64,000 nucleotides of DNA from a virus, in the IMG/VR virus record IMGVR_UViG_3300037961_003440, positions 1 to 64,000 of that record, one strand, 5' to 3'. Shown in pieces: positions 1 through 64,000 of this stretch (the first letter of the stretch is position 1; each line of letters begins with the position of its first letter). A model generated the notes under the pieces. It did no database searches. It had not been told where the DNA came from and saw nothing but the letters and a program-made list of their open reading frames with translations. The position numbers and the translations under genes were made by a program.

Positions 1-269
1 ATTATGAAAGCCAAATAATAGATGAGTTAAAAAAATTAAATAAATTTGTAGATTATGTAGGTAATAATGATTTTAAATCATCACTTAGGCGTTGGCTTAT
101 AACACAAGTAGCCGAGATAAGTATTACTAATGATGAAATATTTGATGAAAATTTTGACACCATAATAAGAGAGAGATTAAGTAAATTTAATTTAATAGAT
201 AACAATGTTATATTTTCAAGTACTGCCTTTTCGTTTTTAGTTAAATTAATTGACCAAAACCTTCCTTAA
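1..269 (+). CDS. Unknown protein, C-terminal part (5' end outside window)
   Basis: An open frame runs in from the left edge (frame 3) and stops with TAA at 267-269, giving the last 88 residues of a protein. The visible part is charged and predicted mostly helical; it contains a SLRRWLITQVAEISITNDE stretch and ends LVKLIDQNLP. I recognise no family. It is followed by a promoter-like sequence before the next gene, so it probably closes an upstream transcription unit. It does not carry the N-terminal MSWKDILK-type sequence in the visible part, but its start is not seen. Confidence 0.6.
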   Translation, partial: YESQIIDELKKLNKFVDYVGNNDFKSSLRRWLITQVAEISITNDEIFDENFDTIIRERLSKFNLIDNNVIFSSTAFSFLVKLIDQNLP

Positions 270-275
270 TCAAAA

Positions 276-285
276 TTTATATATA
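276..285 (+). promoter_or_regulatory. Archaeal-type TATA box upstream of the accessory block
   Basis: The sequence TTTATATATA lies 34 bases before the ATG at 319 and a GAGAGGG ribosome binding site lies between them. It sits in one of the few real intergenic gaps. The sequence around it (TATATAG, then TTAAAAAATAA) recurs at 6479-6500 before another gene, which supports a shared promoter. The expected transcription start, about 26 bases downstream of the box centre, would be near 305. Confidence 0.55.
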
Positions 286-318
286 GTTAATTAAAAAATA
301 AATTATTGAGAGGGTTAT

Positions 319-789
319 ATGTGGGCTACTATACTTAAGGGTAAAGCCACATCTAAATATATTAAAAACTATGTGTATAAGCATGGTTTAACTGAAGAAT
401 TTTTACCAGCAGATTATATAATTCAAAATATAAAAGCGAAGGGTGGTAGACAATCCGGTAATTTTACACAGAATAGTATAGTACCAACTTTAAAGGCATT
501 AGTTAGAGATGGTTTAGCAGAATCAAAAAGGGAAAATAAATGGGATGGTAGTAGAAATAGAGAAGTTTTACTGTTTAAAAAATTACCAGAACCTTTAGTA
601 AAATCAAATTGGGAAGATACAGTAGATGAAATGGTTGGTATTAATACCGACTTTGAAGATATTTATAATACATTAGCAAAAAAATTCAAATTTAATGCAC
701 CATCAAGAAAGGAACTTAATGAATATTTATCAAATAATTATAAACTAACAAGTATGTGGGCAAATTTATGGAGTAGGGAAGAACAATGA
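319..789 (+). CDS. MSW-motif protein, possible winged-helix fold
   Basis: This 156-residue protein starts MWATILKGK, a short form of the N-terminal sequence shared by 19 proteins here. Residues about 20-70 (a helix-rich part with NSIVPTLKALVRDGLAES) have the look of a winged helix, where a repeated segment is followed by a basic stretch, but this is only an impression. A second motif-like segment, SNWEDTVDEM, occurs at residues 96-105. It has an SD (GAGAGGG) and is first after the promoter at 276. Its TGA stop overlaps the next ATG. Function unknown; a virion cargo protein is my inference from the motif. Confidence 0.75.
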   Translation: MWATILKGKATSKYIKNYVYKHGLTEEFLPADYIIQNIKAKGGRQSGNFTQNSIVPTLKALVRDGLAESKRENKWDGSRNREVLLFKKLPEPLVKSNWEDTVDEMVGINTDFEDIYNTLAKKFKFNAPSRKELNEYLSNNYKLTSMWANLWSREEQ

Positions 790-1097
790 CATGGAAAATA
801 ATATTAAAACAAATAAGAAGAGTAGACCGTAAAGGTGAAGAAATAAGTCAAACAAGAATGGCGGGCGGAAGTAAAGCCGATGATTTATTAGAAGTAGATG
901 AAAGAAACTTAGATGTAGATGAAACATTTGAAGATGTATATGATAGTAAAACTGATGATGAATTAGCGAGGGCTACTAAACAAGATATTATTACAGAAAT
1001 TGAGTATTATCTTAAAGGACTATCTAAGGAAAAATTAATTGATATTTTAGTTAGAACTAAAGGAGATATTAGATTAAAGGATGACCCATTTGAGTGA
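786..1097 (+). CDS. Small acidic MSW-motif protein
   Basis: A 103-residue protein that starts MTWKIILKQ. After a short basic patch it is acidic (VDERNLDVDETFEDVYDSK) and ends in a probable helix with GLSKEKLIDILVR. No family recognised. It overlaps the stop of the preceding gene by four bases (ATGA), so the two are probably translationally coupled. The shared N-terminus is the only functional hint. Confidence 0.7.
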   Translation: MTWKIILKQIRRVDRKGEEISQTRMAGGSKADDLLEVDERNLDVDETFEDVYDSKTDDELARATKQDIITEIEYYLKGLSKEKLIDILVRTKGDIRLKDDPFE

Positions 1098-1101
1098 TTA
1101 T

Positions 1102-1857
1102 ATGACTTCTCCAGATATTCAAGCATCTTTAGAAAATGCTGAAGAAATTGCAAAATTAACAGGCCGTTCAAAAGGTGATGTTATTGCAGATTTGCTTGAT
1201 GATGGTAAATTAAATAATTCTAATGCTCTAAAAGAAAATACTTCTGCTATTGATAGAGCAACAGAAATGGCTAACAAAACTCATAAATTATTAACTGCTT
1301 TAATCCCTATACTTATTTTATTATCAACAAGTGGTTTAGAATTAACAGGTATTATTGACCTTACTCCCGCAGGTAATGGTGATGATGATGAATGGTTTTG
1401 GGAAGATGAAGATGGTAATGAATATGATGATATGATTTGGGGTTGTACAAATGATGCGGCAGAAAACTATGACCCTGAAGCAAATGTTGATGATGGTTCT
1501 TGTATTCCGTTAGAAGAATGTGAACCATTATTTTATGATTACTATTTAGATAAAATTGCAAATACATCTTTAGAATTTACATATGATGTTGATGTTAATT
1601 GTGATGAGGTACAACAAGTAGAAGTACAGTTTTTAGTTTATGATATTAATGGTACATATGAAGAACCATTTAATTATTCAATAGATATATGGGATGTATA
1701 TAATGGAGATGCTGAATACAGAAATATGTCTTTAGGTAGTTTTACTAATGGTAGTTATGATGCATATGTTTATTTAATAAATGATGATAACATAGTAATA
1801 GACGAAATTATTTGGTATAATATTGAGTTAGAAGCAAGAACAGAAGATGAGGTATAA
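1102..1857 (+). CDS. Membrane-anchored protein with a DDGSC cysteine motif
   Basis: I place the start at ATG 1102 because GAGTGATT, an SD, lies just before it; an in-frame ATG at 1081 is possible. The protein of about 251 residues has a helical N-terminal part, one transmembrane segment (about residues 62-84, rich in Leu and Ile), then an acidic region and GCTNDAAENYDPEANVDDGS followed by Cys at about 114-134. This cysteine/DDGSC module is common in secreted proteins of marine microbes. The C-terminal part is beta-rich with several N-x-S/T sites. It lacks the MSW sequence of its neighbours. It is probably exposed on the cell or virion surface; function unknown. Confidence 0.7.
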   Translation: MTSPDIQASLENAEEIAKLTGRSKGDVIADLLDDGKLNNSNALKENTSAIDRATEMANKTHKLLTALIPILILLSTSGLELTGIIDLTPAGNGDDDEWFWEDEDGNEYDDMIWGCTNDAAENYDPEANVDDGSCIPLEECEPLFYDYYLDKIANTSLEFTYDVDVNCDEVQQVEVQFLVYDINGTYEEPFNYSIDIWDVYNGDAEYRNMSLGSFTNGSYDAYVYLINDDNIVIDEIIWYNIELEARTEDEV

Positions 1858-1859
1858 TT

Positions 1860-2111
1860 ATGTGGAAAAATATATTAAAAGCAAAAGTACCTGCTGTAAA
1901 AACAAAGCAATATTATACCTATGTAAAATTTATTAAAAAAATTCTAAAAGATGAAGGTGGTGCTGCTGGTATGAAGAATTTTATAGAGGCTGGAAATAAA
2001 ATAGATGGCTTTGATGAAAAATATTTAAAATATGTTATTAGTGATGCAATAGACCATGATGATTGGTTGGCTGAACATGAACATGGAGATTATTATCTAA
2101 AGGAGGATTAA
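1860..2111 (+). CDS. Small MSW-motif protein
   Basis: An 83-residue protein with the N-terminus MWKNILKAK. The rest is lysine-rich and helical (YYTYVKFIKKILKDEG), then becomes acidic with a His/Asp-rich end (DHDDWLAEHEHGDYY). No family recognised. It begins two bases after the previous stop and is followed directly by another gene with the same N-terminal sequence. The His-rich end could bind metal, but nothing proves it. Confidence 0.7.
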   Translation: MWKNILKAKVPAVKTKQYYTYVKFIKKILKDEGGAAGMKNFIEAGNKIDGFDEKYLKYVISDAIDHDDWLAEHEHGDYYLKED

Positions 2112-2112
2112 T

Positions 2113-2376
2113 ATGTCTTGGGAAAATATTTTAAAAGGTAATGAAGTTTTTGTATTATATCAAACCTATGAAGTACACGCACGAGACCCTTATTATACAG
2201 TTGATGCTGATGATGTTGTTGGTATTTTTACTTCAAAAGATAAAATGGTAGAATATTTAGAAAGAAAAAATCTTGTTAAACCAAATACGGAAAGAAGTTT
2301 AGAAGGTATGTTATCAGAAGTTATGATGAGTTTTGCTATATACACCCTTGATAAACCAAAGGAGGGGTATGAATGA
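2113..2376 (+). CDS. Small MSW-motif protein
   Basis: An 87-residue protein that starts MSWENILKGN. A strong SD, AAAGGAGG, precedes the ATG. The body (VFVLYQTYEVHARDPYYTV, then a DKMVEYLERK helix) suggests a small alpha/beta fold, but I do not recognise it. The stop overlaps the start of the next gene. Confidence 0.7.
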   Translation: MSWENILKGNEVFVLYQTYEVHARDPYYTVDADDVVGIFTSKDKMVEYLERKNLVKPNTERSLEGMLSEVMMSFAIYTLDKPKEGYE

Positions 2377-2693
2377 CTTGGGAAGATATTTTAAAAAGAA
2401 AAAAGCGCAAATCAAAAAAGCGCAAACCTAAGAAAAAAGAAGATATGAGAGTAGGTCGTGTTTATCCTTCAGATAGAGCAGGTAAAAAAATTATGATGCT
2501 AACGCATGAGGGTAAAAAAATTCATGCAGGTGCTAAAGGATATGGTAATTATAAAGGAAAGGGAAAGAATAGAGGTGGGGGAACACATACTAATAAAAAA
2601 CGCAGGGCTAATTTTAAAGCAAGACATAACTGCGACCAATGTAAAGGTAGAATTACAACTCCTAAATGTTTAGCGTGTAAAAAATTGTGGTGA
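2373..2693 (+). CDS. Basic zinc-ribbon protein with MSW motif
   Basis: A 106-residue, very basic protein that begins MTWEDILKRKKRKSKKRKPK. The middle part (KKIHAGAKGYGNYK) and the end (RHNCDQC, then CLACKKLW) form a pattern that I recall from small proteins of giant viruses and marine phages; I do not assign a family number. CDQC and CLAC give a CxxC...CxxC zinc ribbon at about residues 90-103. The charge suggests nucleic acid binding. With the following genes it forms a cluster of basic proteins that could help to condense DNA in the head, which is an inference. Confidence 0.75.
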   Translation: MTWEDILKRKKRKSKKRKPKKKEDMRVGRVYPSDRAGKKIMMLTHEGKKIHAGAKGYGNYKGKGKNRGGGTHTNKKRRANFKARHNCDQCKGRITTPKCLACKKLW

Positions 2694-2698
2694 TTATT

Positions 2699-3742
2699 TT
2701 GAATTGGGAGGATATAATTCAAAAGAAAAGCAAAGCCCGTAGAAGGAAGGGTGCTAAAAGAGCCAAGAAAAAAACAAGGCGTGATGGTAAATCTAAAGGA
2801 AAAAGAGATGCTTGTTATTATAAAGTTAGAAGGCGTTATAAAAAATGGCCTTCGGCTTATGCTTCAGGTGCATTAGTACAATGTCGTAAAGTAGGTGCTA
2901 AAAATTGGGGAAATTCTGTTAAAAAATCTGAATCAAAATGGATGACAGAATTATCAGCAGGTAAAAAAAAATTATTAAATGAGCAACCTTCTATTAAAGT
3001 AGAATTCCCCGAATTATCTTTTCCCGATAATGAATCTGAATTATCAGAAGTTATGAATATAAGAAGTAAATACGAAATGGACAAAGATGTTGAAAAGGAT
3101 TTAGACCAAAATAATAATCAAATGATGTTAGATATTGTAGGTGAAGAAGAATCAGATTGGGAACAATTTTTACAAGATATAAGAATTTACAATATTAAAT
3201 TAAAAATGCAATATAAAAGACCAAGACCATATGAAATTTCAGATAAATTAAATTCTATTACAGATACTGATGATACTCCTTCTTTTCCAAGCGGTCATGC
3301 TATGGAGGCTTATGCTTTAGCAGAAGTATTATCAAATGATTATCCTGAAAAAGAAGAAGAATTATTTAATATGGCTGAAGCGATTGCTTTATCAAGAGTA
3401 TTAATGGGTAATCATTTTCCAAGCGATATAGAAGCAGGTGAAAAAGTAGGATTAATATTTGCTAAAGCATATCTTAATAGTGATATAAATAAATCTTGGG
3501 AAGATTTTATATTTAAAGGGTGGGTTGATTGTTCTTCATGTGGTAAAGGAAAAAAGCGTAGACCGTGTGGTAGAAAAGATGCTTCTAAAGGACAAAAAAG
3601 AAGATGCCGACCAACTTGTTCAGCGTGTAAAGATTACAAAAGACGAGCAGGTAAAAGAGGAAAGAAAAAGAAAAGAAGAAAGGGAACTTTTAGTTTAGAA
3701 GATAAATATGGACTTCACGGTTGGTTTAAAAGGAGGGGTTAA
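2699..3742 (+). CDS. Fusion protein: basic module, PAP2-type phosphatase, basic Cys module
   Basis: I choose TTG 2699 as the start because it gives MNWEDIIQKK, in line with the neighbours, after the SD GGTGAT at 2689-2694. The 347-residue protein has three parts. Residues 1-90 are very basic and contain ACYYKVRRRYKKWPSAYASG, a pattern I recall from giant-virus and phage proteins. Residues about 150-260 carry the complete PAP2 acid phosphatase signature: K169-x6-R176-P177, PSGH at 197-200, and S232-R233-x5-H239-x3-D243. Residues about 266-347 are basic with CSSC, CGRKDASKG, CRPTC motifs. Motif-like segments SDWEQFL (153-159) and KSWEDFIF (265-272) stand at the module borders. There is no transmembrane segment, so it would be a soluble phosphatase. 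Substrate unknown. Confidence 0.8.
   Translation: MNWEDIIQKKSKARRRKGAKRAKKKTRRDGKSKGKRDACYYKVRRRYKKWPSAYASGALVQCRKVGAKNWGNSVKKSESKWMTELSAGKKKLLNEQPSIKVEFPELSFPDNESELSEVMNIRSKYEMDKDVEKDLDQNNNQMMLDIVGEEESDWEQFLQDIRIYNIKLKMQYKRPRPYEISDKLNSITDTDDTPSFPSGHAMEAYALAEVLSNDYPEKEEELFNMAEAIALSRVLMGNHFPSDIEAGEKVGLIFAKAYLNSDINKSWEDFIFKGWVDCSSCGKGKKRRPCGRKDASKGQKRRCRPTCSACKDYKRRAGKRGKKKKRRKGTFSLEDKYGLHGWFKRRG
3731..3738 (+). promoter_or_regulatory. Ribosome binding site that supports an ATT start
   Basis: AGGAGGGG lies five bases before ATT 3744, inside the end of the preceding gene. No ATG, GTG or TTG in the right frame lies at a proper distance downstream, and the ATG at 3708 has no SD. This site is the main evidence that translation of the next gene starts at ATT. 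Confidence 0.6.
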
Positions 3743-3743
3743 T

Positions 3744-4475
3744 ATTTCATGGAAAGATATTCTTAAGTCTAATTATACTAATGTTAACGACTTTCAATTA
3801 TTTTTATCAGATGTATTTAATATTCCCAAAGAAGATAGTAAAAACATTAAAGCGTCACAAGGTCTTATGCAAGCAACAAGTATTGGAAAATTTATGAATG
3901 ACATTACTGAACAAGAATTTTATAGATTAATGAGTCTTGCTGAAGAAAAAAGGTATCAAGAATTAATTGATAATTTAGAAGAACTAAAAGAAAAATCAGT
4001 TAAACAAAGAAAAAGAGAATATAATCAAAGACCTGAAAGAAGGGCATATGAGAAGGAATATAGACAAAGACCGGAAGTTAGAGAGAAAAACATAGAAAGA
4101 GATAGGAAAAGATACCAAAAAATTAAAGAGAAAAGAGAAAAAGAAAGAAAAGAATATGAAGCAAGTCCTGAATATGCCCGAAAGAAAAAACAAAAAGAAA
4201 AAGAAAGGAAAGAAAAAGAGCGTGCTTATAAAAGGGCTTACAATCAAAGACCGGAAGTTAAAGAAAGAAATAGACAAAGAGCGAAAACACCAGAAGTTAG
4301 AGAAAGAAAAAGAGAATATGAGTCAAGACCTGAAGTTAAAGAAAGAAGAAGGCTATACAGGGAAAGACCGGAAGTTAAAGAAAGAAGAAAAGAATACAAA
4401 CGAAAATACTCAAAAACTTCTAAATATAAAAATTACATAAATCGAAAAAATCGTGAAAAGAGGGAGAAATTGTAA
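3744..4475 (+). CDS. MSW-motif protein with RPEVKER repeats; ATT start
   Basis: From ATT 3744 the protein reads (M)SWKDILKSN and matches its neighbours exactly; from the upstream ATG 3708 the motif would begin at residue 13. An SD, AGGAGGGG, precedes the ATT. The product has about 243 residues. Residues 1-80 are a globular-looking domain. Residues about 85-240 are charged, built from repeats of 10-14 residues such as RPEVKERRKEY, RPEVRERK and RPEVKERNRQR, and would form a long helix or coiled coil. No enzyme motif is seen. Basic charge suggests nucleic acid or capsid contact. The stop overlaps the next start. Confidence 0.75.
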   Translation: MSWKDILKSNYTNVNDFQLFLSDVFNIPKEDSKNIKASQGLMQATSIGKFMNDITEQEFYRLMSLAEEKRYQELIDNLEELKEKSVKQRKREYNQRPERRAYEKEYRQRPEVREKNIERDRKRYQKIKEKREKERKEYEASPEYARKKKQKEKERKEKERAYKRAYNQRPEVKERNRQRAKTPEVRERKREYESRPEVKERRRLYRERPEVKERRKEYKRKYSKTSKYKNYINRKNREKREKL

Positions 4476-4801
4476 TGAGTTGGAAAGATATTCTCAAAGC
4501 AAAAAGAATCCCAAGAAAAAAAGGACAACCTGCTAATTCTAAAAAACATTCAGATTTATATACAGATGAAAATCCTAAAGGAACAATACATGGTTTAGGA
4601 TTTAAAACTGTAAAAGATGCAAAACGCTCAGTAGCAAAAATAAAAAGAAGTGATAGAACACACGCTCATAAAACTCAAGCGGCTATTGCTATGGAACAAA
4701 GAGCAAGAGAAATGGGTAAAAAAACTGCGGCAGGTATTTATAGGACTTTTATTAACCAACAAAAGAAAAAGACTAAAGAAAAAAGGAAGCGTAAAAAATG
4801 A
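4475..4801 (+). CDS. Basic MSW-motif protein of a phage/giant-virus family
   Basis: A 108-residue protein that starts MSWKDILKAKRIPRKKG. The core, with SDLYTDENPKGTIHGLGF, then THAHKTQAAIAMEQRAR and a C-terminal Lys/Arg tail, is a conserved pattern that I recall from cyanophages and giant viruses as an uncharacterised family. Here the family core has been joined to the local N-terminal sequence. Basic charge suggests DNA contact. ATGA overlap with the next small gene. Confidence 0.75.
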   Translation: MSWKDILKAKRIPRKKGQPANSKKHSDLYTDENPKGTIHGLGFKTVKDAKRSVAKIKRSDRTHAHKTQAAIAMEQRAREMGKKTAAGIYRTFINQQKKKTKEKRKRKK

Positions 4802-4926
4802 AAGATTTTGTTTATTGTGGTCGCTGTTATGAAACTGATAAAGTTTATCCTTTTGGGTTTTGTAAAAAATGTTGGATTAAACACGGCAAACCTAAAGCGA
4901 TGAATGGTGATATAATTGCCCAATAA
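4798..4926 (+). CDS. Small zinc-ribbon protein
   Basis: A 42-residue reading frame, ATG 4798, overlapping the previous stop (ATGA). It reads MKDFVYCGRCYETDK and then FGFCKKCWIKHGKP: two CxxC knuckles 12 residues apart make a plausible zinc ribbon. It lacks the MSW sequence. The tight coupling and the cysteine spacing make it likely to be real in spite of its size. Confidence 0.6.
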   Translation: MKDFVYCGRCYETDKVYPFGFCKKCWIKHGKPKAMNGDIIAQ

Positions 4927-5026
4927 AAATAAAGTTAGAAAGCCAATAAAAAGAAAAAAAGGAGAACCAAGTCAAAAATCTGAAAAGAAAAGACCTAATA
5001 AACCAAACTATCCGAGAAAGAGATGA
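4916..5026 (+). CDS. Very basic 36-residue peptide, TTG start
   Basis: TTG 4916 lies five bases after GGTGAT (4905-4910 region), the usual SD here, and opens a 36-residue frame that reads (M)PNKNKVRKPIKRKKGEPSQ and ends NYPRKR. It overlaps the end of the zinc-ribbon gene in another frame. It is almost entirely Lys, Arg, Pro and Asn. It may be a DNA-condensing peptide. It fills the gap between two coupled genes, which supports it, but at this length chance cannot be excluded. Confidence 0.4.
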   Translation: MPNKNKVRKPIKRKKGEPSQKSEKKRPNKPNYPRKR

Positions 5027-5030
5027 TAAT

Positions 5031-5342
5031 ATGTGGGAAAAAATACTCAAGTCTGAATTAATTAAAGTCGGTACTAATATGCAAGATGCTGACTTTTGGC
5101 TTATTAGAGTACATGATGCAAATACAGTAGGTAAGCCTGTTAAAGAATTTAAACCTCAATATATAGGAATTAAAATTATTGCTACTGATAAACTTGACCC
5201 ACAGTTTATGTATTATTGGTTTATGAATTTACAACAGAATCAAAAATATTGGTATCAAATGGCTATACCTGATTCAAGAGGAACATATCATATTAGAATA
5301 TCTGACCTTAAAGATTTAATTAAAAGGATAGTGGTACAATGA
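5031..5342 (+). CDS. MSW-motif protein
   Basis: A 103-residue protein that starts MWEKILKSE. The body contains DADFWLIRVHDANTVGKP and LDPQFMYYWFMNLQQNQ. I recall similar small phage proteins of unknown function, and the FWLIR...VGK pattern faintly resembles target-recognition domains of type I restriction subunits; this is weak. The stop overlaps the start of the next gene. Confidence 0.7.
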   Translation: MWEKILKSELIKVGTNMQDADFWLIRVHDANTVGKPVKEFKPQYIGIKIIATDKLDPQFMYYWFMNLQQNQKYWYQMAIPDSRGTYHIRISDLKDLIKRIVVQ

Positions 5343-6478
5343 ATTGGACAACCATATTAAAAAGGAAAAAGATGCACGCTAAAAATTTTAAAACATTTAA
5401 AAAAGTCTTAATAGAATTAGTAGAAGCGATGCCAAATGATGAAGTTTTTACTTTAAATACATTTGAAGTTAAAAGAGATTTGATTGAAAGATTAAAAAAT
5501 GAAAATTTACAAACAAATTCATTAGCAATATGGGAAAAAACGAGCATGGATAATTGGATTAAATCAGTTGGTAATAGGATAGTTTCAAATATGGAAAATG
5601 TAGATGTTGTTTCGAGAAATGATAGACAATACGGTAGACAAGTAGCATTCATAAAAAAGACAAATGATATTACTAAAAATTTAAAACTTGTAAAACCTGA
5701 AGTTTCTGGTAAAGTTAAAAGAAAGAAAAAGCCTCTACCAGATTTTGTAGAAGATGAAAAAGAAAAGCCTCCTGTTAATGAAGAAGAAATATCACCTGAT
5801 TGTTTAATGTACTATAAAAGAATTACAGTTTTGATTGTGGATTTTGTGACTATTGATATGCCTCAAATATTAAATAAGGCTTTAAAATTTGGTTATTGGG
5901 ATAAAACCGGCATTAATACTACATACAATTTTGAGCCGGATGCTAAAACAAAAACAGGAGGAAAATATCCAACACAGTCGTATGATTTTAATTATTATTT
6001 TAGCCCTACTGATAGTACTAATTATAAAGACCTTTTTTATGCGGCAGTTGATTTTACTTTTACTAAATCCGAAAATATACCAAGAAAAGATGCTTGTACT
6101 TTATTATGGTTAATTCATTCTGGTGGTTGGACACCTGTTATTAATGATTTAGATTGGTGGCCTCAAGGTATGCAATTGCAATTAAATACTTATGACAGTA
6201 TTGGATTAAAAAACGCTGGACTTGATTTACAAACTCAAATCATGACAGGTGGAAGCGATTTACCTTCTTTTGGAATTCAATTATATTTTTCTATTGTTAA
6301 GAAACAATATATAAGGTATAATAATTTACCAGATGAAATTAAAAAAGTTTTAACTGATATACATTTTGATGTGCGTAAAGAAACACGAGAATTATTTAAA
6401 AAGATACAAGATATTGCAGACGAATGGGTTAATTCAAATCCTGATTTTGCTAACAAATTTAGGCTTGATAATAAGTAA
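5339..6478 (+). CDS. MSW-motif protein of unknown function
   Basis: A 379-residue protein that starts MNWTTILKRKKMHAKNFK. Residues about 10-110 look helical and may be a winged-helix domain; a Lys/Pro-rich linker follows (KRKKKPLPD), then a second domain from about residue 155 with many aromatic residues (FNYYFSPTDS). The end is helical. No catalytic motif recognised. It closes the first accessory transcription unit and is followed by a promoter-like sequence. Confidence 0.7.
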   Translation: MNWTTILKRKKMHAKNFKTFKKVLIELVEAMPNDEVFTLNTFEVKRDLIERLKNENLQTNSLAIWEKTSMDNWIKSVGNRIVSNMENVDVVSRNDRQYGRQVAFIKKTNDITKNLKLVKPEVSGKVKRKKKPLPDFVEDEKEKPPVNEEEISPDCLMYYKRITVLIVDFVTIDMPQILNKALKFGYWDKTGINTTYNFEPDAKTKTGGKYPTQSYDFNYYFSPTDSTNYKDLFYAAVDFTFTKSENIPRKDACTLLWLIHSGGWTPVINDLDWWPQGMQLQLNTYDSIGLKNAGLDLQTQIMTGGSDLPSFGIQLYFSIVKKQYIRYNNLPDEIKKVLTDIHFDVRKETRELFKKIQDIADEWVNSNPDFANKFRLDNK

Positions 6479-6488
6479 TTAATATATA
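6479..6488 (+). promoter_or_regulatory. Archaeal-type TATA box, second accessory unit
   Basis: TTAATATATA stands directly after the stop at 6478 and 36 bases before ATG 6524. The block TATATAGTAGTTAAAAAATAA resembles the sequence at 280-300, which is also upstream of an MSW-motif gene. Expected transcription start near 6510. Confidence 0.5.
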
Positions 6489-6523
6489 GTAGTTAAAAAA
6501 TAATTGAATCAAAGGCGAAAGTC

Positions 6524-6775
6524 ATGTCATGGGAAGATACCTTACAAAAACAGTATCAAGGACTTAATAGTATTATTGATTTTATAGCAAGACAAAGAGA
6601 TATTTTAAAAGAAATGGAGGATTTAGCAAGGGAATCTTTTGGAACTTCGGGTGAAGAAACTAATATTCCTTTTGATGTAGATGAGGCTAAAGACTTACTT
6701 GAAGATTATGAAAAATTTGGTAAGAGTATTGAAAAGTTATTTCAACAAATGATTAGAAAAGGAGAGTTACAATAA
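6524..6775 (+). CDS. Small coiled-coil MSW-motif protein
   Basis: An 83-residue protein that begins MSWEDTLQKQY, a slightly divergent form of the shared sequence. The body is acidic and helical, with probable coiled coil (FIARQRDILKEMEDLARES and a second helix at the end). First gene after the promoter at 6479. Its TAA shares a base with the next ATG. Confidence 0.7.
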   Translation: MSWEDTLQKQYQGLNSIIDFIARQRDILKEMEDLARESFGTSGEETNIPFDVDEAKDLLEDYEKFGKSIEKLFQQMIRKGELQ

Positions 6776-6930
6776 TGACATGGGAAAAATATCTAAAGAG
6801 TATTACAAATAAAGATATTACTGATTGGGAAACAGCATTAAAAGCATTTACTGAAGAAGGTAAAAAGTTAGGTATGCCCTTAGATGTCATTGATTCTATT
6901 GTTAAGGCTTTAAGGAGAAATGAGGAATGA
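6775..6930 (+). CDS. 51-residue MSW-motif protein with two motif copies
   Basis: ATG 6775 follows GGAGAG and overlaps the previous stop. The product starts MTWEKYLKS and holds a second similar segment, TDWETALKAF, at residues 16-25; it ends DSIVKALRRNEE. The whole protein is therefore little more than two copies of the shared sequence plus a helix. The stop overlaps the next ATG. Confidence 0.65.
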   Translation: MTWEKYLKSITNKDITDWETALKAFTEEGKKLGMPLDVIDSIVKALRRNEE

Positions 6931-8198
6931 CATGGAAAAATATACTTAAAGAAGATGATGACGAACCACAAATTAAACCTGATGGTTCGGTTTTTATTCC
7001 TAATTATGGTTTTAAAAATAAACCTTTTAGGCAAGATAAACAGCCTATTGATAGAGATGAAGAGGGAAAAATTTTACCCGATGAATTAAGAGGAAAAAAG
7101 GTTGGACTTGTTAATTGGTTTAAAACAATAAAGGCAACTTTTCAAGAAATGCTACAAAATACAGGTTATATGGGTAGGAGAGGATTTCAAATATCATCTG
7201 CTGGTGCAAAACCTATGACTCAAGAATCAGGTGCTTCAAAACAGATAGAAATACTTGGTCTACAAATTGCTCAGGAAAATATTGAAACTATGTTAGAAGG
7301 GTATGTTAATTCTATTACTAAATATAGAGGTAAAGGTAAGCAATATCCTGCTGACCTTCCAGAAAATTTTAGTGACGAACAAAGAAGTATTCAAGGAATA
7401 ATGGGTTCTTCCGGCTATAATAGAATTATGGATGCAGGACTTAAATTTTCTGAAGAATTAATGTCGGGTATTTTTGATACTATGTATTTATCAGTAAGGG
7501 CTGAATATGATTCTCCCGATGATGAAGATAATCCACTTGAAGATGTAGACGAAAATGAGTTATTTGAAAAGGCTTCTAATGAACATATACAAGAAATTTG
7601 GTCGGCTCATGGTAATCAAATAACAACACAAGTTAGAAATTTAATTAATAACGCAGGTGAGTATTTAGACGATGTACTAAATGAAGGGGATAAATCTTTA
7701 TTCGATTTAGACGGTGATGGAACTAAAGATATTAATAATACAGATATAAAAAATAGTATTAAAAATACTTTACAACAAGCCTATTCTAAACCTGAAATGA
7801 CAGAATTAATAGCAACATTTACAGCAAATGTTAATTGGGCTTTTGTAATTAAATATGTAAAAGGCCAGCAGGATATGATGGAAAGTGAAGTTGCAGACCA
7901 AACTTCATATAAAGATTTAGGACAAGACCCAGATTTTGAAACAGAAATGGCTAATAGACCTGAAATAAAATATGGTGAAGAATATGGACAAGCAAGACGA
8001 AAATTTGAAGATGAATACAAATCTGACGATACTTACGGAAATGAATTCGACTGGTTTTCTATTTTATCTAAAGAATCAGCAACAGGAATGACTACTAATG
8101 CAGGTTTTACTCCAGCAGTACATAATTTAAGATTTGGTGAAAAACCTCCATGTGAAAGATGTAATGATAAAACTACCCCTTGTGGTTGTGATAACTGA
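6927..8198 (+). CDS. Large acidic MSW-motif protein with C-terminal cysteines
   Basis: A 423-residue protein that starts MTWKNILKEDDDE. The body is acidic and mostly helical; a Ca-binding-like DLDGDGTKD lies near residue 258. The last residues carry CERCNDKTTPCGCD, a probable small metal site. The next gene also ends in a cysteine cluster, and the two may work as a pair. No family recognised. Confidence 0.7.
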   Translation: MTWKNILKEDDDEPQIKPDGSVFIPNYGFKNKPFRQDKQPIDRDEEGKILPDELRGKKVGLVNWFKTIKATFQEMLQNTGYMGRRGFQISSAGAKPMTQESGASKQIEILGLQIAQENIETMLEGYVNSITKYRGKGKQYPADLPENFSDEQRSIQGIMGSSGYNRIMDAGLKFSEELMSGIFDTMYLSVRAEYDSPDDEDNPLEDVDENELFEKASNEHIQEIWSAHGNQITTQVRNLINNAGEYLDDVLNEGDKSLFDLDGDGTKDINNTDIKNSIKNTLQQAYSKPEMTELIATFTANVNWAFVIKYVKGQQDMMESEVADQTSYKDLGQDPDFETEMANRPEIKYGEEYGQARRKFEDEYKSDDTYGNEFDWFSILSKESATGMTTNAGFTPAVHNLRFGEKPPCERCNDKTTPCGCDN

Positions 8199-9493
8199 TG
8201 AGTAAATTTGAAGGCACAGATTTTGATAATGTTGAACAAGGTTTAAACATTAAATCTATAAAAGGTGCTTATGCCGCATGGGAAAGAAGATGGAATAAAG
8301 GTAGTGCATGGGGAATTGTAGGCGGTAAAAAAGGTGAAGCAAAACCTGATACCGTTTTAGAAACAGTATTAAATCATGGTGATTCTACATATGCTCGTGA
8401 CCAAGCAAGAAGCACAGAAGGATTAGGAGTATTAATTAAAGCATTAAAAGAAGTTTTTGATGGTACTGTAATAGAAACAGCAGAAAAAGAAAAATTACAA
8501 GAAGCAATTGATGATATGTTAGGTGTTTTAAGAGAAGATAAATGGAATCCAAGAAATATACCTTTTAGAACTGTGGTTAGTTTTACTGAAACAGATGATG
8601 AACCTATTGTAGAAAGAGATACAGTTTATGGTCATTACAGAACAGAAGCATATAATGAATATGTTACATGGGCACTTGAAAATAAACCTAATTTTAATGG
8701 TCAATTAGCCGAAACAAAAAGTTCTTGGTATAATGAAAAAAAGGGTGAAGCAAAACCTCCACTTTGGCAAGCAATTACAGGAGAAGGAGAAACAGACTAC
8801 GGTAAAAATGGTTTATTAGCATTAGCAAGACAAGCATTAAAAGGTATTCAAAAAATTAAAATGCCTGATGGTACAAGAATTGCAGTTTTTAATAATTCAA
8901 AAGGGCCGATTCAATTAGCACAAATTAAAAGCGTACAAGAAAAAGTAATTGAAGTATTACAAAACCCTTCTATTTATCCGGCTGGTAAATCAAGAGCACC
9001 TATGAAAGATAGATTAAATGCCGCATTTACAAATGAAAGTTATGCTATTAGAAATAAAGAAGAAGCAGAACTTCTTAATTTTGCAAGAGGTTATGATAGA
9101 ATTGAGGGCATTGAAAAAATTAAAAGCATACAATTAAGATTTCCAACAAATAATATTGCATTAAATAAAACAATTAAAGAAGTACTAAAAATATTAGGTG
9201 AAGATATTAAAACCTATGAAACTCCAAAAGTTAATGAAGGTACTGCTAAACCGGGATTAATTTTGAAACAACAAGGTGAATTTCAAATAGATAAATTTGG
9301 TAGTCAAGTTTCAACATTAGATGAAATGCTACAAAAGAAAACGAGATGTTTTAAACCAAATTGTCCTTATGCTCAATATAGAGGTGGTAGTACTGAAGTT
9401 ACAGTTAAACAAACACAATCATGTTCTAAAAGAAACGAAAGAGGTTGTGCAGGAAATAAAAGTGGTGGAACACAAGGATGGAATAGGAGATAA
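8198..9493 (+). CDS. Unknown protein with C-terminal cysteine cluster
   Basis: A 431-residue protein that starts MSKFEGTDFDNVEQG, without the MSW sequence. It is of mixed alpha/beta character and contains a repeated KKGEAKP phrase near residues 45 and 180. The C-terminus has CFKPNCPYAQYRGG and SCSKRNERGCAG, a likely zinc site. Its ATG overlaps the previous TGA, so both are probably made together. Function unknown. Confidence 0.7.
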   Translation: MSKFEGTDFDNVEQGLNIKSIKGAYAAWERRWNKGSAWGIVGGKKGEAKPDTVLETVLNHGDSTYARDQARSTEGLGVLIKALKEVFDGTVIETAEKEKLQEAIDDMLGVLREDKWNPRNIPFRTVVSFTETDDEPIVERDTVYGHYRTEAYNEYVTWALENKPNFNGQLAETKSSWYNEKKGEAKPPLWQAITGEGETDYGKNGLLALARQALKGIQKIKMPDGTRIAVFNNSKGPIQLAQIKSVQEKVIEVLQNPSIYPAGKSRAPMKDRLNAAFTNESYAIRNKEEAELLNFARGYDRIEGIEKIKSIQLRFPTNNIALNKTIKEVLKILGEDIKTYETPKVNEGTAKPGLILKQQGEFQIDKFGSQVSTLDEMLQKKTRCFKPNCPYAQYRGGSTEVTVKQTQSCSKRNERGCAGNKSGGTQGWNRR

Positions 9494-9498
9494 ATAAT

Positions 9499-9684
9499 AT
9501 GAGTTGGACAAATATACTAAAAAGAAAATTAACAGATAAGCAAAAGAAAATTGCTGAAGCGGCTGAACCTAAAGATGAAATTACAGGTGCAGATTTTAAA
9601 GCATTGGCTGAAAAAAATAAAAAAACTGTTACTCGTAAAGATAATAGAAAAAAAGGAAGAGGCGCATTTACAGATAGGGATTGA
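9499..9684 (+). CDS. Small basic MSW-motif protein
   Basis: A 61-residue protein that starts MSWTNILKRKLTDKQKK. It has an AEAAEPKDEITGADFKAL segment that I recall from small phage and archaeal-virus proteins, and a basic tail. No function known to me. SD-like AGGAGATAAAT precedes the ATG. Confidence 0.7.
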   Translation: MSWTNILKRKLTDKQKKIAEAAEPKDEITGADFKALAEKNKKTVTRKDNRKKGRGAFTDRD

Positions 9685-9689
9685 TTTAA

Positions 9690-10352
9690 ATGACAAGGAA
9701 AGTAAGAAAATCTTGTAAATTCTGTCAGCATGACGAGCGTGATGGATTAGAAGAAGATATACTTGCTGGAAATATTACTTGTGATGAATTAGATAAACAA
9801 AATAATTGGTGGTCAGGAACTTCAAAAAAACATATGCAAAATCATTTAGGGAGTTATCATGATAATTCAAATCCTTCATGTTCTTTATGTACGCACCCTA
9901 ATAGAGCAGAAATAGAAATTAGAATAGCAGAAGGCGAATTAAAATTATCCGAAGTCGCTGAAATGTTATCTTGTTCTGAAGCCCAAATACAATTACACAT
10001 GAAAAAACATTTGCAACCTATTGTTCAACAACATGGTGCTATGGAAGTAGCGAGAATGGATTTAAACGAAATAGATATATTATCAGGAAATGTAACTACA
10101 TTACAAAATAAAGTAAATGAGTTATTAGAAAATACTGATTTAGGTACAAAACAAATTGATTCATTAACAAAATTAGCAAAAGAAATTAGAGAATCTCTAA
10201 AGTATATGTTAGAATTTAAAGGACAATTGGTTCATAAAAGAGAAGAAACTGTTGTTGTTCAACAAGTTGAAATTATACAAAAAGTTTTAATAGAAAAATA
10301 TCCTGAAGTATGGACTGAGATTAGGGATAGTGTAGCGGAGAGATTACAATGA
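9690..10352 (+). CDS. Zinc-finger/coiled-coil protein, possible small terminase subunit
   Basis: A 220-residue protein. Residues 9-54 hold CKFC...HMQNHLGSYH and residues 65-115 hold CSLCTHPNR...HMKKH, so two C2H2-like zinc knuckles of the type found in phage DNA-binding proteins, the second with the helix IRIAEGELKLSEVAEMLSCS. The C-terminal 100 residues form a long helix or coiled coil. DNA-binding head plus coiled coil upstream of terL fits a small terminase subunit (TerS), but no direct homology is claimed. Could also be a regulator. Confidence 0.65.
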   Translation: MTRKVRKSCKFCQHDERDGLEEDILAGNITCDELDKQNNWWSGTSKKHMQNHLGSYHDNSNPSCSLCTHPNRAEIEIRIAEGELKLSEVAEMLSCSEAQIQLHMKKHLQPIVQQHGAMEVARMDLNEIDILSGNVTTLQNKVNELLENTDLGTKQIDSLTKLAKEIRESLKYMLEFKGQLVHKREETVVVQQVEIIQKVLIEKYPEVWTEIRDSVAERLQ

Positions 10353-10606
10353 GTTGGAAAGATATAGTAAAAAGCAGAACCTATTTTACACGACCTGCTT
10401 CAATTGAAGAGGGTGGTAATGAACCTAACCCAAAAACAAAGGAAGATTATGCTCTTGAACAAATGTATAATATGTTAGAAAAAATCCAAACCACAATAGC
10501 AGTAGTAAGAACAATACCGTCTAATCCTGATAATATTGCTTATTTAAAATATCTAAAGGATGCCGAATCTGAATTAAAGAAACTGATAAGGAGGAAAGAA
10601 AAATGA
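10349..10606 (+). CDS. Small MSW-motif protein
   Basis: An 85-residue protein that starts MSWKDIVKSRTYF. A Pro/Asn/Glu linker is followed by a helical part (LEQMYNMLEKIQTTIAVV) and a basic C-terminus. It overlaps both the previous stop and the next start by four bases. Unknown function. Confidence 0.7.
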   Translation: MSWKDIVKSRTYFTRPASIEEGGNEPNPKTKEDYALEQMYNMLEKIQTTIAVVRTIPSNPDNIAYLKYLKDAESELKKLIRRKEK

Positions 10607-10911
10607 GTTGGAAAGATATTTTAAAATCTGTTGAAAGAATACCTTATCCTCCACCACAAATAAAACCAAATCCACCACCTCCACCAAAAGGCGACCCTAA
10701 TATGGAAGAATATAGAAATAGAAAATATCAAGGTGGAAAATTAGAATATGAGAATCCTTTTACAAGAAAATTCTTTATGGAACCGCAAAAGAGAAAAGAA
10801 GTTATGAATCAAATAAGAGAACTACAAAGGCAAATTGCTGAAAAGAAAAAAGAATTAGAAAGGTATTCGCAACAAGAAAGACAAGCAACAGGAATGTTTA
10901 GAAATGATTAG
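10603..10911 (+). CDS. MSW-motif protein with proline stretch and coiled coil
   Basis: A 102-residue protein with MSWKDILKSVE at the N-terminus, then a proline-rich stretch (residues about 13-30) and a long charged helix (KRKEVMNQIRELQRQIAEKK). The layout, motif then flexible linker then coiled coil, would suit a peptide that docks its own body at a distance. SD GGAGG lies before the ATG. Confidence 0.7.
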   Translation: MSWKDILKSVERIPYPPPQIKPNPPPPPKGDPNMEEYRNRKYQGGKLEYENPFTRKFFMEPQKRKEVMNQIRELQRQIAEKKKELERYSQQERQATGMFRND

Positions 10912-10920
10912 GTGAATAAA

Positions 10921-11190
10921 ATGAGTTGGGAAGATATATTAAAAAATAGAAAACAAGTACCAGATAAAAAAATGAGAGATGCTATTGATAAGTTTGTAAA
11001 TAGTAAAGAAGGTAAAACTTCTATAAAAGAAGTAAATCAACATCTTCTAAAAAAGTTTGGTGTAATGGCTATGAAATCACCACCAAGAACAATAAGAACA
11101 TATTTATTTGGTTGGCATTCTGATAAAACAGAAGAATTTGACCCTAATACAATGAGGGCAGATGATTATTATTATGAATTAGAGGAATAA
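10921..11190 (+). CDS. Small MSW-motif protein, possible winged helix
   Basis: ATG 10921 is chosen over GTG 10912, because the GTG belongs to the SD (GGTGAA). The 89-residue product starts MSWEDILKNRKQV. The central part (KTSIKEVNQHLLKKFGVMA, then PPRTIRTYLFG) looks like a helix-turn-helix or winged-helix fold. The end is acidic. Function unknown. Confidence 0.7.
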   Translation: MSWEDILKNRKQVPDKKMRDAIDKFVNSKEGKTSIKEVNQHLLKKFGVMAMKSPPRTIRTYLFGWHSDKTEEFDPNTMRADDYYYELEE

Positions 11191-11193
11191 ATA

Positions 11194-11439
11194 ATGGCTA
11201 AAAACGAAGTACAAGATATTAGATTAAATAATATTGAAACAAAGGTTGATAGACATGAATTATTATTAGATAAATTAGCGGATAATCAGTTAGAGTTAAG
11301 TACGAGATTAACGGAGTTAACATCATCAATGGAAGTGCAGAATCAATTAATCGGAGAAGGTTTTGATTTAATTAAAAAAGTAATTATAGGTTTAACAAGT
11401 TGTTTATCAGCAATATTAGTAGGTACACAGGTGATGTAA
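11194..11439 (+). CDS. Coiled-coil protein with C-terminal membrane segment
   Basis: An 81-residue protein: residues 1-55 form a coiled coil (DIRLNNIETKVDRHELLLDK), and residues about 60-80 a hydrophobic segment (IIGLTSCLSAILVG). The architecture is that of XhlA-like holin-associated proteins of phages. It is the first of three small membrane proteins in a row. Tail-anchored topology expected. Role in host exit is an inference. Confidence 0.65.
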   Translation: MAKNEVQDIRLNNIETKVDRHELLLDKLADNQLELSTRLTELTSSMEVQNQLIGEGFDLIKKVIIGLTSCLSAILVGTQVM

Positions 11440-11440
11440 A

Positions 11441-11803
11441 ATGGGTAAAAAAGAAAAATCATTTAATGATAAATTGGTAAATAAAACAGTATTGCCCGCT
11501 ATATATCTTTGGTTATTGGCTTCAGGTGCTGTTGTTTATACAGGTATTGTAAAACCTGATGTAGTACTAACTAATTTAGACGGTTTTATTGCACTAATAG
11601 CAATTATTGGGGGAATAGCCGCACCCGCATTTAATACTCTTCTTAGAACATGGGAGGCAGAACAAGCAAATGAAATTGTAGAAGTTCCTGCTGAATATGA
11701 ACATAGAAGAAGTTTAGAAGAAGCACAACATAAACATCAAATGTCTATGGAAGCAGAAAATAATACTCATAGTAACACTATGGAAACAATACAAGGTGAA
11801 TAA
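11441..11803 (+). CDS. Holin-like small membrane protein
   Basis: A 120-residue protein with two transmembrane segments (about residues 15-35, AIYLWLLASGAVVYTG, and 48-68, FIALIAIIGGIAAPAF) and a charged C-terminal helix rich in Glu and His. Size and topology suit a holin, and I recall similar proteins in marine phages. Lysis proteins of archaeal tailed viruses are poorly known, so this remains a suggestion. Confidence 0.6.
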   Translation: MGKKEKSFNDKLVNKTVLPAIYLWLLASGAVVYTGIVKPDVVLTNLDGFIALIAIIGGIAAPAFNTLLRTWEAEQANEIVEVPAEYEHRRSLEEAQHKHQMSMEAENNTHSNTMETIQGE

Positions 11804-11804
11804 A

Positions 11805-12194
11805 ATGACATGGAAAGATATATTAAAAATGCCAATGCCCACAAATGTAGGACAACAGCGAGATGAACGATATAGACAAAGAATAATTGATTATGAGGAA
11901 ATGACAATTGAACCTAAATTAACAGAATTTTTTGAAAGGCAACCATCAGAAACTGAACAAAAATTTGCTATAAAAGTAATTGGTGGCGATGTTGGTAGTG
12001 TTGACCGATGGTTTCCAAACGAAAAACCTGTACCTCTTTATGTTGTAGGAACTGAAACAACAAAAACATTGGGCGGTAATGCTGAATTTGTATTGAAAGT
12101 AATTGGAGAATTATACGATAAAGAAGGTTATCAAGTAACAAAAGACGGCACTAATAAGATATTAATACGACTTGAAGATGATGGAACAATATAA
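11805..12194 (+). CDS. MSW-motif protein
   Basis: ATG 11805 lies after GGTGAA; a GTG at 11796 in frame is part of that SD. The 129-residue protein starts MTWKDILKMPMP. The body has a beta-rich part (KFAIKVIGGDVGSVDRWF) and ends in an ILIRLEDDG strand. Not recognised. It stands between two membrane protein genes, but is itself soluble. Confidence 0.7.
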   Translation: MTWKDILKMPMPTNVGQQRDERYRQRIIDYEEMTIEPKLTEFFERQPSETEQKFAIKVIGGDVGSVDRWFPNEKPVPLYVVGTETTKTLGGNAEFVLKVIGELYDKEGYQVTKDGTNKILIRLEDDGTI

Positions 12195-12204
12195 GGTGAT
12201 TTAA

Positions 12205-12411
12205 ATGGTTAAAGAAGAAAAATTAAAAGACGCAGTAGAAGATGCAGAAGATGTAGTTGAAGATGTCTTAGATATAGCAGAAGATTTAGGACTTATTAGT
12301 GAAAAAAAGGCAGATAAAATTCTTGCTAAAGTAAAGCAATATAAGAAACAAATTCTTATTGCTATTCCTACTCTTGTAGCAGTAGTCCTATTAGTACAAT
12401 CTCAATTGTGA
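12205..12411 (+). CDS. Small tail-anchored membrane protein
   Basis: A 68-residue protein with an acidic N-terminal helix (DAVEDAEDVVEDVLDIAEDL), a basic stretch (KVKQYKKQ) and a C-terminal transmembrane segment (ILIAIPTLVAVVLLV). GGTGAT stands before the ATG. It forms a cluster with 11194 and 11441. Function unknown. Confidence 0.65.
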   Translation: MVKEEKLKDAVEDAEDVVEDVLDIAEDLGLISEKKADKILAKVKQYKKQILIAIPTLVAVVLLVQSQL

Positions 12412-12420
12412 GGTTGTAAC

Positions 12421-14571
12421 ATGAGTTGGATTTCTATTTTAAAAGCAGATATTCCGCCTATTTCAGTAGGCGCATTAATGTCTAAATTTAGAACAGGAAA
12501 TTTACCAACCAAAGAAGAGATAAGTAAAGTTACAAATCAAGATTTACAAAATAAATATTTAGATTCTGTACTTACCAAATTAAAGGAACAATTTGAATCT
12601 TCTAAAGAAGGTAATGATATACCTGATTCTATTATATCGCAGATGATTAATGGTAAAAGAACAAAGGTTGCTTCAACAAGAGATGAGGCTTTTAAAATTA
12701 TAGAACAAAGATTAAATGACTTAAAAGAATTAACTACTGAAACACAAATAGCAAGCGAGGTAGGTTTTATAGAAGGTTTCAATGAGGTAGAAGGTAAGAA
12801 AACACCATTTGGTAGAACATACGGTGATTTAGTTTCTACTGAAGGTAAAACAAATCAAGAGTGGACTATTGAAACACTTAATGTTCTTTACGATATGATG
12901 GTTAATGAACCGTCTGTTGAGGTTTTATATGCTTTACATAAATTTATAGATGGAAGTACTAATGGTCAATTTAAAAGTGATACAAAGTGGTATAACAAAA
13001 TGGGATTAAATTCTATTGATAATCCTGACCCTAAATTTTTCCAAAATATATTTGATTTGAGATTAGAAGATGAAGTAACGGGCGGCCTTGATACAAGAGT
13101 GTTTGATTTCTTTACAGACAAATACAAATATACTGCTGAAGAAATGCAAAATATTACGGTAGTATCAGGTAAAGAAGATGATAAATACGGTAGAGCAAGT
13201 GAAAGAGTTAGAAGAGAAGGAACAACCGAAAGAAGTAAAATTATTGGTGATGCAAGAACAATGACTATTGGTGAAAAGGGTTCAGAAAGATTACCAACCA
13301 ATGATAATATTGCAAATATGATAAATGATTTAACTGAAAATAATTTTAAAGATTTGGTTTTAAATTTACAAAAGACAAATTCAGCCGAAGGTATATTTAA
13401 GAATATAAAAAATCAAAGTATAGGAATAGTCTATGATATGGCTTTTAAGAAACCGGGAATTGCACAATTAGTAAGAGATATACAAATAAGAAGAAAAGGT
13501 GATTCTGATTCCCAAAGAAAAAGAGATTTTTTAATAGATTGGACTATTAGTTATATTAATAGAAGAATAAATGAGGCAGATGATACTTTAAATATAGGTG
13601 GCTATGATTTATTTTCAACACAAAAATTAAATGAAAGAGATGATGAAGGTGAATTACTATATCCAAGAAGTAGTCCAGAATATAAAACTCATTATAAAAA
13701 TAAGTCTGAATTAAAAGATTGGATTATTAATAAAGTTAATGAAGGCGATGAAACTTGGTCTAAAAGATACAAAGATGATATTAGAAGAAAAAATCAAATG
13801 GATTCACAATTTAGAAAATTACCTGCCGAAGAACAAAAAGAAATACTTGCCGATAATCAAAAAATGAAAGAGTATTTTAATTTTCAAGGTAATACAGGCC
13901 CTGATTTTGTAGATTTAGCATATTCTTTTAATACTTCTAAAGGTGTATCAGATTTTATTGATTTGTTAGGAAAACCTATGAGTCGTTTTCAAAAAAATAT
14001 GTTAGCAGTAATGTATAATTCATATATAGATTTAGGTGTTGACGGCCAAGATAAAATAAATCAAATAATACCTATGGGTAATTTTAGAGGATATTTACCG
14101 ACAGGTAGATTATTTGCTGATGCTCAAGAGCAGACATTTTTAAAATCTATGAGAGCATTTTTTACTGTATTTAAAATGTCGCTACCAAGAGCAAAACTTA
14201 GTACTTTAAATGTAACCTTTTCCGCATTAGTAGCAGAATTCTTTGATAGGATAGATGAGTATTTTAGTGAGATAGATGATACATCAAGTGTTAATGACAG
14301 ATTGTATATTATGGAAGAAATATTAGAAGGTATAGGTCTTGAAGAAAACGCTAATACTTGGTTTAATACCAAAAATGATTTTGAAGAATTAGAATCAATA
14401 ATTGATAAATTAAGAGAAGAAGTCGAAGATGCAATACAGGCAAAACTTATTTCAAATATTCAAACTATTGCCGATGATACTACAAACAAGTACCCTAAGA
14501 TTAGAGAATATTTAATTAGGAAAAAATATCTAAAGCCATTTGTTCCCAAGAATGAGGGGGAGGAAGAATAA
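12421..14571 (+). CDS. Large MSW-motif protein of unknown function
   Basis: A 716-residue, mostly helical, charged protein that starts MSWISILKADIPP; it is the largest and last protein with the shared N-terminus. Nothing in it resembles a known enzyme. A region near 510-600 (SRFQKNMLAVMYNSYIDLG, and FFTVFKMSLPRAKLSTLNV) is more hydrophobic. It is adjacent to a similar giant protein and the terminase region. A packaged or ejected virion protein is likely from motif and place, not shown. Confidence 0.7.
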   Translation: MSWISILKADIPPISVGALMSKFRTGNLPTKEEISKVTNQDLQNKYLDSVLTKLKEQFESSKEGNDIPDSIISQMINGKRTKVASTRDEAFKIIEQRLNDLKELTTETQIASEVGFIEGFNEVEGKKTPFGRTYGDLVSTEGKTNQEWTIETLNVLYDMMVNEPSVEVLYALHKFIDGSTNGQFKSDTKWYNKMGLNSIDNPDPKFFQNIFDLRLEDEVTGGLDTRVFDFFTDKYKYTAEEMQNITVVSGKEDDKYGRASERVRREGTTERSKIIGDARTMTIGEKGSERLPTNDNIANMINDLTENNFKDLVLNLQKTNSAEGIFKNIKNQSIGIVYDMAFKKPGIAQLVRDIQIRRKGDSDSQRKRDFLIDWTISYINRRINEADDTLNIGGYDLFSTQKLNERDDEGELLYPRSSPEYKTHYKNKSELKDWIINKVNEGDETWSKRYKDDIRRKNQMDSQFRKLPAEEQKEILADNQKMKEYFNFQGNTGPDFVDLAYSFNTSKGVSDFIDLLGKPMSRFQKNMLAVMYNSYIDLGVDGQDKINQIIPMGNFRGYLPTGRLFADAQEQTFLKSMRAFFTVFKMSLPRAKLSTLNVTFSALVAEFFDRIDEYFSEIDDTSSVNDRLYIMEEILEGIGLEENANTWFNTKNDFEELESIIDKLREEVEDAIQAKLISNIQTIADDTTNKYPKIREYLIRKKYLKPFVPKNEGEEE

Positions 14572-17111
14572 TGGATATAGATAGTTTTGACCCTGAATTA
14601 AAAACCAAATTAGATAGAGCCGCAAGAATGTATAATAGAGGTAGAATTACTGATGAATATTTAGATACTTTACTTGGCGAGGTACAGACAGCATCTAACG
14701 ATAAAAAGTATAGGTTAGGCGAATTAAAAATATTGTTAAATAATATTACACAATACAAAGATGATAGAAAAGAAGTATTCAATCCCTTTGAGGGTCTTAT
14801 TAGTAATTTTGTAGTAGATGGAAAACCAGCAACCTCAATTACTGATTCAATGGTAACAAAAACAAATAGAGATAAATTTTTAGAAGCGGTTAATAATGCA
14901 AGAAAAATAAATGTTACTTTAGAAGCGGCAGAAAATAAAGATTTACTTATTAATGAGTTAAATGATGTTTTAAATAAAAAAACAGAAATAGGAAAAGATT
15001 TGTTAGATGATGAAGAAAAAAAAGCGATAGAAATACTAATTGAAAGATTATCTATAATTGATACTGAATCACCAAAAGGGATTGCAGAAATACCAGAATT
15101 TAAAACATTAGAATTATTAGAAAAATCTTTAGTAAGTGCAAGTGTAATATCTACTGAATCAAGAGAAAAATATTATGATTATTGGAAAGGTATAGAAAAT
15201 AAATTTATGGGCTTTGACTCATTTGTTGGTGCTGTTGATGAGGAAGCAAGAAGATTAGCACTTATAATTCAACAAAATTTAGGTAATAGAAACTTTGTAG
15301 AAGTAAAAGATGAAGCATCTGAAGTTTATAAAGATTTAAAAGAATTAACAACAAATGCATATTTACCTTCTTATATCATTAAATGTACTCCATTAAAAAT
15401 TAAAAGTGATGGCCCTGAAAATCAAGCATTAGAGTTATTTAGAGATTTTTTTAGTATGATAGGTAGAGAAATACCTGAACAATATAAACCAAAAAGAGAT
15501 GTAAAAGAAGCAGAAGCACAAATAGATGCTACCGCAAGACTTGATTATGATGCTGAAACAGGTAAAGAATCACCATCGTTTGACCCAACCGTAGCAGATG
15601 ATATTGTTGATGAAATAGAAAGCGCACAAAAAGAAATAGATGATGCTAAAATAGATAAATATACAGACCCTCTATTTGCTTTGTTAATTAGAAATAAAGA
15701 AACAAAAGGTGAATATGATGATAGTGTTATTGAAGAAGCAAAAAAGATTATCAAAAAAGAATTAACTTTTGAAACAATGGGCGCATTTCAATCAGACCTT
15801 GAAAAAATTATTAATGATGAATTAGATAATTACTTGACTAATTTTAAAGAAAGTAGAATGGTTCAAGCAAACGAATTTCACATACCTATGTTAGACGATG
15901 AATTGGCTAAGAAATATTTTGATATGTTAGAAGGTACTTTTACAGTAAGTTATTTTATTGAAGGGCAAATAAAAGAAGAAAATTTTAGGAAATATTCTGA
16001 GGCTATTAATTTTATTAATAAAGGTATGAGAAACTTTTTTACAAATCTTGGTAAATTTTTAAAATTAGTTAATGCAAAACAAAAAGTACCTGAAAGACCT
16101 AAAAGTAGAGGTGGTAAAGATACATTTGTACAATATTTAGGTGGTATTGTTAATTCATTGATGCCCAAAAAATCTAAGGTGGATTTAGAAAGGTTAGAAG
16201 AAATCCCAAAGGTTATGGAACTTATTTCAGAATTTCATGTTAAACCACTAACAAGTAATATGGTATTATTAGAAGATGTACCTGAATGGTTCACATCAAA
16301 AGAATTTAAAACATTCCCATCACTTGTTGCAAGTAGTAATGTAAATATGATTAGAAGGTCTATGAGCGAAGGTACAGAACCTATTGTAGAAGTTGATGAT
16401 TTAAACAAATTAAGTAAATTTTTAGATACAATTAAAAATCCCAATGAAATAGTTTATACAACAAGTATGAATAGTTTATTTTCAGATGCTCTTGATGCTT
16501 ATATCAAATTTTTTGCTGCTGTTGATACTGTTGTAGGCGAAGAATCTAATGAATTAGATGACATAATAGAAAGAACAGAAATATTATTTGGTGCAAGTTT
16601 GTATGATATTGCTTCGGCAACAGAATCTTCGCAAGAATTAGAAGAAATAATTTTTGAGGGTGAACCTTTATCTGTTTGGAATGATAAACAAAATGAATCA
16701 AATGTAAGTATAGAACCCTTAATATCTTTATTAAATTCTGATGAATGGGAAAATTATGTAAATACTTCAGGGTTAAAAATAAGAGGATTTAAATCAGCAA
16801 GCGACAGATTAACTAAAAAATTATTAGAAAGTGATATTAAATTAACTGGCCCAATAACCCATGCTATGTTAGAAGCAACAGATATTATTAGAAAAATGAA
16901 TGATAAAAAAATATATCATGCTAATTTAGATATTAGTGAAATAGATGATATAAAATATGTTTCTGATATGATTAAAAAAGAAAATAATATAGATTTATAC
17001 GGAATAGACATATATAATATTACTAAGAGTCAATCTTCTTTTAATGATATTGCTGAAACTTATGGGTTTTCTACTGAAATAATCTATAAAGTTAAGGGGA
17101 TGTTTAGGTGA
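14571..17111 (+). CDS. Large helical protein of unknown function
   Basis: An 846-residue, acidic, mostly helical protein (MDIDSFDPELKTKLDRAARM). No motif recognised. GGGGGAGG precedes the ATG, which overlaps the preceding stop. It lies just upstream of the packaging genes. Its size and composition resemble those of 12421, 22420 and 32222; all may be structural or injected proteins. Confidence 0.65.
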   Translation: MDIDSFDPELKTKLDRAARMYNRGRITDEYLDTLLGEVQTASNDKKYRLGELKILLNNITQYKDDRKEVFNPFEGLISNFVVDGKPATSITDSMVTKTNRDKFLEAVNNARKINVTLEAAENKDLLINELNDVLNKKTEIGKDLLDDEEKKAIEILIERLSIIDTESPKGIAEIPEFKTLELLEKSLVSASVISTESREKYYDYWKGIENKFMGFDSFVGAVDEEARRLALIIQQNLGNRNFVEVKDEASEVYKDLKELTTNAYLPSYIIKCTPLKIKSDGPENQALELFRDFFSMIGREIPEQYKPKRDVKEAEAQIDATARLDYDAETGKESPSFDPTVADDIVDEIESAQKEIDDAKIDKYTDPLFALLIRNKETKGEYDDSVIEEAKKIIKKELTFETMGAFQSDLEKIINDELDNYLTNFKESRMVQANEFHIPMLDDELAKKYFDMLEGTFTVSYFIEGQIKEENFRKYSEAINFINKGMRNFFTNLGKFLKLVNAKQKVPERPKSRGGKDTFVQYLGGIVNSLMPKKSKVDLERLEEIPKVMELISEFHVKPLTSNMVLLEDVPEWFTSKEFKTFPSLVASSNVNMIRRSMSEGTEPIVEVDDLNKLSKFLDTIKNPNEIVYTTSMNSLFSDALDAYIKFFAAVDTVVGEESNELDDIIERTEILFGASLYDIASATESSQELEEIIFEGEPLSVWNDKQNESNVSIEPLISLLNSDEWENYVNTSGLKIRGFKSASDRLTKKLLESDIKLTGPITHAMLEATDIIRKMNDKKIYHANLDISEIDDIKYVSDMIKKENNIDLYGIDIYNITKSQSSFNDIAETYGFSTEIIYKVKGMFR

Positions 17112-17746
17112 AAGGAAAAAGAGAAGGAACATTTCCCGTACCTAACGGAGAAAAATTTGAAAATAATGGTGAAACTTTTACATTAGTTGGCCCAATAGAT
17201 GAAGCAACATTTATTAATATAGGAAATCGTTGGCCTAAAGCAAATAGAAGGCCAAGAAATAGAAAGGACAGCCCTTTTACATTCAAAGGAGAAGAATATT
17301 ATATTTGGATAATTGTAGATGAATTTGGTTATTATGTTGCTAAAGTTGCGGCAGTAGTATTAGATGATGTTATAGGTGATGCAGGTAGTTTTACTATTGG
17401 AGGTATGCCGAAACATCCTAAGATGTACGGAGTAGATTATAGAGGTAGAGGTTTTAATAAAATGTTAGATGAAAAAAGAATGCCTTTTATTAAAAATATA
17501 TCTGAATCTAAAAAAATACCAATTGTTCTTGATTTGTCAAATGATAATGAAAGTAGATTATCAAAGTATCAAAGCGATGGTTTTGAAATAGTTATGAATG
17601 CTGAAGAAAAACACCCCTATATTCCTGAAAAATATTATAATATATTAAAAGGTAAAAATAGAACTTATGCTATTTATGTTCCGGAGAGTTTGAAGGCAGA
17701 TGAAAATGCTATGAAGAAAGCATGGGATATAATAAAGGGTAGGTGA
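17108..17746 (+). CDS. GNAT-like acetyltransferase
   Basis: A 212-residue protein with GTG 17108 as start, overlapping the previous TGA. Features of the GNAT fold are a beta strand pair around residues 57-85 (YYIWIIVDEFGYYVAKVAAV), the acetyl-CoA binding loop YRGRGFNKML at about residues 111-120, and YQSDGFEIV at about 156-164, which resembles the usual Y-x-x-x-GF near the end of the fold. The substrate is unknown. It sits directly before terL. A modification of host or capsid proteins is possible. Confidence 0.6.
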   Translation: MKGKREGTFPVPNGEKFENNGETFTLVGPIDEATFINIGNRWPKANRRPRNRKDSPFTFKGEEYYIWIIVDEFGYYVAKVAAVVLDDVIGDAGSFTIGGMPKHPKMYGVDYRGRGFNKMLDEKRMPFIKNISESKKIPIVLDLSNDNESRLSKYQSDGFEIVMNAEEKHPYIPEKYYNILKGKNRTYAIYVPESLKADENAMKKAWDIIKGR

Positions 17747-17751
17747 AGATA

Positions 17752-19167
17752 ATGGATTTACTTACAGAAATGGATTTAGAAATGTCTAAAGGTAATTTTC
17801 CTTATTTTTTTGAAAAGGTATTAGGTTATGAGTTAGCCGATTTTCATCAAGAATGGTTAGACCTTGTAAATAATACTTCACGCACAGTAATTATTTGTTC
17901 AAGAGACCACGGAAAATCTGTTTTCTTTCATTCATGGTGTGTTTATCAATTGTGTTTTCAAGAACCTCCATATCAAATGTTATACATTTCTTCAAACCAT
18001 AAACAAACAATGGTACATATGAAAGATATAGATAGAATGTTCACTAATATTCCTCAATTAAAGAAGTTTAAACCGAGAGGTGGTTGGGCTGTTGGGGCTA
18101 TGCGTTTAACTAATGGTAATGAAATATTAGAGCGTTCAGTAGGTTCTCAGATTCGTGGATTACACCCTCAAGAAATTATTATTGACGACCCTTTGAAAGA
18201 ATTTAGTATGACGGCTATTCAAAGAGTTACAGATTGGTTTTGGGGAGATATGATTCCTACACTTCACCATACCGCTTCTTTAAGAATGGTCGGTACTCCA
18301 TTTACATACACAGATATATTTGTTCAGTTAGAAGAAAACCCCGCTTATAATGTTGAGAGATACCCTGCAATTAAACAAGATGGTACAGCACTTTGGCCTA
18401 ATCGTTGGAGTTTAGAAATGCTTGAAGAAAGAAAGGTAGAAATAGGTTCTTCTAAATTTACAAGAGAATATCTTTGTGTACCTATTAGTACAAATACTAT
18501 GCTTTTTGCCCCTGATGCTATTAAAGCGTGTAAAAATCCCTATGCTTCGCTTGAGAGTGTTGCGAGAGAGGGTTTTCAATATTACATAGGATATGACCCT
18601 GCTATTTCTGCAAATGGTGATTATACTGTAATGATGGTCTTAGAGGTTGATGATAATATGAATAAGCAGGTTGTACATATGTTTAGAGCAAAGGGTCTTG
18701 ATTTCCGAGAACATATTAATCATATAATGGAATTATGTAGAAGATACCGACCTGAAATTGTTATGATAGAAACAAATACTTTTGCTAAGGCTTTTGCTAT
18801 GGAATTAAAAAATATATCCGATTTTCCTGTAAGAGAATTTACTATGAGTAGAAAGAAAAAAGAAGAGATTATTTTGAATTTACAAATGAATATAGATAAT
18901 GGAAAAATTGTTTTACCTACACAAAATATAAAATCTAAATCTGTAACAGATGCTATTGTACAAGAATTAGGTGCTTTTGGTATTAATGCACATGGTAAAA
19001 TTGAAGGTGTAGGCGCACATGATGATATTGTTATTGCTCTTGCTTTAGCAAATTACGCAACAAAAACATTCTCCGATACATTTTTAGATATAGATAGTGG
19101 TAGTCTGTTTAGTTCAGCCCCTAATACTCCGAGTAAGGGAGGTGGTTTTTATGGTATTAATCTTTAA
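17752..19167 (+). CDS. terL: Terminase large subunit
   Basis: ATG 17752 follows AGGTGAAGAT; GTG 17743 lies in that SD. The 471-residue protein pumps DNA into the procapsid and cuts it. The ATPase domain has a variant Walker A, SRDHGKS (residues 50-56), and Walker B EIIIDDP (141-147). The RNase H-like nuclease domain has GYDPAIS (Asp 282), MIETN (Glu 340) and HDDIV (Asp 424/425). Length is normal for the family. It is followed with overlap by the LAGLIDADG gene. The gene is uninterrupted, with no intein. Confidence 0.95.
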   Translation: MDLLTEMDLEMSKGNFPYFFEKVLGYELADFHQEWLDLVNNTSRTVIICSRDHGKSVFFHSWCVYQLCFQEPPYQMLYISSNHKQTMVHMKDIDRMFTNIPQLKKFKPRGGWAVGAMRLTNGNEILERSVGSQIRGLHPQEIIIDDPLKEFSMTAIQRVTDWFWGDMIPTLHHTASLRMVGTPFTYTDIFVQLEENPAYNVERYPAIKQDGTALWPNRWSLEMLEERKVEIGSSKFTREYLCVPISTNTMLFAPDAIKACKNPYASLESVAREGFQYYIGYDPAISANGDYTVMMVLEVDDNMNKQVVHMFRAKGLDFREHINHIMELCRRYRPEIVMIETNTFAKAFAMELKNISDFPVREFTMSRKKKEEIILNLQMNIDNGKIVLPTQNIKSKSVTDAIVQELGAFGINAHGKIEGVGAHDDIVIALALANYATKTFSDTFLDIDSGSLFSSAPNTPSKGGGFYGINL

Positions 19168-20551
19168 ACAAGACGAAGATATTGATGTAGAAGAATTAGA
19201 ACAAGATGTTCAAGAAATTAAAAGGGTAGAAAATCAAAAAAGAATGTTAGATGAAAGTGTAAAACCTATTAAAGATAAAATAAAAAATAAGTTTAACAAA
19301 TCAGATATTAACAAATGGTTAGAAGGTCAATATGGAAATGAAGTAGACATACTAAAAGATATATCAAAAAATTTAGAAATTAATTTATCTGAAGCATCTA
19401 ATTATATTCAACAATTACCAATAGAACCAATTATAGCAGATAAAAATATACCTGACTTAGTTAAAGAATTAAGAGATATGAGAAGAACACTTAAGGGTGA
19501 ACAAAAAATAAAACTTACAAAGGGTATAGACCATTTGATTACTGCTTATGAAGATTATGTACAAAAATCCTTAGATACAATTTATTGGTTAAAACCTTAT
19601 CAATCTGGATTTAAAAGATTGGGATATAAACCTTCACATATAGAAAAATTACATAATATAAAAGATAATGAAACAAGAAAAAGTATTATAGAATTATGTT
19701 GTAAAATGTGGGAAAGCGATTTAGAATTAAAAACATTAGATTATGGTTATAGTTATTCTAAAAATTATTTATCGTTAAAAGAAAGTAGAAATGAATTAAG
19801 AAAAATACTAAAGGATATTCCCCATCAATCTATAAGAAAATCTAAAAGAGAAATGATAGAAAAAAGCGTAAAAGAAATTATTTGTAATAATCAAGGTTTA
19901 TCTTCAAATGAAATACATTCAAGGTTGTCATTAGGTCATTCAAAAATTTCAACACCACAATCAGTTTCTAAAATACTAATGAAAATGGGTGCTACTAAGG
20001 TAGACAATGAATATTATTTAGTTAAAAATTTAATTAAAAAAGATTTATATTCGTATGTAGCAGGTTTTATTGATTCTGATGGATATATTACAATGGATTC
20101 TTCATTAGCACCAAGAGTAGGTATGATTGCTACGGGTAAAAGAGGTAAAGCATTTTTTCAAGAATTAGAAAAAGAGTTAAAGTGTGGTAGATTACACTTA
20201 GACCAAAAGGTAGGAGAAAATAGTAGAAGCCAACATAGATTAAATTTTTACAGTCAAAACGATATAGCCACTATTTTAGAAAAATGTATTCCTCACTTAA
20301 GAATGAAAAAATCACAAGGCAAATTAATACAAGAGGCTATTAGAATTAAAAAGAATTACAAAAAAGAAGAGTGGGCTAAACCAAGACTACAAGAAATATT
20401 TAAACTAATTAAATATGAAAATTGGAAAGATTCAAGAGGACAGGGAGTTAAAGAATTTCAAAAATATGATATTGACCCCGAAGTAGTTGTTAAATACCAT
20501 GATAATTGTAAGATGCAATTGATGGATAGTATTGAAAGTGGGGTGGAATAA
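19151..20551 (+). CDS. LAGLIDADG endonuclease-like protein with winged helix
   Basis: ATG 19151, inside the end of terL, follows GGGAGGTGG and is preferred to the upstream GTG. The 466-residue product has a helical N-terminal part (residues 1-220), a likely winged helix at about 232-290 (EIHSRLSLGHSKISTPQSV), and a single LAGLIDADG motif, YVAGFIDSDGYITM, from residue 302, followed by a strand with RVGMIATGKRG. A single motif would require a dimer. It may be a homing endonuclease or a domesticated packaging nuclease; place between terL and portal and overlap with both favour a role in packaging. Confidence 0.75.
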   Translation: MVLIFKQDEDIDVEELEQDVQEIKRVENQKRMLDESVKPIKDKIKNKFNKSDINKWLEGQYGNEVDILKDISKNLEINLSEASNYIQQLPIEPIIADKNIPDLVKELRDMRRTLKGEQKIKLTKGIDHLITAYEDYVQKSLDTIYWLKPYQSGFKRLGYKPSHIEKLHNIKDNETRKSIIELCCKMWESDLELKTLDYGYSYSKNYLSLKESRNELRKILKDIPHQSIRKSKREMIEKSVKEIICNNQGLSSNEIHSRLSLGHSKISTPQSVSKILMKMGATKVDNEYYLVKNLIKKDLYSYVAGFIDSDGYITMDSSLAPRVGMIATGKRGKAFFQELEKELKCGRLHLDQKVGENSRSQHRLNFYSQNDIATILEKCIPHLRMKKSQGKLIQEAIRIKKNYKKEEWAKPRLQEIFKLIKYENWKDSRGQGVKEFQKYDIDPEVVVKYHDNCKMQLMDSIESGVE

Positions 20552-22191
20552 TGGGTCTAAGAGATTATTTGGGTAAGTTTGTTAGAAGAAAAACGCCTAA
20601 CCCTCTTGCTAAAGAAGTTTATAATTTAGGAATACAAGAGAAAAGAAATGTACAACATATTATTGGCCCTGTATTATACGATGTTGCTAATCAATCTACA
20701 ATAGTTAGGACTTGTATTACTCAATTAAAAACAGAAATTTTTAGAAGAGGTTTTAGTTGGGAAAAGGCTTTTTACAAAATTTGTGAAGATTGCGGAACAA
20801 AGCATGAAAAAGAAACTGATGCTTGTAGAAATTGTGGTAGTAAAAAATTAAGAGCACCTTCAAATCAACAAAAAATATATGCTGAAAAATTTTTTGGAGG
20901 ATATGTAAATTCTTCTGAACAAAAATTTATTGATGTGTTAAAAGAAGTAGAGGCTGATTTGAATATTGCTGACGATGCTTTTTTAATTTTAGTTAAAGAA
21001 TATTATTTAGATAACGAAGGTTGTGTAGCCTTACATAAAATAAAAGAAGTTTATAGAGGCGACCCATTAACAATGTACATAGATATAGATGAAGAAGGTA
21101 ATAGAGGTAGTTCTCATTATACTTGTTTAACTCATAGAGATGTTTATGAAACAGACCCAATAGCAAGTTGTCCTGAATGTGGTTCTAAATTACACCCTGT
21201 TCATTATATTAATAGAGTACATGGTAAAGACCAATACTTCGTAGAGGGTGAAGTTATGCATTTAAGTAAATATAACCCATCAAGACTTTATGGGTTTTCA
21301 CCTATTCTAACTTTATGGAGTCATATTACTACTCTAATTGCTATGGAAAATTATGTAAATACTTCTTATACAAAAGCAAGAGCACCAAGAGGTATTCTTG
21401 CTGTACAAACAAATAATATGGAATCGCTTGTAAAGTATTGGAAAGGAGTTAAAGAAAAGTTAGAGAAAGACCCACATTATATTCCTATCATGGGTATTGA
21501 AACAGATGGTGGTAGTAAGGGTAGTATTGAATGGGTACAATTTATGAATACTCTAAAAGAAATGGATTACATAAATGTAAAAGATGATTTAAGAGATAGG
21601 ATTGGTGCATTTTATGGTGTAAGTAAAATCTTTCAAGGAGATACATCAACAAGCGGTGGTTTAAATAATGAAGGTATGCAAATACTTGTAACTAATCGTT
21701 CTGTTGAGTTAGCACAAAATGTATATAATCAATATCTATTTCCATTCTTGTTGAAACAGTTTGGTATTACAGATTGGACATTAACATTACTTCGTTCAGA
21801 AGAAGAAGATAATGTAGCAGAATTAAGAAGAAGAGAAATTGAAATTAACCTTGCTACACAAATTAAAAATCTTGGATTTGAAGTAGATATGGATGAAGAT
21901 GGTAACTTTATTTATTCAAAGCCACCACCTAAAGAAGAAGAAAAACCTATGGGTGAAAATCAACCAGATAAAAAATTGGAAACTGACCCATATGCAGGAA
22001 CAGATATAGATGCAAGTCAATTAGGACAATTACAAGAACAACAATTATTAGGTTCTCAAGGTGGTCAAGGTACACCCGAAACAAGAAATAAACCTTCAAT
22101 GAGTATTGGGCCACCAAAACGAAATACAGGATTACCAAGAGAAGCAGCAAATAATAATGTAGATAGAAGAACAGAAAGAAGAGTTGGTTAA
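20551..22191 (+). CDS. Portal protein with zinc-binding insertions
   Basis: A 546-residue protein in the expected place after terL. The portal family is seen from YGFSPILTLW (about residue 248), the following helices with NTSYTKARAPRG, and the region SIEWVQFMNTLKEMDYINV to GAFYGVSKIF. Two extra cysteine clusters lie in the first half: C78-x2-C81-x10-C92-x2-C95 and C192-x2-H195-x11-C207-x2-C210; both look like zinc ribbons. The C-terminal 90 residues are rich in Gln, Pro and Gly and probably disordered. The dodecameric portal forms the DNA entry vertex. Confidence 0.85.
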   Translation: MGLRDYLGKFVRRKTPNPLAKEVYNLGIQEKRNVQHIIGPVLYDVANQSTIVRTCITQLKTEIFRRGFSWEKAFYKICEDCGTKHEKETDACRNCGSKKLRAPSNQQKIYAEKFFGGYVNSSEQKFIDVLKEVEADLNIADDAFLILVKEYYLDNEGCVALHKIKEVYRGDPLTMYIDIDEEGNRGSSHYTCLTHRDVYETDPIASCPECGSKLHPVHYINRVHGKDQYFVEGEVMHLSKYNPSRLYGFSPILTLWSHITTLIAMENYVNTSYTKARAPRGILAVQTNNMESLVKYWKGVKEKLEKDPHYIPIMGIETDGGSKGSIEWVQFMNTLKEMDYINVKDDLRDRIGAFYGVSKIFQGDTSTSGGLNNEGMQILVTNRSVELAQNVYNQYLFPFLLKQFGITDWTLTLLRSEEEDNVAELRRREIEINLATQIKNLGFEVDMDEDGNFIYSKPPPKEEEKPMGENQPDKKLETDPYAGTDIDASQLGQLQEQQLLGSQGGQGTPETRNKPSMSIGPPKRNTGLPREAANNNVDRRTERRVG

Positions 22192-22192
22192 A

Positions 22193-22417
22193 ATGAATAA
22201 TAACATAATTAATAGAAAATTAGAAGAAGCAAGAGCAAAAATTGATAGCCTTAGAAAGAAGGTTAATCAAGAACCAAAAGAACCTAAGCAAACTGTAAAT
22301 ACAGTACCAGCAGGGGTTCAAGAACATCCACCTGTAAATAAAGGACAGAATGAACAAACAATTCCGGGTTTTATTACAGGTGGCCCAAAAATAAATAAGA
22401 AAATGAAGGAAGTTTGA
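22193..22417 (+). CDS. Small unknown protein
   Basis: A 74-residue protein from ATG 22193 (MNNNIINRKLEEARAKIDS). A short coiled coil is followed by a Pro/Gln/Gly-rich, probably disordered part. It lies right after the portal gene and may be a head assembly factor. Not recognised. Confidence 0.55.
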   Translation: MNNNIINRKLEEARAKIDSLRKKVNQEPKEPKQTVNTVPAGVQEHPPVNKGQNEQTIPGFITGGPKINKKMKEV

Positions 22418-22419
22418 TT

Positions 22420-24921
22420 ATGGAATCATCCGTTTTAGTATATAATTTACATAAAAGTCTTTATCAAAGACTTCTCTACGCTTTAGTAGATAGTAATATT
22501 ATTGCTAAGGCTATTACCGAAGAAGAAGTAAGAGTATTGTTAAGAACAGTAAGAGATGATACAAAAATAATTCAAGATTTAAAAAACTTTGATGGTGAAA
22601 AATTTAGAATGACTAAAAAAACACCCGTAGTATTAGAAAATTATTTTAGTACAGTAAAGAAAAATATTCTAAAAGAAATTCCTAATACTAATGAAGAAGG
22701 TAAGTATTTTGACCAACTTGACCCACAAGGAAAAATGCTTGCTCGACAAATTAAAAAGTTTTTAATCCCAAGATTAAAAGAAAGATACCCTGATAATAAT
22801 GAAGAAGAACAAGTATTATTAGATTATTTAAAATTAAAACATCCTGAAGAAACTATTACTAATATTAAAGACCAGATAGGTAAATACGAATCTGATTTAA
22901 AAATAGTTAGAGATAGAAAAAAAGAAATTGATGATAAAGAAAGAGCAGAAAAAGATGCTATTACAACTGAACAAATAAAAGCGAGTGAATTAGCATCTGC
23001 CGCAAGAAAAATACAAAGAGAAAAAGAAAAAGCAGAAAAAGAATCTTCTAAATCAGAATCTCAAAAATTACTTGATACTTGGACAAGAGAGGCAGTAAAA
23101 AGAAATGAAAGTTATAAATCATTTATGAGCCTTTTAAATTTAGTAGGTTCTTTATATACACCTTCTAAAGATAATATATTAAGACTAAAGAAGTTTTTAG
23201 ACGAAGAAAAAATTAGTGAAGAAGATAAAAACGCTTTAACTAAAATTTTAACTGAGTTAGAGAAAGAATTTAAAGAATCAAAAATAACAGCAAGAAATGT
23301 AAATATTTCTCCTTCGCAAATAGAATCAAAAGAATTAGGAATACAAATAGGTTCTTCTTCAACCTTTAATAGAAGTAGAGATGGAAAGAGAACAACAAGT
23401 ATTAAGATTAAATATGGTATTGATGAGACAAGAAAAATTAGCGACTTAAACTTTTTTAATACTTTTACTACTATTGATTTGACAAGAGATACATGGTTTA
23501 GTAATCCATACCTAAGAGAAATAGGTATGTATTGGGCTAATAAATCTGGTTTTTCAGACTCAGCAGAAGATTGGATTAATTTATCTAACGATAAAAAATA
23601 TGAATTTATTAATAAAATAAAAGATATTTTACCAGAATATCCAGATTTAAAAGTGGGTAAAAAGGCTAACATTAGTAGTTTAGTTACATTATATGTAGAT
23701 GTATGGGAAGATTATGTTGTAAATGAAGAAACAAAACCGGAAGATTTTGCATACTTTTTACAAGGAATAGGTAATGGATTAAGTAAAGATAATAGAGATA
23801 GTGCTGTTGGAGATTTTGGTAAATTAAGAATGTTCCAAAATGATATTTTACCTAAACTTATTAATGCTATTAAAAAAGGTGTTGTAGTAGATGAAAATAA
23901 TAATTTATCTTTTAATTTAGGGCCAAGATTTACTAAAATATTAAAAGCCTATGGTGATAAAAGAGAAGTTACATCAGTTATAGAAGATTTAATTGATATT
24001 GCTAAAGGTGAAGGACTAAGTAGTAAATATCAAGGTCGAGATGCAGATGAATTAACTGCTATTGAAGATAATATAATTAATATGTTAGAGCAAAAAATAG
24101 AAGGTGAAACTATGTTATCCTTTATTATTACAACTTTTATGAGATTGTATGACGAAAAAACAATACTTAGAAGATTGCTTAAATTAGAAAATACTGCTAT
24201 TGATGTTGAATTCCTTACACCTTCTGAAATTATATCAGAACCTAAAAATACAAAACCTAAAGAAAAATACGAAGGAAAAAGATTTGGAGTACCTAAAGGA
24301 AAAATTGCAGGCGCAAAAACAAGAGCATTTGTAGATAGAGAAACTAAAAGACTTTCTGAAGAAAAAGATGAAGAAGGTAACCCAAAATATACAGAACAAC
24401 AAATACATAGATTAGTAGGGTGGAAGGCTGTACCTTCTAAGAGATATAAAAGAGATGCAAATAACAAAATATTAAGAGATTCTGATGATAAACCAATAAT
24501 GGAAAATTATACAGATTATCAAAAATATGATAAGAAATTTTATAAAAATTTAGAGGAAACTAAAAAATCTCTCGATAATTTATTAGTAGTATTAGGTGAA
24601 CAAGATGACATTCTTATTAAGGAAGATGTTGGACTTATTTTAGAATCTCTAAACAAAAAACAAAAGAAAAAGATTAAGGCAATTTTAAATATCGCAGACC
24701 CCACAGAATACTTTGGGCACGATTTCCTTAAGTTGTCAGAATTAATTAGATTATTAAGAACATTAGGTGTAGTCAAAGGAGATAAAAAACTAAATAAAAA
24801 GGTTCTTAGATTAGATGATGAAAATATTAAAGTAGTTAAATTAGCAACAAGATTACGAAAAGATTATGAAAATTTGTATAGAGAATTAAGAGAAATGATA
24901 TATCCTAAAAGTGGTGAATAA
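22420..24921 (+). CDS. Large helical protein in head module
   Basis: ATG 22420, after GAAGGAAGT, is preferred to TTG 22414. The 833-residue protein is charged and helical; a coiled coil lies near residues 155-220 (KIQREKEKAEKESSKSESQ). A region at about 600-680 is Lys/Gly-rich (EGKRFGVPKGKIAGAKTRAF). No family recognised. Situated between portal and ligase, it may be an internal head or ejection protein. Confidence 0.65.
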   Translation: MESSVLVYNLHKSLYQRLLYALVDSNIIAKAITEEEVRVLLRTVRDDTKIIQDLKNFDGEKFRMTKKTPVVLENYFSTVKKNILKEIPNTNEEGKYFDQLDPQGKMLARQIKKFLIPRLKERYPDNNEEEQVLLDYLKLKHPEETITNIKDQIGKYESDLKIVRDRKKEIDDKERAEKDAITTEQIKASELASAARKIQREKEKAEKESSKSESQKLLDTWTREAVKRNESYKSFMSLLNLVGSLYTPSKDNILRLKKFLDEEKISEEDKNALTKILTELEKEFKESKITARNVNISPSQIESKELGIQIGSSSTFNRSRDGKRTTSIKIKYGIDETRKISDLNFFNTFTTIDLTRDTWFSNPYLREIGMYWANKSGFSDSAEDWINLSNDKKYEFINKIKDILPEYPDLKVGKKANISSLVTLYVDVWEDYVVNEETKPEDFAYFLQGIGNGLSKDNRDSAVGDFGKLRMFQNDILPKLINAIKKGVVVDENNNLSFNLGPRFTKILKAYGDKREVTSVIEDLIDIAKGEGLSSKYQGRDADELTAIEDNIINMLEQKIEGETMLSFIITTFMRLYDEKTILRRLLKLENTAIDVEFLTPSEIISEPKNTKPKEKYEGKRFGVPKGKIAGAKTRAFVDRETKRLSEEKDEEGNPKYTEQQIHRLVGWKAVPSKRYKRDANNKILRDSDDKPIMENYTDYQKYDKKFYKNLEETKKSLDNLLVVLGEQDDILIKEDVGLILESLNKKQKKKIKAILNIADPTEYFGHDFLKLSELIRLLRTLGVVKGDKKLNKKVLRLDDENIKVVKLATRLRKDYENLYRELREMIYPKSGE

Positions 24922-24923
24922 AA

Positions 24924-25151
24924 ATGAATGAAGAATTAACAATGTTATTAAAAGAATTAGTAGAGAGAGTAAAGACTTTAGAAACAACAGTATTTAATGC
25001 GGATAATGTATTACTAAAGGCTGGACTTGTAAAAGTAGATGGTGTTAAACCATCAATTCAGACAGCAAGTAGAGTACCAAGTGCTGATACTATTGCTAAA
25101 ATGGATTGGAAAGAAATAGACGAATTAGTTGTAAAAATGAGTGGTGAGTAA
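24924..25151 (+). CDS. Small head-module protein with C-terminal MDWKEI motif
   Basis: A 75-residue protein: an N-terminal coiled coil (LTMLLKELVERVKTLETTV), then a linker, then DTIAKMDWKEIDELVVKM at the end. The end matches the C-terminus of the protease/scaffold protein (IAKM..., MSWEELNDLVSEV) and the shared N-terminus MSWKDILK of the accessory proteins. It may be a minor scaffold or adaptor. The motif similarity is visible; the function is inference. Confidence 0.65.
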   Translation: MNEELTMLLKELVERVKTLETTVFNADNVLLKAGLVKVDGVKPSIQTASRVPSADTIAKMDWKEIDELVVKMSGE

Positions 25152-25152
25152 A

Positions 25153-25689
25153 ATGGAATGGGATAAAAAACAAGATGTAACTTTTGATTATAGTGTTCAT
25201 AGTCATGGTGATGATAGAACAACAGCAGTACTTACAACATTGGTAGAATTAGCAAATTTGATTTCTAATCATTTAGGTAGTAATATTGACCCTAATACAA
25301 AACCTACAACTCCAAGTCAAAAGAAAGGACAAAAAGTAGATGTTGTTAGATTAACTGCAAAGCCTATTGGTGTAGAACAAAATATTTCTAAAGGTTTTGT
25401 AAAGACAAGAAAAAATACAAGAGATTTTACAGGAAGTTCTATTTCTAAAGAAGAAGAAAAACAAGAAGAACTTAATGCAGAAAAATTACTTCCCCAATTA
25501 GGTGCTATCGCTGTTGGTGCTATGTCTGGAGGAAATGATAATGAAAAGAAGGCTATGAATCCTATGTCTACAAGTGAAGGAAAAGCATTACTTAATGCTT
25601 TACAAGAAACTGCTAATAAACTTAGAAAGTTTTTAATGACTTCAAGAGTAGATGCTGAACAAGCACAACAACCTACTGATATGAAGTAG
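25153..25689 (+). CDS. Unknown head-module protein
   Basis: ATG 25153 follows GGTGAGTAAA. The 178-residue product starts MEWDKKQDVTFDY; this MEW is at most a weak variant of the shared sequence. It has a short helical part with LTTLVELANLISNHLG, a basic linker, and a helical end (ALLNALQETANKLRKFL). Not recognised. Confidence 0.6.
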   Translation: MEWDKKQDVTFDYSVHSHGDDRTTAVLTTLVELANLISNHLGSNIDPNTKPTTPSQKKGQKVDVVRLTAKPIGVEQNISKGFVKTRKNTRDFTGSSISKEEEKQEELNAEKLLPQLGAIAVGAMSGGNDNEKKAMNPMSTSEGKALLNALQETANKLRKFLMTSRVDAEQAQQPTDMK

Positions 25690-25697
25690 GTGATTAA

Positions 25698-28199
25698 ATG
25701 GTTGTAACCGGAAGGATTGACCCTTTATCAAGGTCTATTAGATTACTTTATGATAAAGTTAGAATTGCATATCTTAGTGCAAGAGAAAGACCGAAAGATT
25801 ATAGAGATAATTGGGAAACAGTTATTGAAGATATGCAACAGTCTTGGGATAGCCCACAACCAATAGGTGATTTATTAAGAGATAAAATATCTGAATCTTT
25901 ATTATTTAGTGAAGAAGCAAAAGACCCTCAAGGTTCTAAAGCAAAAAGAATATATGAAACTCTAAAAAATATACAAAATGAAAAATCATTTTCTAAAGAC
26001 CCGTTTAGGAAAAAATACGGTTCTGAATTACCTAAAAAATTATTACAAAATAAACAATTGTATGCTATATTTTTACATTGGGTATATAGAACAGGTCGTG
26101 GTGCATTAGATAATTGGAAAGATTTTGGTAAATTAGAAGATAATTTTACTGAAGGTTATGTTGGTTTAGATTTAACTGACGGTGAAATCTTTGAATGGTT
26201 GGAAAGTAATTATGGTGAAGAAGTAGATGTTAAAAGATTAAAATCTAAAATGCAAGCCGCAAGAGAATTACTTTACGAAGTTTATACAAGTGAACATAGT
26301 CCGGCTGAATGGCAGGAATTAACTGATACTAAAAGAATATTAAAACAAGAAAAAGATACTCTTAATAATTTTATTATACCTAATAAACCAATGTATCGTA
26401 TATTTGAAATAGATGATATGAAAGAATTAAAAGGTTTTACTGGAGAATATATAGTACAAGAAAAATATGATGGTATGAGAATACAAATACATAAGAAAAA
26501 AGAAATTAAAGTATATTCATTTAATAATAGAGATATAACAAGTAAATTTGATAGACAAATAAAAATAATGCAGGATGAAAAATTCCCCGACTGTGTATTA
26601 GATGCAGAAGTCGTACTGTATGAAAATGATGAACCATTACATAGAGCAGATACTATATCATTTATTAATTCAAAAAATAATGATAGTAATTATGAATTGA
26701 AGGTTCATGTTTTTGATATAATGAGATTAAATGGTGAGCACATTTGGAAAAATAAACTTGAAGATAGGCTAACAGTTTTAATGGGCGAATTTACAAAATT
26801 ATCAGATAAGTATTTACAGTTCCCAAATAAATCTAATACAAGGTCTGCTGATTCTTTAGAAGAAATAGAAGAGTATGCAAAAGAAATTATGAATAATCCT
26901 ACATCGGAAGGTGTAATGATTAAAGATGCAAAGTCATCTTATATAGTAGGGAAAAAGAAAAATCCTAAGTGGGTTAAGTGGAAAAAGTTTGTTGATTTAG
27001 ATTTATTAGTATTAGATATAAGAAAAAATAAAAATGGAACATTTAGTTATACATTAGGTGCTGGCCCATTAGGTGATGAAGATTATAAACCAATACAAAG
27101 GTATGATAAAAGAGATTATTTAGTAGTAGGAAAGGCTCTAAATACAAAAATAAAATCTGAAATAGGTAAAATAATTAGAGTTAAAGTTGATGAAGTAAAG
27201 AAAACAAAAACAGGATTTTCTGTTTATAGTGCTAAAGTAATTGAAAAACCCGAAGTTACAGAACCTGAAAAAGTTATTACTCTTGAATTTTTATCTAAAG
27301 ATAATAAAAAGTCAGCATCAGATTATAATATAGAAGCACTTAAAAAATCATATGCTATTACTGATAATATACATGGTATAGTAGAATTAAATACATCTTA
27401 TGATACAGAAGGATTTGTTTTATCGGGATTTTATCAAGATAATTTAATGGCTAAAAATGCAATAATAGATATTGATATATGGAAAGAAGAATTGGCATCT
27501 ATATATAAAAAAGATAGTGGTAAATTAATGACGATTGTTTCCCAAATTGTACAAGAAGGAGAAATTGGTAAGAACGAATTACTAAGAAAGGTTAAATCAA
27601 AAGTACCTGATATAATAAAAAGAGTGTTTTCAGATAATAATATTGAAAAGTCCTTTTTTAATTATGTTAGAGAAAGAGGTGAAGCCTTTGGTGTTCTTTA
27701 TAATTCAAAAAGAAAAACTTTTTATTATGACGATAAAACTTTAGTTAAACTACCTGATGAAATAAATAAAGAAGATGAAGATGAATCCGAAACTTATGAA
27801 GTTTGGAAAAGAGAAGATGGTGATTTAAATTTTATTTATACTGCTAAAGGTAAAACATTTAGTTGGAGAATAGAACAAGATAATACTGAAGATATATATG
27901 AATTATTTGGAAAGGCTACTAAATATTTAGCAGAAGTAGATGATAAACCTGATAAACAAAAATTGTTAGATGAAGGTAAATTAGAATTAGGCGCACAAAG
28001 AGATGGTTATCATGAATATATATTAGATGGTAAAATGTATCAAGGTAAATTTCATATTAGAGTAGTACCTATAATGGAAGAAGATAAGTGGGTAGCATGG
28101 ACAGGATATGAAACTAAACCAACAGACAAAGATAGTGATGATGGTTTATGGGATATAGAACAAGATAAATATAAAAATATTACATTTTCTAATGAATAA
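25698..28199 (+). CDS. ATP-dependent DNA ligase with long N- and C-terminal extensions
   Basis: An 833-residue protein with GGTGAT before the ATG. It seals DNA nicks through a lysine-AMP intermediate. The core at about residues 235-520 has motif I EKYDGMR (Lys 256), the motif III-like VLDAEVVLY, VFDIM, motif IV EGVMIKD and motif V VKWKKF, followed by an OB-fold with LGAGPLGDED. The first 230 residues are unusual. The C-terminal 300 residues are not of the usual ligase; a part with HEYILDGKMYQGKFHIR may be an extra domain, perhaps distantly phosphoesterase-like (weak). It lies in the head module, far from the replication genes. Confidence 0.85.
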   Translation: MVVTGRIDPLSRSIRLLYDKVRIAYLSARERPKDYRDNWETVIEDMQQSWDSPQPIGDLLRDKISESLLFSEEAKDPQGSKAKRIYETLKNIQNEKSFSKDPFRKKYGSELPKKLLQNKQLYAIFLHWVYRTGRGALDNWKDFGKLEDNFTEGYVGLDLTDGEIFEWLESNYGEEVDVKRLKSKMQAARELLYEVYTSEHSPAEWQELTDTKRILKQEKDTLNNFIIPNKPMYRIFEIDDMKELKGFTGEYIVQEKYDGMRIQIHKKKEIKVYSFNNRDITSKFDRQIKIMQDEKFPDCVLDAEVVLYENDEPLHRADTISFINSKNNDSNYELKVHVFDIMRLNGEHIWKNKLEDRLTVLMGEFTKLSDKYLQFPNKSNTRSADSLEEIEEYAKEIMNNPTSEGVMIKDAKSSYIVGKKKNPKWVKWKKFVDLDLLVLDIRKNKNGTFSYTLGAGPLGDEDYKPIQRYDKRDYLVVGKALNTKIKSEIGKIIRVKVDEVKKTKTGFSVYSAKVIEKPEVTEPEKVITLEFLSKDNKKSASDYNIEALKKSYAITDNIHGIVELNTSYDTEGFVLSGFYQDNLMAKNAIIDIDIWKEELASIYKKDSGKLMTIVSQIVQEGEIGKNELLRKVKSKVPDIIKRVFSDNNIEKSFFNYVRERGEAFGVLYNSKRKTFYYDDKTLVKLPDEINKEDEDESETYEVWKREDGDLNFIYTAKGKTFSWRIEQDNTEDIYELFGKATKYLAEVDDKPDKQKLLDEGKLELGAQRDGYHEYILDGKMYQGKFHIRVVPIMEEDKWVAWTGYETKPTDKDSDDGLWDIEQDKYKNITFSNE

Positions 28200-28208
28200 G
28201 GGTTATCC

Positions 28209-28217
28209 TTTATATAC
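28209..28217 (+). promoter_or_regulatory. TATA box for the protease/scaffold/capsid unit, leaderless start
   Basis: TTTATATAC lies in the 41-base gap before ATG 28241, centred about 28 bases from it. Transcription should therefore start close to the A of the ATG. No SD is present before this ATG (the sequence is AT only), unlike almost all other genes here. A leaderless transcript is the simple explanation. The box would drive the most abundantly needed head proteins. Confidence 0.6.
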
Positions 28218-28240
28218 TTGTTAAAACATATAATATATCA

Positions 28241-29527
28241 ATGGCTTCTTTGCAAGTTAAACCTATTAGATTAGGTAACCATATTTCAAGCGGTTCAGAA
28301 TTTGCTGTACTAAAAGGTACAGGAAAGGACTTAGTTATTGCTGGATATGCATCTGTTGATGTTGTAGATAAACAAAATGATTTGATTACATTAAGTGCAT
28401 TAAACGAAGCCGCAGAAAAATTTATGAAAAGTGATTATAAAAATGTTATGATTACTCATTCAAATGTACAAGTGGGAGAAGTAATTGATTCTTACACAGA
28501 CACAAAAGGTAATTTGTTAAAGACAGGTTGCGACGATACAGGATTCTTTGTAGTTATTAAAATGAGGAACGATATTGAAAAAGCGAAAGAAGTAGCAAGA
28601 GATATTAAGAGAGGCAAACTTCGTTCATTTAGTATTGGTGGACAGGCTATTAATAAGCATAATGTTCATGACCCCGATATAGGAACATACAAAGAAATAG
28701 ATAAATTAGAACTCCATGAGATAACAATTTGTGAAGAAGGAATTAATCCTGAAGCCAAATTTGAAATCGTGAAGGAAAACAAAAATAAAGGAAGTGAAAA
28801 TATGACCGATGAAATAAGTAAAGCATTAGGCGAGTTTGAAGATATTGTTGCTCAACTACGAAATCAAATGATTTTGAAAGAAGAGGATGATGTTGAAGAT
28901 ATGAAAGATATGTCCGAAGAAATGATGGAAGATAGTAAAGAAGCAGTTTCTCCTGAAGAAAAGGCTTCGGAAATGTATAAAGAAGAAGAAGATGATACTA
29001 AAGAAGCAGTTTCTACTGAAAAGGATAAAGAAGCAAAAGCGGCAGATTCTATTGTTTATGGACATAATGCAACCGGACAAAAAATGGGTGAATCTAATCT
29101 AACAGGAAGATTTGATTCGGAATTTAGCGAATTTATCGCAAGAAAGTCCGATAGCATTTCTACTCTTGACCTAAGTGAAGAAAATATAGCAAAGGCTTAT
29201 GCTCAATTTAAGGCTGAACAAGAAGAAGCAAGAGCATACAATTTGATTAAGAATGAATTTGAAGCAAGATATAATGCCGAATTGAAGGCTGAATCAGATG
29301 CAATTGCAAAAGAAAACTATGATGCAAGTGCTGAAGTAGCGGCTCTAAAGAATGAGTTTGCAGAATTGCGTAAATCTCTTGAGTCAAATAATGAAGTAAT
29401 TGCTAAGGCAGTTTCTTCAACAAATGTTCCAACAGGACTATCTGATGATGTAATCGCAAAGATGAACAATATTAGTGAAATGTCATGGGAAGAATTGAAT
29501 GACCTTGTTAGTGAGGTACAAGGCTGA
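28241..29527 (+). CDS. Prohead protease fused to scaffold
   Basis: A 428-residue protein. Residues 1-175 are an HK97 gp4/XkdF-like serine protease: the strand GYASVDVVDKQNDLI, catalytic His 73 in VMITHSN, catalytic Ser 131 in SFSIGG, and LHEITICEEGINPEA. Residues 188-428 are an acidic, helical scaffold with Glu/Asp-rich runs and coiled coil. The C-terminus reads MSWEELNDLVSEVQG, like the shared N-terminus of the accessory proteins. An internal start at 28802 probably yields the scaffold on its own. It precedes the capsid gene. Confidence 0.85.
   Translation: MASLQVKPIRLGNHISSGSEFAVLKGTGKDLVIAGYASVDVVDKQNDLITLSALNEAAEKFMKSDYKNVMITHSNVQVGEVIDSYTDTKGNLLKTGCDDTGFFVVIKMRNDIEKAKEVARDIKRGKLRSFSIGGQAINKHNVHDPDIGTYKEIDKLELHEITICEEGINPEAKFEIVKENKNKGSENMTDEISKALGEFEDIVAQLRNQMILKEEDDVEDMKDMSEEMMEDSKEAVSPEEKASEMYKEEEDDTKEAVSTEKDKEAKAADSIVYGHNATGQKMGESNLTGRFDSEFSEFIARKSDSISTLDLSEENIAKAYAQFKAEQEEARAYNLIKNEFEARYNAELKAESDAIAKENYDASAEVAALKNEFAELRKSLESNNEVIAKAVSSTNVPTGLSDDVIAKMNNISEMSWEELNDLVSEVQG
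28788..28796 (+). promoter_or_regulatory. Internal ribosome binding site for the scaffold
   Basis: AAGGAAGTG lies inside the protease frame, five bases before ATG 28802. The same sequence at 29549-29557 serves the major capsid protein. The match in sequence and spacing supports internal initiation. Confidence 0.55.
28802..29527 (+). CDS. Nested scaffold protein (internal start)
   Basis: In-frame ATG 28802 (residue 188 of the fused protein) is preceded by AATAAAGGAAGTGAAAAT, nearly identical to AATAAAGGAAGTGAAAAAT before the capsid ATG at 29564. The product (241 residues, MTDEISKALGEFEDIV) would be the scaffold without the protease. Nested scaffold genes are known in other phages (lambda C/Nu3). 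Its C-terminal 15 residues hold the MSWEEL motif. Confidence 0.65.
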   Translation: MTDEISKALGEFEDIVAQLRNQMILKEEDDVEDMKDMSEEMMEDSKEAVSPEEKASEMYKEEEDDTKEAVSTEKDKEAKAADSIVYGHNATGQKMGESNLTGRFDSEFSEFIARKSDSISTLDLSEENIAKAYAQFKAEQEEARAYNLIKNEFEARYNAELKAESDAIAKENYDASAEVAALKNEFAELRKSLESNNEVIAKAVSSTNVPTGLSDDVIAKMNNISEMSWEELNDLVSEVQG

Positions 29528-29563
29528 TTCTATTAGAATCAAAAAATAAAGGAAGTGAAAAAT

Positions 29564-30886
29564 ATGAGTTTAAAAATTAGAACAATAGCAGATTTAGAAA
29601 GAGCAACATACGGTTCTTGGGGCGGAAATAGTCTTATTAAGGCAAGTACAGGACAAACAGGTGGAGTAGGAGTTACAAGAGGTATTCATTCAGACTCTAA
29701 CCTTACCGCTTTTGGTGCTGATGCAAGTGGAAATGCAACACCAAATGCACTATATAACTTGGTATATGGTCAAAAAGTTTGGTCTATGCTAAACCGTGAA
29801 ATTAATGCATTCGCTATGCTACCTAAAAAGCCATATCAGTCAAGCGGCTGGAGAGTCATGATTGAAAGAGCAATTGGTGGACAAGGTGATTTGCTTAATA
29901 TTACAGGTGGAACAAATCAAAGCGGTATGACAGAAAATACAATTGGTGGTGTCGAAGAAAATGCTTCATTTACTACTAATGATGGAACAGAATTTGCCCC
30001 AATTGCACCAAAGTATGAAACACTATATGTTTCTCCTAAAACAATAGCACATCAATTTGAAGTTTCTGAATTGGCTGCGGCTATGGCTAAGATTGATGAT
30101 GGTATTGGTGATATTATGGCTGCTTATAGAGAAGAAGTTGGTGTAACACACGCTGAAATGATGAATCACATGGTTCTAACTCCATTGGAATCTAAGACTA
30201 ATGGTTCAGGTACTTATGTAGGTGCAAATAATCTAAAATCACTTTATGAGATTATTACTTCAAAGGCTGAATTAGAAGCGGCTGATAATGGAGGTCTATT
30301 TGCAGGTGCTCTACCAACACAAATGAAAACACTTTATGGAAAAGATAGAACCGCTACTGCTAATAATGCATGGATGGATGCTTTTGTTTCTTTTGGTGAT
30401 TATGCTTCAAGAAGGCCACTAACTCTTAACTTGCTAAATACTGCTCTAAGAGAATTGCAAATTCGTGGTGCTTCACCAAAGGTTATTCTAACAGGATATG
30501 ATACAATTCAAGCATTGGGTGAATTGCTACAATCTCAAGAAAGATTCATGGGAAGAACCGAAGTACTACCAACAGTAAATGGTATTAAGGGTGTAAAGGG
30601 TAGAGAAGTAGGATTTAAGGTTGCTACTTATCACGATATTCCTATTATTCCTTGTAAAGAAATGCAAAGCACAGGTTCAGGTTCAGGACTAAGTGATATA
30701 TTTATTCTTGATACAGACCATTTGCACTTTGCTACTTTGAAGCCAACAGAATACTTTGAAACAGGTATTGATTCAGGCGACCCATTTTCAGTAAATGGTC
30801 TAAAGAACAAGGGTATGTATCGTACCATTGGTGAAGTAGTTTGTACATATTTGAAAGCACAAGGAAAGATTACTAACCTATCTTGA
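29564..30886 (+). CDS. Major capsid protein (HK97 fold)
   Basis: ATG 29564 follows GGAAGTG; GTG 29555 is part of this SD. The 440-residue product starts MSLKIRTIADLERATYGSW. Position after protease/scaffold, length, a Gly/Thr-rich N-terminal arm, a region with KYETLYVSPKTIAHQFEVS and an A-domain-like end (ILDTDHLHFATLKPTEYF) support an HK97-type capsid protein. Codon choice (many CTA, CCA, GGA) differs from the surrounding AT-ending preference and suits high expression. It lacks a long N-terminal delta domain, in line with a separate scaffold. Confidence 0.85.
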   Translation: MSLKIRTIADLERATYGSWGGNSLIKASTGQTGGVGVTRGIHSDSNLTAFGADASGNATPNALYNLVYGQKVWSMLNREINAFAMLPKKPYQSSGWRVMIERAIGGQGDLLNITGGTNQSGMTENTIGGVEENASFTTNDGTEFAPIAPKYETLYVSPKTIAHQFEVSELAAAMAKIDDGIGDIMAAYREEVGVTHAEMMNHMVLTPLESKTNGSGTYVGANNLKSLYEIITSKAELEAADNGGLFAGALPTQMKTLYGKDRTATANNAWMDAFVSFGDYASRRPLTLNLLNTALRELQIRGASPKVILTGYDTIQALGELLQSQERFMGRTEVLPTVNGIKGVKGREVGFKVATYHDIPIIPCKEMQSTGSGSGLSDIFILDTDHLHFATLKPTEYFETGIDSGDPFSVNGLKNKGMYRTIGEVVCTYLKAQGKITNLS

Positions 30887-30916
30887 GGTTTTTAGTTAAT
30901 TAACAGGTGATTAAAA

Positions 30917-31474
30917 ATGACAAGTACAGTTACATTAGTAGCAGACCATTTAGGTTCTGATGCGCCAAGAGTTATGGGTACTGAATATGTTGTTGATGCA
31001 ATTATAGATGTTACAAGTTTTAACAGTTCTACAACTACAACAGGTACTTTTGACCATAATGAAAATACCTTTACTCGAACAACCGGTAATGCTTTACCTA
31101 CTTTAGTAGCAGGGCAAGGTATTACAATTAGTAATGCAGCAACAGGTGGAAATGATGGTGCTACAACAATTGTTTCAGTAGCAGGAAATGTAATTACTCT
31201 CGGTGCTGTTGCGGCAAGTGATACAGATGATGAAATTACATTTATTCTTGATTCTGAAGCAATAGCATATGCTAATTTTGGCCTTAGTACAGTATCTCAA
31301 GTAGAAATATTAGGACAGGAAAAACCGCTTCTTAATTGGAGAGTATCTTTGGGTACTGATGGAAATAGTGAAATTGCTGACCATTTAGTTTTGAGATGTT
31401 TAACTGCTTCATCAGGTGCTTTAGCAACAGGTGATTCAGGTACAATTAGAGTTAGATTGCATGGACAAATTTAA
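30917..31474 (+). CDS. Putative capsid decoration protein
   Basis: A 185-residue, Thr/Ser-rich, beta-structured protein that follows the capsid gene, with GGTGAT before the ATG. A segment with LVAGQGITISNAATGGNDG looks like a small beta barrel. Place and composition suggest a head decoration or fibre protein; homology is not claimed. Confidence 0.5.
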   Translation: MTSTVTLVADHLGSDAPRVMGTEYVVDAIIDVTSFNSSTTTTGTFDHNENTFTRTTGNALPTLVAGQGITISNAATGGNDGATTIVSVAGNVITLGAVAASDTDDEITFILDSEAIAYANFGLSTVSQVEILGQEKPLLNWRVSLGTDGNSEIADHLVLRCLTASSGALATGDSGTIRVRLHGQI

Positions 31475-31484
31475 GGTGATTTAA

Positions 31485-31823
31485 TTGGTTAGAATTAGAT
31501 ACACTTTAGGTTTTGCCCGTCTATATGGTAAAGAATTTTATCAAAATGTATGGACTGAAGCAAATGCTCAAACAGTATTTAAAATTAGAAATGCTGTTGG
31601 TTGGGAAGTAGAAGGTGAAGAAACAGTTGAAACATTAGATGTTGTTGAAGAAACAGTTGAAGAAATTGTTGAAGAAACAGTAGAAGTTGTTGATGAAGTT
31701 GTTGATTTATCTACTTTAACAAAGAAAGAATTGCAGAAACTTTGTGATGAAAAGGGTCTTGAATACAAAGGCTTTGATAATAAGTCTGTTTTGATTTCTT
31801 TGTTATCTGATGAAGAAGAGTAA
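31485..31823 (+). CDS. Head-module protein with acidic linker and SAP/HeH-like domain
   Basis: TTG 31485 lies four bases after GGTGAT. The 112-residue product has an N-terminal domain (MVRIRYTLGFARLYGKEF), an acidic stretch of repeated EETVE/EEIVE units (about residues 43-75), and a C-terminal helix-extension-helix domain (TKKELQKLCDEKGLEYKGF) such as SAP/HeH domains, which often bind DNA. HeH domains at the end of small head proteins are known in phages. A link between capsid and DNA is possible. Confidence 0.6.
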   Translation: MVRIRYTLGFARLYGKEFYQNVWTEANAQTVFKIRNAVGWEVEGEETVETLDVVEETVEEIVEETVEVVDEVVDLSTLTKKELQKLCDEKGLEYKGFDNKSVLISLLSDEEE

Positions 31824-31844
31824 TAAAAACTAATAATTAGATTT

Positions 31845-31883
31845 GAGTGAGTGTCGCTACTTTTATTAGTGGCGGCCTCTCTC
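31845..31883 (+). promoter_or_regulatory. Long RNA hairpin between head and connector genes
   Basis: The 86-base gap between 31823 and 31910 holds an imperfect inverted repeat: GAGTGAGTGTCGCTAC (31845-31860), loop TTTTATTA, GTGGCGGCCTCTCTC (31869-31883). It pairs over about 15 positions with G-U pairs, one mismatch and one bulge in plus-strand RNA; several G-U pairs would be lost in the other strand. ATTTCTTTTA follows. It is GC-rich against the local background. It may end or attenuate transcription after the capsid genes, or protect the capsid mRNA 3' end. Confidence 0.6.
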
Positions 31884-31909
31884 ATTTCTTTTAGCGATAG
31901 GTGTTTAAC

Positions 31910-32209
31910 ATGGGTAGAATTCAAACTTCAAGAATAACAGGCGATACAAATATAGTACCAACGGCTGAAAGTCCTTGTGTCTATAATGGAATTATTTTAA
32001 GTCCAACAGATACAATAAATGCAGCAATTACAGTATCTATTTATGCTGATAATACAGGTACAGGCACTACAAATTTAGTAATAAGATATGTATGTACTCC
32101 TTCATCTACTATTGAGTTTCATTATACAGATGGATTACTTTGTAGAAGCGGATTAAGAGTAGAATGTTCTTCATGGACTAATTTAGAAGCATTTGTTTTA
32201 CACTCTTGA
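31910..32209 (+). CDS. Small structural protein
   Basis: ATG 31910 follows GATAGGTG. The 99-residue product (MGRIQTSRITGDTNIVPTA) is beta-rich with a cysteine in the middle of several strands. It resembles small decoration or connector proteins by composition only. Not recognised. Confidence 0.55.
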   Translation: MGRIQTSRITGDTNIVPTAESPCVYNGIILSPTDTINAAITVSIYADNTGTGTTNLVIRYVCTPSSTIEFHYTDGLLCRSGLRVECSSWTNLEAFVLHS

Positions 32210-32221
32210 GGGGTGTAAATA

Positions 32222-35200
32222 ATGGAAACAGAAGTCGGTGGATTTAGAGGTTTAGATAAATATCAAGATGGTTTTAAATGGAATGTTGATACAGCATTAG
32301 AATTTTTTTATCAATTTATTATACCTCAAGACCAATCTCATTCAGTAATACAAAGAAGAATTAGAGCGCAATTACTTCGTTGGGTTAGAAGTAGTAAAAA
32401 GTGGGAAACAAATCCTACTTTTAAAGATAATTGGGATGCTAATACATTTAATAGTATTAATAAACAAGCCTTAGATATTTTATTTAATACTAAATTAAGT
32501 GATTTAAATGCTAATAGATATTATCAAATTGTTGAAGGTAAAGAACCTAAAGAATTCAAATTTACCAATGATAAAATAGAAGCACTTTCAAAAGATGGAA
32601 ATACAATTGAATATGAAATTTCATATGGTAAAAACTTTAAGGCTAATCCAAAAGGTCTTAGAGTAGAAGATATGGAAGCATATAATCAAGCAAGAAATTT
32701 ATTGTTAAATTATGACTATCAATTTGAATTACTTAAAGCAAGATTTGAACAAACAAAATCAGAAAAGGTAAAGAAGGCTCTACAAGCAAAACTTAAAGAC
32801 TTAAATAAAGCAAAAGAAGATGCTGAAGTATTGTTTGAAAATGCTAAAAAAGATATGTTTAACGATAATATAACATTAAGACAAGTAATGAATAATGACC
32901 CTATTATTGAACAATTTTATTCTGCTGTTAGTTTAGAACCCCGTACTGAAGCAGAAAAAATAGCATTAGGTATATTAATAGAAACAGTAGAAAAAACCAT
33001 TGATAAAGATTTATATGAAACAAAATATAAATTTATAACAGGTAATGAATTAACCTATGAAGAATTTAAAAAAGAAGTAAGTGATAGAGAAGCAAAATAT
33101 TTAAAGATGCTACCATTACCTCTTCAAGTAGAAAATAAATTAACAGGTGTTAGTACAGACGAAGAAGAATTAGATATTAATATTAAATTAGAATCTTTAT
33201 TAGAAAAAACTATGCTAAATGAATTAGCAGAAGAAATTAAATATCCTATTGAGTTTAGTAATGAAGAAATAGACTCTATAAATGACAAAGAACAATTTAT
33301 AGAATTTATAAAAAGTAAAGATACACAGTTAGTTGTAAGTATGTTGGAAAGAGCAATTAATAATTGGAGTAAAGTAAATATTGAACCTCTCGTAAATGCA
33401 CAGGCAAAATTTACTATTGAAACAAAAAAATTAGAAGAAAGAGAACTCGATGATATTAGAGATAGACCTGTAAAGTTAAGCAAAGATTCAATTAAAGAAT
33501 TTATTATTTACCCCTTCGTAAATCAAAGTAATAGAACAAATCAAAATAAAATTGAAGTTAAATTGGATGAAATAGAAACTAATAAAACTAAATTTAAAAT
33601 TCCAATAGTATTTCCGAAAGCAGAAGTAGATTTTGAATCTGCCTATGCAAGAACAATAGGTGCTACTTCAAGAAATGTTATATCTTCAGAAGTTAATATA
33701 GATACAAAAAGAAAAAATGCGCCTGTAAAAGAAGGTAAAATAAAAATTAATTATGTTAGTAGAATATCTAATGAATTAGCAGAAGTGATACCGGGTATTA
33801 GTGGAGATTATCAATGGAAAATAATAAGAGATGTTTTAACTAATTTTTATAGAGCACAAAAAACAACTACTGAAGAAAGGCTACAAAATAAAGTTAAAAA
33901 ATATATTACTACTGATTTTATTGGTAAAATGGAAATGATTGGAGATATAATAACTACTGTTAAAAAACTTCAAGATGATAGGCTTGATAAAGGAGATATA
34001 ATTAATTTATCAGAATATGTGCCCTCGTCTTATTTTAAGAAAAACGGTTCATTTAAATTTACAAGAGATGAATTAAGAGATAAAGTAGTAAAGGAATTTA
34101 GCGAAAAACAAGCACAAAATTTTATTAATAAATTAACTAAATTTCAAAAATCTATGATGGCTATAATAGCCTTTGCAGAAGAAAATGAAGAAATTATTAA
34201 TTTAATAGATGAAGAAAATGATGACGGTAAAGATTTAACTACTGAAGAATTTGAAGAGAGAATGAAAAATGAATCTGCTAAATTAAGAGATAGACAAGAA
34301 TTACTTGAAGAAGCAGAAATGGAACAAAGAGATGAAGAAGGTCTAATGCAAGGTACAGAAGGTGAAACAGCCGGCCAACAAATGATGGTAGATGAATCAT
34401 TTGAAGATTTTGACGACTTAACAACAGGTAAAACCTTTGACTTAATGAAGGAAGAAGAATTTTTAGATGCTTTACAAGAAATGATAAAATTTCAATCTGA
34501 TGCCGATATATTAAATAATAGACTTACGCTTCTTAGGGCAGAATTAGAACAAGTAGAAAAAACAAAAGCGGTTAATATTCAGACTGATTCATTTAAAAAG
34601 ATACTAAATCAATGGGGAGAACTCGTAGGATATGATATGACACCTCTAAAAAATATAATTGATAATGAAATTGATGAAGAAAAAGATGATGAAGGCAATT
34701 TTGTTAATGAACAAACTAAAGTCAAAGAAAAAATTAAACAAGAAAGAACAAAAATAGAAAGTTATTGGAATGAAACAAGACAAAAAGATAAATTTAAAGA
34801 ACCAACTGAAACAGTAATACTTGCTCTTTTAGGTGAATTAGATTTAGAAAATGCTATTGTTGATGATTTGTATGATAATGTGTTATTTAATAATGGTAAA
34901 AATGGTAAAGTAGAAATGGAAATGAATAATTTTGAAGCACAAATTGATTATGCTAAAAATAGAATATTATTGAAGGGAGAAATAACTTGGGCATCAAAAG
35001 CAGAATCTTATGTAGGTTATAAAATACAAAGGGGTAGAACAAAATCTTTTAGAATGCCTATTGTTGTGGGTACAGGTTTATCTGATGCACAAAAGAAAAA
35101 AGTAGGTGGTAGAAGAGTAGCACCAACAGGTAGAGTACAAGATTTTAAATTAGCAGGAGAAAATACAGACCCAGATAGATTAGAATTTTTAGAAAATATA

Positions 35201-35239
35201 AAAAGTAGAACAAATGTATTAATGCAAGCGGTGAGATAA
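32222..35239 (+). CDS. Very large helical protein between head and connector
   Basis: A 1005-residue charged protein, rich in Lys and Glu. Coiled coils are likely near residues 160-210 (QTKSEKVKKALQAKLKDLNK) and 690-790 (acidic). No enzyme motif seen. The C-terminus is basic. Located between the capsid and the adaptor gene; it may be an internal or portal-associated structural protein. GAGGGGTG precedes the ATG. Confidence 0.65.
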   Translation: METEVGGFRGLDKYQDGFKWNVDTALEFFYQFIIPQDQSHSVIQRRIRAQLLRWVRSSKKWETNPTFKDNWDANTFNSINKQALDILFNTKLSDLNANRYYQIVEGKEPKEFKFTNDKIEALSKDGNTIEYEISYGKNFKANPKGLRVEDMEAYNQARNLLLNYDYQFELLKARFEQTKSEKVKKALQAKLKDLNKAKEDAEVLFENAKKDMFNDNITLRQVMNNDPIIEQFYSAVSLEPRTEAEKIALGILIETVEKTIDKDLYETKYKFITGNELTYEEFKKEVSDREAKYLKMLPLPLQVENKLTGVSTDEEELDINIKLESLLEKTMLNELAEEIKYPIEFSNEEIDSINDKEQFIEFIKSKDTQLVVSMLERAINNWSKVNIEPLVNAQAKFTIETKKLEERELDDIRDRPVKLSKDSIKEFIIYPFVNQSNRTNQNKIEVKLDEIETNKTKFKIPIVFPKAEVDFESAYARTIGATSRNVISSEVNIDTKRKNAPVKEGKIKINYVSRISNELAEVIPGISGDYQWKIIRDVLTNFYRAQKTTTEERLQNKVKKYITTDFIGKMEMIGDIITTVKKLQDDRLDKGDIINLSEYVPSSYFKKNGSFKFTRDELRDKVVKEFSEKQAQNFINKLTKFQKSMMAIIAFAEENEEIINLIDEENDDGKDLTTEEFEERMKNESAKLRDRQELLEEAEMEQRDEEGLMQGTEGETAGQQMMVDESFEDFDDLTTGKTFDLMKEEEFLDALQEMIKFQSDADILNNRLTLLRAELEQVEKTKAVNIQTDSFKKILNQWGELVGYDMTPLKNIIDNEIDEEKDDEGNFVNEQTKVKEKIKQERTKIESYWNETRQKDKFKEPTETVILALLGELDLENAIVDDLYDNVLFNNGKNGKVEMEMNNFEAQIDYAKNRILLKGEITWASKAESYVGYKIQRGRTKSFRMPIVVGTGLSDAQKKKVGGRRVAPTGRVQDFKLAGENTDPDRLEFLENIKSRTNVLMQAVR

Positions 35240-36318
35240 TGAGTATAATAAGACCTTCAGATACAGCAATAAATTCTTTAAATTATGATTCAGGAGTAGG
35301 TCATTATACCGATATGACAAAAATTTGTGATTTGTTAGGTATTGCGCCTTTTACATCAGATACAATTCCAACACTTGCTAATATAGGAGAATTAATTAGG
35401 TATGCTGAAGATTATATTGATGAATATACAAAACAATCTTGGCGACCATCTATTGTAGAAAATGAATTAAAAGATTTTTATTTAGATTTTCATAGAATGT
35501 ATAGATATAGTAGTGTTAGTTATACAGATTATGTCGGGTTTATTAGACTAAATAGAGAAGATGTAAGAAAGGTTTTAAGATTGGCCGCATGGAAAGGTGA
35601 TACTTGGGAAGAATTAGCAGGTGCTACTTGTAAAATTAATATTACTGATTTTACTAATATTACAAATATAGTATTACAATTACCAAATAACGGAACAACA
35701 TTTACTTTATTAACACACCCAACAGATTCAGGGAGTTTTAATAACCAATTTGGTAATACCACAACAGCACAAGAAATTGTATATTTAATTAACGAACAAG
35801 TACCATCTAATACGAGAGATTTTACAGGACAACATGGTAAAAAATCTCTAAATGGAATTAGTAAGTTTTTTTACGCATCTTTAGAAGATGATAATTCAAT
35901 TTTAATTTCTTCTTTGCTACCTTCTGATGATGGTAAAAATTGTACTATTACAGTTACAGGTACAGGTATTACAAAAGAAGATTTTACAGATAATGAAAAT
36001 GTTGGAAGGGATAATGATTGGTGGATAGAAAATCAAACAGGTACAGTTTTCTTTAAAAGTACATACCCTTTACAAGTTAAACATTCTTTAAAATGTACTT
36101 ACCAAACAGGAAAACAAACTGTTCCAGCAGTAATTACAGAAGCCGCTACAAAATTAGTTTGTTGTGAATTAATGTCATCAGATGATAATACAATTTTATT
36201 AGGTGAAAATAATAATTCAGGTTTAGATATTAAAACTAAGTTTGATACATATAGAGCCGATGTTGAGAAGATTTTAAATATGAAGAAACGCCTAATATAT
36301 TTGATAGATAGTGATTGA
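35239..36318 (+). CDS. Putative head-tail adaptor
   Basis: A 359-residue protein. The N-terminal helices (IGELIRYAEDYIDEYTKQSW at about 51-70) resemble the start of gp6/YqbG-like connectors, in which a short helical bundle contacts the portal. A beta-rich domain follows (NIVLQLPNNGTTFTLLTHP), then KCTYQTGKQTVPAVITEAAT and a final helix, again typical of adaptors. It overlaps the previous stop. The family is longer than usual because of the inserted beta domain. Confidence 0.6.
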   Translation: MSIIRPSDTAINSLNYDSGVGHYTDMTKICDLLGIAPFTSDTIPTLANIGELIRYAEDYIDEYTKQSWRPSIVENELKDFYLDFHRMYRYSSVSYTDYVGFIRLNREDVRKVLRLAAWKGDTWEELAGATCKINITDFTNITNIVLQLPNNGTTFTLLTHPTDSGSFNNQFGNTTTAQEIVYLINEQVPSNTRDFTGQHGKKSLNGISKFFYASLEDDNSILISSLLPSDDGKNCTITVTGTGITKEDFTDNENVGRDNDWWIENQTGTVFFKSTYPLQVKHSLKCTYQTGKQTVPAVITEAATKLVCCELMSSDDNTILLGENNNSGLDIKTKFDTYRADVEKILNMKKRLIYLIDSD

Positions 36319-36319
36319 T

Positions 36320-36541
36320 ATGCCTTTTATTACAAAAGAACAAGTAGAAAAAATAAGAACATTAAAAACTTCTATTGATTCTATTCGTAATAGAGTAATA
36401 GAAGAAAACGAAACTTTACAAGAAATTACTAAAGAATATTTAGGTGAAGGTTATGATGATAAAATTATGGCTAAAATAATTGAACAAGAAATAGATAAAG
36501 AAATTTCAGATAAATTAAGGAGGATTATATTTGGTGAGTGA
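36320..36541 (+). CDS. Small coiled-coil protein of the connector region
   Basis: ATG 36320 follows GTGATT and is preferred to GTG 36311. The 73-residue product is a charged helix pair (VEKIRTLKTSIDSIRNRVIE). It overlaps the next gene. Not recognised; probably a neck component or chaperone. Confidence 0.55.
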   Translation: MPFITKEQVEKIRTLKTSIDSIRNRVIEENETLQEITKEYLGEGYDDKIMAKIIEQEIDKEISDKLRRIIFGE

Positions 36542-37154
36542 ATCAGGTTATCTTGTAGATTTATTAGATTCTAATTGGAATGATGCTATTACAGCATTAA
36601 ATACTACTAATGGTAATGGTACATTATTAGATGTTCATGCTGTACATCCAATTATTATGTCCACGAGTGATTTTACAACAGGAAGAACAGTAGATGCACA
36701 AGGTAGGTCAAGAGGTGGTAATAGAATTAATACTGCAAGTAAAAAAGAATCTACTAATCCTGATGGTTTTATTTATTCAAAAGATATTATAGTAATAAGT
36801 ACATCAAGTGCTTCTACTGAATATCCTACTTATGCTTATGATATTAGAAATGAAACCTTTACAATGTCTATTAGTATTAGAACAAGACAAGATGATAGAA
36901 TATTAAATGATAATACAAGAGTTAATCCTACAAGTAATTTTGGTAAAGAGAGAATCCGTAGCCTTTATTTACTTGTTAGATATATACTCGAACAAAGGAG
37001 AAGAGGTTGGTTTAAAACAGGCTCGCAAATTTATGAAAATATTAATTTGATAACTGTACAAGATAGAACAGATGCGAATGATAAAAAGAATAGAATTTTT
37101 GGATATAAAGTGAATGTTGTTATGAAACGATTAGCAATCCCCGTAGGTTGTTAG
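36531..37154 (+). CDS. Putative tail completion / neck protein
   Basis: Start at TTG 36531, or GTG 36534, after AAGGAGGA. The 207-residue product has an N-terminal helix, a DVHAVHPIIMSTSDF strand region, and a C-terminal part with RIRSLYLLVRYILEQRRRGW and NRIFGYKVNVVMKRLAIPVG, which has the look of tail terminator/completion proteins. Its place just before the tail tube gene supports this. Confidence 0.55.
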   Translation: MVSESGYLVDLLDSNWNDAITALNTTNGNGTLLDVHAVHPIIMSTSDFTTGRTVDAQGRSRGGNRINTASKKESTNPDGFIYSKDIIVISTSSASTEYPTYAYDIRNETFTMSISIRTRQDDRILNDNTRVNPTSNFGKERIRSLYLLVRYILEQRRRGWFKTGSQIYENINLITVQDRTDANDKKNRIFGYKVNVVMKRLAIPVGC

Positions 37155-37181
37155 GGAAAAGTAAAAAAACGGTGATAAAAA

Positions 37182-39443
37182 ATGGTAAGTACAGAAACAT
37201 GGATGGGTTCAGGACAATCAGTAACCTTAGCCCCAGAAAGCGAATTATTCTTAGGTTTTATGCCTTTAGGCCCAACTTTAGGAAGAACAGGAACGAACAA
37301 AGCACATCTAATTAAATATTCATTAGGATATGGTTTAGATGCAACAAATGTAACTCCAACATCAACAGCAAAATTTTCAGATTATTATGAGTTAGTTCCA
37401 GATTTATATACAGGATGTACTGCTGAATTTTATTATACCGATGATAGTTCTGCACCAACATTAAGATTTAGTGCTAATGTAGCGGGTAATGATGCAGATG
37501 CAATTTATTTTTCAGGTCAATTAAATGATTTTCCTTCATTATTTAATAATGATACAAATGCGACTACTGCTAACCCAAGAGGTTATATTATTTTAAAATC
37601 TAATGGTGCTGTAATTCCTGCACCTAATTCTTTTGAATTAATTGATAATTCACTTACACAACTTTCAACAGGTGATGCAACAATTACTAATGTTACAGGT
37701 AATGCACAAAAATATGTTGTAGGAGATATTATTAGAAGTTCTACCGGAGTAGAATTAGGAAGAGTTGTTAATTCAGGTACAGGCAGTTTAGGAACATCAA
37801 TTACTGAACCTACATCATCAACAACACATTTACATCTTATTACTAATTCATTAGCAACAGTTACAAGTTCAACAATCGCTTCAGTAAAAATTTGTACTAT
37901 TGTTACAAGTACAGATTTAACGGGTATATTAACAGCAGGTGATGAAGTAAGTAATCATGCTTCTGCCGCTACATCAAGTGTTGTAATGGGTAGAGTTATT
38001 ACAGTAGCATCAGATTCAATTAAAGTAGCATTAGACAATGCTAATCTTCAACCTACTAACGCAGACCAAATTTATTTAGGTAAATTACTACCATCATCGG
38101 GCAACACTCTTGATGCAATTTATAGAGTATCGCCAAGAATTTTGTCTAATAATTGGATTGGACTAACTAATTCTGTTGGTATTCCTCAAGTAGAAATGGA
38201 AACTAAACAGATGAATTTATCTTTAGCAGGTAGTAGAAATTACTCTTATCAATATAGAGGAATTGAAACAGCAGGTGCGGCAAGTCTTGATGTTAATTTA
38301 AATCACGGAACATGGCTTTATTACGCATTTGGTAAATTAGCAAGTGCATCTTCAACAGTTGTAGATACAGACCCTGCAACAAATCATTTTCAAAGAGCAG
38401 CAGATGGTAGTGATGTAAATAATGTAGCAATAGCACATCAGGTTTATGCAGGATATAATACAGACCCTGATAGAGATTATGATAGTCATTCACAAAACGG
38501 TAAATTCCATAGAGTATTAAAAGGTACAACAACAATTTGTCCTCCTTTGTTGCCTAATACGGGTATTGCTAAATTGACATTACCTAATGAACAACCAAAT
38601 GGTGTTAGTAGCAATTTGATTACTTATACCTTTGGAGAAAGAAATGATAATGAATTACCATCCTTTGCTTTAGAATTGTTAGTACAAAAGGGTAATGTAT
38701 TAGACGGTACAAATAAAACTTTGATGGTTGATAGAAATACATATAGTGAAAGTGTATATGCACAAATATATCCTAACTGTGTAGTTTCTGATATGTCTTT
38801 GTCTGCAAATGAAAATGAAGAAGTAAAGGTTACTTTAAATCTAAATACTAAGAGAGTATTTGAAGCACCTGCTGGTTATGTTGGTAAGTGTTATGATGCT
38901 ACTAATAATGATACTTCAGAATTTAAGAATTTGTTAAACTTTGGACAACAAACAGGAAATAACAGTAATATTGTTCAGTCATTCGTAGACCCATTCTTTT
39001 TCTCTAACGGTTCTATTACATTATTCGGACAAGAATTTATGAAAGTTAGTACCTTTAGTATTAGTCTAAATAACACATTGACTGACAAAAGATATGTTGG
39101 TAATTATAATAATCAAATTAAGTATTATGTACCCGGCCAAAGAACATACGAAGTTACATTTCAGGCTATGGTTACAGACAGAAGAATATTTGATGAATTA
39201 AGAAAACAAAGTCCACATCGTTTTAACTTAGGAGAAACTGCCGATGGTTCAAATGCTAAAATTGCTTTATCATTTACAAAACCAAATGGCGAATCTATAA
39301 GTTTAGAATTTGATGATTATATGATTAGTGCCGCTTCTTGGCCTATTCAAGATGATAGAGGCCCTGTAATGGTAGACTTTACTATTATGCCTATTAGAAC
39401 AGGAACAATTAATGCTTCAAGTCATTGGGTATTACAATCATAA
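37182..39443 (+). CDS. Major tail protein (tail tube)
   Basis: A 753-residue protein, long for the family. The C-terminal half carries tube-like features: EVKVTLNLNTKRVFEAPAG, then STFSISLNNTLTDKRYVGNY and VPGQRTYEVTFQAMVTDRRI, which fit the beta-sandwich of a phage tail tube protein. The Thr/Ser-rich first part (about residues 100-330) looks like one or more extra beta domains displayed on the tube. It precedes the chaperone and tape measure genes, the normal order. Confidence 0.7.
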   Translation: MVSTETWMGSGQSVTLAPESELFLGFMPLGPTLGRTGTNKAHLIKYSLGYGLDATNVTPTSTAKFSDYYELVPDLYTGCTAEFYYTDDSSAPTLRFSANVAGNDADAIYFSGQLNDFPSLFNNDTNATTANPRGYIILKSNGAVIPAPNSFELIDNSLTQLSTGDATITNVTGNAQKYVVGDIIRSSTGVELGRVVNSGTGSLGTSITEPTSSTTHLHLITNSLATVTSSTIASVKICTIVTSTDLTGILTAGDEVSNHASAATSSVVMGRVITVASDSIKVALDNANLQPTNADQIYLGKLLPSSGNTLDAIYRVSPRILSNNWIGLTNSVGIPQVEMETKQMNLSLAGSRNYSYQYRGIETAGAASLDVNLNHGTWLYYAFGKLASASSTVVDTDPATNHFQRAADGSDVNNVAIAHQVYAGYNTDPDRDYDSHSQNGKFHRVLKGTTTICPPLLPNTGIAKLTLPNEQPNGVSSNLITYTFGERNDNELPSFALELLVQKGNVLDGTNKTLMVDRNTYSESVYAQIYPNCVVSDMSLSANENEEVKVTLNLNTKRVFEAPAGYVGKCYDATNNDTSEFKNLLNFGQQTGNNSNIVQSFVDPFFFSNGSITLFGQEFMKVSTFSISLNNTLTDKRYVGNYNNQIKYYVPGQRTYEVTFQAMVTDRRIFDELRKQSPHRFNLGETADGSNAKIALSFTKPNGESISLEFDDYMISAASWPIQDDRGPVMVDFTIMPIRTGTINASSHWVLQS

Positions 39444-39475
39444 GGTGTGGAAAATTATGTATAAGGTGAAATATT

Positions 39476-39844
39476 ATGGAACAAAAGAAAGTTTTAGGAG
39501 ATAAAAGTAAAATATTAGTAGGTGCAGAAGCAAAATTACATTATGTAAAAATAGAACCTGATAGTGATGAACATCTAAAGGTTTGGATTAAAGAGCCTAC
39601 TTATTTACAATTAGAGCAAGCACAAATGAAATTGTTTAATGTTGATGTAAATAGCAAAGATGTATCATTTGATATGAATGAAGTTTATAGATATTTATGG
39701 GATGCATTTGTACACAAAACAGAACCTGCTTTAACCGCTATTGATTTACTTAGGTTAAAGCCTTATGTTGGTTCACAGATTAAAGCAATACTTCCCGACC
39801 CATTTAGTTTAATGGAGGGGGATGATAATTTAAAAGAGAAGTGA
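39476..39844 (+). CDS. Tail assembly chaperone, short form
   Basis: A 122-residue protein with GGTGAA before the ATG, between the tail tube and tape measure genes, where phages place the gpG-like chaperone. The sequence (HLKVWIKEPTYLQLEQAQMK, then AIDLLRLKPYVGSQIKAIL) is helical and acidic, as in this family. Near its end it has a slippery heptamer for -1 frameshifting, which would join it to the next frame and give a long gpGT-like form. Confidence 0.75.
   Translation: MEQKKVLGDKSKILVGAEAKLHYVKIEPDSDEHLKVWIKEPTYLQLEQAQMKLFNVDVNSKDVSFDMNEVYRYLWDAFVHKTEPALTAIDLLRLKPYVGSQIKAILPDPFSLMEGDDNLKEK
39829..39835 (+). promoter_or_regulatory. Programmed -1 frameshift site
   Basis: T TTA AAA, read in the frame of the short chaperone, is a canonical X-XXY-YYZ heptamer. 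GGAGGGG at 39814-39820, eight bases upstream, could act as an internal SD stimulator as in dnaX. After the slip the ribosome continues AGA GAA GTG into the 39841 frame to the stop at 40050. The stop TGA of the zero frame is at 39842-39844. Confidence 0.7.
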
Positions 39845-40050
39845 GAGTTGCTATTAGGTCAGGTAGAATATCTAACCCTAAAGTAGCATCAAGACTCTCG
39901 CTATATACTTTGGCTAAAGAATTACACATATCTCCAAAAGAGGTATTTGAATTACCATTTAGTTTAGTACAAGAATTATTGATGGTACACTCAGAAGTAG
40001 AATCGTATAAAGCAGATGAATTAGAAAAACAAATGAATAAAATAAAGTGA
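39835..40050 (+). CDS. Tail assembly chaperone, frameshifted T extension
   Basis: The -1 frame after the slip site encodes about 71 residues (REVRVAIRSGRISNPKVASR to EKQMNKIK). A separate start at GTG 39841 has no SD at a usable distance, so it is best read as the C-terminal part of a gpGT-like fusion. The helical sequence with LHISPKEVFELPFSLVQEL fits the T region, which binds the tape measure protein. It ends five bases before the tape measure gene. Confidence 0.7.
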   Translation, partial: REVRVAIRSGRISNPKVASRLSLYTLAKELHISPKEVFELPFSLVQELLMVHSEVESYKADELEKQMNKIK

Positions 40051-40054
40051 TACA

Positions 40055-42124
40055 ATGTCTGTTAAAGAAGATGCAGAAAAACTTGAACAAGTTTTTGATA
40101 ACTTAACTCAATCTATTCAAGATGCATCTAAGACATCAAACAAATTAAGAGATACATTTTTAGAATTGTCTAAATCTGGTACTGCGGCTGGAAATGCTTG
40201 GACTGTTATTTCTCGTTTAACTTCAGGTACAGGTTTTTGGAGAATACAAAATAGGGTTCGTGCTATTTCTAACTTTTTACAATTTCAAGATAAAAGAGCA
40301 GAAGCAATCGCTGAAAGTGAAAATAAAGCAATAGAAAGATTAGCAAAACAAGTTAAATTGAAAAAAGAAATTGACGGGGCACAAAGACTATTAGATAAAG
40401 TTATAATAGGTACTGCAACTGCGGAAGAAAGAGTTACATTTTATAAATCAGAACAATATAGATATTTAGAACAAACAATGGGTGGAACAAAGGCTTTACA
40501 AGAAATGACAGGTAGATTACAATATGCTTCAGAACAGTTATCTAAAACTGATGCTATTACATTACAAAATAGAGCAAGAAACTTTCAAAAAGAATTAGAA
40601 AGCCGACAATCATTACTAAATATAATTACTAATGGTAGAAAAGTAGATGCTGCATCTTCGGATTTACAATTAAAAAGATTTAAAAAATTATCAAAAGAGC
40701 AACAACAAAGTTATATGCAATATATAGATTTTTCAGAAAAAAGAAAAAGATATGAAGATGACCAAATTAAAGCACAAACAGAATTGTTAAATATAACAGG
40801 AACTTTAGCAACGGCTGAAGATGAACTTGCAAGGAAAAAAAGCGTACATCAATCAAAAATAGATTTAATAGATAAAGAGTTAAAAAAGGAAGATGGAGAA
40901 ACTAATGCAAGTAAAGTAGAAATTAGGAGACTTAATGAAAAAAGAGATGAAATGAAAAGAAAATTTGAAGAAGAAAATAAACCTCTTAAAGAAGAAATAG
41001 AAAAACAGAAAAAAGAAAAAGAATTTTTACAAAAAGAAACAAAGCGTCTTGGAGAAGAATTTGATGCTTCAGAACAAAACGCTAAAGATGCTAAAGCAAA
41101 ATTAAAGAAAGATAATATTGATGTTTCAATGAAAGATGGTGGAACAATAGAGAATGACCCTCAAAATCAAAATAGAGGTTTTAGAGAATTTCTTAAAAAT
41201 AGAATTCCGGGCGGTAAAAAAATTGATAAAGTTATAACAATGGCGATGGCGTTTTATGCTTTAAATAAAGCAGAAAAGATAGAAAAATTAAGAAATTTAG
41301 TAAGAGGTAGTTTAAGACTAATAACACGATTTTTAAGAGGCGTATTTATATGGTTGCCTCTTTTAATTTTTGGGTTAATGGCTCTAAAACAAACAGGTTT
41401 ATTTGATGTAATAATAAATTTTGCGAAAACTGCGGTTAGGGTTGGTTATAATATATTTCAAGGTATTCTTGAAATAGGTGTAATAATAGGAGAAATATTT
41501 GGAAACGCTCTTAATTTTATTGATGCGTTATTTAATGGTGATAGCGGAGATGCGTGGAATGCTCTTAGTACTTTATTTATGTCGGTACTGGATTTAGTAG
41601 GTAAATTATTTGAATTTATATTTATAGATGTATTATGGGGATTAATATCAGGTTTCTTTGTTGGTTTATTTGGTAAGTATTTTGCAGAAGCCGATTCAAA
41701 ATTTTCTGCTATTGTTAAAGCAATATCTGATATAGGACTTGTAGTACTTGCTATTAAAGTAGCATTATTATTATTACCTACAAGTCTACCACTTGCTATT
41801 GCAGGTGCTATTGTAACTGCCTTTATCGGAGGGGGAATAAGAGATTTATTATTTAATCTTGTAGGTATGGCTGATGGTGGTTTAGTAACTAAATCATCAC
41901 CTTATTTAGTGGGTGAAAGAGGGCCTGAAATAGTTAATCTAAAAGCAGGAGATTATGTAACACCTAATCATAAAATACCAACAGGTTCAACTACTAATAT
42001 TACAGTAAATGTAAATGGTAGATTAGGCGCATCTGATTCTGAATTAAATGATATAGCAAATAAATTAAGTAGAAAAATATCTTTAGAAATGAATAGAACC
42101 AACCCAACAGGAGTTTATAGGTGA
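40055..42124 (+). CDS. Tape measure protein
   Basis: A 689-residue protein that sets tail length. Residues 1-400 are charged coiled coil; residues about 410-615 hold several hydrophobic segments (IWLPLLIFGLMALK, VLAIKVALLLLPTSLPLAI); the C-terminal part has GGLVTKSSPYLVGERGPEIV, the typical end of siphovirus tape measures. At about 0.15 nm per residue a tail of about 100 nm is expected. No lysozyme or peptidase domain seen, in keeping with an archaeal host without murein. Confidence 0.85.
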   Translation: MSVKEDAEKLEQVFDNLTQSIQDASKTSNKLRDTFLELSKSGTAAGNAWTVISRLTSGTGFWRIQNRVRAISNFLQFQDKRAEAIAESENKAIERLAKQVKLKKEIDGAQRLLDKVIIGTATAEERVTFYKSEQYRYLEQTMGGTKALQEMTGRLQYASEQLSKTDAITLQNRARNFQKELESRQSLLNIITNGRKVDAASSDLQLKRFKKLSKEQQQSYMQYIDFSEKRKRYEDDQIKAQTELLNITGTLATAEDELARKKSVHQSKIDLIDKELKKEDGETNASKVEIRRLNEKRDEMKRKFEEENKPLKEEIEKQKKEKEFLQKETKRLGEEFDASEQNAKDAKAKLKKDNIDVSMKDGGTIENDPQNQNRGFREFLKNRIPGGKKIDKVITMAMAFYALNKAEKIEKLRNLVRGSLRLITRFLRGVFIWLPLLIFGLMALKQTGLFDVIINFAKTAVRVGYNIFQGILEIGVIIGEIFGNALNFIDALFNGDSGDAWNALSTLFMSVLDLVGKLFEFIFIDVLWGLISGFFVGLFGKYFAEADSKFSAIVKAISDIGLVVLAIKVALLLLPTSLPLAIAGAIVTAFIGGGIRDLLFNLVGMADGGLVTKSSPYLVGERGPEIVNLKAGDYVTPNHKIPTGSTTNITVNVNGRLGASDSELNDIANKLSRKISLEMNRTNPTGVYR

Positions 42125-42128
42125 TTAA

Positions 42129-42881
42129 ATGACAATATACAATACTAATTATATTTCAGATGCTATGTCAAGTGCTGATAGTACTAAACCAATGCACCAT
42201 GTTTTTTTAAATCTAAAAGCAAGAAATGATGACCATACAGGAAAAAATTTTGAAACAAACAGAATAGGTTTAAAATGTGAATCTGTAAGTATTACTACTT
42301 CAAGAACAGTACCTTCTATACCAATTCCCGGTGTTGGTGTAGTTACAGGTGAATCACAATCAATAGGATTAGATTTGGGTATGGCTACTAAATCAATAAA
42401 TTTATCAGGTATAATTACTAATCAAATAATAAGTAAATCATTTGATGATGTAGAAGGTTCAGAACCTGAAAATCCAACAGTAGAAATGACAGCATTTGAA
42501 ATAGGTCAATTGCTACACGCATATGTAGATTCATCAGGTTTTCAAAAACATCAATCTATGAATGAATTAATTATATTAATTCCAAGTAGAGTTAATCATC
42601 AATTTCAATATCATACGGGATTACCTGAAGCAACAGGGGGTTCTTTATCACCTATTGAACATTTACCTTTAATACCATTTACATATAAAACAAGAAATCA
42701 AGATAATAAAGGTACAGTATATGGTGCTATACCTGACCATTCTAATTTTCCTAAACCAATACAAGATACAGAAGAAGTAGAAGGTCTTAGAGGTTTTATT
42801 AGAAGTTTTAATTGTCAAATAACTGCTGGTGTACCATATTTGACATTTACTTTAGATTTTGAAGTTGCATTTATAATTTAA
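42129..42881 (+). CDS. Putative distal tail protein
   Basis: A 250-residue beta-rich protein right after the tape measure gene, the usual place for Dit. It includes NRIGLKCESVSITTSRTVPS and FIRSFNCQITAGVPYLTFTL at the end, which would be two strands of the same sheet. Dit identity rests on synteny and size. GTGATT precedes the ATG. Confidence 0.5.
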   Translation: MTIYNTNYISDAMSSADSTKPMHHVFLNLKARNDDHTGKNFETNRIGLKCESVSITTSRTVPSIPIPGVGVVTGESQSIGLDLGMATKSINLSGIITNQIISKSFDDVEGSEPENPTVEMTAFEIGQLLHAYVDSSGFQKHQSMNELIILIPSRVNHQFQYHTGLPEATGGSLSPIEHLPLIPFTYKTRNQDNKGTVYGAIPDHSNFPKPIQDTEEVEGLRGFIRSFNCQITAGVPYLTFTLDFEVAFII

Positions 42882-42893
42882 GGAGAATATATT

Positions 42894-44249
42894 ATGACAG
42901 TTAGTGCTTATGTTGATGAAGGAAAATGTTTAGTTTTTCCTACAATGTGCGATGCATATATTCACTTAGAATATGCTAAACATAATATGAATACAAATAA
43001 TGGATTGTGGAATATTAATGGTTCTTTTACAGGTCAATTTATTATTAAGCCTTATGATGTAAATGGTTATGGTGATAATACAGGCCAAACAAATAAAGAT
43101 TTAGTAGCAAATGGTGGGGCAGGAAATATTACAAATAAAAAAACAATGCCAGCAATTGCTGATGGTGCAAAAGATAGTTTTGCTGCTCATGTTTTTAGAA
43201 ATAATCAAGCCGAAAAATATTTACCAAATAGAGAAAGATATTTGGCTAAAGATATGACTGGTCAAATAATAAATAATAATCCGCATGAAATGTGTTTGTT
43301 TCATAATAACAATATAACTGTCAATTTAGTTAATACTACTGACCATAATCAAAATAATCCTGCTGAATATAAAGTACAATTTAAATTAACCATAGATGGA
43401 ACAGAAACAATATTGGAATCAACTAATGTATTTACAAGTAGAAAATATCATTATTCTGATGTTTCTAAAGTTAGAAATCAAGTTATATCTGATGGTTCTA
43501 CTGTAACTGTATTTGATGATTATCATTTGCAATTTGTTTATGACAAATATAAAATTATAGGAAAAGAGGCAGGACAACCACCTCATTCATTAATAGGTAA
43601 TGAATACAAAGAAGGATATACAATAAAATTTACACCGGGAAATACACCAACTTCTGAATTTAATACAAATTTAAATCAAGCAGGAATTGTAATAAATGAC
43701 CCTACGGGTAATCAACCAACTCCTTTTGAATCTATACCTATTGGAACAGAAATGTTCACCGAAGATGGAATATCATTAGGTAAAGTAATGATGGTTATTC
43801 CTAAAGCACCTCCTATTTTCCCAAATCATGCTATTGCATTTCACCCCCTTCCGGCAGGTTCTACAATACCAATTTTAAGAGATGGTGCTAAAATTTATAC
43901 TGCTATTCACCGTGAGCCAATGTATATTCATACCACTACGCATATTTCTGTTGCTTATGAACAAACTACAAGAAGAATGAGTATATTCGCAAATGGTATA
44001 GAAGTGGCTACTACAACACACGATTCTACAACAGGTAGTTTTTCTTTAGATGCAAGTGATGTATATATTGGTCAAAATGCTACTTTAGCATATCCTAACG
44101 ATAGAAAAACACAATTTATGGGTGAGTTAGACAGTATATTATTTACTGATACATATATGACTAATTATACGCATTTATTTAATCCTGTTGCGCCATACCA
44201 AAATATAATGCTTTATTACGATTTTAGTGAGGGGAGAGATAATGGTTAA
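42894..44249 (+). CDS. Tail tip protein with LamG-like domain
   Basis: A 451-residue protein, start at ATG 42894 after AAGGAG. The last third has the pattern of a LamG/concanavalin-like lectin domain: HISVAYEQTTRRMSIFANG, then DASDVYIGQNATL, FMGELDSILFTDTYM, and a final YYDFSEG. Such domains bind glycans or proteins, so binding to the host surface is likely. The N-terminal part also has short LamG-like phrases (WNINGSFTGQFIIKPYD), perhaps the first strands of the same fold. Confidence 0.65.
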   Translation: MTVSAYVDEGKCLVFPTMCDAYIHLEYAKHNMNTNNGLWNINGSFTGQFIIKPYDVNGYGDNTGQTNKDLVANGGAGNITNKKTMPAIADGAKDSFAAHVFRNNQAEKYLPNRERYLAKDMTGQIINNNPHEMCLFHNNNITVNLVNTTDHNQNNPAEYKVQFKLTIDGTETILESTNVFTSRKYHYSDVSKVRNQVISDGSTVTVFDDYHLQFVYDKYKIIGKEAGQPPHSLIGNEYKEGYTIKFTPGNTPTSEFNTNLNQAGIVINDPTGNQPTPFESIPIGTEMFTEDGISLGKVMMVIPKAPPIFPNHAIAFHPLPAGSTIPILRDGAKIYTAIHREPMYIHTTTHISVAYEQTTRRMSIFANGIEVATTTHDSTTGSFSLDASDVYIGQNATLAYPNDRKTQFMGELDSILFTDTYMTNYTHLFNPVAPYQNIMLYYDFSEGRDNG

Positions 44250-47200
44250 TGTAGAATATAATTCAACCATAATACCATTAAATGTTGGTGTTCCGCTTCT
44301 TAGTCCTGTTTCAACATGGCCTCATACTTCAGGTACTTATAGCGATACGGGTTCTACAATTAAAAGTGCTTTTTATAATGTAAGTCAAAATCCAAGAATA
44401 ATTATTAAAAATACATATGTTGGAAAAAGTATTAATTGTTATGAAATACACAATTCTCCAGATACACCTTTATCGAGTGTTGCTTCAAATGTTTTTGAAG
44501 TTAAAAATATACAACGCTCAGGTGGTTTTAGTACTTCGGTATTAAATAGAGTCTATCCTTTTAATTTAAATCTTGAAAGTTATTTAGAAGTAAGTGCCGC
44601 TACAAAGGGAAATAGAATTTGTTTAGAAGGACAAGGTGCATTAACAACATTAATTAGTGGTTCTACTTTAGATACAGCAAGTGATTATTTTGTTGTAATA
44701 AATGCAGATGACCCTTTAAATCATCATATTGCTAAAATTACAGAATTACATACTTATGAAGTATTTGGAGATGGTTTTGATTTTGAACCTGCTTATCATA
44801 AAGAAGTTCCAAAAGGTACTAAAATTAGTATATATAAAGGCCCAGATTCAACTGATACACATATAGTAGCAGTAGGTTATGGATTATTAGGAGATTCTAC
44901 AACAAGTGATGAAAGACACGATAGTTATGTAGAAGTTAGTAGACCAACATTTTATTTTTACGAAGATAGATGCGATGTAAATAAATTACTCGGAGATACA
45001 AAATATAAAGTTACTAAAACTTCAGCACACGGTTCAGGTGACCCATTTACCGGAGGTAGTTTAACTTTTGATTTTGGTAAAAAACAATCAACAGCACATA
45101 GTTTATTTCATTTAACAACACCAGATTTACATAAGTTTGGTTCTTCTATATGTTTTAAAACCACATCTTCACACGGTAATTTTATTCAAGATAAATCAAG
45201 ATATAGTCAATTTGGTTTATTAAAAGATAATTTAAAAATAAACGATGAAACTATAACACAAGCATCTGGAGTAATGAAACAAAGAATAGTATCTAATGGT
45301 GCAGTAGAAGTTTATAATAACCCTAATATAGATTATATATGGAATACACAACCACATTCAGAAACATATGATACAAGTTTAGGTGAATGGGATAAATGTT
45401 TTAAAAATATAAATAGAGATGGACATCATTTAACAACAGGTTTAAGTAAAGAATCTTATGATTCTAATATTAAAAGATATGTTGAATATGAAAATTCTGA
45501 TACAAAAAATAACGCAATACCTCAAGTATCTAATATAGATATATATGAATCAATAGTTAGTGTTGGTAATTTTATTGAGGTAAATATACCTGACCCTAAT
45601 AGAATAGTAGATTTAAAAATAAAACCATATGATAAAGTATCTTTAAGAGAACAATTAGATGATATTGATTATGAAGGAAGAATGAGCATACCTTTAATTG
45701 GTAATGCTAACTCAAGTACAACAGGTTGGAGTTTAACAATAAAAGGGTTAAGTCCAAATCAAGACTTAAGAACAATATGGGGAAGTTCAGATGTTGCCGC
45801 TTTAAATCCAGATGGAGTAGCGCATAGTGATAATTTAAATAAATTAAGAATAAAAAATATTATTTTTATGGGAGATTTTAATTCTGCACCGGTTCAGGGT
45901 GATGATGGTTATGAACAAGTATTTACTATTACACATAGAAGAAATGTAAATACAGATGCTACTTGGGTAGTTTGTACAGGTAATTGGTCTTTAGAAGATT
46001 TTGTAAATGAAACTGCCTTTGTTTATACTTACAATGGTAGAACTAAATTATTTAATACTAATGTACAGATAGATACAGAATGGGATGGTACTAATTTAAA
46101 AAGAGATGGTAATATAGTCGGAATTAATGATTCTTATTTATCTAATACAGAATTTTTTGTTAGAGATAGAGATTTAACGGGTTTTAGAATACCAATAAAA
46201 TATGGTGACAAAAATTTAAATTATCTTAAACCTTTATATGATGATTATGATTGTTATCAAATTAAAACTACCGTAAGAGGGAATAATAGCATTGTTAATG
46301 TACCTAATTTATATGAATATATTAATGGTAATATTATATATGATAATAAACTATTTGAAGGAAATGTAGAATATCTGGAAGATGAAATACAACCAAGCGG
46401 TATATTACAATATAAATTTAAAGGAAGAGATAGAGTTTCTGATGTATTAGATATTGTAGTTAATCATAATTTTACTCATACTTCAGATTATATTTACACA
46501 ACTAATAATCCTACTAATGATTTAACTACTGTAATATTTAATTCAAATGCAAATACAGTAAATATAAAAGATTTTGATTATGGAGATACCGTAATTAGTT
46601 TATTTAGTTTTGATTCTATTATTAGCACTCAAACCAATATAGAAGTAGGAGATACATTATTTTGTAATATTAATGGAAAGTGTAGATTAATAGGTATAAT
46701 ACAAAGTATTTCAGGAGAAACAGCAGTATCAGGTACTTATTGGAATGGTTCAACAAGAACGGCTATTCCTCAACCTAATAATGGGTATAATATTACTTTA
46801 ACAGAAGCAACAAATTACTCTTCTAAAAATAAAACCTACGGTGCAGATAATTTAAGAGTTAGTAAAAAGACTACTTCTTTAGGAAAGGCTTTATCTTCTA
46901 ATTTATCTAATAATATAAGACCTACTTCATTAGAAGGTTGTTCAAACAAAGGACTATTATTTGTTGACGGTAATAGTATAAATTTAACAAGTGGAGAAAA
47001 AATAGAAAAATTAAGCAATTTATCTGCTATTGATTCAGAATTTTCTCAAGGTTTTCCTATTTCAAATATAAAAGGTAATGAAATAAGTGCAAATTTACCA
47101 GATTATAAATTTAACATAACCACAGATATTAATGAAAATATTATTAAAAAGTATGATACTATAAGTAGTCCGACAGAAATGGGAGTATTAAAAATAGAAG

Positions 47201-50200
47201 CATTAGAAAATAAACTATCGCTTATTACTTTAGCACCAATTTTTCCTGTTGTATTAGCAAAGACAGCCGAAAATACATTAGACACTACTTTAACAAATTC
47301 ACAAGGATTATATTTTGTAAATACACAGGGGTTATCTAATGGAGGATTTTTACATTATCTTAGTAGTGAAACTAATAATAACGGGGCATCTAAAACCTTT
47401 ACAAATCCCGGATATATTGATGACCCAACAGATGTAGATGGTATAGATTATAGACTTGAAGATAATTATGGTACATTTATATGGAGATATATTGGTCTAC
47501 AAGAATCAGATAGCACATTGGTTTGGAATAATGCTATGATAGATAGAGTTTGGAATGTTAAATATAGCCAAACAAATAGAGAATTAAATCATATGTATGG
47601 AAATAAATCTCCTATTAATGGTTATGCTTCTGCTGTTAGAATAGAATATGATGGAGTAGTTAGAAATTGGGATTATCAATCAGTAATAACACAAGCATGG
47701 TTAAAGCAAAATTCACCTGAAGGTAGAGAAGGATTTTATAATATTGAAGGTTCAAGATTTTGGGATATTCTTAAAATGCCTAATGAAATTAGAAATCAAA
47801 TTGCAGGTTTTGGTTTAGTGCTTAACCCAACATATGCGTTTAGAGAATCAAGTCTTAGAAGTTATTATCCTAAACTTTCTACAAGAATAGGTTTTCCCGG
47901 AGATTTAATTAACAATTTAACAGGTACATATTATCAGTATAGAGAAAATTATGAAGCATTTGATAAAGGTATAGAAAACTTTTATTTATTTTCAACAGGA
48001 GATATATATCCTGATAGTTATAAAAGAACAAATAGTATAGGTTTTACAAATAGAAATTTGTCAGATTATGGTATTATTTTTAAATCAAAGGGTGTTAAAG
48101 GCAATACTATAATAGAACATAGTAATTATAAAGGTACAATAGTAGATACATTAGAAAGTGACACAAGTTATGAAATAATGCCTATAAATAATTCTAATAA
48201 AAATACTTCTGAATTAAAAAGAATGGGTTTAATGAGATTAATAGAGGTAACCTATGATTGGCATTTTAATGAAGTAGATTATGAAAATTTAGATGATATA
48301 GTAAAATCAAGAAAATCAAGATTTACAACTGAAATAAAACCATTAGGTGATTATGTAGAGTTTTTTCCGGGCGAAATAGATATGTTAAAAACATCTTTTG
48401 GTAATCCAAAAGTAATAGGTTTTAGTATAGATGGTTCTACACAAGCAAATGGAGAATATACTGAATCAGGGTCACTTAACGGTAGTGCTTTACCATATTA
48501 TATTATAGAAGAAGGTTCAACAACAATTCCAAACACAGTATCAGGGGTAATGGACTTTTTTAAAATATATACAGATTATGATAATTTTGATACAGGTTCA
48601 ACTAATTTACTTGGTACTTATCAAGCCCAAATTTTAGGATTAACAAATATTGAAGGTGGTTATAGAACAGTCAATACAGGGCCTAATCAATTAAGATTAC
48701 AAGGTTCTTGGCATACAGAAACAGGTATATTAGCAGGTAATTTAGCATCAAGTGTTACACAACAACCTATTGGTGGTACTGTTGGTACTTATACTGCTGT
48801 TGTTACTACAACAAATAATACCAATAGAGCAAGAGGATTTATTTGTGATATTACATTAGATTCACCAACTAATGTATCATCTATAGTATTTCATGAAGAA
48901 TCAAGTAGCGTATTTATTGGTAAGAATATACATTATAAAGGTGCTCATTATCAAGCAGGAGATACTGTTACAATTGCTGGTTCTGCTGTGGGTTCTTCGC
49001 AAGACATTATTATTACCCTACAAAATTCCGATTTAACTACCGAACATAGAATATATTTATTTCAAACCGGTCAAGCATCTGGGCAAAATAATAATGCACT
49101 AAATTATGAAGATGTAATTACAGGTACTAATATTAAAAGATGTGATTATACCGGTTTATTAAAAATGACAGCAGATGGACAAGATGAGCCTCAAGATATA
49201 CATTCTTATGAAGTAAGAACAAATGAAGGTGATTTTATTGCTAATAGTATTGCATATACAGGATTAAGAGCAGAAAACTATTTCTTTAACTATACTACAA
49301 TTTTAGGTGCATTAGATAATGATGATGGATTTTATAAAGGAGTATATGAAGATACAGCAATAACTACTCAGACTGATGCAGAAAAACAAAAGGGGTATCA
49401 TATATTTATTCCTTATCATGTAACAGGGGGAAGCAGAAATAATTTACATGAATCTGTTGGTGCATTACCATTAAAAAGAGGTACGCCTATAAGATTTGGT
49501 AGTCTATTACCTTTTTCACAAGGCGTAGATGTAGATTTAAGAAGTACACAAGGTAACACAACAAAATCTTTATCAAGAGTTATAGATGCATTTTCTGAAT
49601 GGGATGATGGAACACAAACTGCAAATACAAGACCTGTTGGTTATGCACCAAGTCATTTATATACAGATACTATGTTAGTTATTAAAAGATTAAAAGCACA
49701 TAATCATTCAATGCTTGGACAATCAAAAGGTTTTCCTATGCAAAATGCTCATATTTATGGCGATACAACTTCTATTAACACTAAGATAAATACAGAAGAA
49801 ATTTATAATGGTTCTACAATACCAAACTTACATTTATCTTTTTGTTTTACAGATTCACAATCTTCATTCCCTTCAATTTTATACGCTTATAATTTTACAG
49901 ATGTATCACAATACCCTAATAGAACAACTTATGGTTTTGAATCTACGGGTACTCAGGCATATGGTTCTGTATCAACAAATAACCATAGATTTTTATCTTC
50001 AACAGGAGGTAGAAATGTAGTAGATGATAGAGGAAATGATTTATTGGATAAATCAGACCAAATATACGGGGCAGAAATTTTATTTAAATTAAATTTATCT
50101 TTACTTGCCAGCAATGTATCAGTTATAGAATTAGATAATTTATCTCAAACAAGTGGAAGTTTAACACTTAATGCTAATGGCTCTACTACAAATGGTAGAG

Positions 50201-52008
50201 CAGTAATTAAAATTGAACAAGTAGATATTGCATCTGAGGATGGTTTTTCTACAAATAATGCAGGTACATTAGTTAATGTAGATGTGTCCTCATCTTTTAA
50301 TAAGATTAATCAATGGGTTAATTTTGTTAATGATTTAACAGGTCATTATTTAGTTTCCGAACAAGATTTATCTAATAATGATATTCCTTTGTATATACAC
50401 TCAAGAAGAAATGATGTACAAGAATCTACGGCAAATCTTATACATCAAGTTATTAGCCATAATATTAATCATAACGGTACTACAATAACACATTATATAG
50501 AAATAGATAATGTTCCTTATTCAAATGGTTCTCATCAATTATATAATATGTATAGAGTTATGAGAATAGCAAAGGACTGTACTTTTGATTTTACCCCTAA
50601 TGATGTAGAAATGTATAAATTATCAAATAGATTTACTCGTATGCCAGCAGAAAATAAATGTTATACATTAGTAGGAAATTCAAATATTTTTCCTCATCGT
50701 GGTGCAGCAAGTACAAATTTAACAGCGTGTAATGAAGCAGTATTATCTATGTATGTAGGTTTAGATGTAGATGGAAAACCTAATTCAGATTATATTGTTA
50801 AAAGAGTTAATAATAGTTTTGCTACTGTTGATGGTAATAATAATACATTTATTAAAAATAAATCTTATAATTGTTTAGTTACAGATGGGATAACAGATTT
50901 AAATAAAGATTTATTATTTACAGGTGACGGTAGCCTTTCAAACCCCGATAGAATTGTATTTTCAGGTCAAATGAAAAATTTAAAAGGTATAGTTTCAATA
51001 GGTGAAGCATTTTCAGTAACTACTCAAAGAAATCCAATAAACAATACTGTTAAAAGATGTAATATAGCAAGCACAGTAGATATAGTAGAAGAAGTAGATG
51101 AGATAACAAATACTATATTAGAAACTAATAATATACAATTTAATCCAGAATATAATGTTACAAATGATTTATATTACATAGGTAACAATTACATAGGTAA
51201 TAATGCCTTTTCAGTTATTAATAGATTATTAAATTATAAAAATAAAAGATTATATATTGATGGAAGAAATATAAAAGGGTTAGATAATATTCCTGACGAA
51301 TGGAAAACTAATATAGTTTTATCAGAAAATGATGTTGATTCTCAAGTTAGCAATATTAAAAGAATACAATCTACATTTGATTTCTTTAATCATGTAGTAG
51401 TTTATGGTGATGGAGTAAAAGGTACTGGTAGAAATAGACAATCAATAAAAGAAACTGATAGAACAATAACTAAGGAAATAACAGACTTAACAATAAAAAC
51501 ACAAAAGGCCGCAGATGATTTAGCAATATCAACAGTAGAAACTCTTGATTCATTAAATAGTCAAGTAGAATTTCAAATACCCAGATTTAAAATACCATAT
51601 CTAAAGGCCGGTCATATTATTACATTAGATTATCCTACTCAAAAAATACCAACAAATTTTTATCAAGTCTTAGAAATACAAACTATATTTGGACAATTGC
51701 CTAAAGTTATATTAGGTAAGTATAGTCAATCTTTAGCAGGAGTATATACAGATATTATAATTAAAAATCAAGAAACAGATGGTCAATTGAGGGGAGATAA
51801 TTTTACTGATGAAACAGCAAATGTTTCCGAAGATGATGATTCCTTTATTCAACCAATGAAACTAAAAATAACTAAAACAACAACGGCATCAAGTTCTAAT
51901 AGTACAATAGGGTTTAATAACCTAATAGGGTTTAACAGTAGTGTAGGGTTTGTTTCTACATCATCAAGTAGCCAAGAAGTAATATTAGATGAGGACTTAA
52001 CGGGGTGA
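44242..52008 (+). CDS. Giant tail protein (2588 residues), hub / host attachment
   Basis: ATG 44242 follows GAGGGGAGA and is preferred to GTG 44227. This is by far the longest gene in the window. The sequence is beta-rich, with many Asn, Thr, Ser and Tyr residues. Near the C-terminus, IPYLKAGHIITLDYPTQKIP and FYQVLEIQTIFGQLPKVILG resemble the last domain of phage tail hub (gp27/Tal-like) proteins. The very end has a Ser/Thr linker and three GF-repeats (IGFNNLIGFNSSVGF). It is likely a tail hub with long adhesive domains. Confidence 0.7.
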   Translation: MVNVEYNSTIIPLNVGVPLLSPVSTWPHTSGTYSDTGSTIKSAFYNVSQNPRIIIKNTYVGKSINCYEIHNSPDTPLSSVASNVFEVKNIQRSGGFSTSVLNRVYPFNLNLESYLEVSAATKGNRICLEGQGALTTLISGSTLDTASDYFVVINADDPLNHHIAKITELHTYEVFGDGFDFEPAYHKEVPKGTKISIYKGPDSTDTHIVAVGYGLLGDSTTSDERHDSYVEVSRPTFYFYEDRCDVNKLLGDTKYKVTKTSAHGSGDPFTGGSLTFDFGKKQSTAHSLFHLTTPDLHKFGSSICFKTTSSHGNFIQDKSRYSQFGLLKDNLKINDETITQASGVMKQRIVSNGAVEVYNNPNIDYIWNTQPHSETYDTSLGEWDKCFKNINRDGHHLTTGLSKESYDSNIKRYVEYENSDTKNNAIPQVSNIDIYESIVSVGNFIEVNIPDPNRIVDLKIKPYDKVSLREQLDDIDYEGRMSIPLIGNANSSTTGWSLTIKGLSPNQDLRTIWGSSDVAALNPDGVAHSDNLNKLRIKNIIFMGDFNSAPVQGDDGYEQVFTITHRRNVNTDATWVVCTGNWSLEDFVNETAFVYTYNGRTKLFNTNVQIDTEWDGTNLKRDGNIVGINDSYLSNTEFFVRDRDLTGFRIPIKYGDKNLNYLKPLYDDYDCYQIKTTVRGNNSIVNVPNLYEYINGNIIYDNKLFEGNVEYLEDEIQPSGILQYKFKGRDRVSDVLDIVVNHNFTHTSDYIYTTNNPTNDLTTVIFNSNANTVNIKDFDYGDTVISLFSFDSIISTQTNIEVGDTLFCNINGKCRLIGIIQSISGETAVSGTYWNGSTRTAIPQPNNGYNITLTEATNYSSKNKTYGADNLRVSKKTTSLGKALSSNLSNNIRPTSLEGCSNKGLLFVDGNSINLTSGEKIEKLSNLSAIDSEFSQGFPISNIKGNEISANLPDYKFNITTDINENIIKKYDTISSPTEMGVLKIEALENKLSLITLAPIFPVVLAKTAENTLDTTLTNSQGLYFVNTQGLSNGGFLHYLSSETNNNGASKTFTNPGYIDDPTDVDGIDYRLEDNYGTFIWRYIGLQESDSTLVWNNAMIDRVWNVKYSQTNRELNHMYGNKSPINGYASAVRIEYDGVVRNWDYQSVITQAWLKQNSPEGREGFYNIEGSRFWDILKMPNEIRNQIAGFGLVLNPTYAFRESSLRSYYPKLSTRIGFPGDLINNLTGTYYQYRENYEAFDKGIENFYLFSTGDIYPDSYKRTNSIGFTNRNLSDYGIIFKSKGVKGNTIIEHSNYKGTIVDTLESDTSYEIMPINNSNKNTSELKRMGLMRLIEVTYDWHFNEVDYENLDDIVKSRKSRFTTEIKPLGDYVEFFPGEIDMLKTSFGNPKVIGFSIDGSTQANGEYTESGSLNGSALPYYIIEEGSTTIPNTVSGVMDFFKIYTDYDNFDTGSTNLLGTYQAQILGLTNIEGGYRTVNTGPNQLRLQGSWHTETGILAGNLASSVTQQPIGGTVGTYTAVVTTTNNTNRARGFICDITLDSPTNVSSIVFHEESSSVFIGKNIHYKGAHYQAGDTVTIAGSAVGSSQDIIITLQNSDLTTEHRIYLFQTGQASGQNNNALNYEDVITGTNIKRCDYTGLLKMTADGQDEPQDIHSYEVRTNEGDFIANSIAYTGLRAENYFFNYTTILGALDNDDGFYKGVYEDTAITTQTDAEKQKGYHIFIPYHVTGGSRNNLHESVGALPLKRGTPIRFGSLLPFSQGVDVDLRSTQGNTTKSLSRVIDAFSEWDDGTQTANTRPVGYAPSHLYTDTMLVIKRLKAHNHSMLGQSKGFPMQNAHIYGDTTSINTKINTEEIYNGSTIPNLHLSFCFTDSQSSFPSILYAYNFTDVSQYPNRTTYGFESTGTQAYGSVSTNNHRFLSSTGGRNVVDDRGNDLLDKSDQIYGAEILFKLNLSLLASNVSVIELDNLSQTSGSLTLNANGSTTNGRAVIKIEQVDIASEDGFSTNNAGTLVNVDVSSSFNKINQWVNFVNDLTGHYLVSEQDLSNNDIPLYIHSRRNDVQESTANLIHQVISHNINHNGTTITHYIEIDNVPYSNGSHQLYNMYRVMRIAKDCTFDFTPNDVEMYKLSNRFTRMPAENKCYTLVGNSNIFPHRGAASTNLTACNEAVLSMYVGLDVDGKPNSDYIVKRVNNSFATVDGNNNTFIKNKSYNCLVTDGITDLNKDLLFTGDGSLSNPDRIVFSGQMKNLKGIVSIGEAFSVTTQRNPINNTVKRCNIASTVDIVEEVDEITNTILETNNIQFNPEYNVTNDLYYIGNNYIGNNAFSVINRLLNYKNKRLYIDGRNIKGLDNIPDEWKTNIVLSENDVDSQVSNIKRIQSTFDFFNHVVVYGDGVKGTGRNRQSIKETDRTITKEITDLTIKTQKAADDLAISTVETLDSLNSQVEFQIPRFKIPYLKAGHIITLDYPTQKIPTNFYQVLEIQTIFGQLPKVILGKYSQSLAGVYTDIIIKNQETDGQLRGDNFTDETANVSEDDDSFIQPMKLKITKTTTASSSNSTIGFNNLIGFNSSVGFVSTSSSSQEVILDEDLTG

Positions 52009-52009
52009 T
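52002..52009 (+). promoter_or_regulatory. Ribosome binding site that supports an ATT start
   Basis: GGGGTGAT overlaps the end of the giant tail gene and lies three bases before ATT 52013, the same spacing as GGTGATTAAATG at 25688-25700. The first ATG in frame is 64 bases away and has no SD. Confidence 0.6.
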
Positions 52010-52012
52010 AAA

Positions 52013-52348
52013 ATTTTAACAGAAACAGGCAAAGCAAAAATAAGAGATTTAATTAGTGCTGAATTTAATACAATGAAAATAGGTACAGGTGGAGATAGTA
52101 CTAATCCTATGGCTACCGATTTAGATTCACCATTAGCAAGTACAACTGCTACAAAAGTTAGTACAGGGCAATCGGCATTAGATTTTATAGGTACATTTTC
52201 AGGTGCAACAATAGCAGGTCAAACAATTAAAGAAATGGCTATTTTTAATTCAGCAGGTATTATGTTGAGTAGAGTCAGTTTTAATCCTATTGGCCCATTT
52301 ACAGCATCAGATTCAATAGAATTGGTTTTTACATTAGAGGTGAATTAA
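52013..52348 (+). CDS. Small tail protein; ATT start
   Basis: From ATT 52013 the frame reads (M)LTETGKAKIRDLISAEFN and then MKIGTGGDSTNPMATDLDS, 111 residues in all. The added part gives the usual start of small tail or baseplate proteins (LTxxGk...I, then KIGTG). Starting at ATG 52073 would remove this and would leave 64 bases between an SD and the start. The C-terminal part (AGQTIKEMAIFNSAGIMLSR) is also typical of this phage tail family. Precedes a fibre gene. Confidence 0.7.
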   Translation: MLTETGKAKIRDLISAEFNTMKIGTGGDSTNPMATDLDSPLASTTATKVSTGQSALDFIGTFSGATIAGQTIKEMAIFNSAGIMLSRVSFNPIGPFTASDSIELVFTLEVN

Positions 52349-52349
52349 A

Positions 52350-54608
52350 ATGGTAGATTATGCAAATCAAGATAAAATAACATCCTTAAGCGCAGCAAGT
52401 ACAGATGGAATAACAGATGGTGTAGACCATCTTCATAGCGGTATAATTAAAGTATTGTCAAAAATAAATAAAGGTAATTATATTGCAGAATATGGTTCTT
52501 CTGTATTTCAACAAATAGCAGGTAGTAGCAGAACCAAATTTAAATTTAATGGTGATATAAAATATGTTAGAGATGGAAGAATATATGTTGGTACTCCGAC
52601 TGAGGTTGAATTAACTTCAGACCCTAATGCGTCAAATGATAGGTATGATTTAATTGTGATTTCAGGTTCAGCATTAGCAGTTAGAACGGGTAATGATAAT
52701 TCTACACCCGTTGTACCGGATTTACAAAATGATGATATTCCCGTTGCTTTGATAAAGGTTGTTGGTGGTTCAAGTGCAAATGCGACAGATAGACATATTC
52801 AACTATATGGATATGACAAAACTACTTTTGCTCAATCTATACAAAAGTTATACAACAATGTTGGTACAGAATCTGCGACATTAGAAGCAAATGGAGATGT
52901 ATCATTAACAGGTAGTTTAATCGTAGGAAGTAATATTATCAAAGCATCAGACTCAGGAAGCACAATTACGATGGACACCAACGATAATGTAACCATTGGG
53001 AACAACTTAACAGTAGGGAATGACTTAACTTTAGGAAATAATGTAATTAGAGCATCCGATGGAGGAACAGTAATTACAACAGATACAAGTAGTAATGCAA
53101 CTATCATTAATAACTTAACAGTAGGTGGCGATTTACTTGGGCCGGTTAATGGTACATTTAATATTGCTTCAATGCAAAGTATGGTGTTTAAAGTAGATAC
53201 TCAAAATAATCGTAATGATACTTGGGCTTTTATGAATGGGGCAGGTGCTACGGTTGTTTCAATTGATGAAGTAGGTAATGTAAGTATGAACCATTTAGAT
53301 GTCAAGGGAGGTATTATTGATTCGTCGGTAACAGGAACAATAACTATGCAACAACATACAGTACTTAGTAATGGCCTTACTGTTACACCAAGTAGACCAA
53401 TTACAAATCAAGGTTATAGAGAAACCGTAGCAAGTAAATATATGGCTTTAACGGCTAATTCTAATTCAACTTCCGGTACTGTCATTCCTGATGGTAATCC
53501 AAATGCTTTACCGATAAATAGTACGGATTATGTTATAAGGCAAAATCTTATGGAAGCGATACAATATCCTTTAGATTGCTTAAAAGAAGTATATTATTTA
53601 GGTACGAATGAAGATGACCAAGTTGCTATGATTAATACTTTATCAAGCGGTTTATATTCAGGAGGTTCAAGTGACCCACTTTTTGAAATGAATATAGGTT
53701 TAACAGCAACAAATTTTCAAAATAATAATGGGTTATATGGTAGCGGTGGATTTGTATGTTTAGCAACAGACCCGCTTTCTGGTGGTGTAACGGATTTTGA
53801 AAATAGAAAAATTACATTAGTAAATACCAGTAATACACCTGTTTATATATTTACTTATTTAGGTATAGGGGAAGAAGGCTTCAATAAAATGATTGCACCG
53901 CTTTTTGGTAAGGGTATTTTTACACAAAATAGATTGAGTGGTTTGACAGCCATGAATTGTGTTAATTTACAATCTATGCTACATACTCAAATATTAAATA
54001 CAATAACACAAGCCCCACATAGTCTAACATTTTATACAGGTGGTGGAGGCAGTACACTTAACGTACTTGATGCTTATGTTTTAAAACCAACAGAAAGTGT
54101 TACATTACAAAACTTTAGCGTTGATACTGAAAATCCTGAAGATGAAATGATGCATCATCATGGATTTATGAGTAATCAAATAATCTCTCAATTTTATAAT
54201 CCACCAATTTCAGGTAATAGTGGGCCGCTTCATTATTGGATGCCTATTGCTAATGCAACAAATACTATAACAAGTAAAGTATTGTATAATGGTGTACACG
54301 ATAGTATATTTCCTCATGTTGCACAATCAGGTTATACAATACATTCAGCAAAAGTAGGCGGTAGTTCAATTAATTTACCACCTCATGCACCTCAAGGAAC
54401 ACAATATTTTGTTTATGCTGAAACAGCAACTGTTGTAATATGTGCTAATCCAAGTGGAGGACATTCAATAGAAACTGCTGGTATTGCTTCACAAGATGTT
54501 TTTACTAACTCTACCGCAACAACAACAGGACAATCAGATACATTAGCGGCAGGTGAAATGGCAACTTATGTTAAATTGGCTGCTAACAAATGGTTAAAGG
54601 TGGGTTGA
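52350..54608 (+). CDS. Tail fibre protein with beta repeats
   Basis: A 752-residue protein. Residues 1-140 resemble a baseplate-attaching domain (GRIYVGTPTEVELTSDPN, NDRYDLIVIS). Residues about 180-270 carry repeats of about 25 residues with phrases such as NVTIGNNLTVGNDLTLGNN and NATIINNLTVGGDL, expected to form a trimeric beta fibre. The C-terminal part is His/Gly-rich near EMMHHHGFMSN and beta-rich. Likely a host-binding fibre. Confidence 0.7.
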   Translation: MVDYANQDKITSLSAASTDGITDGVDHLHSGIIKVLSKINKGNYIAEYGSSVFQQIAGSSRTKFKFNGDIKYVRDGRIYVGTPTEVELTSDPNASNDRYDLIVISGSALAVRTGNDNSTPVVPDLQNDDIPVALIKVVGGSSANATDRHIQLYGYDKTTFAQSIQKLYNNVGTESATLEANGDVSLTGSLIVGSNIIKASDSGSTITMDTNDNVTIGNNLTVGNDLTLGNNVIRASDGGTVITTDTSSNATIINNLTVGGDLLGPVNGTFNIASMQSMVFKVDTQNNRNDTWAFMNGAGATVVSIDEVGNVSMNHLDVKGGIIDSSVTGTITMQQHTVLSNGLTVTPSRPITNQGYRETVASKYMALTANSNSTSGTVIPDGNPNALPINSTDYVIRQNLMEAIQYPLDCLKEVYYLGTNEDDQVAMINTLSSGLYSGGSSDPLFEMNIGLTATNFQNNNGLYGSGGFVCLATDPLSGGVTDFENRKITLVNTSNTPVYIFTYLGIGEEGFNKMIAPLFGKGIFTQNRLSGLTAMNCVNLQSMLHTQILNTITQAPHSLTFYTGGGGSTLNVLDAYVLKPTESVTLQNFSVDTENPEDEMMHHHGFMSNQIISQFYNPPISGNSGPLHYWMPIANATNTITSKVLYNGVHDSIFPHVAQSGYTIHSAKVGGSSINLPPHAPQGTQYFVYAETATVVICANPSGGHSIETAGIASQDVFTNSTATTTGQSDTLAAGEMATYVKLAANKWLKVG

Positions 54609-54609
54609 T

Positions 54610-55476
54610 ATGGATTTTCTTTTTACTAATTTAAAAAAGGGTACAAAGATTCGTAAAAAAAGATTAGCAGGTGGAGGTGGAGGTGGAGGTGCTCAAACAC
54701 CATCTACTAAATTACCCCCACCAACTAATATACCTATAAATTATCAGTTTTATTTAGGAACACCCGGTTCTAATGTTTATCCTGCAATTCATTTTACTTT
54801 TGTTAGTTTTGCACAAAATACTGTTTCAATAAGTACAGAAAACTTTGATACTTATACAGATATTACTTCTATGTCAGTAAATCCACCAACATCAAATCCT
54901 AATAATCCAATATCTCTTGTTCCAGAAACGACATATCAACAAGAAATATCAGTACCTGTTGCAACTGCTAATTCAAATATGGGTCATTCAGCAGGAATAG
55001 AAATAATCATTGGTGCTTTATTTAAGTTTAATCAATCTTATTCTCCTACACATTATTATGATTATGAATTAACAATTGTTTCTCAATCATTATCAAACGG
55101 TGCAACACTTAATGGTTTTGCAAATAGTAATGTACAAGGGCCAGCATCTACTATTCCTAATACTACTAATTGGCCGGCAGGTGGTAAAAGTGGTTGGTTT
55201 ATAGACCCATTTTTAACACAAAGTAATCAAACACCAGATACAGGTATTTACGGACAAAATTATAGTTTTATATTTGCTAATCCACCGTCTGTAACTAATG
55301 CTAATTGTCCAAGATTATTTATATTATATGGTGGTGGTAAAGGTTCTCAATTACCAATGCAAGTAGGAGACACATTCACTTTAAATTTAAAGGCTGGGTT
55401 AGATTTTAATGCTAATTATCCAAGTTCAACAACACCAATTTTTTATAATCATAGGATAGTGGTTACTTTAGTATAG
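54610..55476 (+). CDS. Fibre-associated protein with glycine run
   Basis: A 288-residue protein. A basic N-terminus is followed by seven glycines and a Pro/Thr-rich linker (residues about 20-45), then a beta-rich domain with YFQ/NST-rich strands (FTFVSFAQNTVSISTENFD) to a final YNHRIVVTLV. The gene begins one base after the fibre stop. It may be the tip or a chaperone of the fibre. No family recognised. Confidence 0.6.
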   Translation: MDFLFTNLKKGTKIRKKRLAGGGGGGGAQTPSTKLPPPTNIPINYQFYLGTPGSNVYPAIHFTFVSFAQNTVSISTENFDTYTDITSMSVNPPTSNPNNPISLVPETTYQQEISVPVATANSNMGHSAGIEIIIGALFKFNQSYSPTHYYDYELTIVSQSLSNGATLNGFANSNVQGPASTIPNTTNWPAGGKSGWFIDPFLTQSNQTPDTGIYGQNYSFIFANPPSVTNANCPRLFILYGGGKGSQLPMQVGDTFTLNLKAGLDFNANYPSSTTPIFYNHRIVVTLV

Positions 55477-55484
55477 GTGTTATT

Positions 55485-55628
55485 ATGGGTTATTGTTTAG
55501 CAAATTATTGTTTTACGGGCTATGAAATAACTATTTTAATAATATTAGAAATATTATTTTGGGCTGGATTAGGTTTTTTTGGGATGAAAAAGATAAAACG
55601 CAAAATTAAAAAAATACCTAAAAATTAA
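55485..55628 (+). CDS. Small membrane protein at the end of the structural block
   Basis: ATG 55485 follows AGGTGTT. The 47-residue product starts MGYCLANYCFTGYEIT, has one transmembrane segment (ILIILEILFWAGLGFFG) and a basic tail (KKIKRKIKKIPKN). The positive-inside rule places the tail in the cytoplasm. It is the last plus-strand gene before the convergent terminator region. Confidence 0.6.
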   Translation: MGYCLANYCFTGYEITILIILEILFWAGLGFFGMKKIKRKIKKIPKN

Positions 55629-55646
55629 AAATTGCGATTTTTGCAT

Positions 55647-55687
55647 AAAAAAAAACGAGGCATGGCCGAAAAACCGACCATACCCCG
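55647..55687 (-). terminator. Hairpin and T-tract terminator of the replication operon
   Basis: On the minus strand a stem of 13 pairs (arms at 55687-55675 and 55668-55656, with a loop of six) is followed by nine T residues (55655-55647). The pairs are complete only in minus-strand RNA, where three positions are G-U; in the plus strand they are A-C mismatches. The element therefore serves leftward transcription, and lies 22 bases after the exonuclease stop. It resembles a bacterial-type intrinsic terminator. Confidence 0.75.
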
Positions 55688-55708
55688 AAATTTTATACTC
55701 AATTTATT

Positions 55709-56314
55709 TTACCAATTTACTTGCAACTCACCAAATATACTTTTTTCTTCATCAAAGTATTTAACTACACCATTATCTTGTCCATATTTCCACAAATCAT
55801 ATGTCAATTGTGAATCTTTTAAACAATAATCTACCACATCATCATAATCTCCTGCTTTCCATTTTACCACAGAATCAATACTACTCATATTTTTCTGGTC
55901 ATCTATGGTACATTTAACTAAATTATCTAAATGAATTCTTTTACCATGTTCTTTTAATAAATAAGCACTTGTATCAATACATCTATTTGACTTATCTTCT
56001 AAAAATTTTCTTACAATATAAATATCCATAGAATCTCTAAGAACAGGTAAATCAAAAGCGTTAATATTATGCCCTAATAGAATTCCTCCTTTTTGGAAAT
56101 GTTCGTCTAAATCAAATTTAAACTCTCTTAATTCTTTAATTATAACAGTAGTATCTTTTTTTAAGTCTTTAAGAGGTTCATCTACATATATTACCCCATT
56201 ATTTCCATCCCATGTTGTAATACAAGCAACTTTGAATAGGTGAGTATTACCCCAACCTCCAATCTCATAACTTAAGTTTTTAGTTTCTATATCAAACGAT
56301 AATACATTACTCAT
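55709..56314 (-). CDS. DEDDy 3'-5' exonuclease
   Basis: A 201-residue protein with the motifs of DnaQ-like nucleases: SFDIET (Asp 8, Glu 10), GHNINAFDLPVL (Asp 88) and YCLKDSQLTYDLW (Tyr 163, Asp 167), so a DEDDy type as in the exonuclease domain of family B polymerases. It is separate from the polymerase, which has its own exonuclease domain. Likely role: editing or end processing in viral replication. Last gene of the minus-strand operon; overlaps the stop of the next upstream gene. Confidence 0.8.
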   Translation of the reverse strand: MSNVLSFDIETKNLSYEIGGWGNTHLFKVACITTWDGNNGVIYVDEPLKDLKKDTTVIIKELREFKFDLDEHFQKGGILLGHNINAFDLPVLRDSMDIYIVRKFLEDKSNRCIDTSAYLLKEHGKRIHLDNLVKCTIDDQKNMSSIDSVVKWKAGDYDDVVDYCLKDSQLTYDLWKYGQDNGVVKYFDEEKSIFGELQVNW

Positions 56315-57833
56315 CTTCTTTCACCTTTAATTTTACATAAGTCTGTGATTTTCTTAATTCTTCAAAAATATGTTTTACACTTTGCCAATGACGATAAAAT
56401 TTATTTCTACCACATTGTTCATTTTTTCTGAAGGATTCAATCATCAACTTCTTATCTACCCAACCATCTGTACCATTAACTTTAATCTTTGGGTTCGTTG
56501 AGTTATAAGCCGCAATATACATCTTCTCATTATTTTTATCAGAAAACCTTTTTGGTCTTTTCTTTAGTTTTTCTGTGAACCAACTTGTTATAGAATCAAA
56601 AGATTCATCTGTTAATTGTCTACCTTGTTTAATATGCTTTGCTGTAATCTTACTACTTCTTTCTGATATAGCACATAAAGCGGCCGCAATAGAAATGTTA
56701 TTAATCATATTCATTAAAAAGGTATTTAGTGCTTCATAAATATTATCATCAAAAGTATTCATATATTTCTTCATACCTCTCCATACATTCTTTAATGCTT
56801 TTTGACCATCATCTGTCCATTCAATAACTTTTCTTTTATCTCCATCAACAGCATCTAATCTATCTTGAACCCATCTATAAGTATTATAAAGCATCTCAGA
56901 AAATTCTTCATGATAAACTGCTGAACCATCTTCATCTTCTAAAATTTCTCCAACCATATCAATATAATCTTCTTCCATTTGTGCTCTTAAAGATTCAGGT
57001 ACATCTCTAACATAAAGCCACATTCTTTGGAATACACCTTTTGTTAAAATAACTTTTTCTAATCCTTCAGGTGGTAATGTCGTAGCCCACAAACTTCTTT
57101 GTGAATCAACAACTAAATCTCTACCCCATTCGGTTAGTCTTTTCTTAATTAAATGGCTCTTAGAATCTAAACGATTCATAAACTTTTGAAACAGCATAAC
57201 TGTTTCTTGTTTATGTTGTGATTCTTTAAATATACCAGAATGTTCAAACTCATCAAAAGCAATAATACCACTACCATAAAGGCTACCAAAAATGGTTAAA
57301 TCAATAACTTTAGGTATATCGTATTCGTCATCATCTCTTGCTTGTTGTCTATCATAGTCAGGATTATCTACATTTATTTTCATTGTTCCTAATAATGCTT
57401 GGTCTGTAAAACTATCAGGATTATTTAATGTAAATTGTCTAACTCCCGATAATGGTAAATTATTTCTTGTTGTAGGGTATGCGTTAATTAATTCAAAGGT
57501 TCTTTCCCATACAGGTTCAAGAAAATCAAACATAGTAGTCTTTCCACTTCTTGAAGTTTGAATCCAACAGTAATGGATTCTTGGGTCAAGCGTTAGTCTA
57601 CCAATTGGTACTCTAACTATATCTTTTAATATTTGTCCTAATGTTACAAAATATGACATCGTTGCTGAATAATCATTGTAAAGAGAAAACTCTCCTACTA
57701 CATTTTTCCATCTAATAGCATCTTTAGGTAATTCAATTTTCTTTGAGCGTATTACCTCTAAACTACTATTATCATTTACTTTTGCTAACGCATCATATAA
57801 TTCCCATTCATCTACATTTAAATCTTCAGCCAT
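56307..57833 (-). CDS. AAA+ ATPase, MCM-like or DUF3987-like helicase
   Basis: A 508-residue protein. P-loop TSRSGKTT at residues 93-100 and Walker B IIAFDEFEH at 190-198. Between them lies a basic/Asn-rich loop. The part at about 370-430 (MINNISIAAALCAISERSSKITAKH) resembles the lid/winged-helix region of MCM and DUF3987 ATPases; the C-terminal end looks like a winged helix. A replicative helicase would complete the set of polymerase, primase and nucleases in this operon. Exact family not settled. Confidence 0.7.
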   Translation of the reverse strand: MAEDLNVDEWELYDALAKVNDNSSLEVIRSKKIELPKDAIRWKNVVGEFSLYNDYSATMSYFVTLGQILKDIVRVPIGRLTLDPRIHYCWIQTSRSGKTTMFDFLEPVWERTFELINAYPTTRNNLPLSGVRQFTLNNPDSFTDQALLGTMKINVDNPDYDRQQARDDDEYDIPKVIDLTIFGSLYGSGIIAFDEFEHSGIFKESQHKQETVMLFQKFMNRLDSKSHLIKKRLTEWGRDLVVDSQRSLWATTLPPEGLEKVILTKGVFQRMWLYVRDVPESLRAQMEEDYIDMVGEILEDEDGSAVYHEEFSEMLYNTYRWVQDRLDAVDGDKRKVIEWTDDGQKALKNVWRGMKKYMNTFDDNIYEALNTFLMNMINNISIAAALCAISERSSKITAKHIKQGRQLTDESFDSITSWFTEKLKKRPKRFSDKNNEKMYIAAYNSTNPKIKVNGTDGWVDKKLMIESFRKNEQCGRNKFYRHWQSVKHIFEELRKSQTYVKLKVKEDE

Positions 57834-58510
57834 TAATATCTCACTTCCTTTTCTTCATTTAATGCCTTTAAAATATTTTCAGCAGTTTTATTTCCTATGC
57901 CTTTTATTTTAATAATATCTTTATTATTAGACATTGATATTTCTGCTATACTTCCAAAGGTCTTTAATAGGGCTTTTGCTTTTTCTACTGAAACACCCTG
58001 TATTTCAGAAAGCACATCTACTCTTACATCATCTGTTTTTATTTTCTTAGGTAATTCTTTGTGTATAATTAAATTTTTATCTATATGTTCTGTTGTTGCT
58101 AATATAATATGAGCCGCAGTTCTATAACTATCTACCCATATAGGTTTTACATCTGTATGTAATGCTATTGAAGTTAAAGCACCAACAAACATTTTCTTTA
58201 GTTTTGTTCTCCATGAGGTTGAATTATAATTTGTTCTATGTAAATATTCTATTGCGTCATCTAATGTTCCGTATATTAGTATTATGTTTTTATTGTAAGT
58301 TCTATCCATATTATCTAATTGATTAAATATTCTTTTGTTTCTTATAGATTGTAAAAAGTCTGCGGCTGATTTTGCTTCTATACAACAATCACCAACAATA
58401 TAATCACCAATCTCTAACCATTTCTTTTCTGTTTCTATTTTTGCTTTTTTTGCTATTGTTTCTAATGTTCTACTTAACTGTGAGTTTTCTCTACTATCAA
58501 TTATTATCAT
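57833..58510 (-). CDS. ERCC4/XPF-type structure-specific nuclease
   Basis: I prefer ATG 58510 to 58516 because GGAGGT then lies six bases away. The protein of 225 residues starts MIIIDSRENSQ (the D-x-R-E of ERCC4), with GDYIVGDCCIEAK following; the usual ERK is EAK here. The C-terminal 70 residues are a tandem helix-hairpin-helix (LSEIQGVSVEKAKALLKTFG, IKIKGIGNKTAENILKAL), as in XPF/Hef. It should cut branched DNA during replication or recombination. Overlaps the primase stop. Confidence 0.8.
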   Translation of the reverse strand: MIIIDSRENSQLSRTLETIAKKAKIETEKKWLEIGDYIVGDCCIEAKSAADFLQSIRNKRIFNQLDNMDRTYNKNIILIYGTLDDAIEYLHRTNYNSTSWRTKLKKMFVGALTSIALHTDVKPIWVDSYRTAAHIILATTEHIDKNLIIHKELPKKIKTDDVRVDVLSEIQGVSVEKAKALLKTFGSIAEISMSNNKDIIKIKGIGNKTAENILKALNEEKEVRY

Positions 58511-59543
58511 GACCATACCTCCAACACTTTCCTATACAAAGTCCTTCTTCAATTAAAGTATTACAATTAGGTGACATATATCTTCCATCTACAATAAAAC
58601 TAACGTGTTTTTTTGTTTCACTTGAATTATAATCAATCCATGTATCTTCATTAGAAGCGATTGTTTTTATTTCATGTTCTATTAATGCCTTAATATCATT
58701 TAAAGCATTACCAGATAAATTTCTTGGTTTAATATCTAAGTTTTCTTTTACAATAACAAGTTCAGATAAAAACTCATTATACCATTGTACTAATAAAACT
58801 CTTGCTCTATGATTAGGATTTTCAGCCATTACTGCATTTTTTAAACAAGGTAATATTGGTAAATCACCCGGACTATCAACACTATCAATTTCTATATCAG
58901 CAGTTTCCATTTTTTTAACTTTAGGCCAATTAACTAATTTATTACCATAATAAATAGGTTTTATATTTCTTTTACCTTTCTGAGAGAGTTTATATATACT
59001 GGGCAATCCATTTAATAAATCATCATGTGTAATAGGAATACACCAACGGTTTGCTTTTAAATGAAAAGTATTTTGTATTCTTCTAAGTCTACTTGTATTA
59101 ATAACAACAGTATCAAGATAAGGACTTTTATTTACAACATCATAACATATATTAAAAAAGGCTTTAATTTGTCTAAATGATTTTGCTATATTACCATATA
59201 CAAATATATGAAATCCTCTACCAGAAAAAGATATATTATGTTTGTAATCTTTTTCTAATAACCAATTGTGCATTTTTAATACATCTTGATACAATTCGGG
59301 CATGGATTTTTCATTACCATGTGCATCAAAATCTAAAAATATCCTGTCAAGAATAATAGAATATTCTAAACCTCTATTACTTGTAAAGTGTTCATAATTA
59401 TAAACGGATGTAAATAAATTCATTTTACCGTTATACATATTAATAAAGTCTTTATATTCCTTTTCATTTTTAACTACAATTCTTCCCGCTTCTCTTGCAT
59501 TATTTCTTAGACTCCCTGCCCACATTTCTCTCGGAAAATACAT
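58497..59543 (-). CDS. Archaeo-eukaryotic primase, PriS fused to PriL-like Fe-S domain
   Basis: ATG 59543 follows AAGGTGAT; an earlier ATG at 59558 lies across that SD. The 348-residue product has the PriS catalytic core: FLDFD (Asp 71, Asp 73), SGRGFHIFV (His 112) and SRLRRIQNT. The C-terminal part has PCLKNAV (Cys 233), then NHRARVLLVQWY, and SPNC, GLC, GKC (Cys 327, 336, 340), the four-cysteine pattern of the PriL C-terminal [4Fe-4S] domain. It should make primers de novo. Fused forms are known from archaeal plasmids such as pTN2. Confidence 0.85.
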   Translation of the reverse strand: MYFPREMWAGSLRNNAREAGRIVVKNEKEYKDFINMYNGKMNLFTSVYNYEHFTSNRGLEYSIILDRIFLDFDAHGNEKSMPELYQDVLKMHNWLLEKDYKHNISFSGRGFHIFVYGNIAKSFRQIKAFFNICYDVVNKSPYLDTVVINTSRLRRIQNTFHLKANRWCIPITHDDLLNGLPSIYKLSQKGKRNIKPIYYGNKLVNWPKVKKMETADIEIDSVDSPGDLPILPCLKNAVMAENPNHRARVLLVQWYNEFLSELVIVKENLDIKPRNLSGNALNDIKALIEHEIKTIASNEDTWIDYNSSETKKHVSFIVDGRYMSPNCNTLIEEGLCIGKCWRYGHDNN

Positions 59544-59631
59544 ATTTATCACCTTCATGTATTGAACAAAATAAATTATTAGTGTTAGTTAATTCGGCCT
59601 TACAGCCTTTAACCTTACACCTTTTACTCAT
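59500..59631 (-). CDS. Small zinc-finger protein overlapping the primase start
   Basis: ATG 59631 overlaps the previous TGA (ATGA). The 43-residue frame reads MSKRCKVKGCKAELTNTNN and then FCSIHEGDKY: C-x4-C and C-x2-H make a plausible zinc site. It runs 44 bases into the primase gene in another frame and contains the primase SD. The gap between the two larger genes is otherwise empty, so I regard it as probably real. Confidence 0.5.
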   Translation of the reverse strand: MSKRCKVKGCKAELTNTNNLFCSIHEGDKYVFSERNVGRESKK

Positions 59632-60110
59632 TCCATTCCTCTCTCTTTCAATTCACTATCACTTAATTGTTTAGTATCTGCTTTTATTCTATCTTTTAAA
59701 GTCATTATCTTTTCATTTTCGTTAGAACCGTCTTTAGGTCTTTCCAACTCTCTTTCCAATTCTTCTTCCATTTCTTTATTAATTTCTTCAATTGGTTCAT
59801 CATTAAAATTCACCGTCGCTGTTTTTAAATACAAAGATAGTTTTGCGGTAATCCATTCCTCTACTCTATCAAATGTTGTATTATATATTGCTTTAGCAAA
59901 AGACATTTGACCTTTTGGTAATTCTGTATCACAGATAATATAATATTTAGTTTCTATATCCATGTCAGATATTAATTCTCTTGCTAATTCTGATACAATA
60001 TCTTGTTTATTAATAATATCATTTAAAGTCCATTGTCTTTCCATTATTTTATTTTCTATTATACCGCTTTCATAAAATGTTTGACCTGCATTATTAGAAC
60101 CAATCGTCAT
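59628..60110 (-). CDS. Unknown protein of the replication operon
   Basis: ATG 60110 follows GGAGGAAGTCAAA and is preferred to ATG 60155. The product of 160 residues starts MTIGSNNAGQTFYESG. It has a central alpha/beta part (KYYIICDTELPKGQMSFAKA) and an acidic coiled-coil end (EEINKEMEEELERELERP). No family recognised. It starts inside the end of the nuclease gene and so is coupled to it; it may be a single-strand binding or accessory factor. Confidence 0.6.
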   Translation of the reverse strand: MTIGSNNAGQTFYESGIIENKIMERQWTLNDIINKQDIVSELARELISDMDIETKYYIICDTELPKGQMSFAKAIYNTTFDRVEEWITAKLSLYLKTATVNFNDEPIEEINKEMEEELERELERPKDGSNENEKIMTLKDRIKADTKQLSDSELKERGME

Positions 60111-60963
60111 TTTGACTTCCTCCATCTGCCGCTTCACAATGGTCATAATGTCCACAATGAATACATTTTTTATAGAAATAAGATGCTTTCCATTCTTGTT
60201 CTAAATATGATTCAATTAACTTTTCAAATGAAGCCTTAACTGCGGTTTCAGAACGCTTAGAAACTTTTTCAGCATATACATAATTACTTGCTGGATAATA
60301 CCAAGCCCAATGAGTAAAAGGAATATCAGGGTCTAATCCTAATTTTCTAATTTGTTCGGGGTCAGCATTTTCAAATAGTATTTTATAAAACGCCATTTCT
60401 TTTCTCATAACTGTTTTCTTAGTATCTTTCCAAGCACCTGTTTTTAATTCCATAGGTATATATCCTCCATCTTCAAAAAATAGTCTATCAATAATACCTT
60501 GCAAGTGTACTTCAATACCTGATTCAGTAGTGTACTTTGCATCTAACATTATTTCATTTCCAATAGGAATAAATGTATCAAGAGTTTCTTCTTGATGACA
60601 TTCAATAAACCTTTCAGTATTATAAGCAGACATAGCCGTGTATAAATCTTCATAATCTTCTTTATCTGTTTCGGGGTAAAGACTTCTAAAATGCTTTTGT
60701 AATTTCATAGGTTCTTCTATAAATTCTAACGCATCATCAATCTTTACAATTTTCCAAAACTCTTCTTGGGCATTATGTACAATTGTACCTTTAATCATAG
60801 CAGGACTTGTTTTTTGTTTTATATCGTCAATATATCCATACTTATAATTAAGGTTACAAAAGCCATAACTACCAATAGAAGATTTTGTAATCTTTAATAT
60901 AGGCGGTTTTCCATCTGTATTTCCTTCCCATTTATATGTGTATTCTCCATTTTCTTTTCTCAT
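60094..60963 (-). CDS. RecB/Cas4-like nuclease with Fe-S cluster
   Basis: ATG 60963 follows AAGGTGTTTAGA and is preferred to GTG 60972. The 289-residue product is a PD-(D/E)xK enzyme: His 63 in KGTIVHNAQ, Asp 159 in QGIIDRLFF, Glu 172-x-Lys 174 in MELKTGAW. One cysteine near the N-terminus (Cys 36 in YGFCNLNY) and three at the end (CIHCGHYDHC, Cys 267, 270, 276) form the four-cysteine frame of Cas4/AddB iron-sulphur nucleases. Role in DNA end processing or recombination. No CRISPR array is present in the window. Confidence 0.8.
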   Translation of the reverse strand: MRKENGEYTYKWEGNTDGKPPILKITKSSIGSYGFCNLNYKYGYIDDIKQKTSPAMIKGTIVHNAQEEFWKIVKIDDALEFIEEPMKLQKHFRSLYPETDKEDYEDLYTAMSAYNTERFIECHQEETLDTFIPIGNEIMLDAKYTTESGIEVHLQGIIDRLFFEDGGYIPMELKTGAWKDTKKTVMRKEMAFYKILFENADPEQIRKLGLDPDIPFTHWAWYYPASNYVYAEKVSKRSETAVKASFEKLIESYLEQEWKASYFYKKCIHCGHYDHCEAADGGSQNDDWF

Positions 60964-61001
60964 TCTAAACACCTTTTCTATATTTTTATTTGGGAGGATT
61001 T

Positions 61002-61475
61002 TTATTTCGCTTTTTTTAGTTCGTCAATTAATTGACTTGCCCCCTGTCGGGTAAGCCCTTCAGGTATATCTCCACCCAATTTTTTGATATACTTGATTTG
61101 ATTATCTGTTGGTTCTTTATCTGCATTTTCTTTAGATACTCTTGAAGTAGCACCTTCTAAATTAGTTCTTAACATAGAAGCAGTAGTTAAATCATGACAC
61201 GCTTTACATAATTCAACAACATTAGACCTTGCACTAATTAAGTGAAGTAGTCCTTCTTTTTTACATTTATGTTGAGATATTATATGATGCCATTCAGTAT
61301 ATCCATCTTCAGGGGCTTCTAAACAAATACTACAAATGCCTGTTTTAACCCAAAGATTTTCTTCTTCAAGTTGTAACTTAGCAATTTTTTCTTCAGCCTT
61401 GTTATACTTTTCTTCCAACCTATCCATTTCATTCTTCAATTTTTGTATTTCCTTAATATTACTTTTTTCTCTCAC
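61002..61475 (-). CDS. HNH nuclease-like protein with coiled coil
   Basis: GTG 61475 is preceded by GGTGGTAAT. The 157-residue product has an N-terminal coiled coil (LKNEMDRLEEKYNKAEEKIA), an HNH fold with CSIC, EWHHIISQHK and NVVELCKACHD, and a C-terminal module (DNQIKYIKKLGGDIPEGLT) that I recall at the end of other phage proteins. It lies between polymerase and Cas4-like nuclease in one operon, so a role in replication or recombination is more likely than homing. Confidence 0.7.
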   Translation of the reverse strand: MREKSNIKEIQKLKNEMDRLEEKYNKAEEKIAKLQLEEENLWVKTGICSICLEAPEDGYTEWHHIISQHKCKKEGLLHLISARSNVVELCKACHDLTTASMLRTNLEGATSRVSKENADKEPTDNQIKYIKKLGGDIPEGLTRQGASQLIDELKKAK

Positions 61476-61476
61476 A

Positions 61477-63879
61477 TTACCACCAATTATCTAATGTTGT
61501 TTGTCTGCCGTCATTGGCTATCGCTGATAAATCCCACCTTAGAGATTCGTATATTAAACTGACTTTCTTATTTATTTCAGAATCGGCCAGCCTAACCCAA
61601 TTTATCGGAAAGTTATCTATAACTTCCTCCAATTTTTTAAATGCAATATAATCCACATTTCTTATTCTTCCCTTAGTTTCATACTGTCTTGGGAAGTTCT
61701 TAATACCTTTGTTATCTACATTGTAATAATAATAACTATCACCTACATTTATTGTTCCTATTTCTTGATTGTAAAACAGAACACCTGCTGAACCACCTGC
61801 AATAGAATCATATTCGTCTAATGGTCGTCTTAATCTACTTTGTTTGATAACTGATGAGGATTTATATTTACCACCTTTTACTAATTTGTACATGGCTTTA
61901 GCATACTTAGTTACTTCTTCTTCGGTTTTACCTAAAGCAACCATTTTTAATATTTTAGATTGTACTTCTTTTGCTAACTTAGTTTCATTTGATTTCTTCA
62001 TTTCAAAACCCATAACAAAGAATTCATCTTCTATATCCTTTCCATCTTTCCAAGAAAGATAACCACAATAACGATTCTTTTTCTTAGATAGGAAAAATGA
62101 TTTTGCATATTTTTCAAATTCTAATACAACATGATTATTAAATACTTCATTTTGAATATAGTCATTTAATTTTTTACAAAGAAGCGTAGCATCTGATGTA
62201 TCTTTTACTTTTACAAATATAGAATCAGTATGTCCATAAATTACTTCATAACCTAATTCTATTGATTTAAATGCTACACTTCTCATCGCTTCTCTTGCAC
62301 TTGCTGTAATTGCTTGAGCCATTTCCATATCTCCCCAACCATAACCGTCTTTTGCTAATACTCCATATAAAGCATTTACACCACGCTTAGTAGCCATTTG
62401 TGCTGAATCCCATTTACGATATTCATCATCATTTTTAGCATTCTTTCTTTTGGTTTTATATTCATCACGCATTTTCATTAGTGTTAAAACTGCTTGAGGC
62501 AAGATACCAATATTATCTTTACAGAATGATACACTTGGTTTTTCTCCTTTCCACTCAACTAAATTTTTAGGCATAGAAAAATAAACATTATGTCCATCAT
62601 CGCTAATAGTTTTTGTTTCCCATGAGATATTTCTTGCGGCCATCATACTTGGATATAGAGATTTGAAATCAAATACAGCAACATTTTCATGTAATCCAAA
62701 AGTTTCTTCTTCTTCAGGATTCATTACGAAAGCCGCTTCATATTTAGTTTTCATACCCTTCATACCTGTTGGTGCTTTCCAATTAGAATGTCGCATAAAA
62801 TATGCCGCACCCATTTGTGAATTATGAAATACACATTCAAAAGGACAAATAAATAGATGTTGTAGAGCAATATCATTTTCACTAATATTCATTTCATTGT
62901 CCATTCTAACCATCAATTCTACATCTACTCGGTTATACTCAAGGAATACTTCAGTATCTTCTAACCATGAGCGTCTAAAGAAATCATCATCTGTAAATTT
63001 AGCATTTGTTCTTTTCTTACCTGCATCTTCACCAAGTAATCTTTTAGAACAATAATCTAATTTAAGAGAAGGAAGTGTACCTCTTTGTGAGTCAAGCCAT
63101 AGTCTTTCAAAACGAGTCATCAAACAATAAGTAATTCTTCCCTTGATTGGTTGTGAAGTATTTGTATATTTAATATTATAAATTCTGTTATGAGATACGC
63201 CTCTAACTTCTCTATGTGGTGATAATTTTTGAGGATTGATTTTGTTTTCTAACAACCTACTAATAATTGTAGGTATATCAAAACCTAATACATACCAACC
63301 TATAATCATGTCAGGGTCTTTATCTTCTACAAATTTAACAAAAGCATTTAACATATCTTCTTCATCATCATAAACTAATACGTCTTTATAATAAGGTAGA
63401 GGTTCAATAGGAAAATGAGTCATTACATAATAGTATTCATCGTATGAATCATAAAATGTAATTGCATTTATTTGTCCATCATATCTTCCACCAACCTGTG
63501 TTTCAATATCAAGATACCATTTTCTTAAATTATATTGAGGTATAGATTCCATATTATCATTAGTATATTTTCTTGCTAAACCTATATCGGCTTCATAAGT
63601 TTTAATCCAATTATTCTTAGCATTATGAAAATCACCAACTGTTTCAAAAGAAACTTTTGTTAAAGGTTTATTATCAAGAGAAACCCAATCGCCAAATGTA
63701 TATGTTGGTTTTATTCTATTATTAGAATACTTACTTGATGAAGCAATATACTCAGGCATATCATCATTTCTATCAATAAAAAGATATGGTTTAAAATTAG
63801 TAATAGTTTTATTAACTCTTTTATTATCACTATCTCTCCAACGCATTTCAATGTTATTTTTTACTTCACTAATAATCAT
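61477..63879 (-). CDS. polB: Family B DNA polymerase
   Basis: An 800-residue protein with AAGGTGAT before the ATG. Exonuclease motifs: YLDIET (Asp 124, Glu 126), GWYVLGFDIP (Asp 201), YNRVD (Asp 319). Polymerase motifs: A, VFDFKSLYPS (Asp 404); B, KRGVNALYG (498-506); C, YGHTDS (548-553). Motif C has His 550 where most family B enzymes have Asp. The C-terminus is QTTLDNWW, a PCNA-interacting peptide. No terminal-protein insertions were noticed, so priming probably depends on the primase in the same operon. Confidence 0.95.
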   Translation of the reverse strand: MIISEVKNNIEMRWRDSDNKRVNKTITNFKPYLFIDRNDDMPEYIASSSKYSNNRIKPTYTFGDWVSLDNKPLTKVSFETVGDFHNAKNNWIKTYEADIGLARKYTNDNMESIPQYNLRKWYLDIETQVGGRYDGQINAITFYDSYDEYYYVMTHFPIEPLPYYKDVLVYDDEEDMLNAFVKFVEDKDPDMIIGWYVLGFDIPTIISRLLENKINPQKLSPHREVRGVSHNRIYNIKYTNTSQPIKGRITYCLMTRFERLWLDSQRGTLPSLKLDYCSKRLLGEDAGKKRTNAKFTDDDFFRRSWLEDTEVFLEYNRVDVELMVRMDNEMNISENDIALQHLFICPFECVFHNSQMGAAYFMRHSNWKAPTGMKGMKTKYEAAFVMNPEEEETFGLHENVAVFDFKSLYPSMMAARNISWETKTISDDGHNVYFSMPKNLVEWKGEKPSVSFCKDNIGILPQAVLTLMKMRDEYKTKRKNAKNDDEYRKWDSAQMATKRGVNALYGVLAKDGYGWGDMEMAQAITASAREAMRSVAFKSIELGYEVIYGHTDSIFVKVKDTSDATLLCKKLNDYIQNEVFNNHVVLEFEKYAKSFFLSKKKNRYCGYLSWKDGKDIEDEFFVMGFEMKKSNETKLAKEVQSKILKMVALGKTEEEVTKYAKAMYKLVKGGKYKSSSVIKQSRLRRPLDEYDSIAGGSAGVLFYNQEIGTINVGDSYYYYNVDNKGIKNFPRQYETKGRIRNVDYIAFKKLEEVIDNFPINWVRLADSEINKKVSLIYESLRWDLSAIANDGRQTTLDNWW

Positions 63880-63888
63880 AATATCACC

Positions 63889-63996
63889 TTAATATAATCC
63901 ATGAGGTTTTGCTTCTAATTGTCCTGCTTGTGTAACTCTACAAAATGTTGCTTTAGTTTGAAAATCAGTAATAGTATGTGCGCCTACATAACTCAT
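63889..63996 (-). CDS. Small protein or C-terminus of a longer one, at window edge
   Basis: Ending just before the polymerase SD, the frame reads MSYVGAHTITDFQTKATFCR and QAGQLEAKPHGLY, 35 residues if ATG 63996 is the start. The frame stays open upstream of this ATG to the window edge for four bases only, so a longer protein cannot be excluded. The sequence is not recognised. The tight spacing places it in the replication operon. Confidence 0.4.
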   Translation of the reverse strand: MSYVGAHTITDFQTKATFCRVTQAGQLEAKPHGLY

Positions 63997-64000
63997 AGAG

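Follow-up and report, generated by a model that had tools for sequence, protein, structure and literature searches.

A conserved octapeptide marks the ends of many otherwise unrelated proteins in the magrovirus genome analysed here. It likely acts as a capsid-targeting sequence that loads these cargo proteins into the head; with no virion proteome for this group, loading itself is inferred. We regard this label as most likely a head-loading address because the scaffold proteins of the capsid end in a similar peptide. The best reading, which rests on analogy, is that the tag corresponds to the capsid-targeting sequence (CTS) of phage T4, has an independent sequence and mimics the scaffold end.

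A terminal octapeptide on unrelated magrovirus proteins

The window, i.e. the whole stretch of DNA that was analysed, comprises the first 64 kb of the 94,364-b record IMGVR_UViG_3300037961_003440. By the criteria checked, the source genome belongs to the order Magrovirales, marine viruses of Poseidoniales. This order is characterized by genomes of 90-110 kb with a family B polymerase, a clamp loader and an ATP-dependent ligase, by replication and head modules in opposite orientation, an HK97-fold capsid protein and kinship to the Druskaviridae (PMC10768690, PMC12999244). The genome met them with its length of 94,364 b, polB, RFC-like, ligase, ERCC4 and PD-(D/E)XK domains and a capsid protein of the SU10_MCP family, whose best matches were found in Druskaviridae. 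A primase is also suspected, for which Pfam gave no match.

N-terminal tags were identified on 21 genes of the source genome, 19 in the window (Table 1) and two beyond it (positions 91658-92728 and 92709-94277 of the record). All 19 genes named in the earlier sequence-only reading were found again, with three footnotes: the tags at 2699 and 3744 depend on TTG and ATT start codons, and the one at 6524 is the weak variant MSWEDTLQ. The claim that the tagged bodies are mutually unrelated also held in a BLAST comparison. Every tagged gene of the genome shares the strand of the head genes, and the replication genes carry no tag. Absence of the tag from packaging, tail and replication proteins, as claimed before, was confirmed for N-termini in the source genome; it is partly limited by a protein of about 830 aa from the portal-protease region, which is tagged in relatives, and by the related peptide at scaffold C-termini.

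Table 1. Location of head-module features and cargo genes in the window
Feature	Position	Strand	Remark
Tagged cargo, MWATILK, 156 aa	319..789	+	Homologues in relatives tagged
Tagged cargo, MTWKIILK, 103 aa	786..1097	+	
Tagged cargo, MWKNILK, 83 aa	1860..2111	+	
Tagged cargo, MSWENILK, 87 aa	2113..2376	+	
Tagged cargo, MTWEDILK, 106 aa, very basic (net +29)	2373..2693	+	Weak DUF5754 match
Tagged cargo, (TTG)NWEDIIQ, basic, PAP2 phosphatase domain	2699..3742	+	Tag requires TTG start
Tagged cargo, (ATT)SWKDILK, basic coiled-coil repeats	3744..4475	+	Tag requires ATT start
Tagged cargo, MSWKDILK, 108 aa, basic (net +25)	4475..4801	+	
Tagged cargo, MWEKILK, 103 aa	5031..5342	+	
Tagged cargo, MNWTTILK, 379 aa	5339..6478	+	
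Weakly tagged cargo, MSWEDTLQ, 83 aa	6524..6775	+	L063 and L113 homologues with full tag
Tagged cargo, MTWEKYLK, 51 aa	6775..6930	+	
Tagged cargo, MTWKNILK, 423 aa	6927..8198	+	
Gene without tag here	8198..9493	+	C-terminal tag on 13 homologues in relatives
Tagged cargo, MSWTNILK, 61 aa	9499..9684	+	
Tagged cargo, MSWKDIVK, 85 aa	10349..10606	+	
Tagged cargo, MSWKDILK, 102 aa	10603..10911	+	
Tagged cargo, MSWEDILK, 89 aa	10921..11190	+	
Tagged cargo, MTWKDILK, 129 aa	11805..12194	+	
Tagged cargo, MSWISILK, 716 aa	12421..14571	+	
Large terminase	17743..19167	+	Query for finding relatives
Small protein of the head module, 75 aa, with helix at the N-terminus, then linker and W peptide at the C-terminus	24924..25151	+	Proposed second scaffold
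Conserved L-[LMI]-K-[SA] of small protein	25011..25022	+	Proposed protease site (inferred)
Docking-like C-terminal peptide of small protein, MDWKEIDELVVKMSGE	25101..25148	+	
S78 prohead protease fused to scaffold domain	28241..29527	+	Pfam Peptidase_S78, E 3.9e-11; alignment
C-terminal peptide of protease-scaffold, EMSWEELNDLVSEVQG	29477..29524	+	Related to cargo tag
HK97-fold major capsid protein, SU10_MCP family	29564..30886	+	
N-x-L-[LIM]-K-[AGSQ] near capsid protein N-terminus	29627..29644	+	22/22 relatives; proposed maturation cleavage site (inferred)

The motif is clearly enriched and confined in position. Searching the whole record of 94,364 b for the pattern W..[IL][LIV]K gave 18 matches, each inside the first 17 residues of a gene, and none elsewhere (29,798 residues). 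Shuffling the residues of each protein yielded a mean of 0.9 tagged genes and a maximum of 4 (200 shuffles), compared to 20 observed in the source genome. The tagged genes form a single cluster, accounting for 20 of the 32 genes inside and none of the 93 outside. As the two ends of the record repeat one another (356 b, 92% identical), this cluster probably spans from 91.6 kb across the end to 14.6 kb.

For the analysis of relatives, the terminase was chosen as query because the cargo bodies diverge too fast; the 716-aa cargo protein recovered zero relatives from the viral collection. This motif-independent sample comprised 81 records with 1,127 genes. Another 119 records were retrieved by the motif pattern and are biased towards tagged genes, and frequencies were therefore taken from the terminase-found set. 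Here, 204 of the 1,127 genes were tagged, with about 6.5 expected, and all 204 lay on the terminase strand. In the pooled data, 685 tagged genes stood against a shuffled mean of 12.9, and their proteins fell into 332 unrelated body clusters. The cargo set, previously put at about 19 proteins, is thus corrected to at least 21 in this genome, and pooling raises it to 332 body families. The pooled consensus is approximately M-S-W-x-D-I-L-K (logo M94 W100 I81 L77 K97), and the information drops from 3.0 to 0.3 bits straight after lysine 8, confining the tag to residues 1-8. All records with multiple tags are magroviruses that carry the head module or are truncated before it. Records with a single match to MSWKNIFK or MSWKDIF, which contained neither capsid protein nor terminase, were rejected as chance. 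The only terminase matches in the genome collection were two MAG contigs labelled as Altibacter and Maricaulis; both are most likely binning errors, and the host was consequently not placed by this search.

The modularity of the tag is also evident from the cargo folds, which include GNAT, tRNA nucleotidyltransferase, PAP2, metallophosphoesterase-like and pentapeptide proteins; none of the cargo showed a known anti-defence function. One candidate ADP-ribosyltransferase (L057, 'YHGT') was dropped in the absence of a Pfam match and a fold match and with a pLDDT of 49; the idea had been prompted by T4 Alt being such an enzyme. The codons for I, L and K of the tag are as variable as those of the gene bodies and each tagged gene has its own Shine-Dalgarno sequence, indicating that the tag is selected as a peptide. 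Furthermore, 38 cargo proteins carry the tag at the C-terminus (shuffled 8.75, maximum 15), and the tag is for this reason a terminal address and not a feature of translation start.

Scaffold ends and conserved lysine sites

A related peptide (M-[SD]-W-x-[DE]-[IL]) ends all 53 complete protease-scaffold proteins checked: the tryptophan is invariant in 26/26 aligned C-termini, and the W peptide is present in 27/27 additional ones. In the small coiled-coil protein of the head module, the terminal tryptophan is likewise invariant (32/32), and a C-terminal helix (residues 62-73) is predicted. When the profiles of the two families were compared, only the last 22 columns aligned (E 1.7e-6). Scanning the source genome with a matrix of the cargo tag placed the scaffold ends very high, at rank 3 of 26,923 internal windows, and in several relatives the scaffold end came first. 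It should be noted that tag and scaffold end resemble each other over a short stretch only (S/D-W-x-D/E-I/L) and that the scaffold peptide does not contain the lysine of the tag.

Lysines with [ILV] two positions before are conserved in the major capsid protein (22/22), at two sites of the small protein (32/32 and 30/32) and in 5 of 7 scaffold columns. While this conservation is shown, the idea that these [ILV]-x-K lysines and the one ending the tag are protease sites remains a possibility based on conservation alone, without cleavage data.

Proposed loading route and rival explanations

In the route we propose, cargo carrying the tag, mostly at the N-terminus but in some cases at the C-terminus, would be recruited to the assembling procapsid late in infection, since the W-x-x-I face of the tag looks like the peptide that ends both scaffold proteins. 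This resemblance suggests that tag and scaffold end probably bind the same partner, which would most likely be the major capsid protein, at its inner face; the partner is inferred and there are no binding data. The prohead protease would probably cut the tag after lysine 8 ([ILV]-x-K), and probably also the N-terminus of the capsid protein and sites within the scaffold. Cleavage after K8 would free the cargo inside the head, DNA would be packaged around it, and the cargo would enter the host together with the genome. Cleavage and injection are inferred in the same way as loading, and so are the effector roles of the cargo.

The explanation closest to ours is that the tag binds the protease-scaffold itself, as proposed for the T4 CTS and the core, which would leave procapsid loading the same and change the docking partner. 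It is supported by the co-purification of T4 internal proteins with gp22 and their reported core affinity (PMC9026906), and peptides of the same motif could self-associate. We lean against it, as a shared receptor is the simpler account of the similarity between tag and scaffold end, but the analysis does not separate the two. A more distant possibility is that the tag directs intracellular effectors to a host structure such as the ribosome, RNA polymerase, a chaperone or the membrane and has nothing to do with packaging. In its favour, many bodies resemble enzymes of host takeover, and a W-I-L peptide, being amphipathic, could dock to a wide range of partners. However, tagged genes are restricted to the head-gene strand and missing from the opposite-strand replication genes, multi-tag records all come from the group with this head module, and the invariant related W peptide at scaffold ends would be left unexplained. 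We therefore consider this reading unlikely, with the caveat that host use of the motif is unchecked.

A nucleotide-level feature at gene starts, either an enhancer of translation initiation or a shared recombination cassette, would fit the location of most tags at start codons and the early predominance of AGT serine and A-rich codons, part of which stems from the ATGAGY-pattern retrieval. The variation of synonymous I, L and K positions speaks against it, and the C-terminal copies largely refute it, so that this explanation is all but ruled out. Finally, the tagged genes could be very divergent paralogues of one ancestor with the N-terminus as the last conserved part. Adjacent paralogues do exist in some clusters, e.g. 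several tagged neighbours in L136, but the known folds are unrelated, the motif switches termini and the information stops abruptly at residue 8, which makes a common ancestor very improbable. Capsid loading, initially guessed from gene order and the T4 analogy, is thus supported over its rivals by the scaffold-end W peptides, the C-terminal cargo tags, the co-occurrence with the head module and the matching lysine sites, whereas presence in the virion and processing are still inferred. Added to that first reading is the likely docking logic, mimicry of the scaffold end.

Implications and comparison with known systems

Loading and injection of proteins by tailed viruses are well known from a few phages, e.g. 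T4 and P1, and no report for uncultured archaeal viruses was found in the literature searched. The motif is not mentioned there either; this search did not extend to the principal genome papers on magroviruses (2017 and 2025), in which prior notice is possible. If head loading is true, one short motif picks out head cargo among many unannotated magrovirus genes and provides a ready list of candidate proteins for counter-defence or takeover in Poseidoniales. What magroviruses deliver, a long-standing question, would become testable without culturing, and cargo imitating a scaffold end would suggest a general design rule, useful for loadable protein shells. In a bolder form of the head-loading reading, which we favour by a narrow margin, the tag is a general magrovirus addressing code: an 8-residue mimic of the scaffold end that works at the N- or the C-terminus. 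Through it, each particle would load at least 20 interchangeable effectors from hundreds of families, which the prohead protease would free and which would be injected into Poseidoniales. The tag would then mark most of the proteins that an abundant group of uncultured archaeal viruses delivers.

The T4 CTS consists of 10 residues, with targeting at positions 4 and 7 and processing at 8 and 10, and gp21 cleaves at L/I-X-E (PMC9026906). Like the CTS of IPI, IPII, IPIII and Alt, the magrovirus tag is a short N-terminal stretch common to proteins that are otherwise unrelated. In both, an aromatic residue is followed three positions later by a hydrophobic one (T4 residues 4/7; here W3/I6), and the peptide closes with hydrophobic-x-charged (I-x-E in T4, I-L-K here). 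The genome fits a T4-type CTS in having a terminal peptide on unrelated proteins and encoding a scaffold-dependent, protease-matured head. The sequences differ (T4 MKTYQEFIAEA, tag M-S-W-x-D-I-L-K): IPI, IPII and IPIII start with MKTFKEF or MKTYQEF, the tag does not match MKT[YF][QK]EF, and no sequence homology is claimed. In contrast to T4, this archaeal virus combines an SU10-like capsid protein with an S78 protease-scaffold fusion and has about 20 cargo genes per genome instead of a handful, frequent C-terminal tags and a related peptide at scaffold C-termini. T4 head proteins with processed C-termini are known, for example Alt and gp21.

The scaffolds of P22 and 80alpha have C-terminal capsid-binding helices. 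Here as well, a predicted C-terminal helix ends a coiled-coil scaffold of the head module, but a similar peptide is also found on many cargo proteins, and capsid binding is only inferred. The Dar/Hdf internal head proteins of phage P1 are loaded into the head, as proposed here, and the prohead protease removes an N-terminal piece of DarA; unlike in our case, no short tag common to many unrelated cargo families is described (PMC12810830). The nearest isolated viruses, judged by both the capsid protein (26-28% identity) and the protease, are the Druskaviridae HVTV-1 and HCTV-5. A W tag was looked for at the protease C-terminus of HVTV-1 and the Druskaviridae and none was seen; HVTV-1 instead repeats a different element, 'VYVDSPDEAPEG', in proteins of the portal-protease region.

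An N-terminal peptide shared by unrelated proteins

The cargo tag is an N-terminal octapeptide (approximately M-S-W-x-D-I-L-K) common to otherwise unrelated proteins. The sequence-only reading had listed 19 tagged genes and this claim held (19/19 recovered), with two of them requiring unusual start codons; two extra tagged genes lie further along the record (see table). The pattern W..[IL][LIV]K occurred 18 times near N-termini and 0 times elsewhere in the 29,798 residues of the record, 20 tags were observed versus a mean of 0.9 after within-protein residue shuffling, and 20/32 genes inside the cluster were tagged compared with 0/93 outside.

Coordinates of the features discussed (window, unless marked as record)
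Feature	Position	Remark
Untagged cluster genes	1081-1857, 11194-11439, 11441-11803, 12205-12411	apparent membrane segments (by eye)
PAP2-domain product	2687-3742	NKSWEDFIFKGWVD near residue 269
Tagged gene	2699 (start)	TTG start
Tagged gene	3744 (start)	ATT start
Tagged gene	6524 (start)	weak variant MSWEDTLQ
Untagged gene	8198-9493	homologous to a C-terminally tagged family
ORF between terminase and portal	19097-20551	LAGLIDADG-like 'GFIDSDGYI'
Head-module gene	22414-24921
Second W-ending protein	24924-25151	75 aa, ends MDWKEIDELVVKMSGE
Ligase-domain gene	25698-28199	833 aa
Protease-scaffold	28241-29527	ends EMSWEELNDLVSEVQG
Major capsid protein	29564-30886
Extra tagged gene	91658 (start, record)
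Extra tagged gene	92709 (start, record)

Few cargos have known domains: GNAT acetyltransferases, tRNA nucleotidyltransferase, PAP2, metallophosphoesterase-like and pentapeptide repeats. Charge varies among the window cargos: several are strongly basic (net +25 to +32) and others are acidic. The untagged genes with membrane segments might not be loaded. In the PAP2 product, an internal tag-like segment separates the PAP2 domain from a basic, Cys-rich tail, an arrangement that could have arisen by fusion of two tagged proteins.

We gathered 80 relatives via the terminase, so the motif did not bias their choice. Across this genome and the 80 loci, 204 of 1,127 genes were tagged (about 6.5 expected from internal density), and every one of them lies on the same strand as the terminase. 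Further loci, some carrying as many as 20 tags within 14 kb, came from a non-exhaustive motif pattern scan of viral contigs. The pooled set contained 685 tagged genes among 2,674 distinct genes, and 332 body clusters; this number is conservative in that single linkage merges some clusters through basic low-complexity tails. The logo reads M94 S51 W100 [EK] D42 I81 L77 K97; directly past the lysine its information content falls from about 3 to 0.3 bits.

Could the tag be a feature of the start codon? Codons for its I, L and K show the same variety as those of gene bodies, and tagged genes have their own upstream Shine-Dalgarno sequence, which indicates that selection acts on the peptide. Moreover, proteins of neither scaffold family carry it C-terminally (...KSWMDILRN, ...KSWEEILKC, ...SWKEIMKVRT, ...EKSWHLILKRY, ...PEWKKILRGD), and the tRNA nucleotidyltransferase of one relative (L152) has it at both termini. 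Since the peptide works at either end, this explanation was ruled out. C-terminal tags were found in 38 proteins versus 8.75 after shuffling (maximum 15), and a few of the 38 will be due to chance. Among 48 records behind motif matches, 32 encode this capsid protein, and multi-tag records without a capsid match contain a magrovirus terminase or polymerase; the terminase, where present, sits near the contig end, so that the capsid gene would fall off. In records with 0-1 tag no capsid protein was found, and mostly no terminase either. This co-occurrence fits the loading model and is not independent of descent, as the tag is inherited along with the head module.

The end of the protease-scaffold

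The main new result is a link to the scaffold. In the S78 protein a protease and a scaffold-like region are fused; its C-terminal peptide has an invariant W in all relatives checked (26/26, plus 27/27 more), with ends such as EMSWDEINEMVRELQ, ELSWEQVNELVREVSSL, SMSWGDIHNLARKF and EMDWSDIHKMVGGY, among others. When the cargo tags were turned into a matrix and all internal windows scanned with it, this end ranked 3rd of 26,923 here and 1st in several relatives. The scan also exposed the second W-ending protein, which was found in all lineages examined (W62 invariant, 32/32) and is modelled with a long helix at the N-terminus and another, starting at residue 62, at the C-terminus (mean pLDDT 71). 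In profile comparison of the two families only the last 22 columns align (probability 90%, E 1.7e-6). By distance from the C-terminus, [STDEANG]W.[DEQ][ILV] matched 90 times in the 10-19 residue bin versus about four per neighbouring bin, mostly in these two families.

A head-module protein of about 830 aa, the neighbour of the small W-ending protein, is N-terminally tagged in a relative (L053:17499-19988) and 21 other homologues; no tag was seen in window gene 22414-24921, matched to it by position only.

Probable capsid targeting and a possible protease site

The earlier inference of a capsid-loading peptide is supported and sharpened; presence in particles, the partner for docking, cleavage and injection are inferred only. 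The tag is likely a capsid-targeting sequence working like the CTS of T4 internal proteins, with loading and injection inferred in the absence of particle data, and it probably mimics the scaffold end. By sequence it is not a member of the T4 CTS family.

The tag lysine is absent from the scaffold peptide and may therefore serve a separate role. Most lysines conserved outside the protease domain have [ILV] at position -2: the capsid protein N-terminus reads [LI][LIM]K followed by [AGSQ] in 22/22, the 75-aa protein [LI][MLI]K followed by [SA] in 32/32, and 5/7 conserved lysine columns of the scaffold region have [ILV] two before K. In T4, cleavage by gp21 follows L/I-X-E; of the 10 residues of the CTS, 4 and 7 serve targeting and 8 and 10 processing (PMC9026906). 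The [ILV]-x-K of tag and head proteins parallels this. The lysine could be part of a prohead protease site, as inferred from conservation only, without cleavage data.

Virus group and further observations

The window covers bases 1-64,000 of the record (94,364 bases), which is probably nearly complete with joining ends, because its termini share a repeat (356 bases, 92% identical). The + strand carries the head genes, the - strand those for replication; the nearest isolates by capsid protein are Druskaviridae, e.g. HVTV-1 and HCTV-5 (26-28% identity). Layout and capsid kinship agree with the ICTV description of the order Magrovirales, viruses infecting marine Poseidoniales archaea (PMC10768690, PMC12999244).

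Among the relatives, IMGVR_UViG_3300021958_000021 (L121, L157, L228; 184,733 b) encodes the capsid protein and the protease-scaffold twice, at a spacing of about 91 kb, and appears to be two magrovirus genomes merged in assembly or a doubled genome. MAGs labelled Altibacter and Maricaulis include two contigs with close magrovirus terminases (L220, L221), most likely through contamination.

In the window, the ORF between terminase and portal contains a stretch that resembles a LAGLIDADG homing endonuclease; Pfam gave no match at E 0.001. Between portal and prohead protease, in the head module and not among the replication genes, one gene encodes an ATP-dependent DNA ligase domain (Pfam E 1e-27). 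In haloarchaeal HVTV-1 (L223), a VYVDSPDEAPEGVQVQQG-like element is repeated in three adjacent proteins of the portal-protease region (10197-13376, 14557-18564, 18542-19018), possibly an analogous shared head-protein element.
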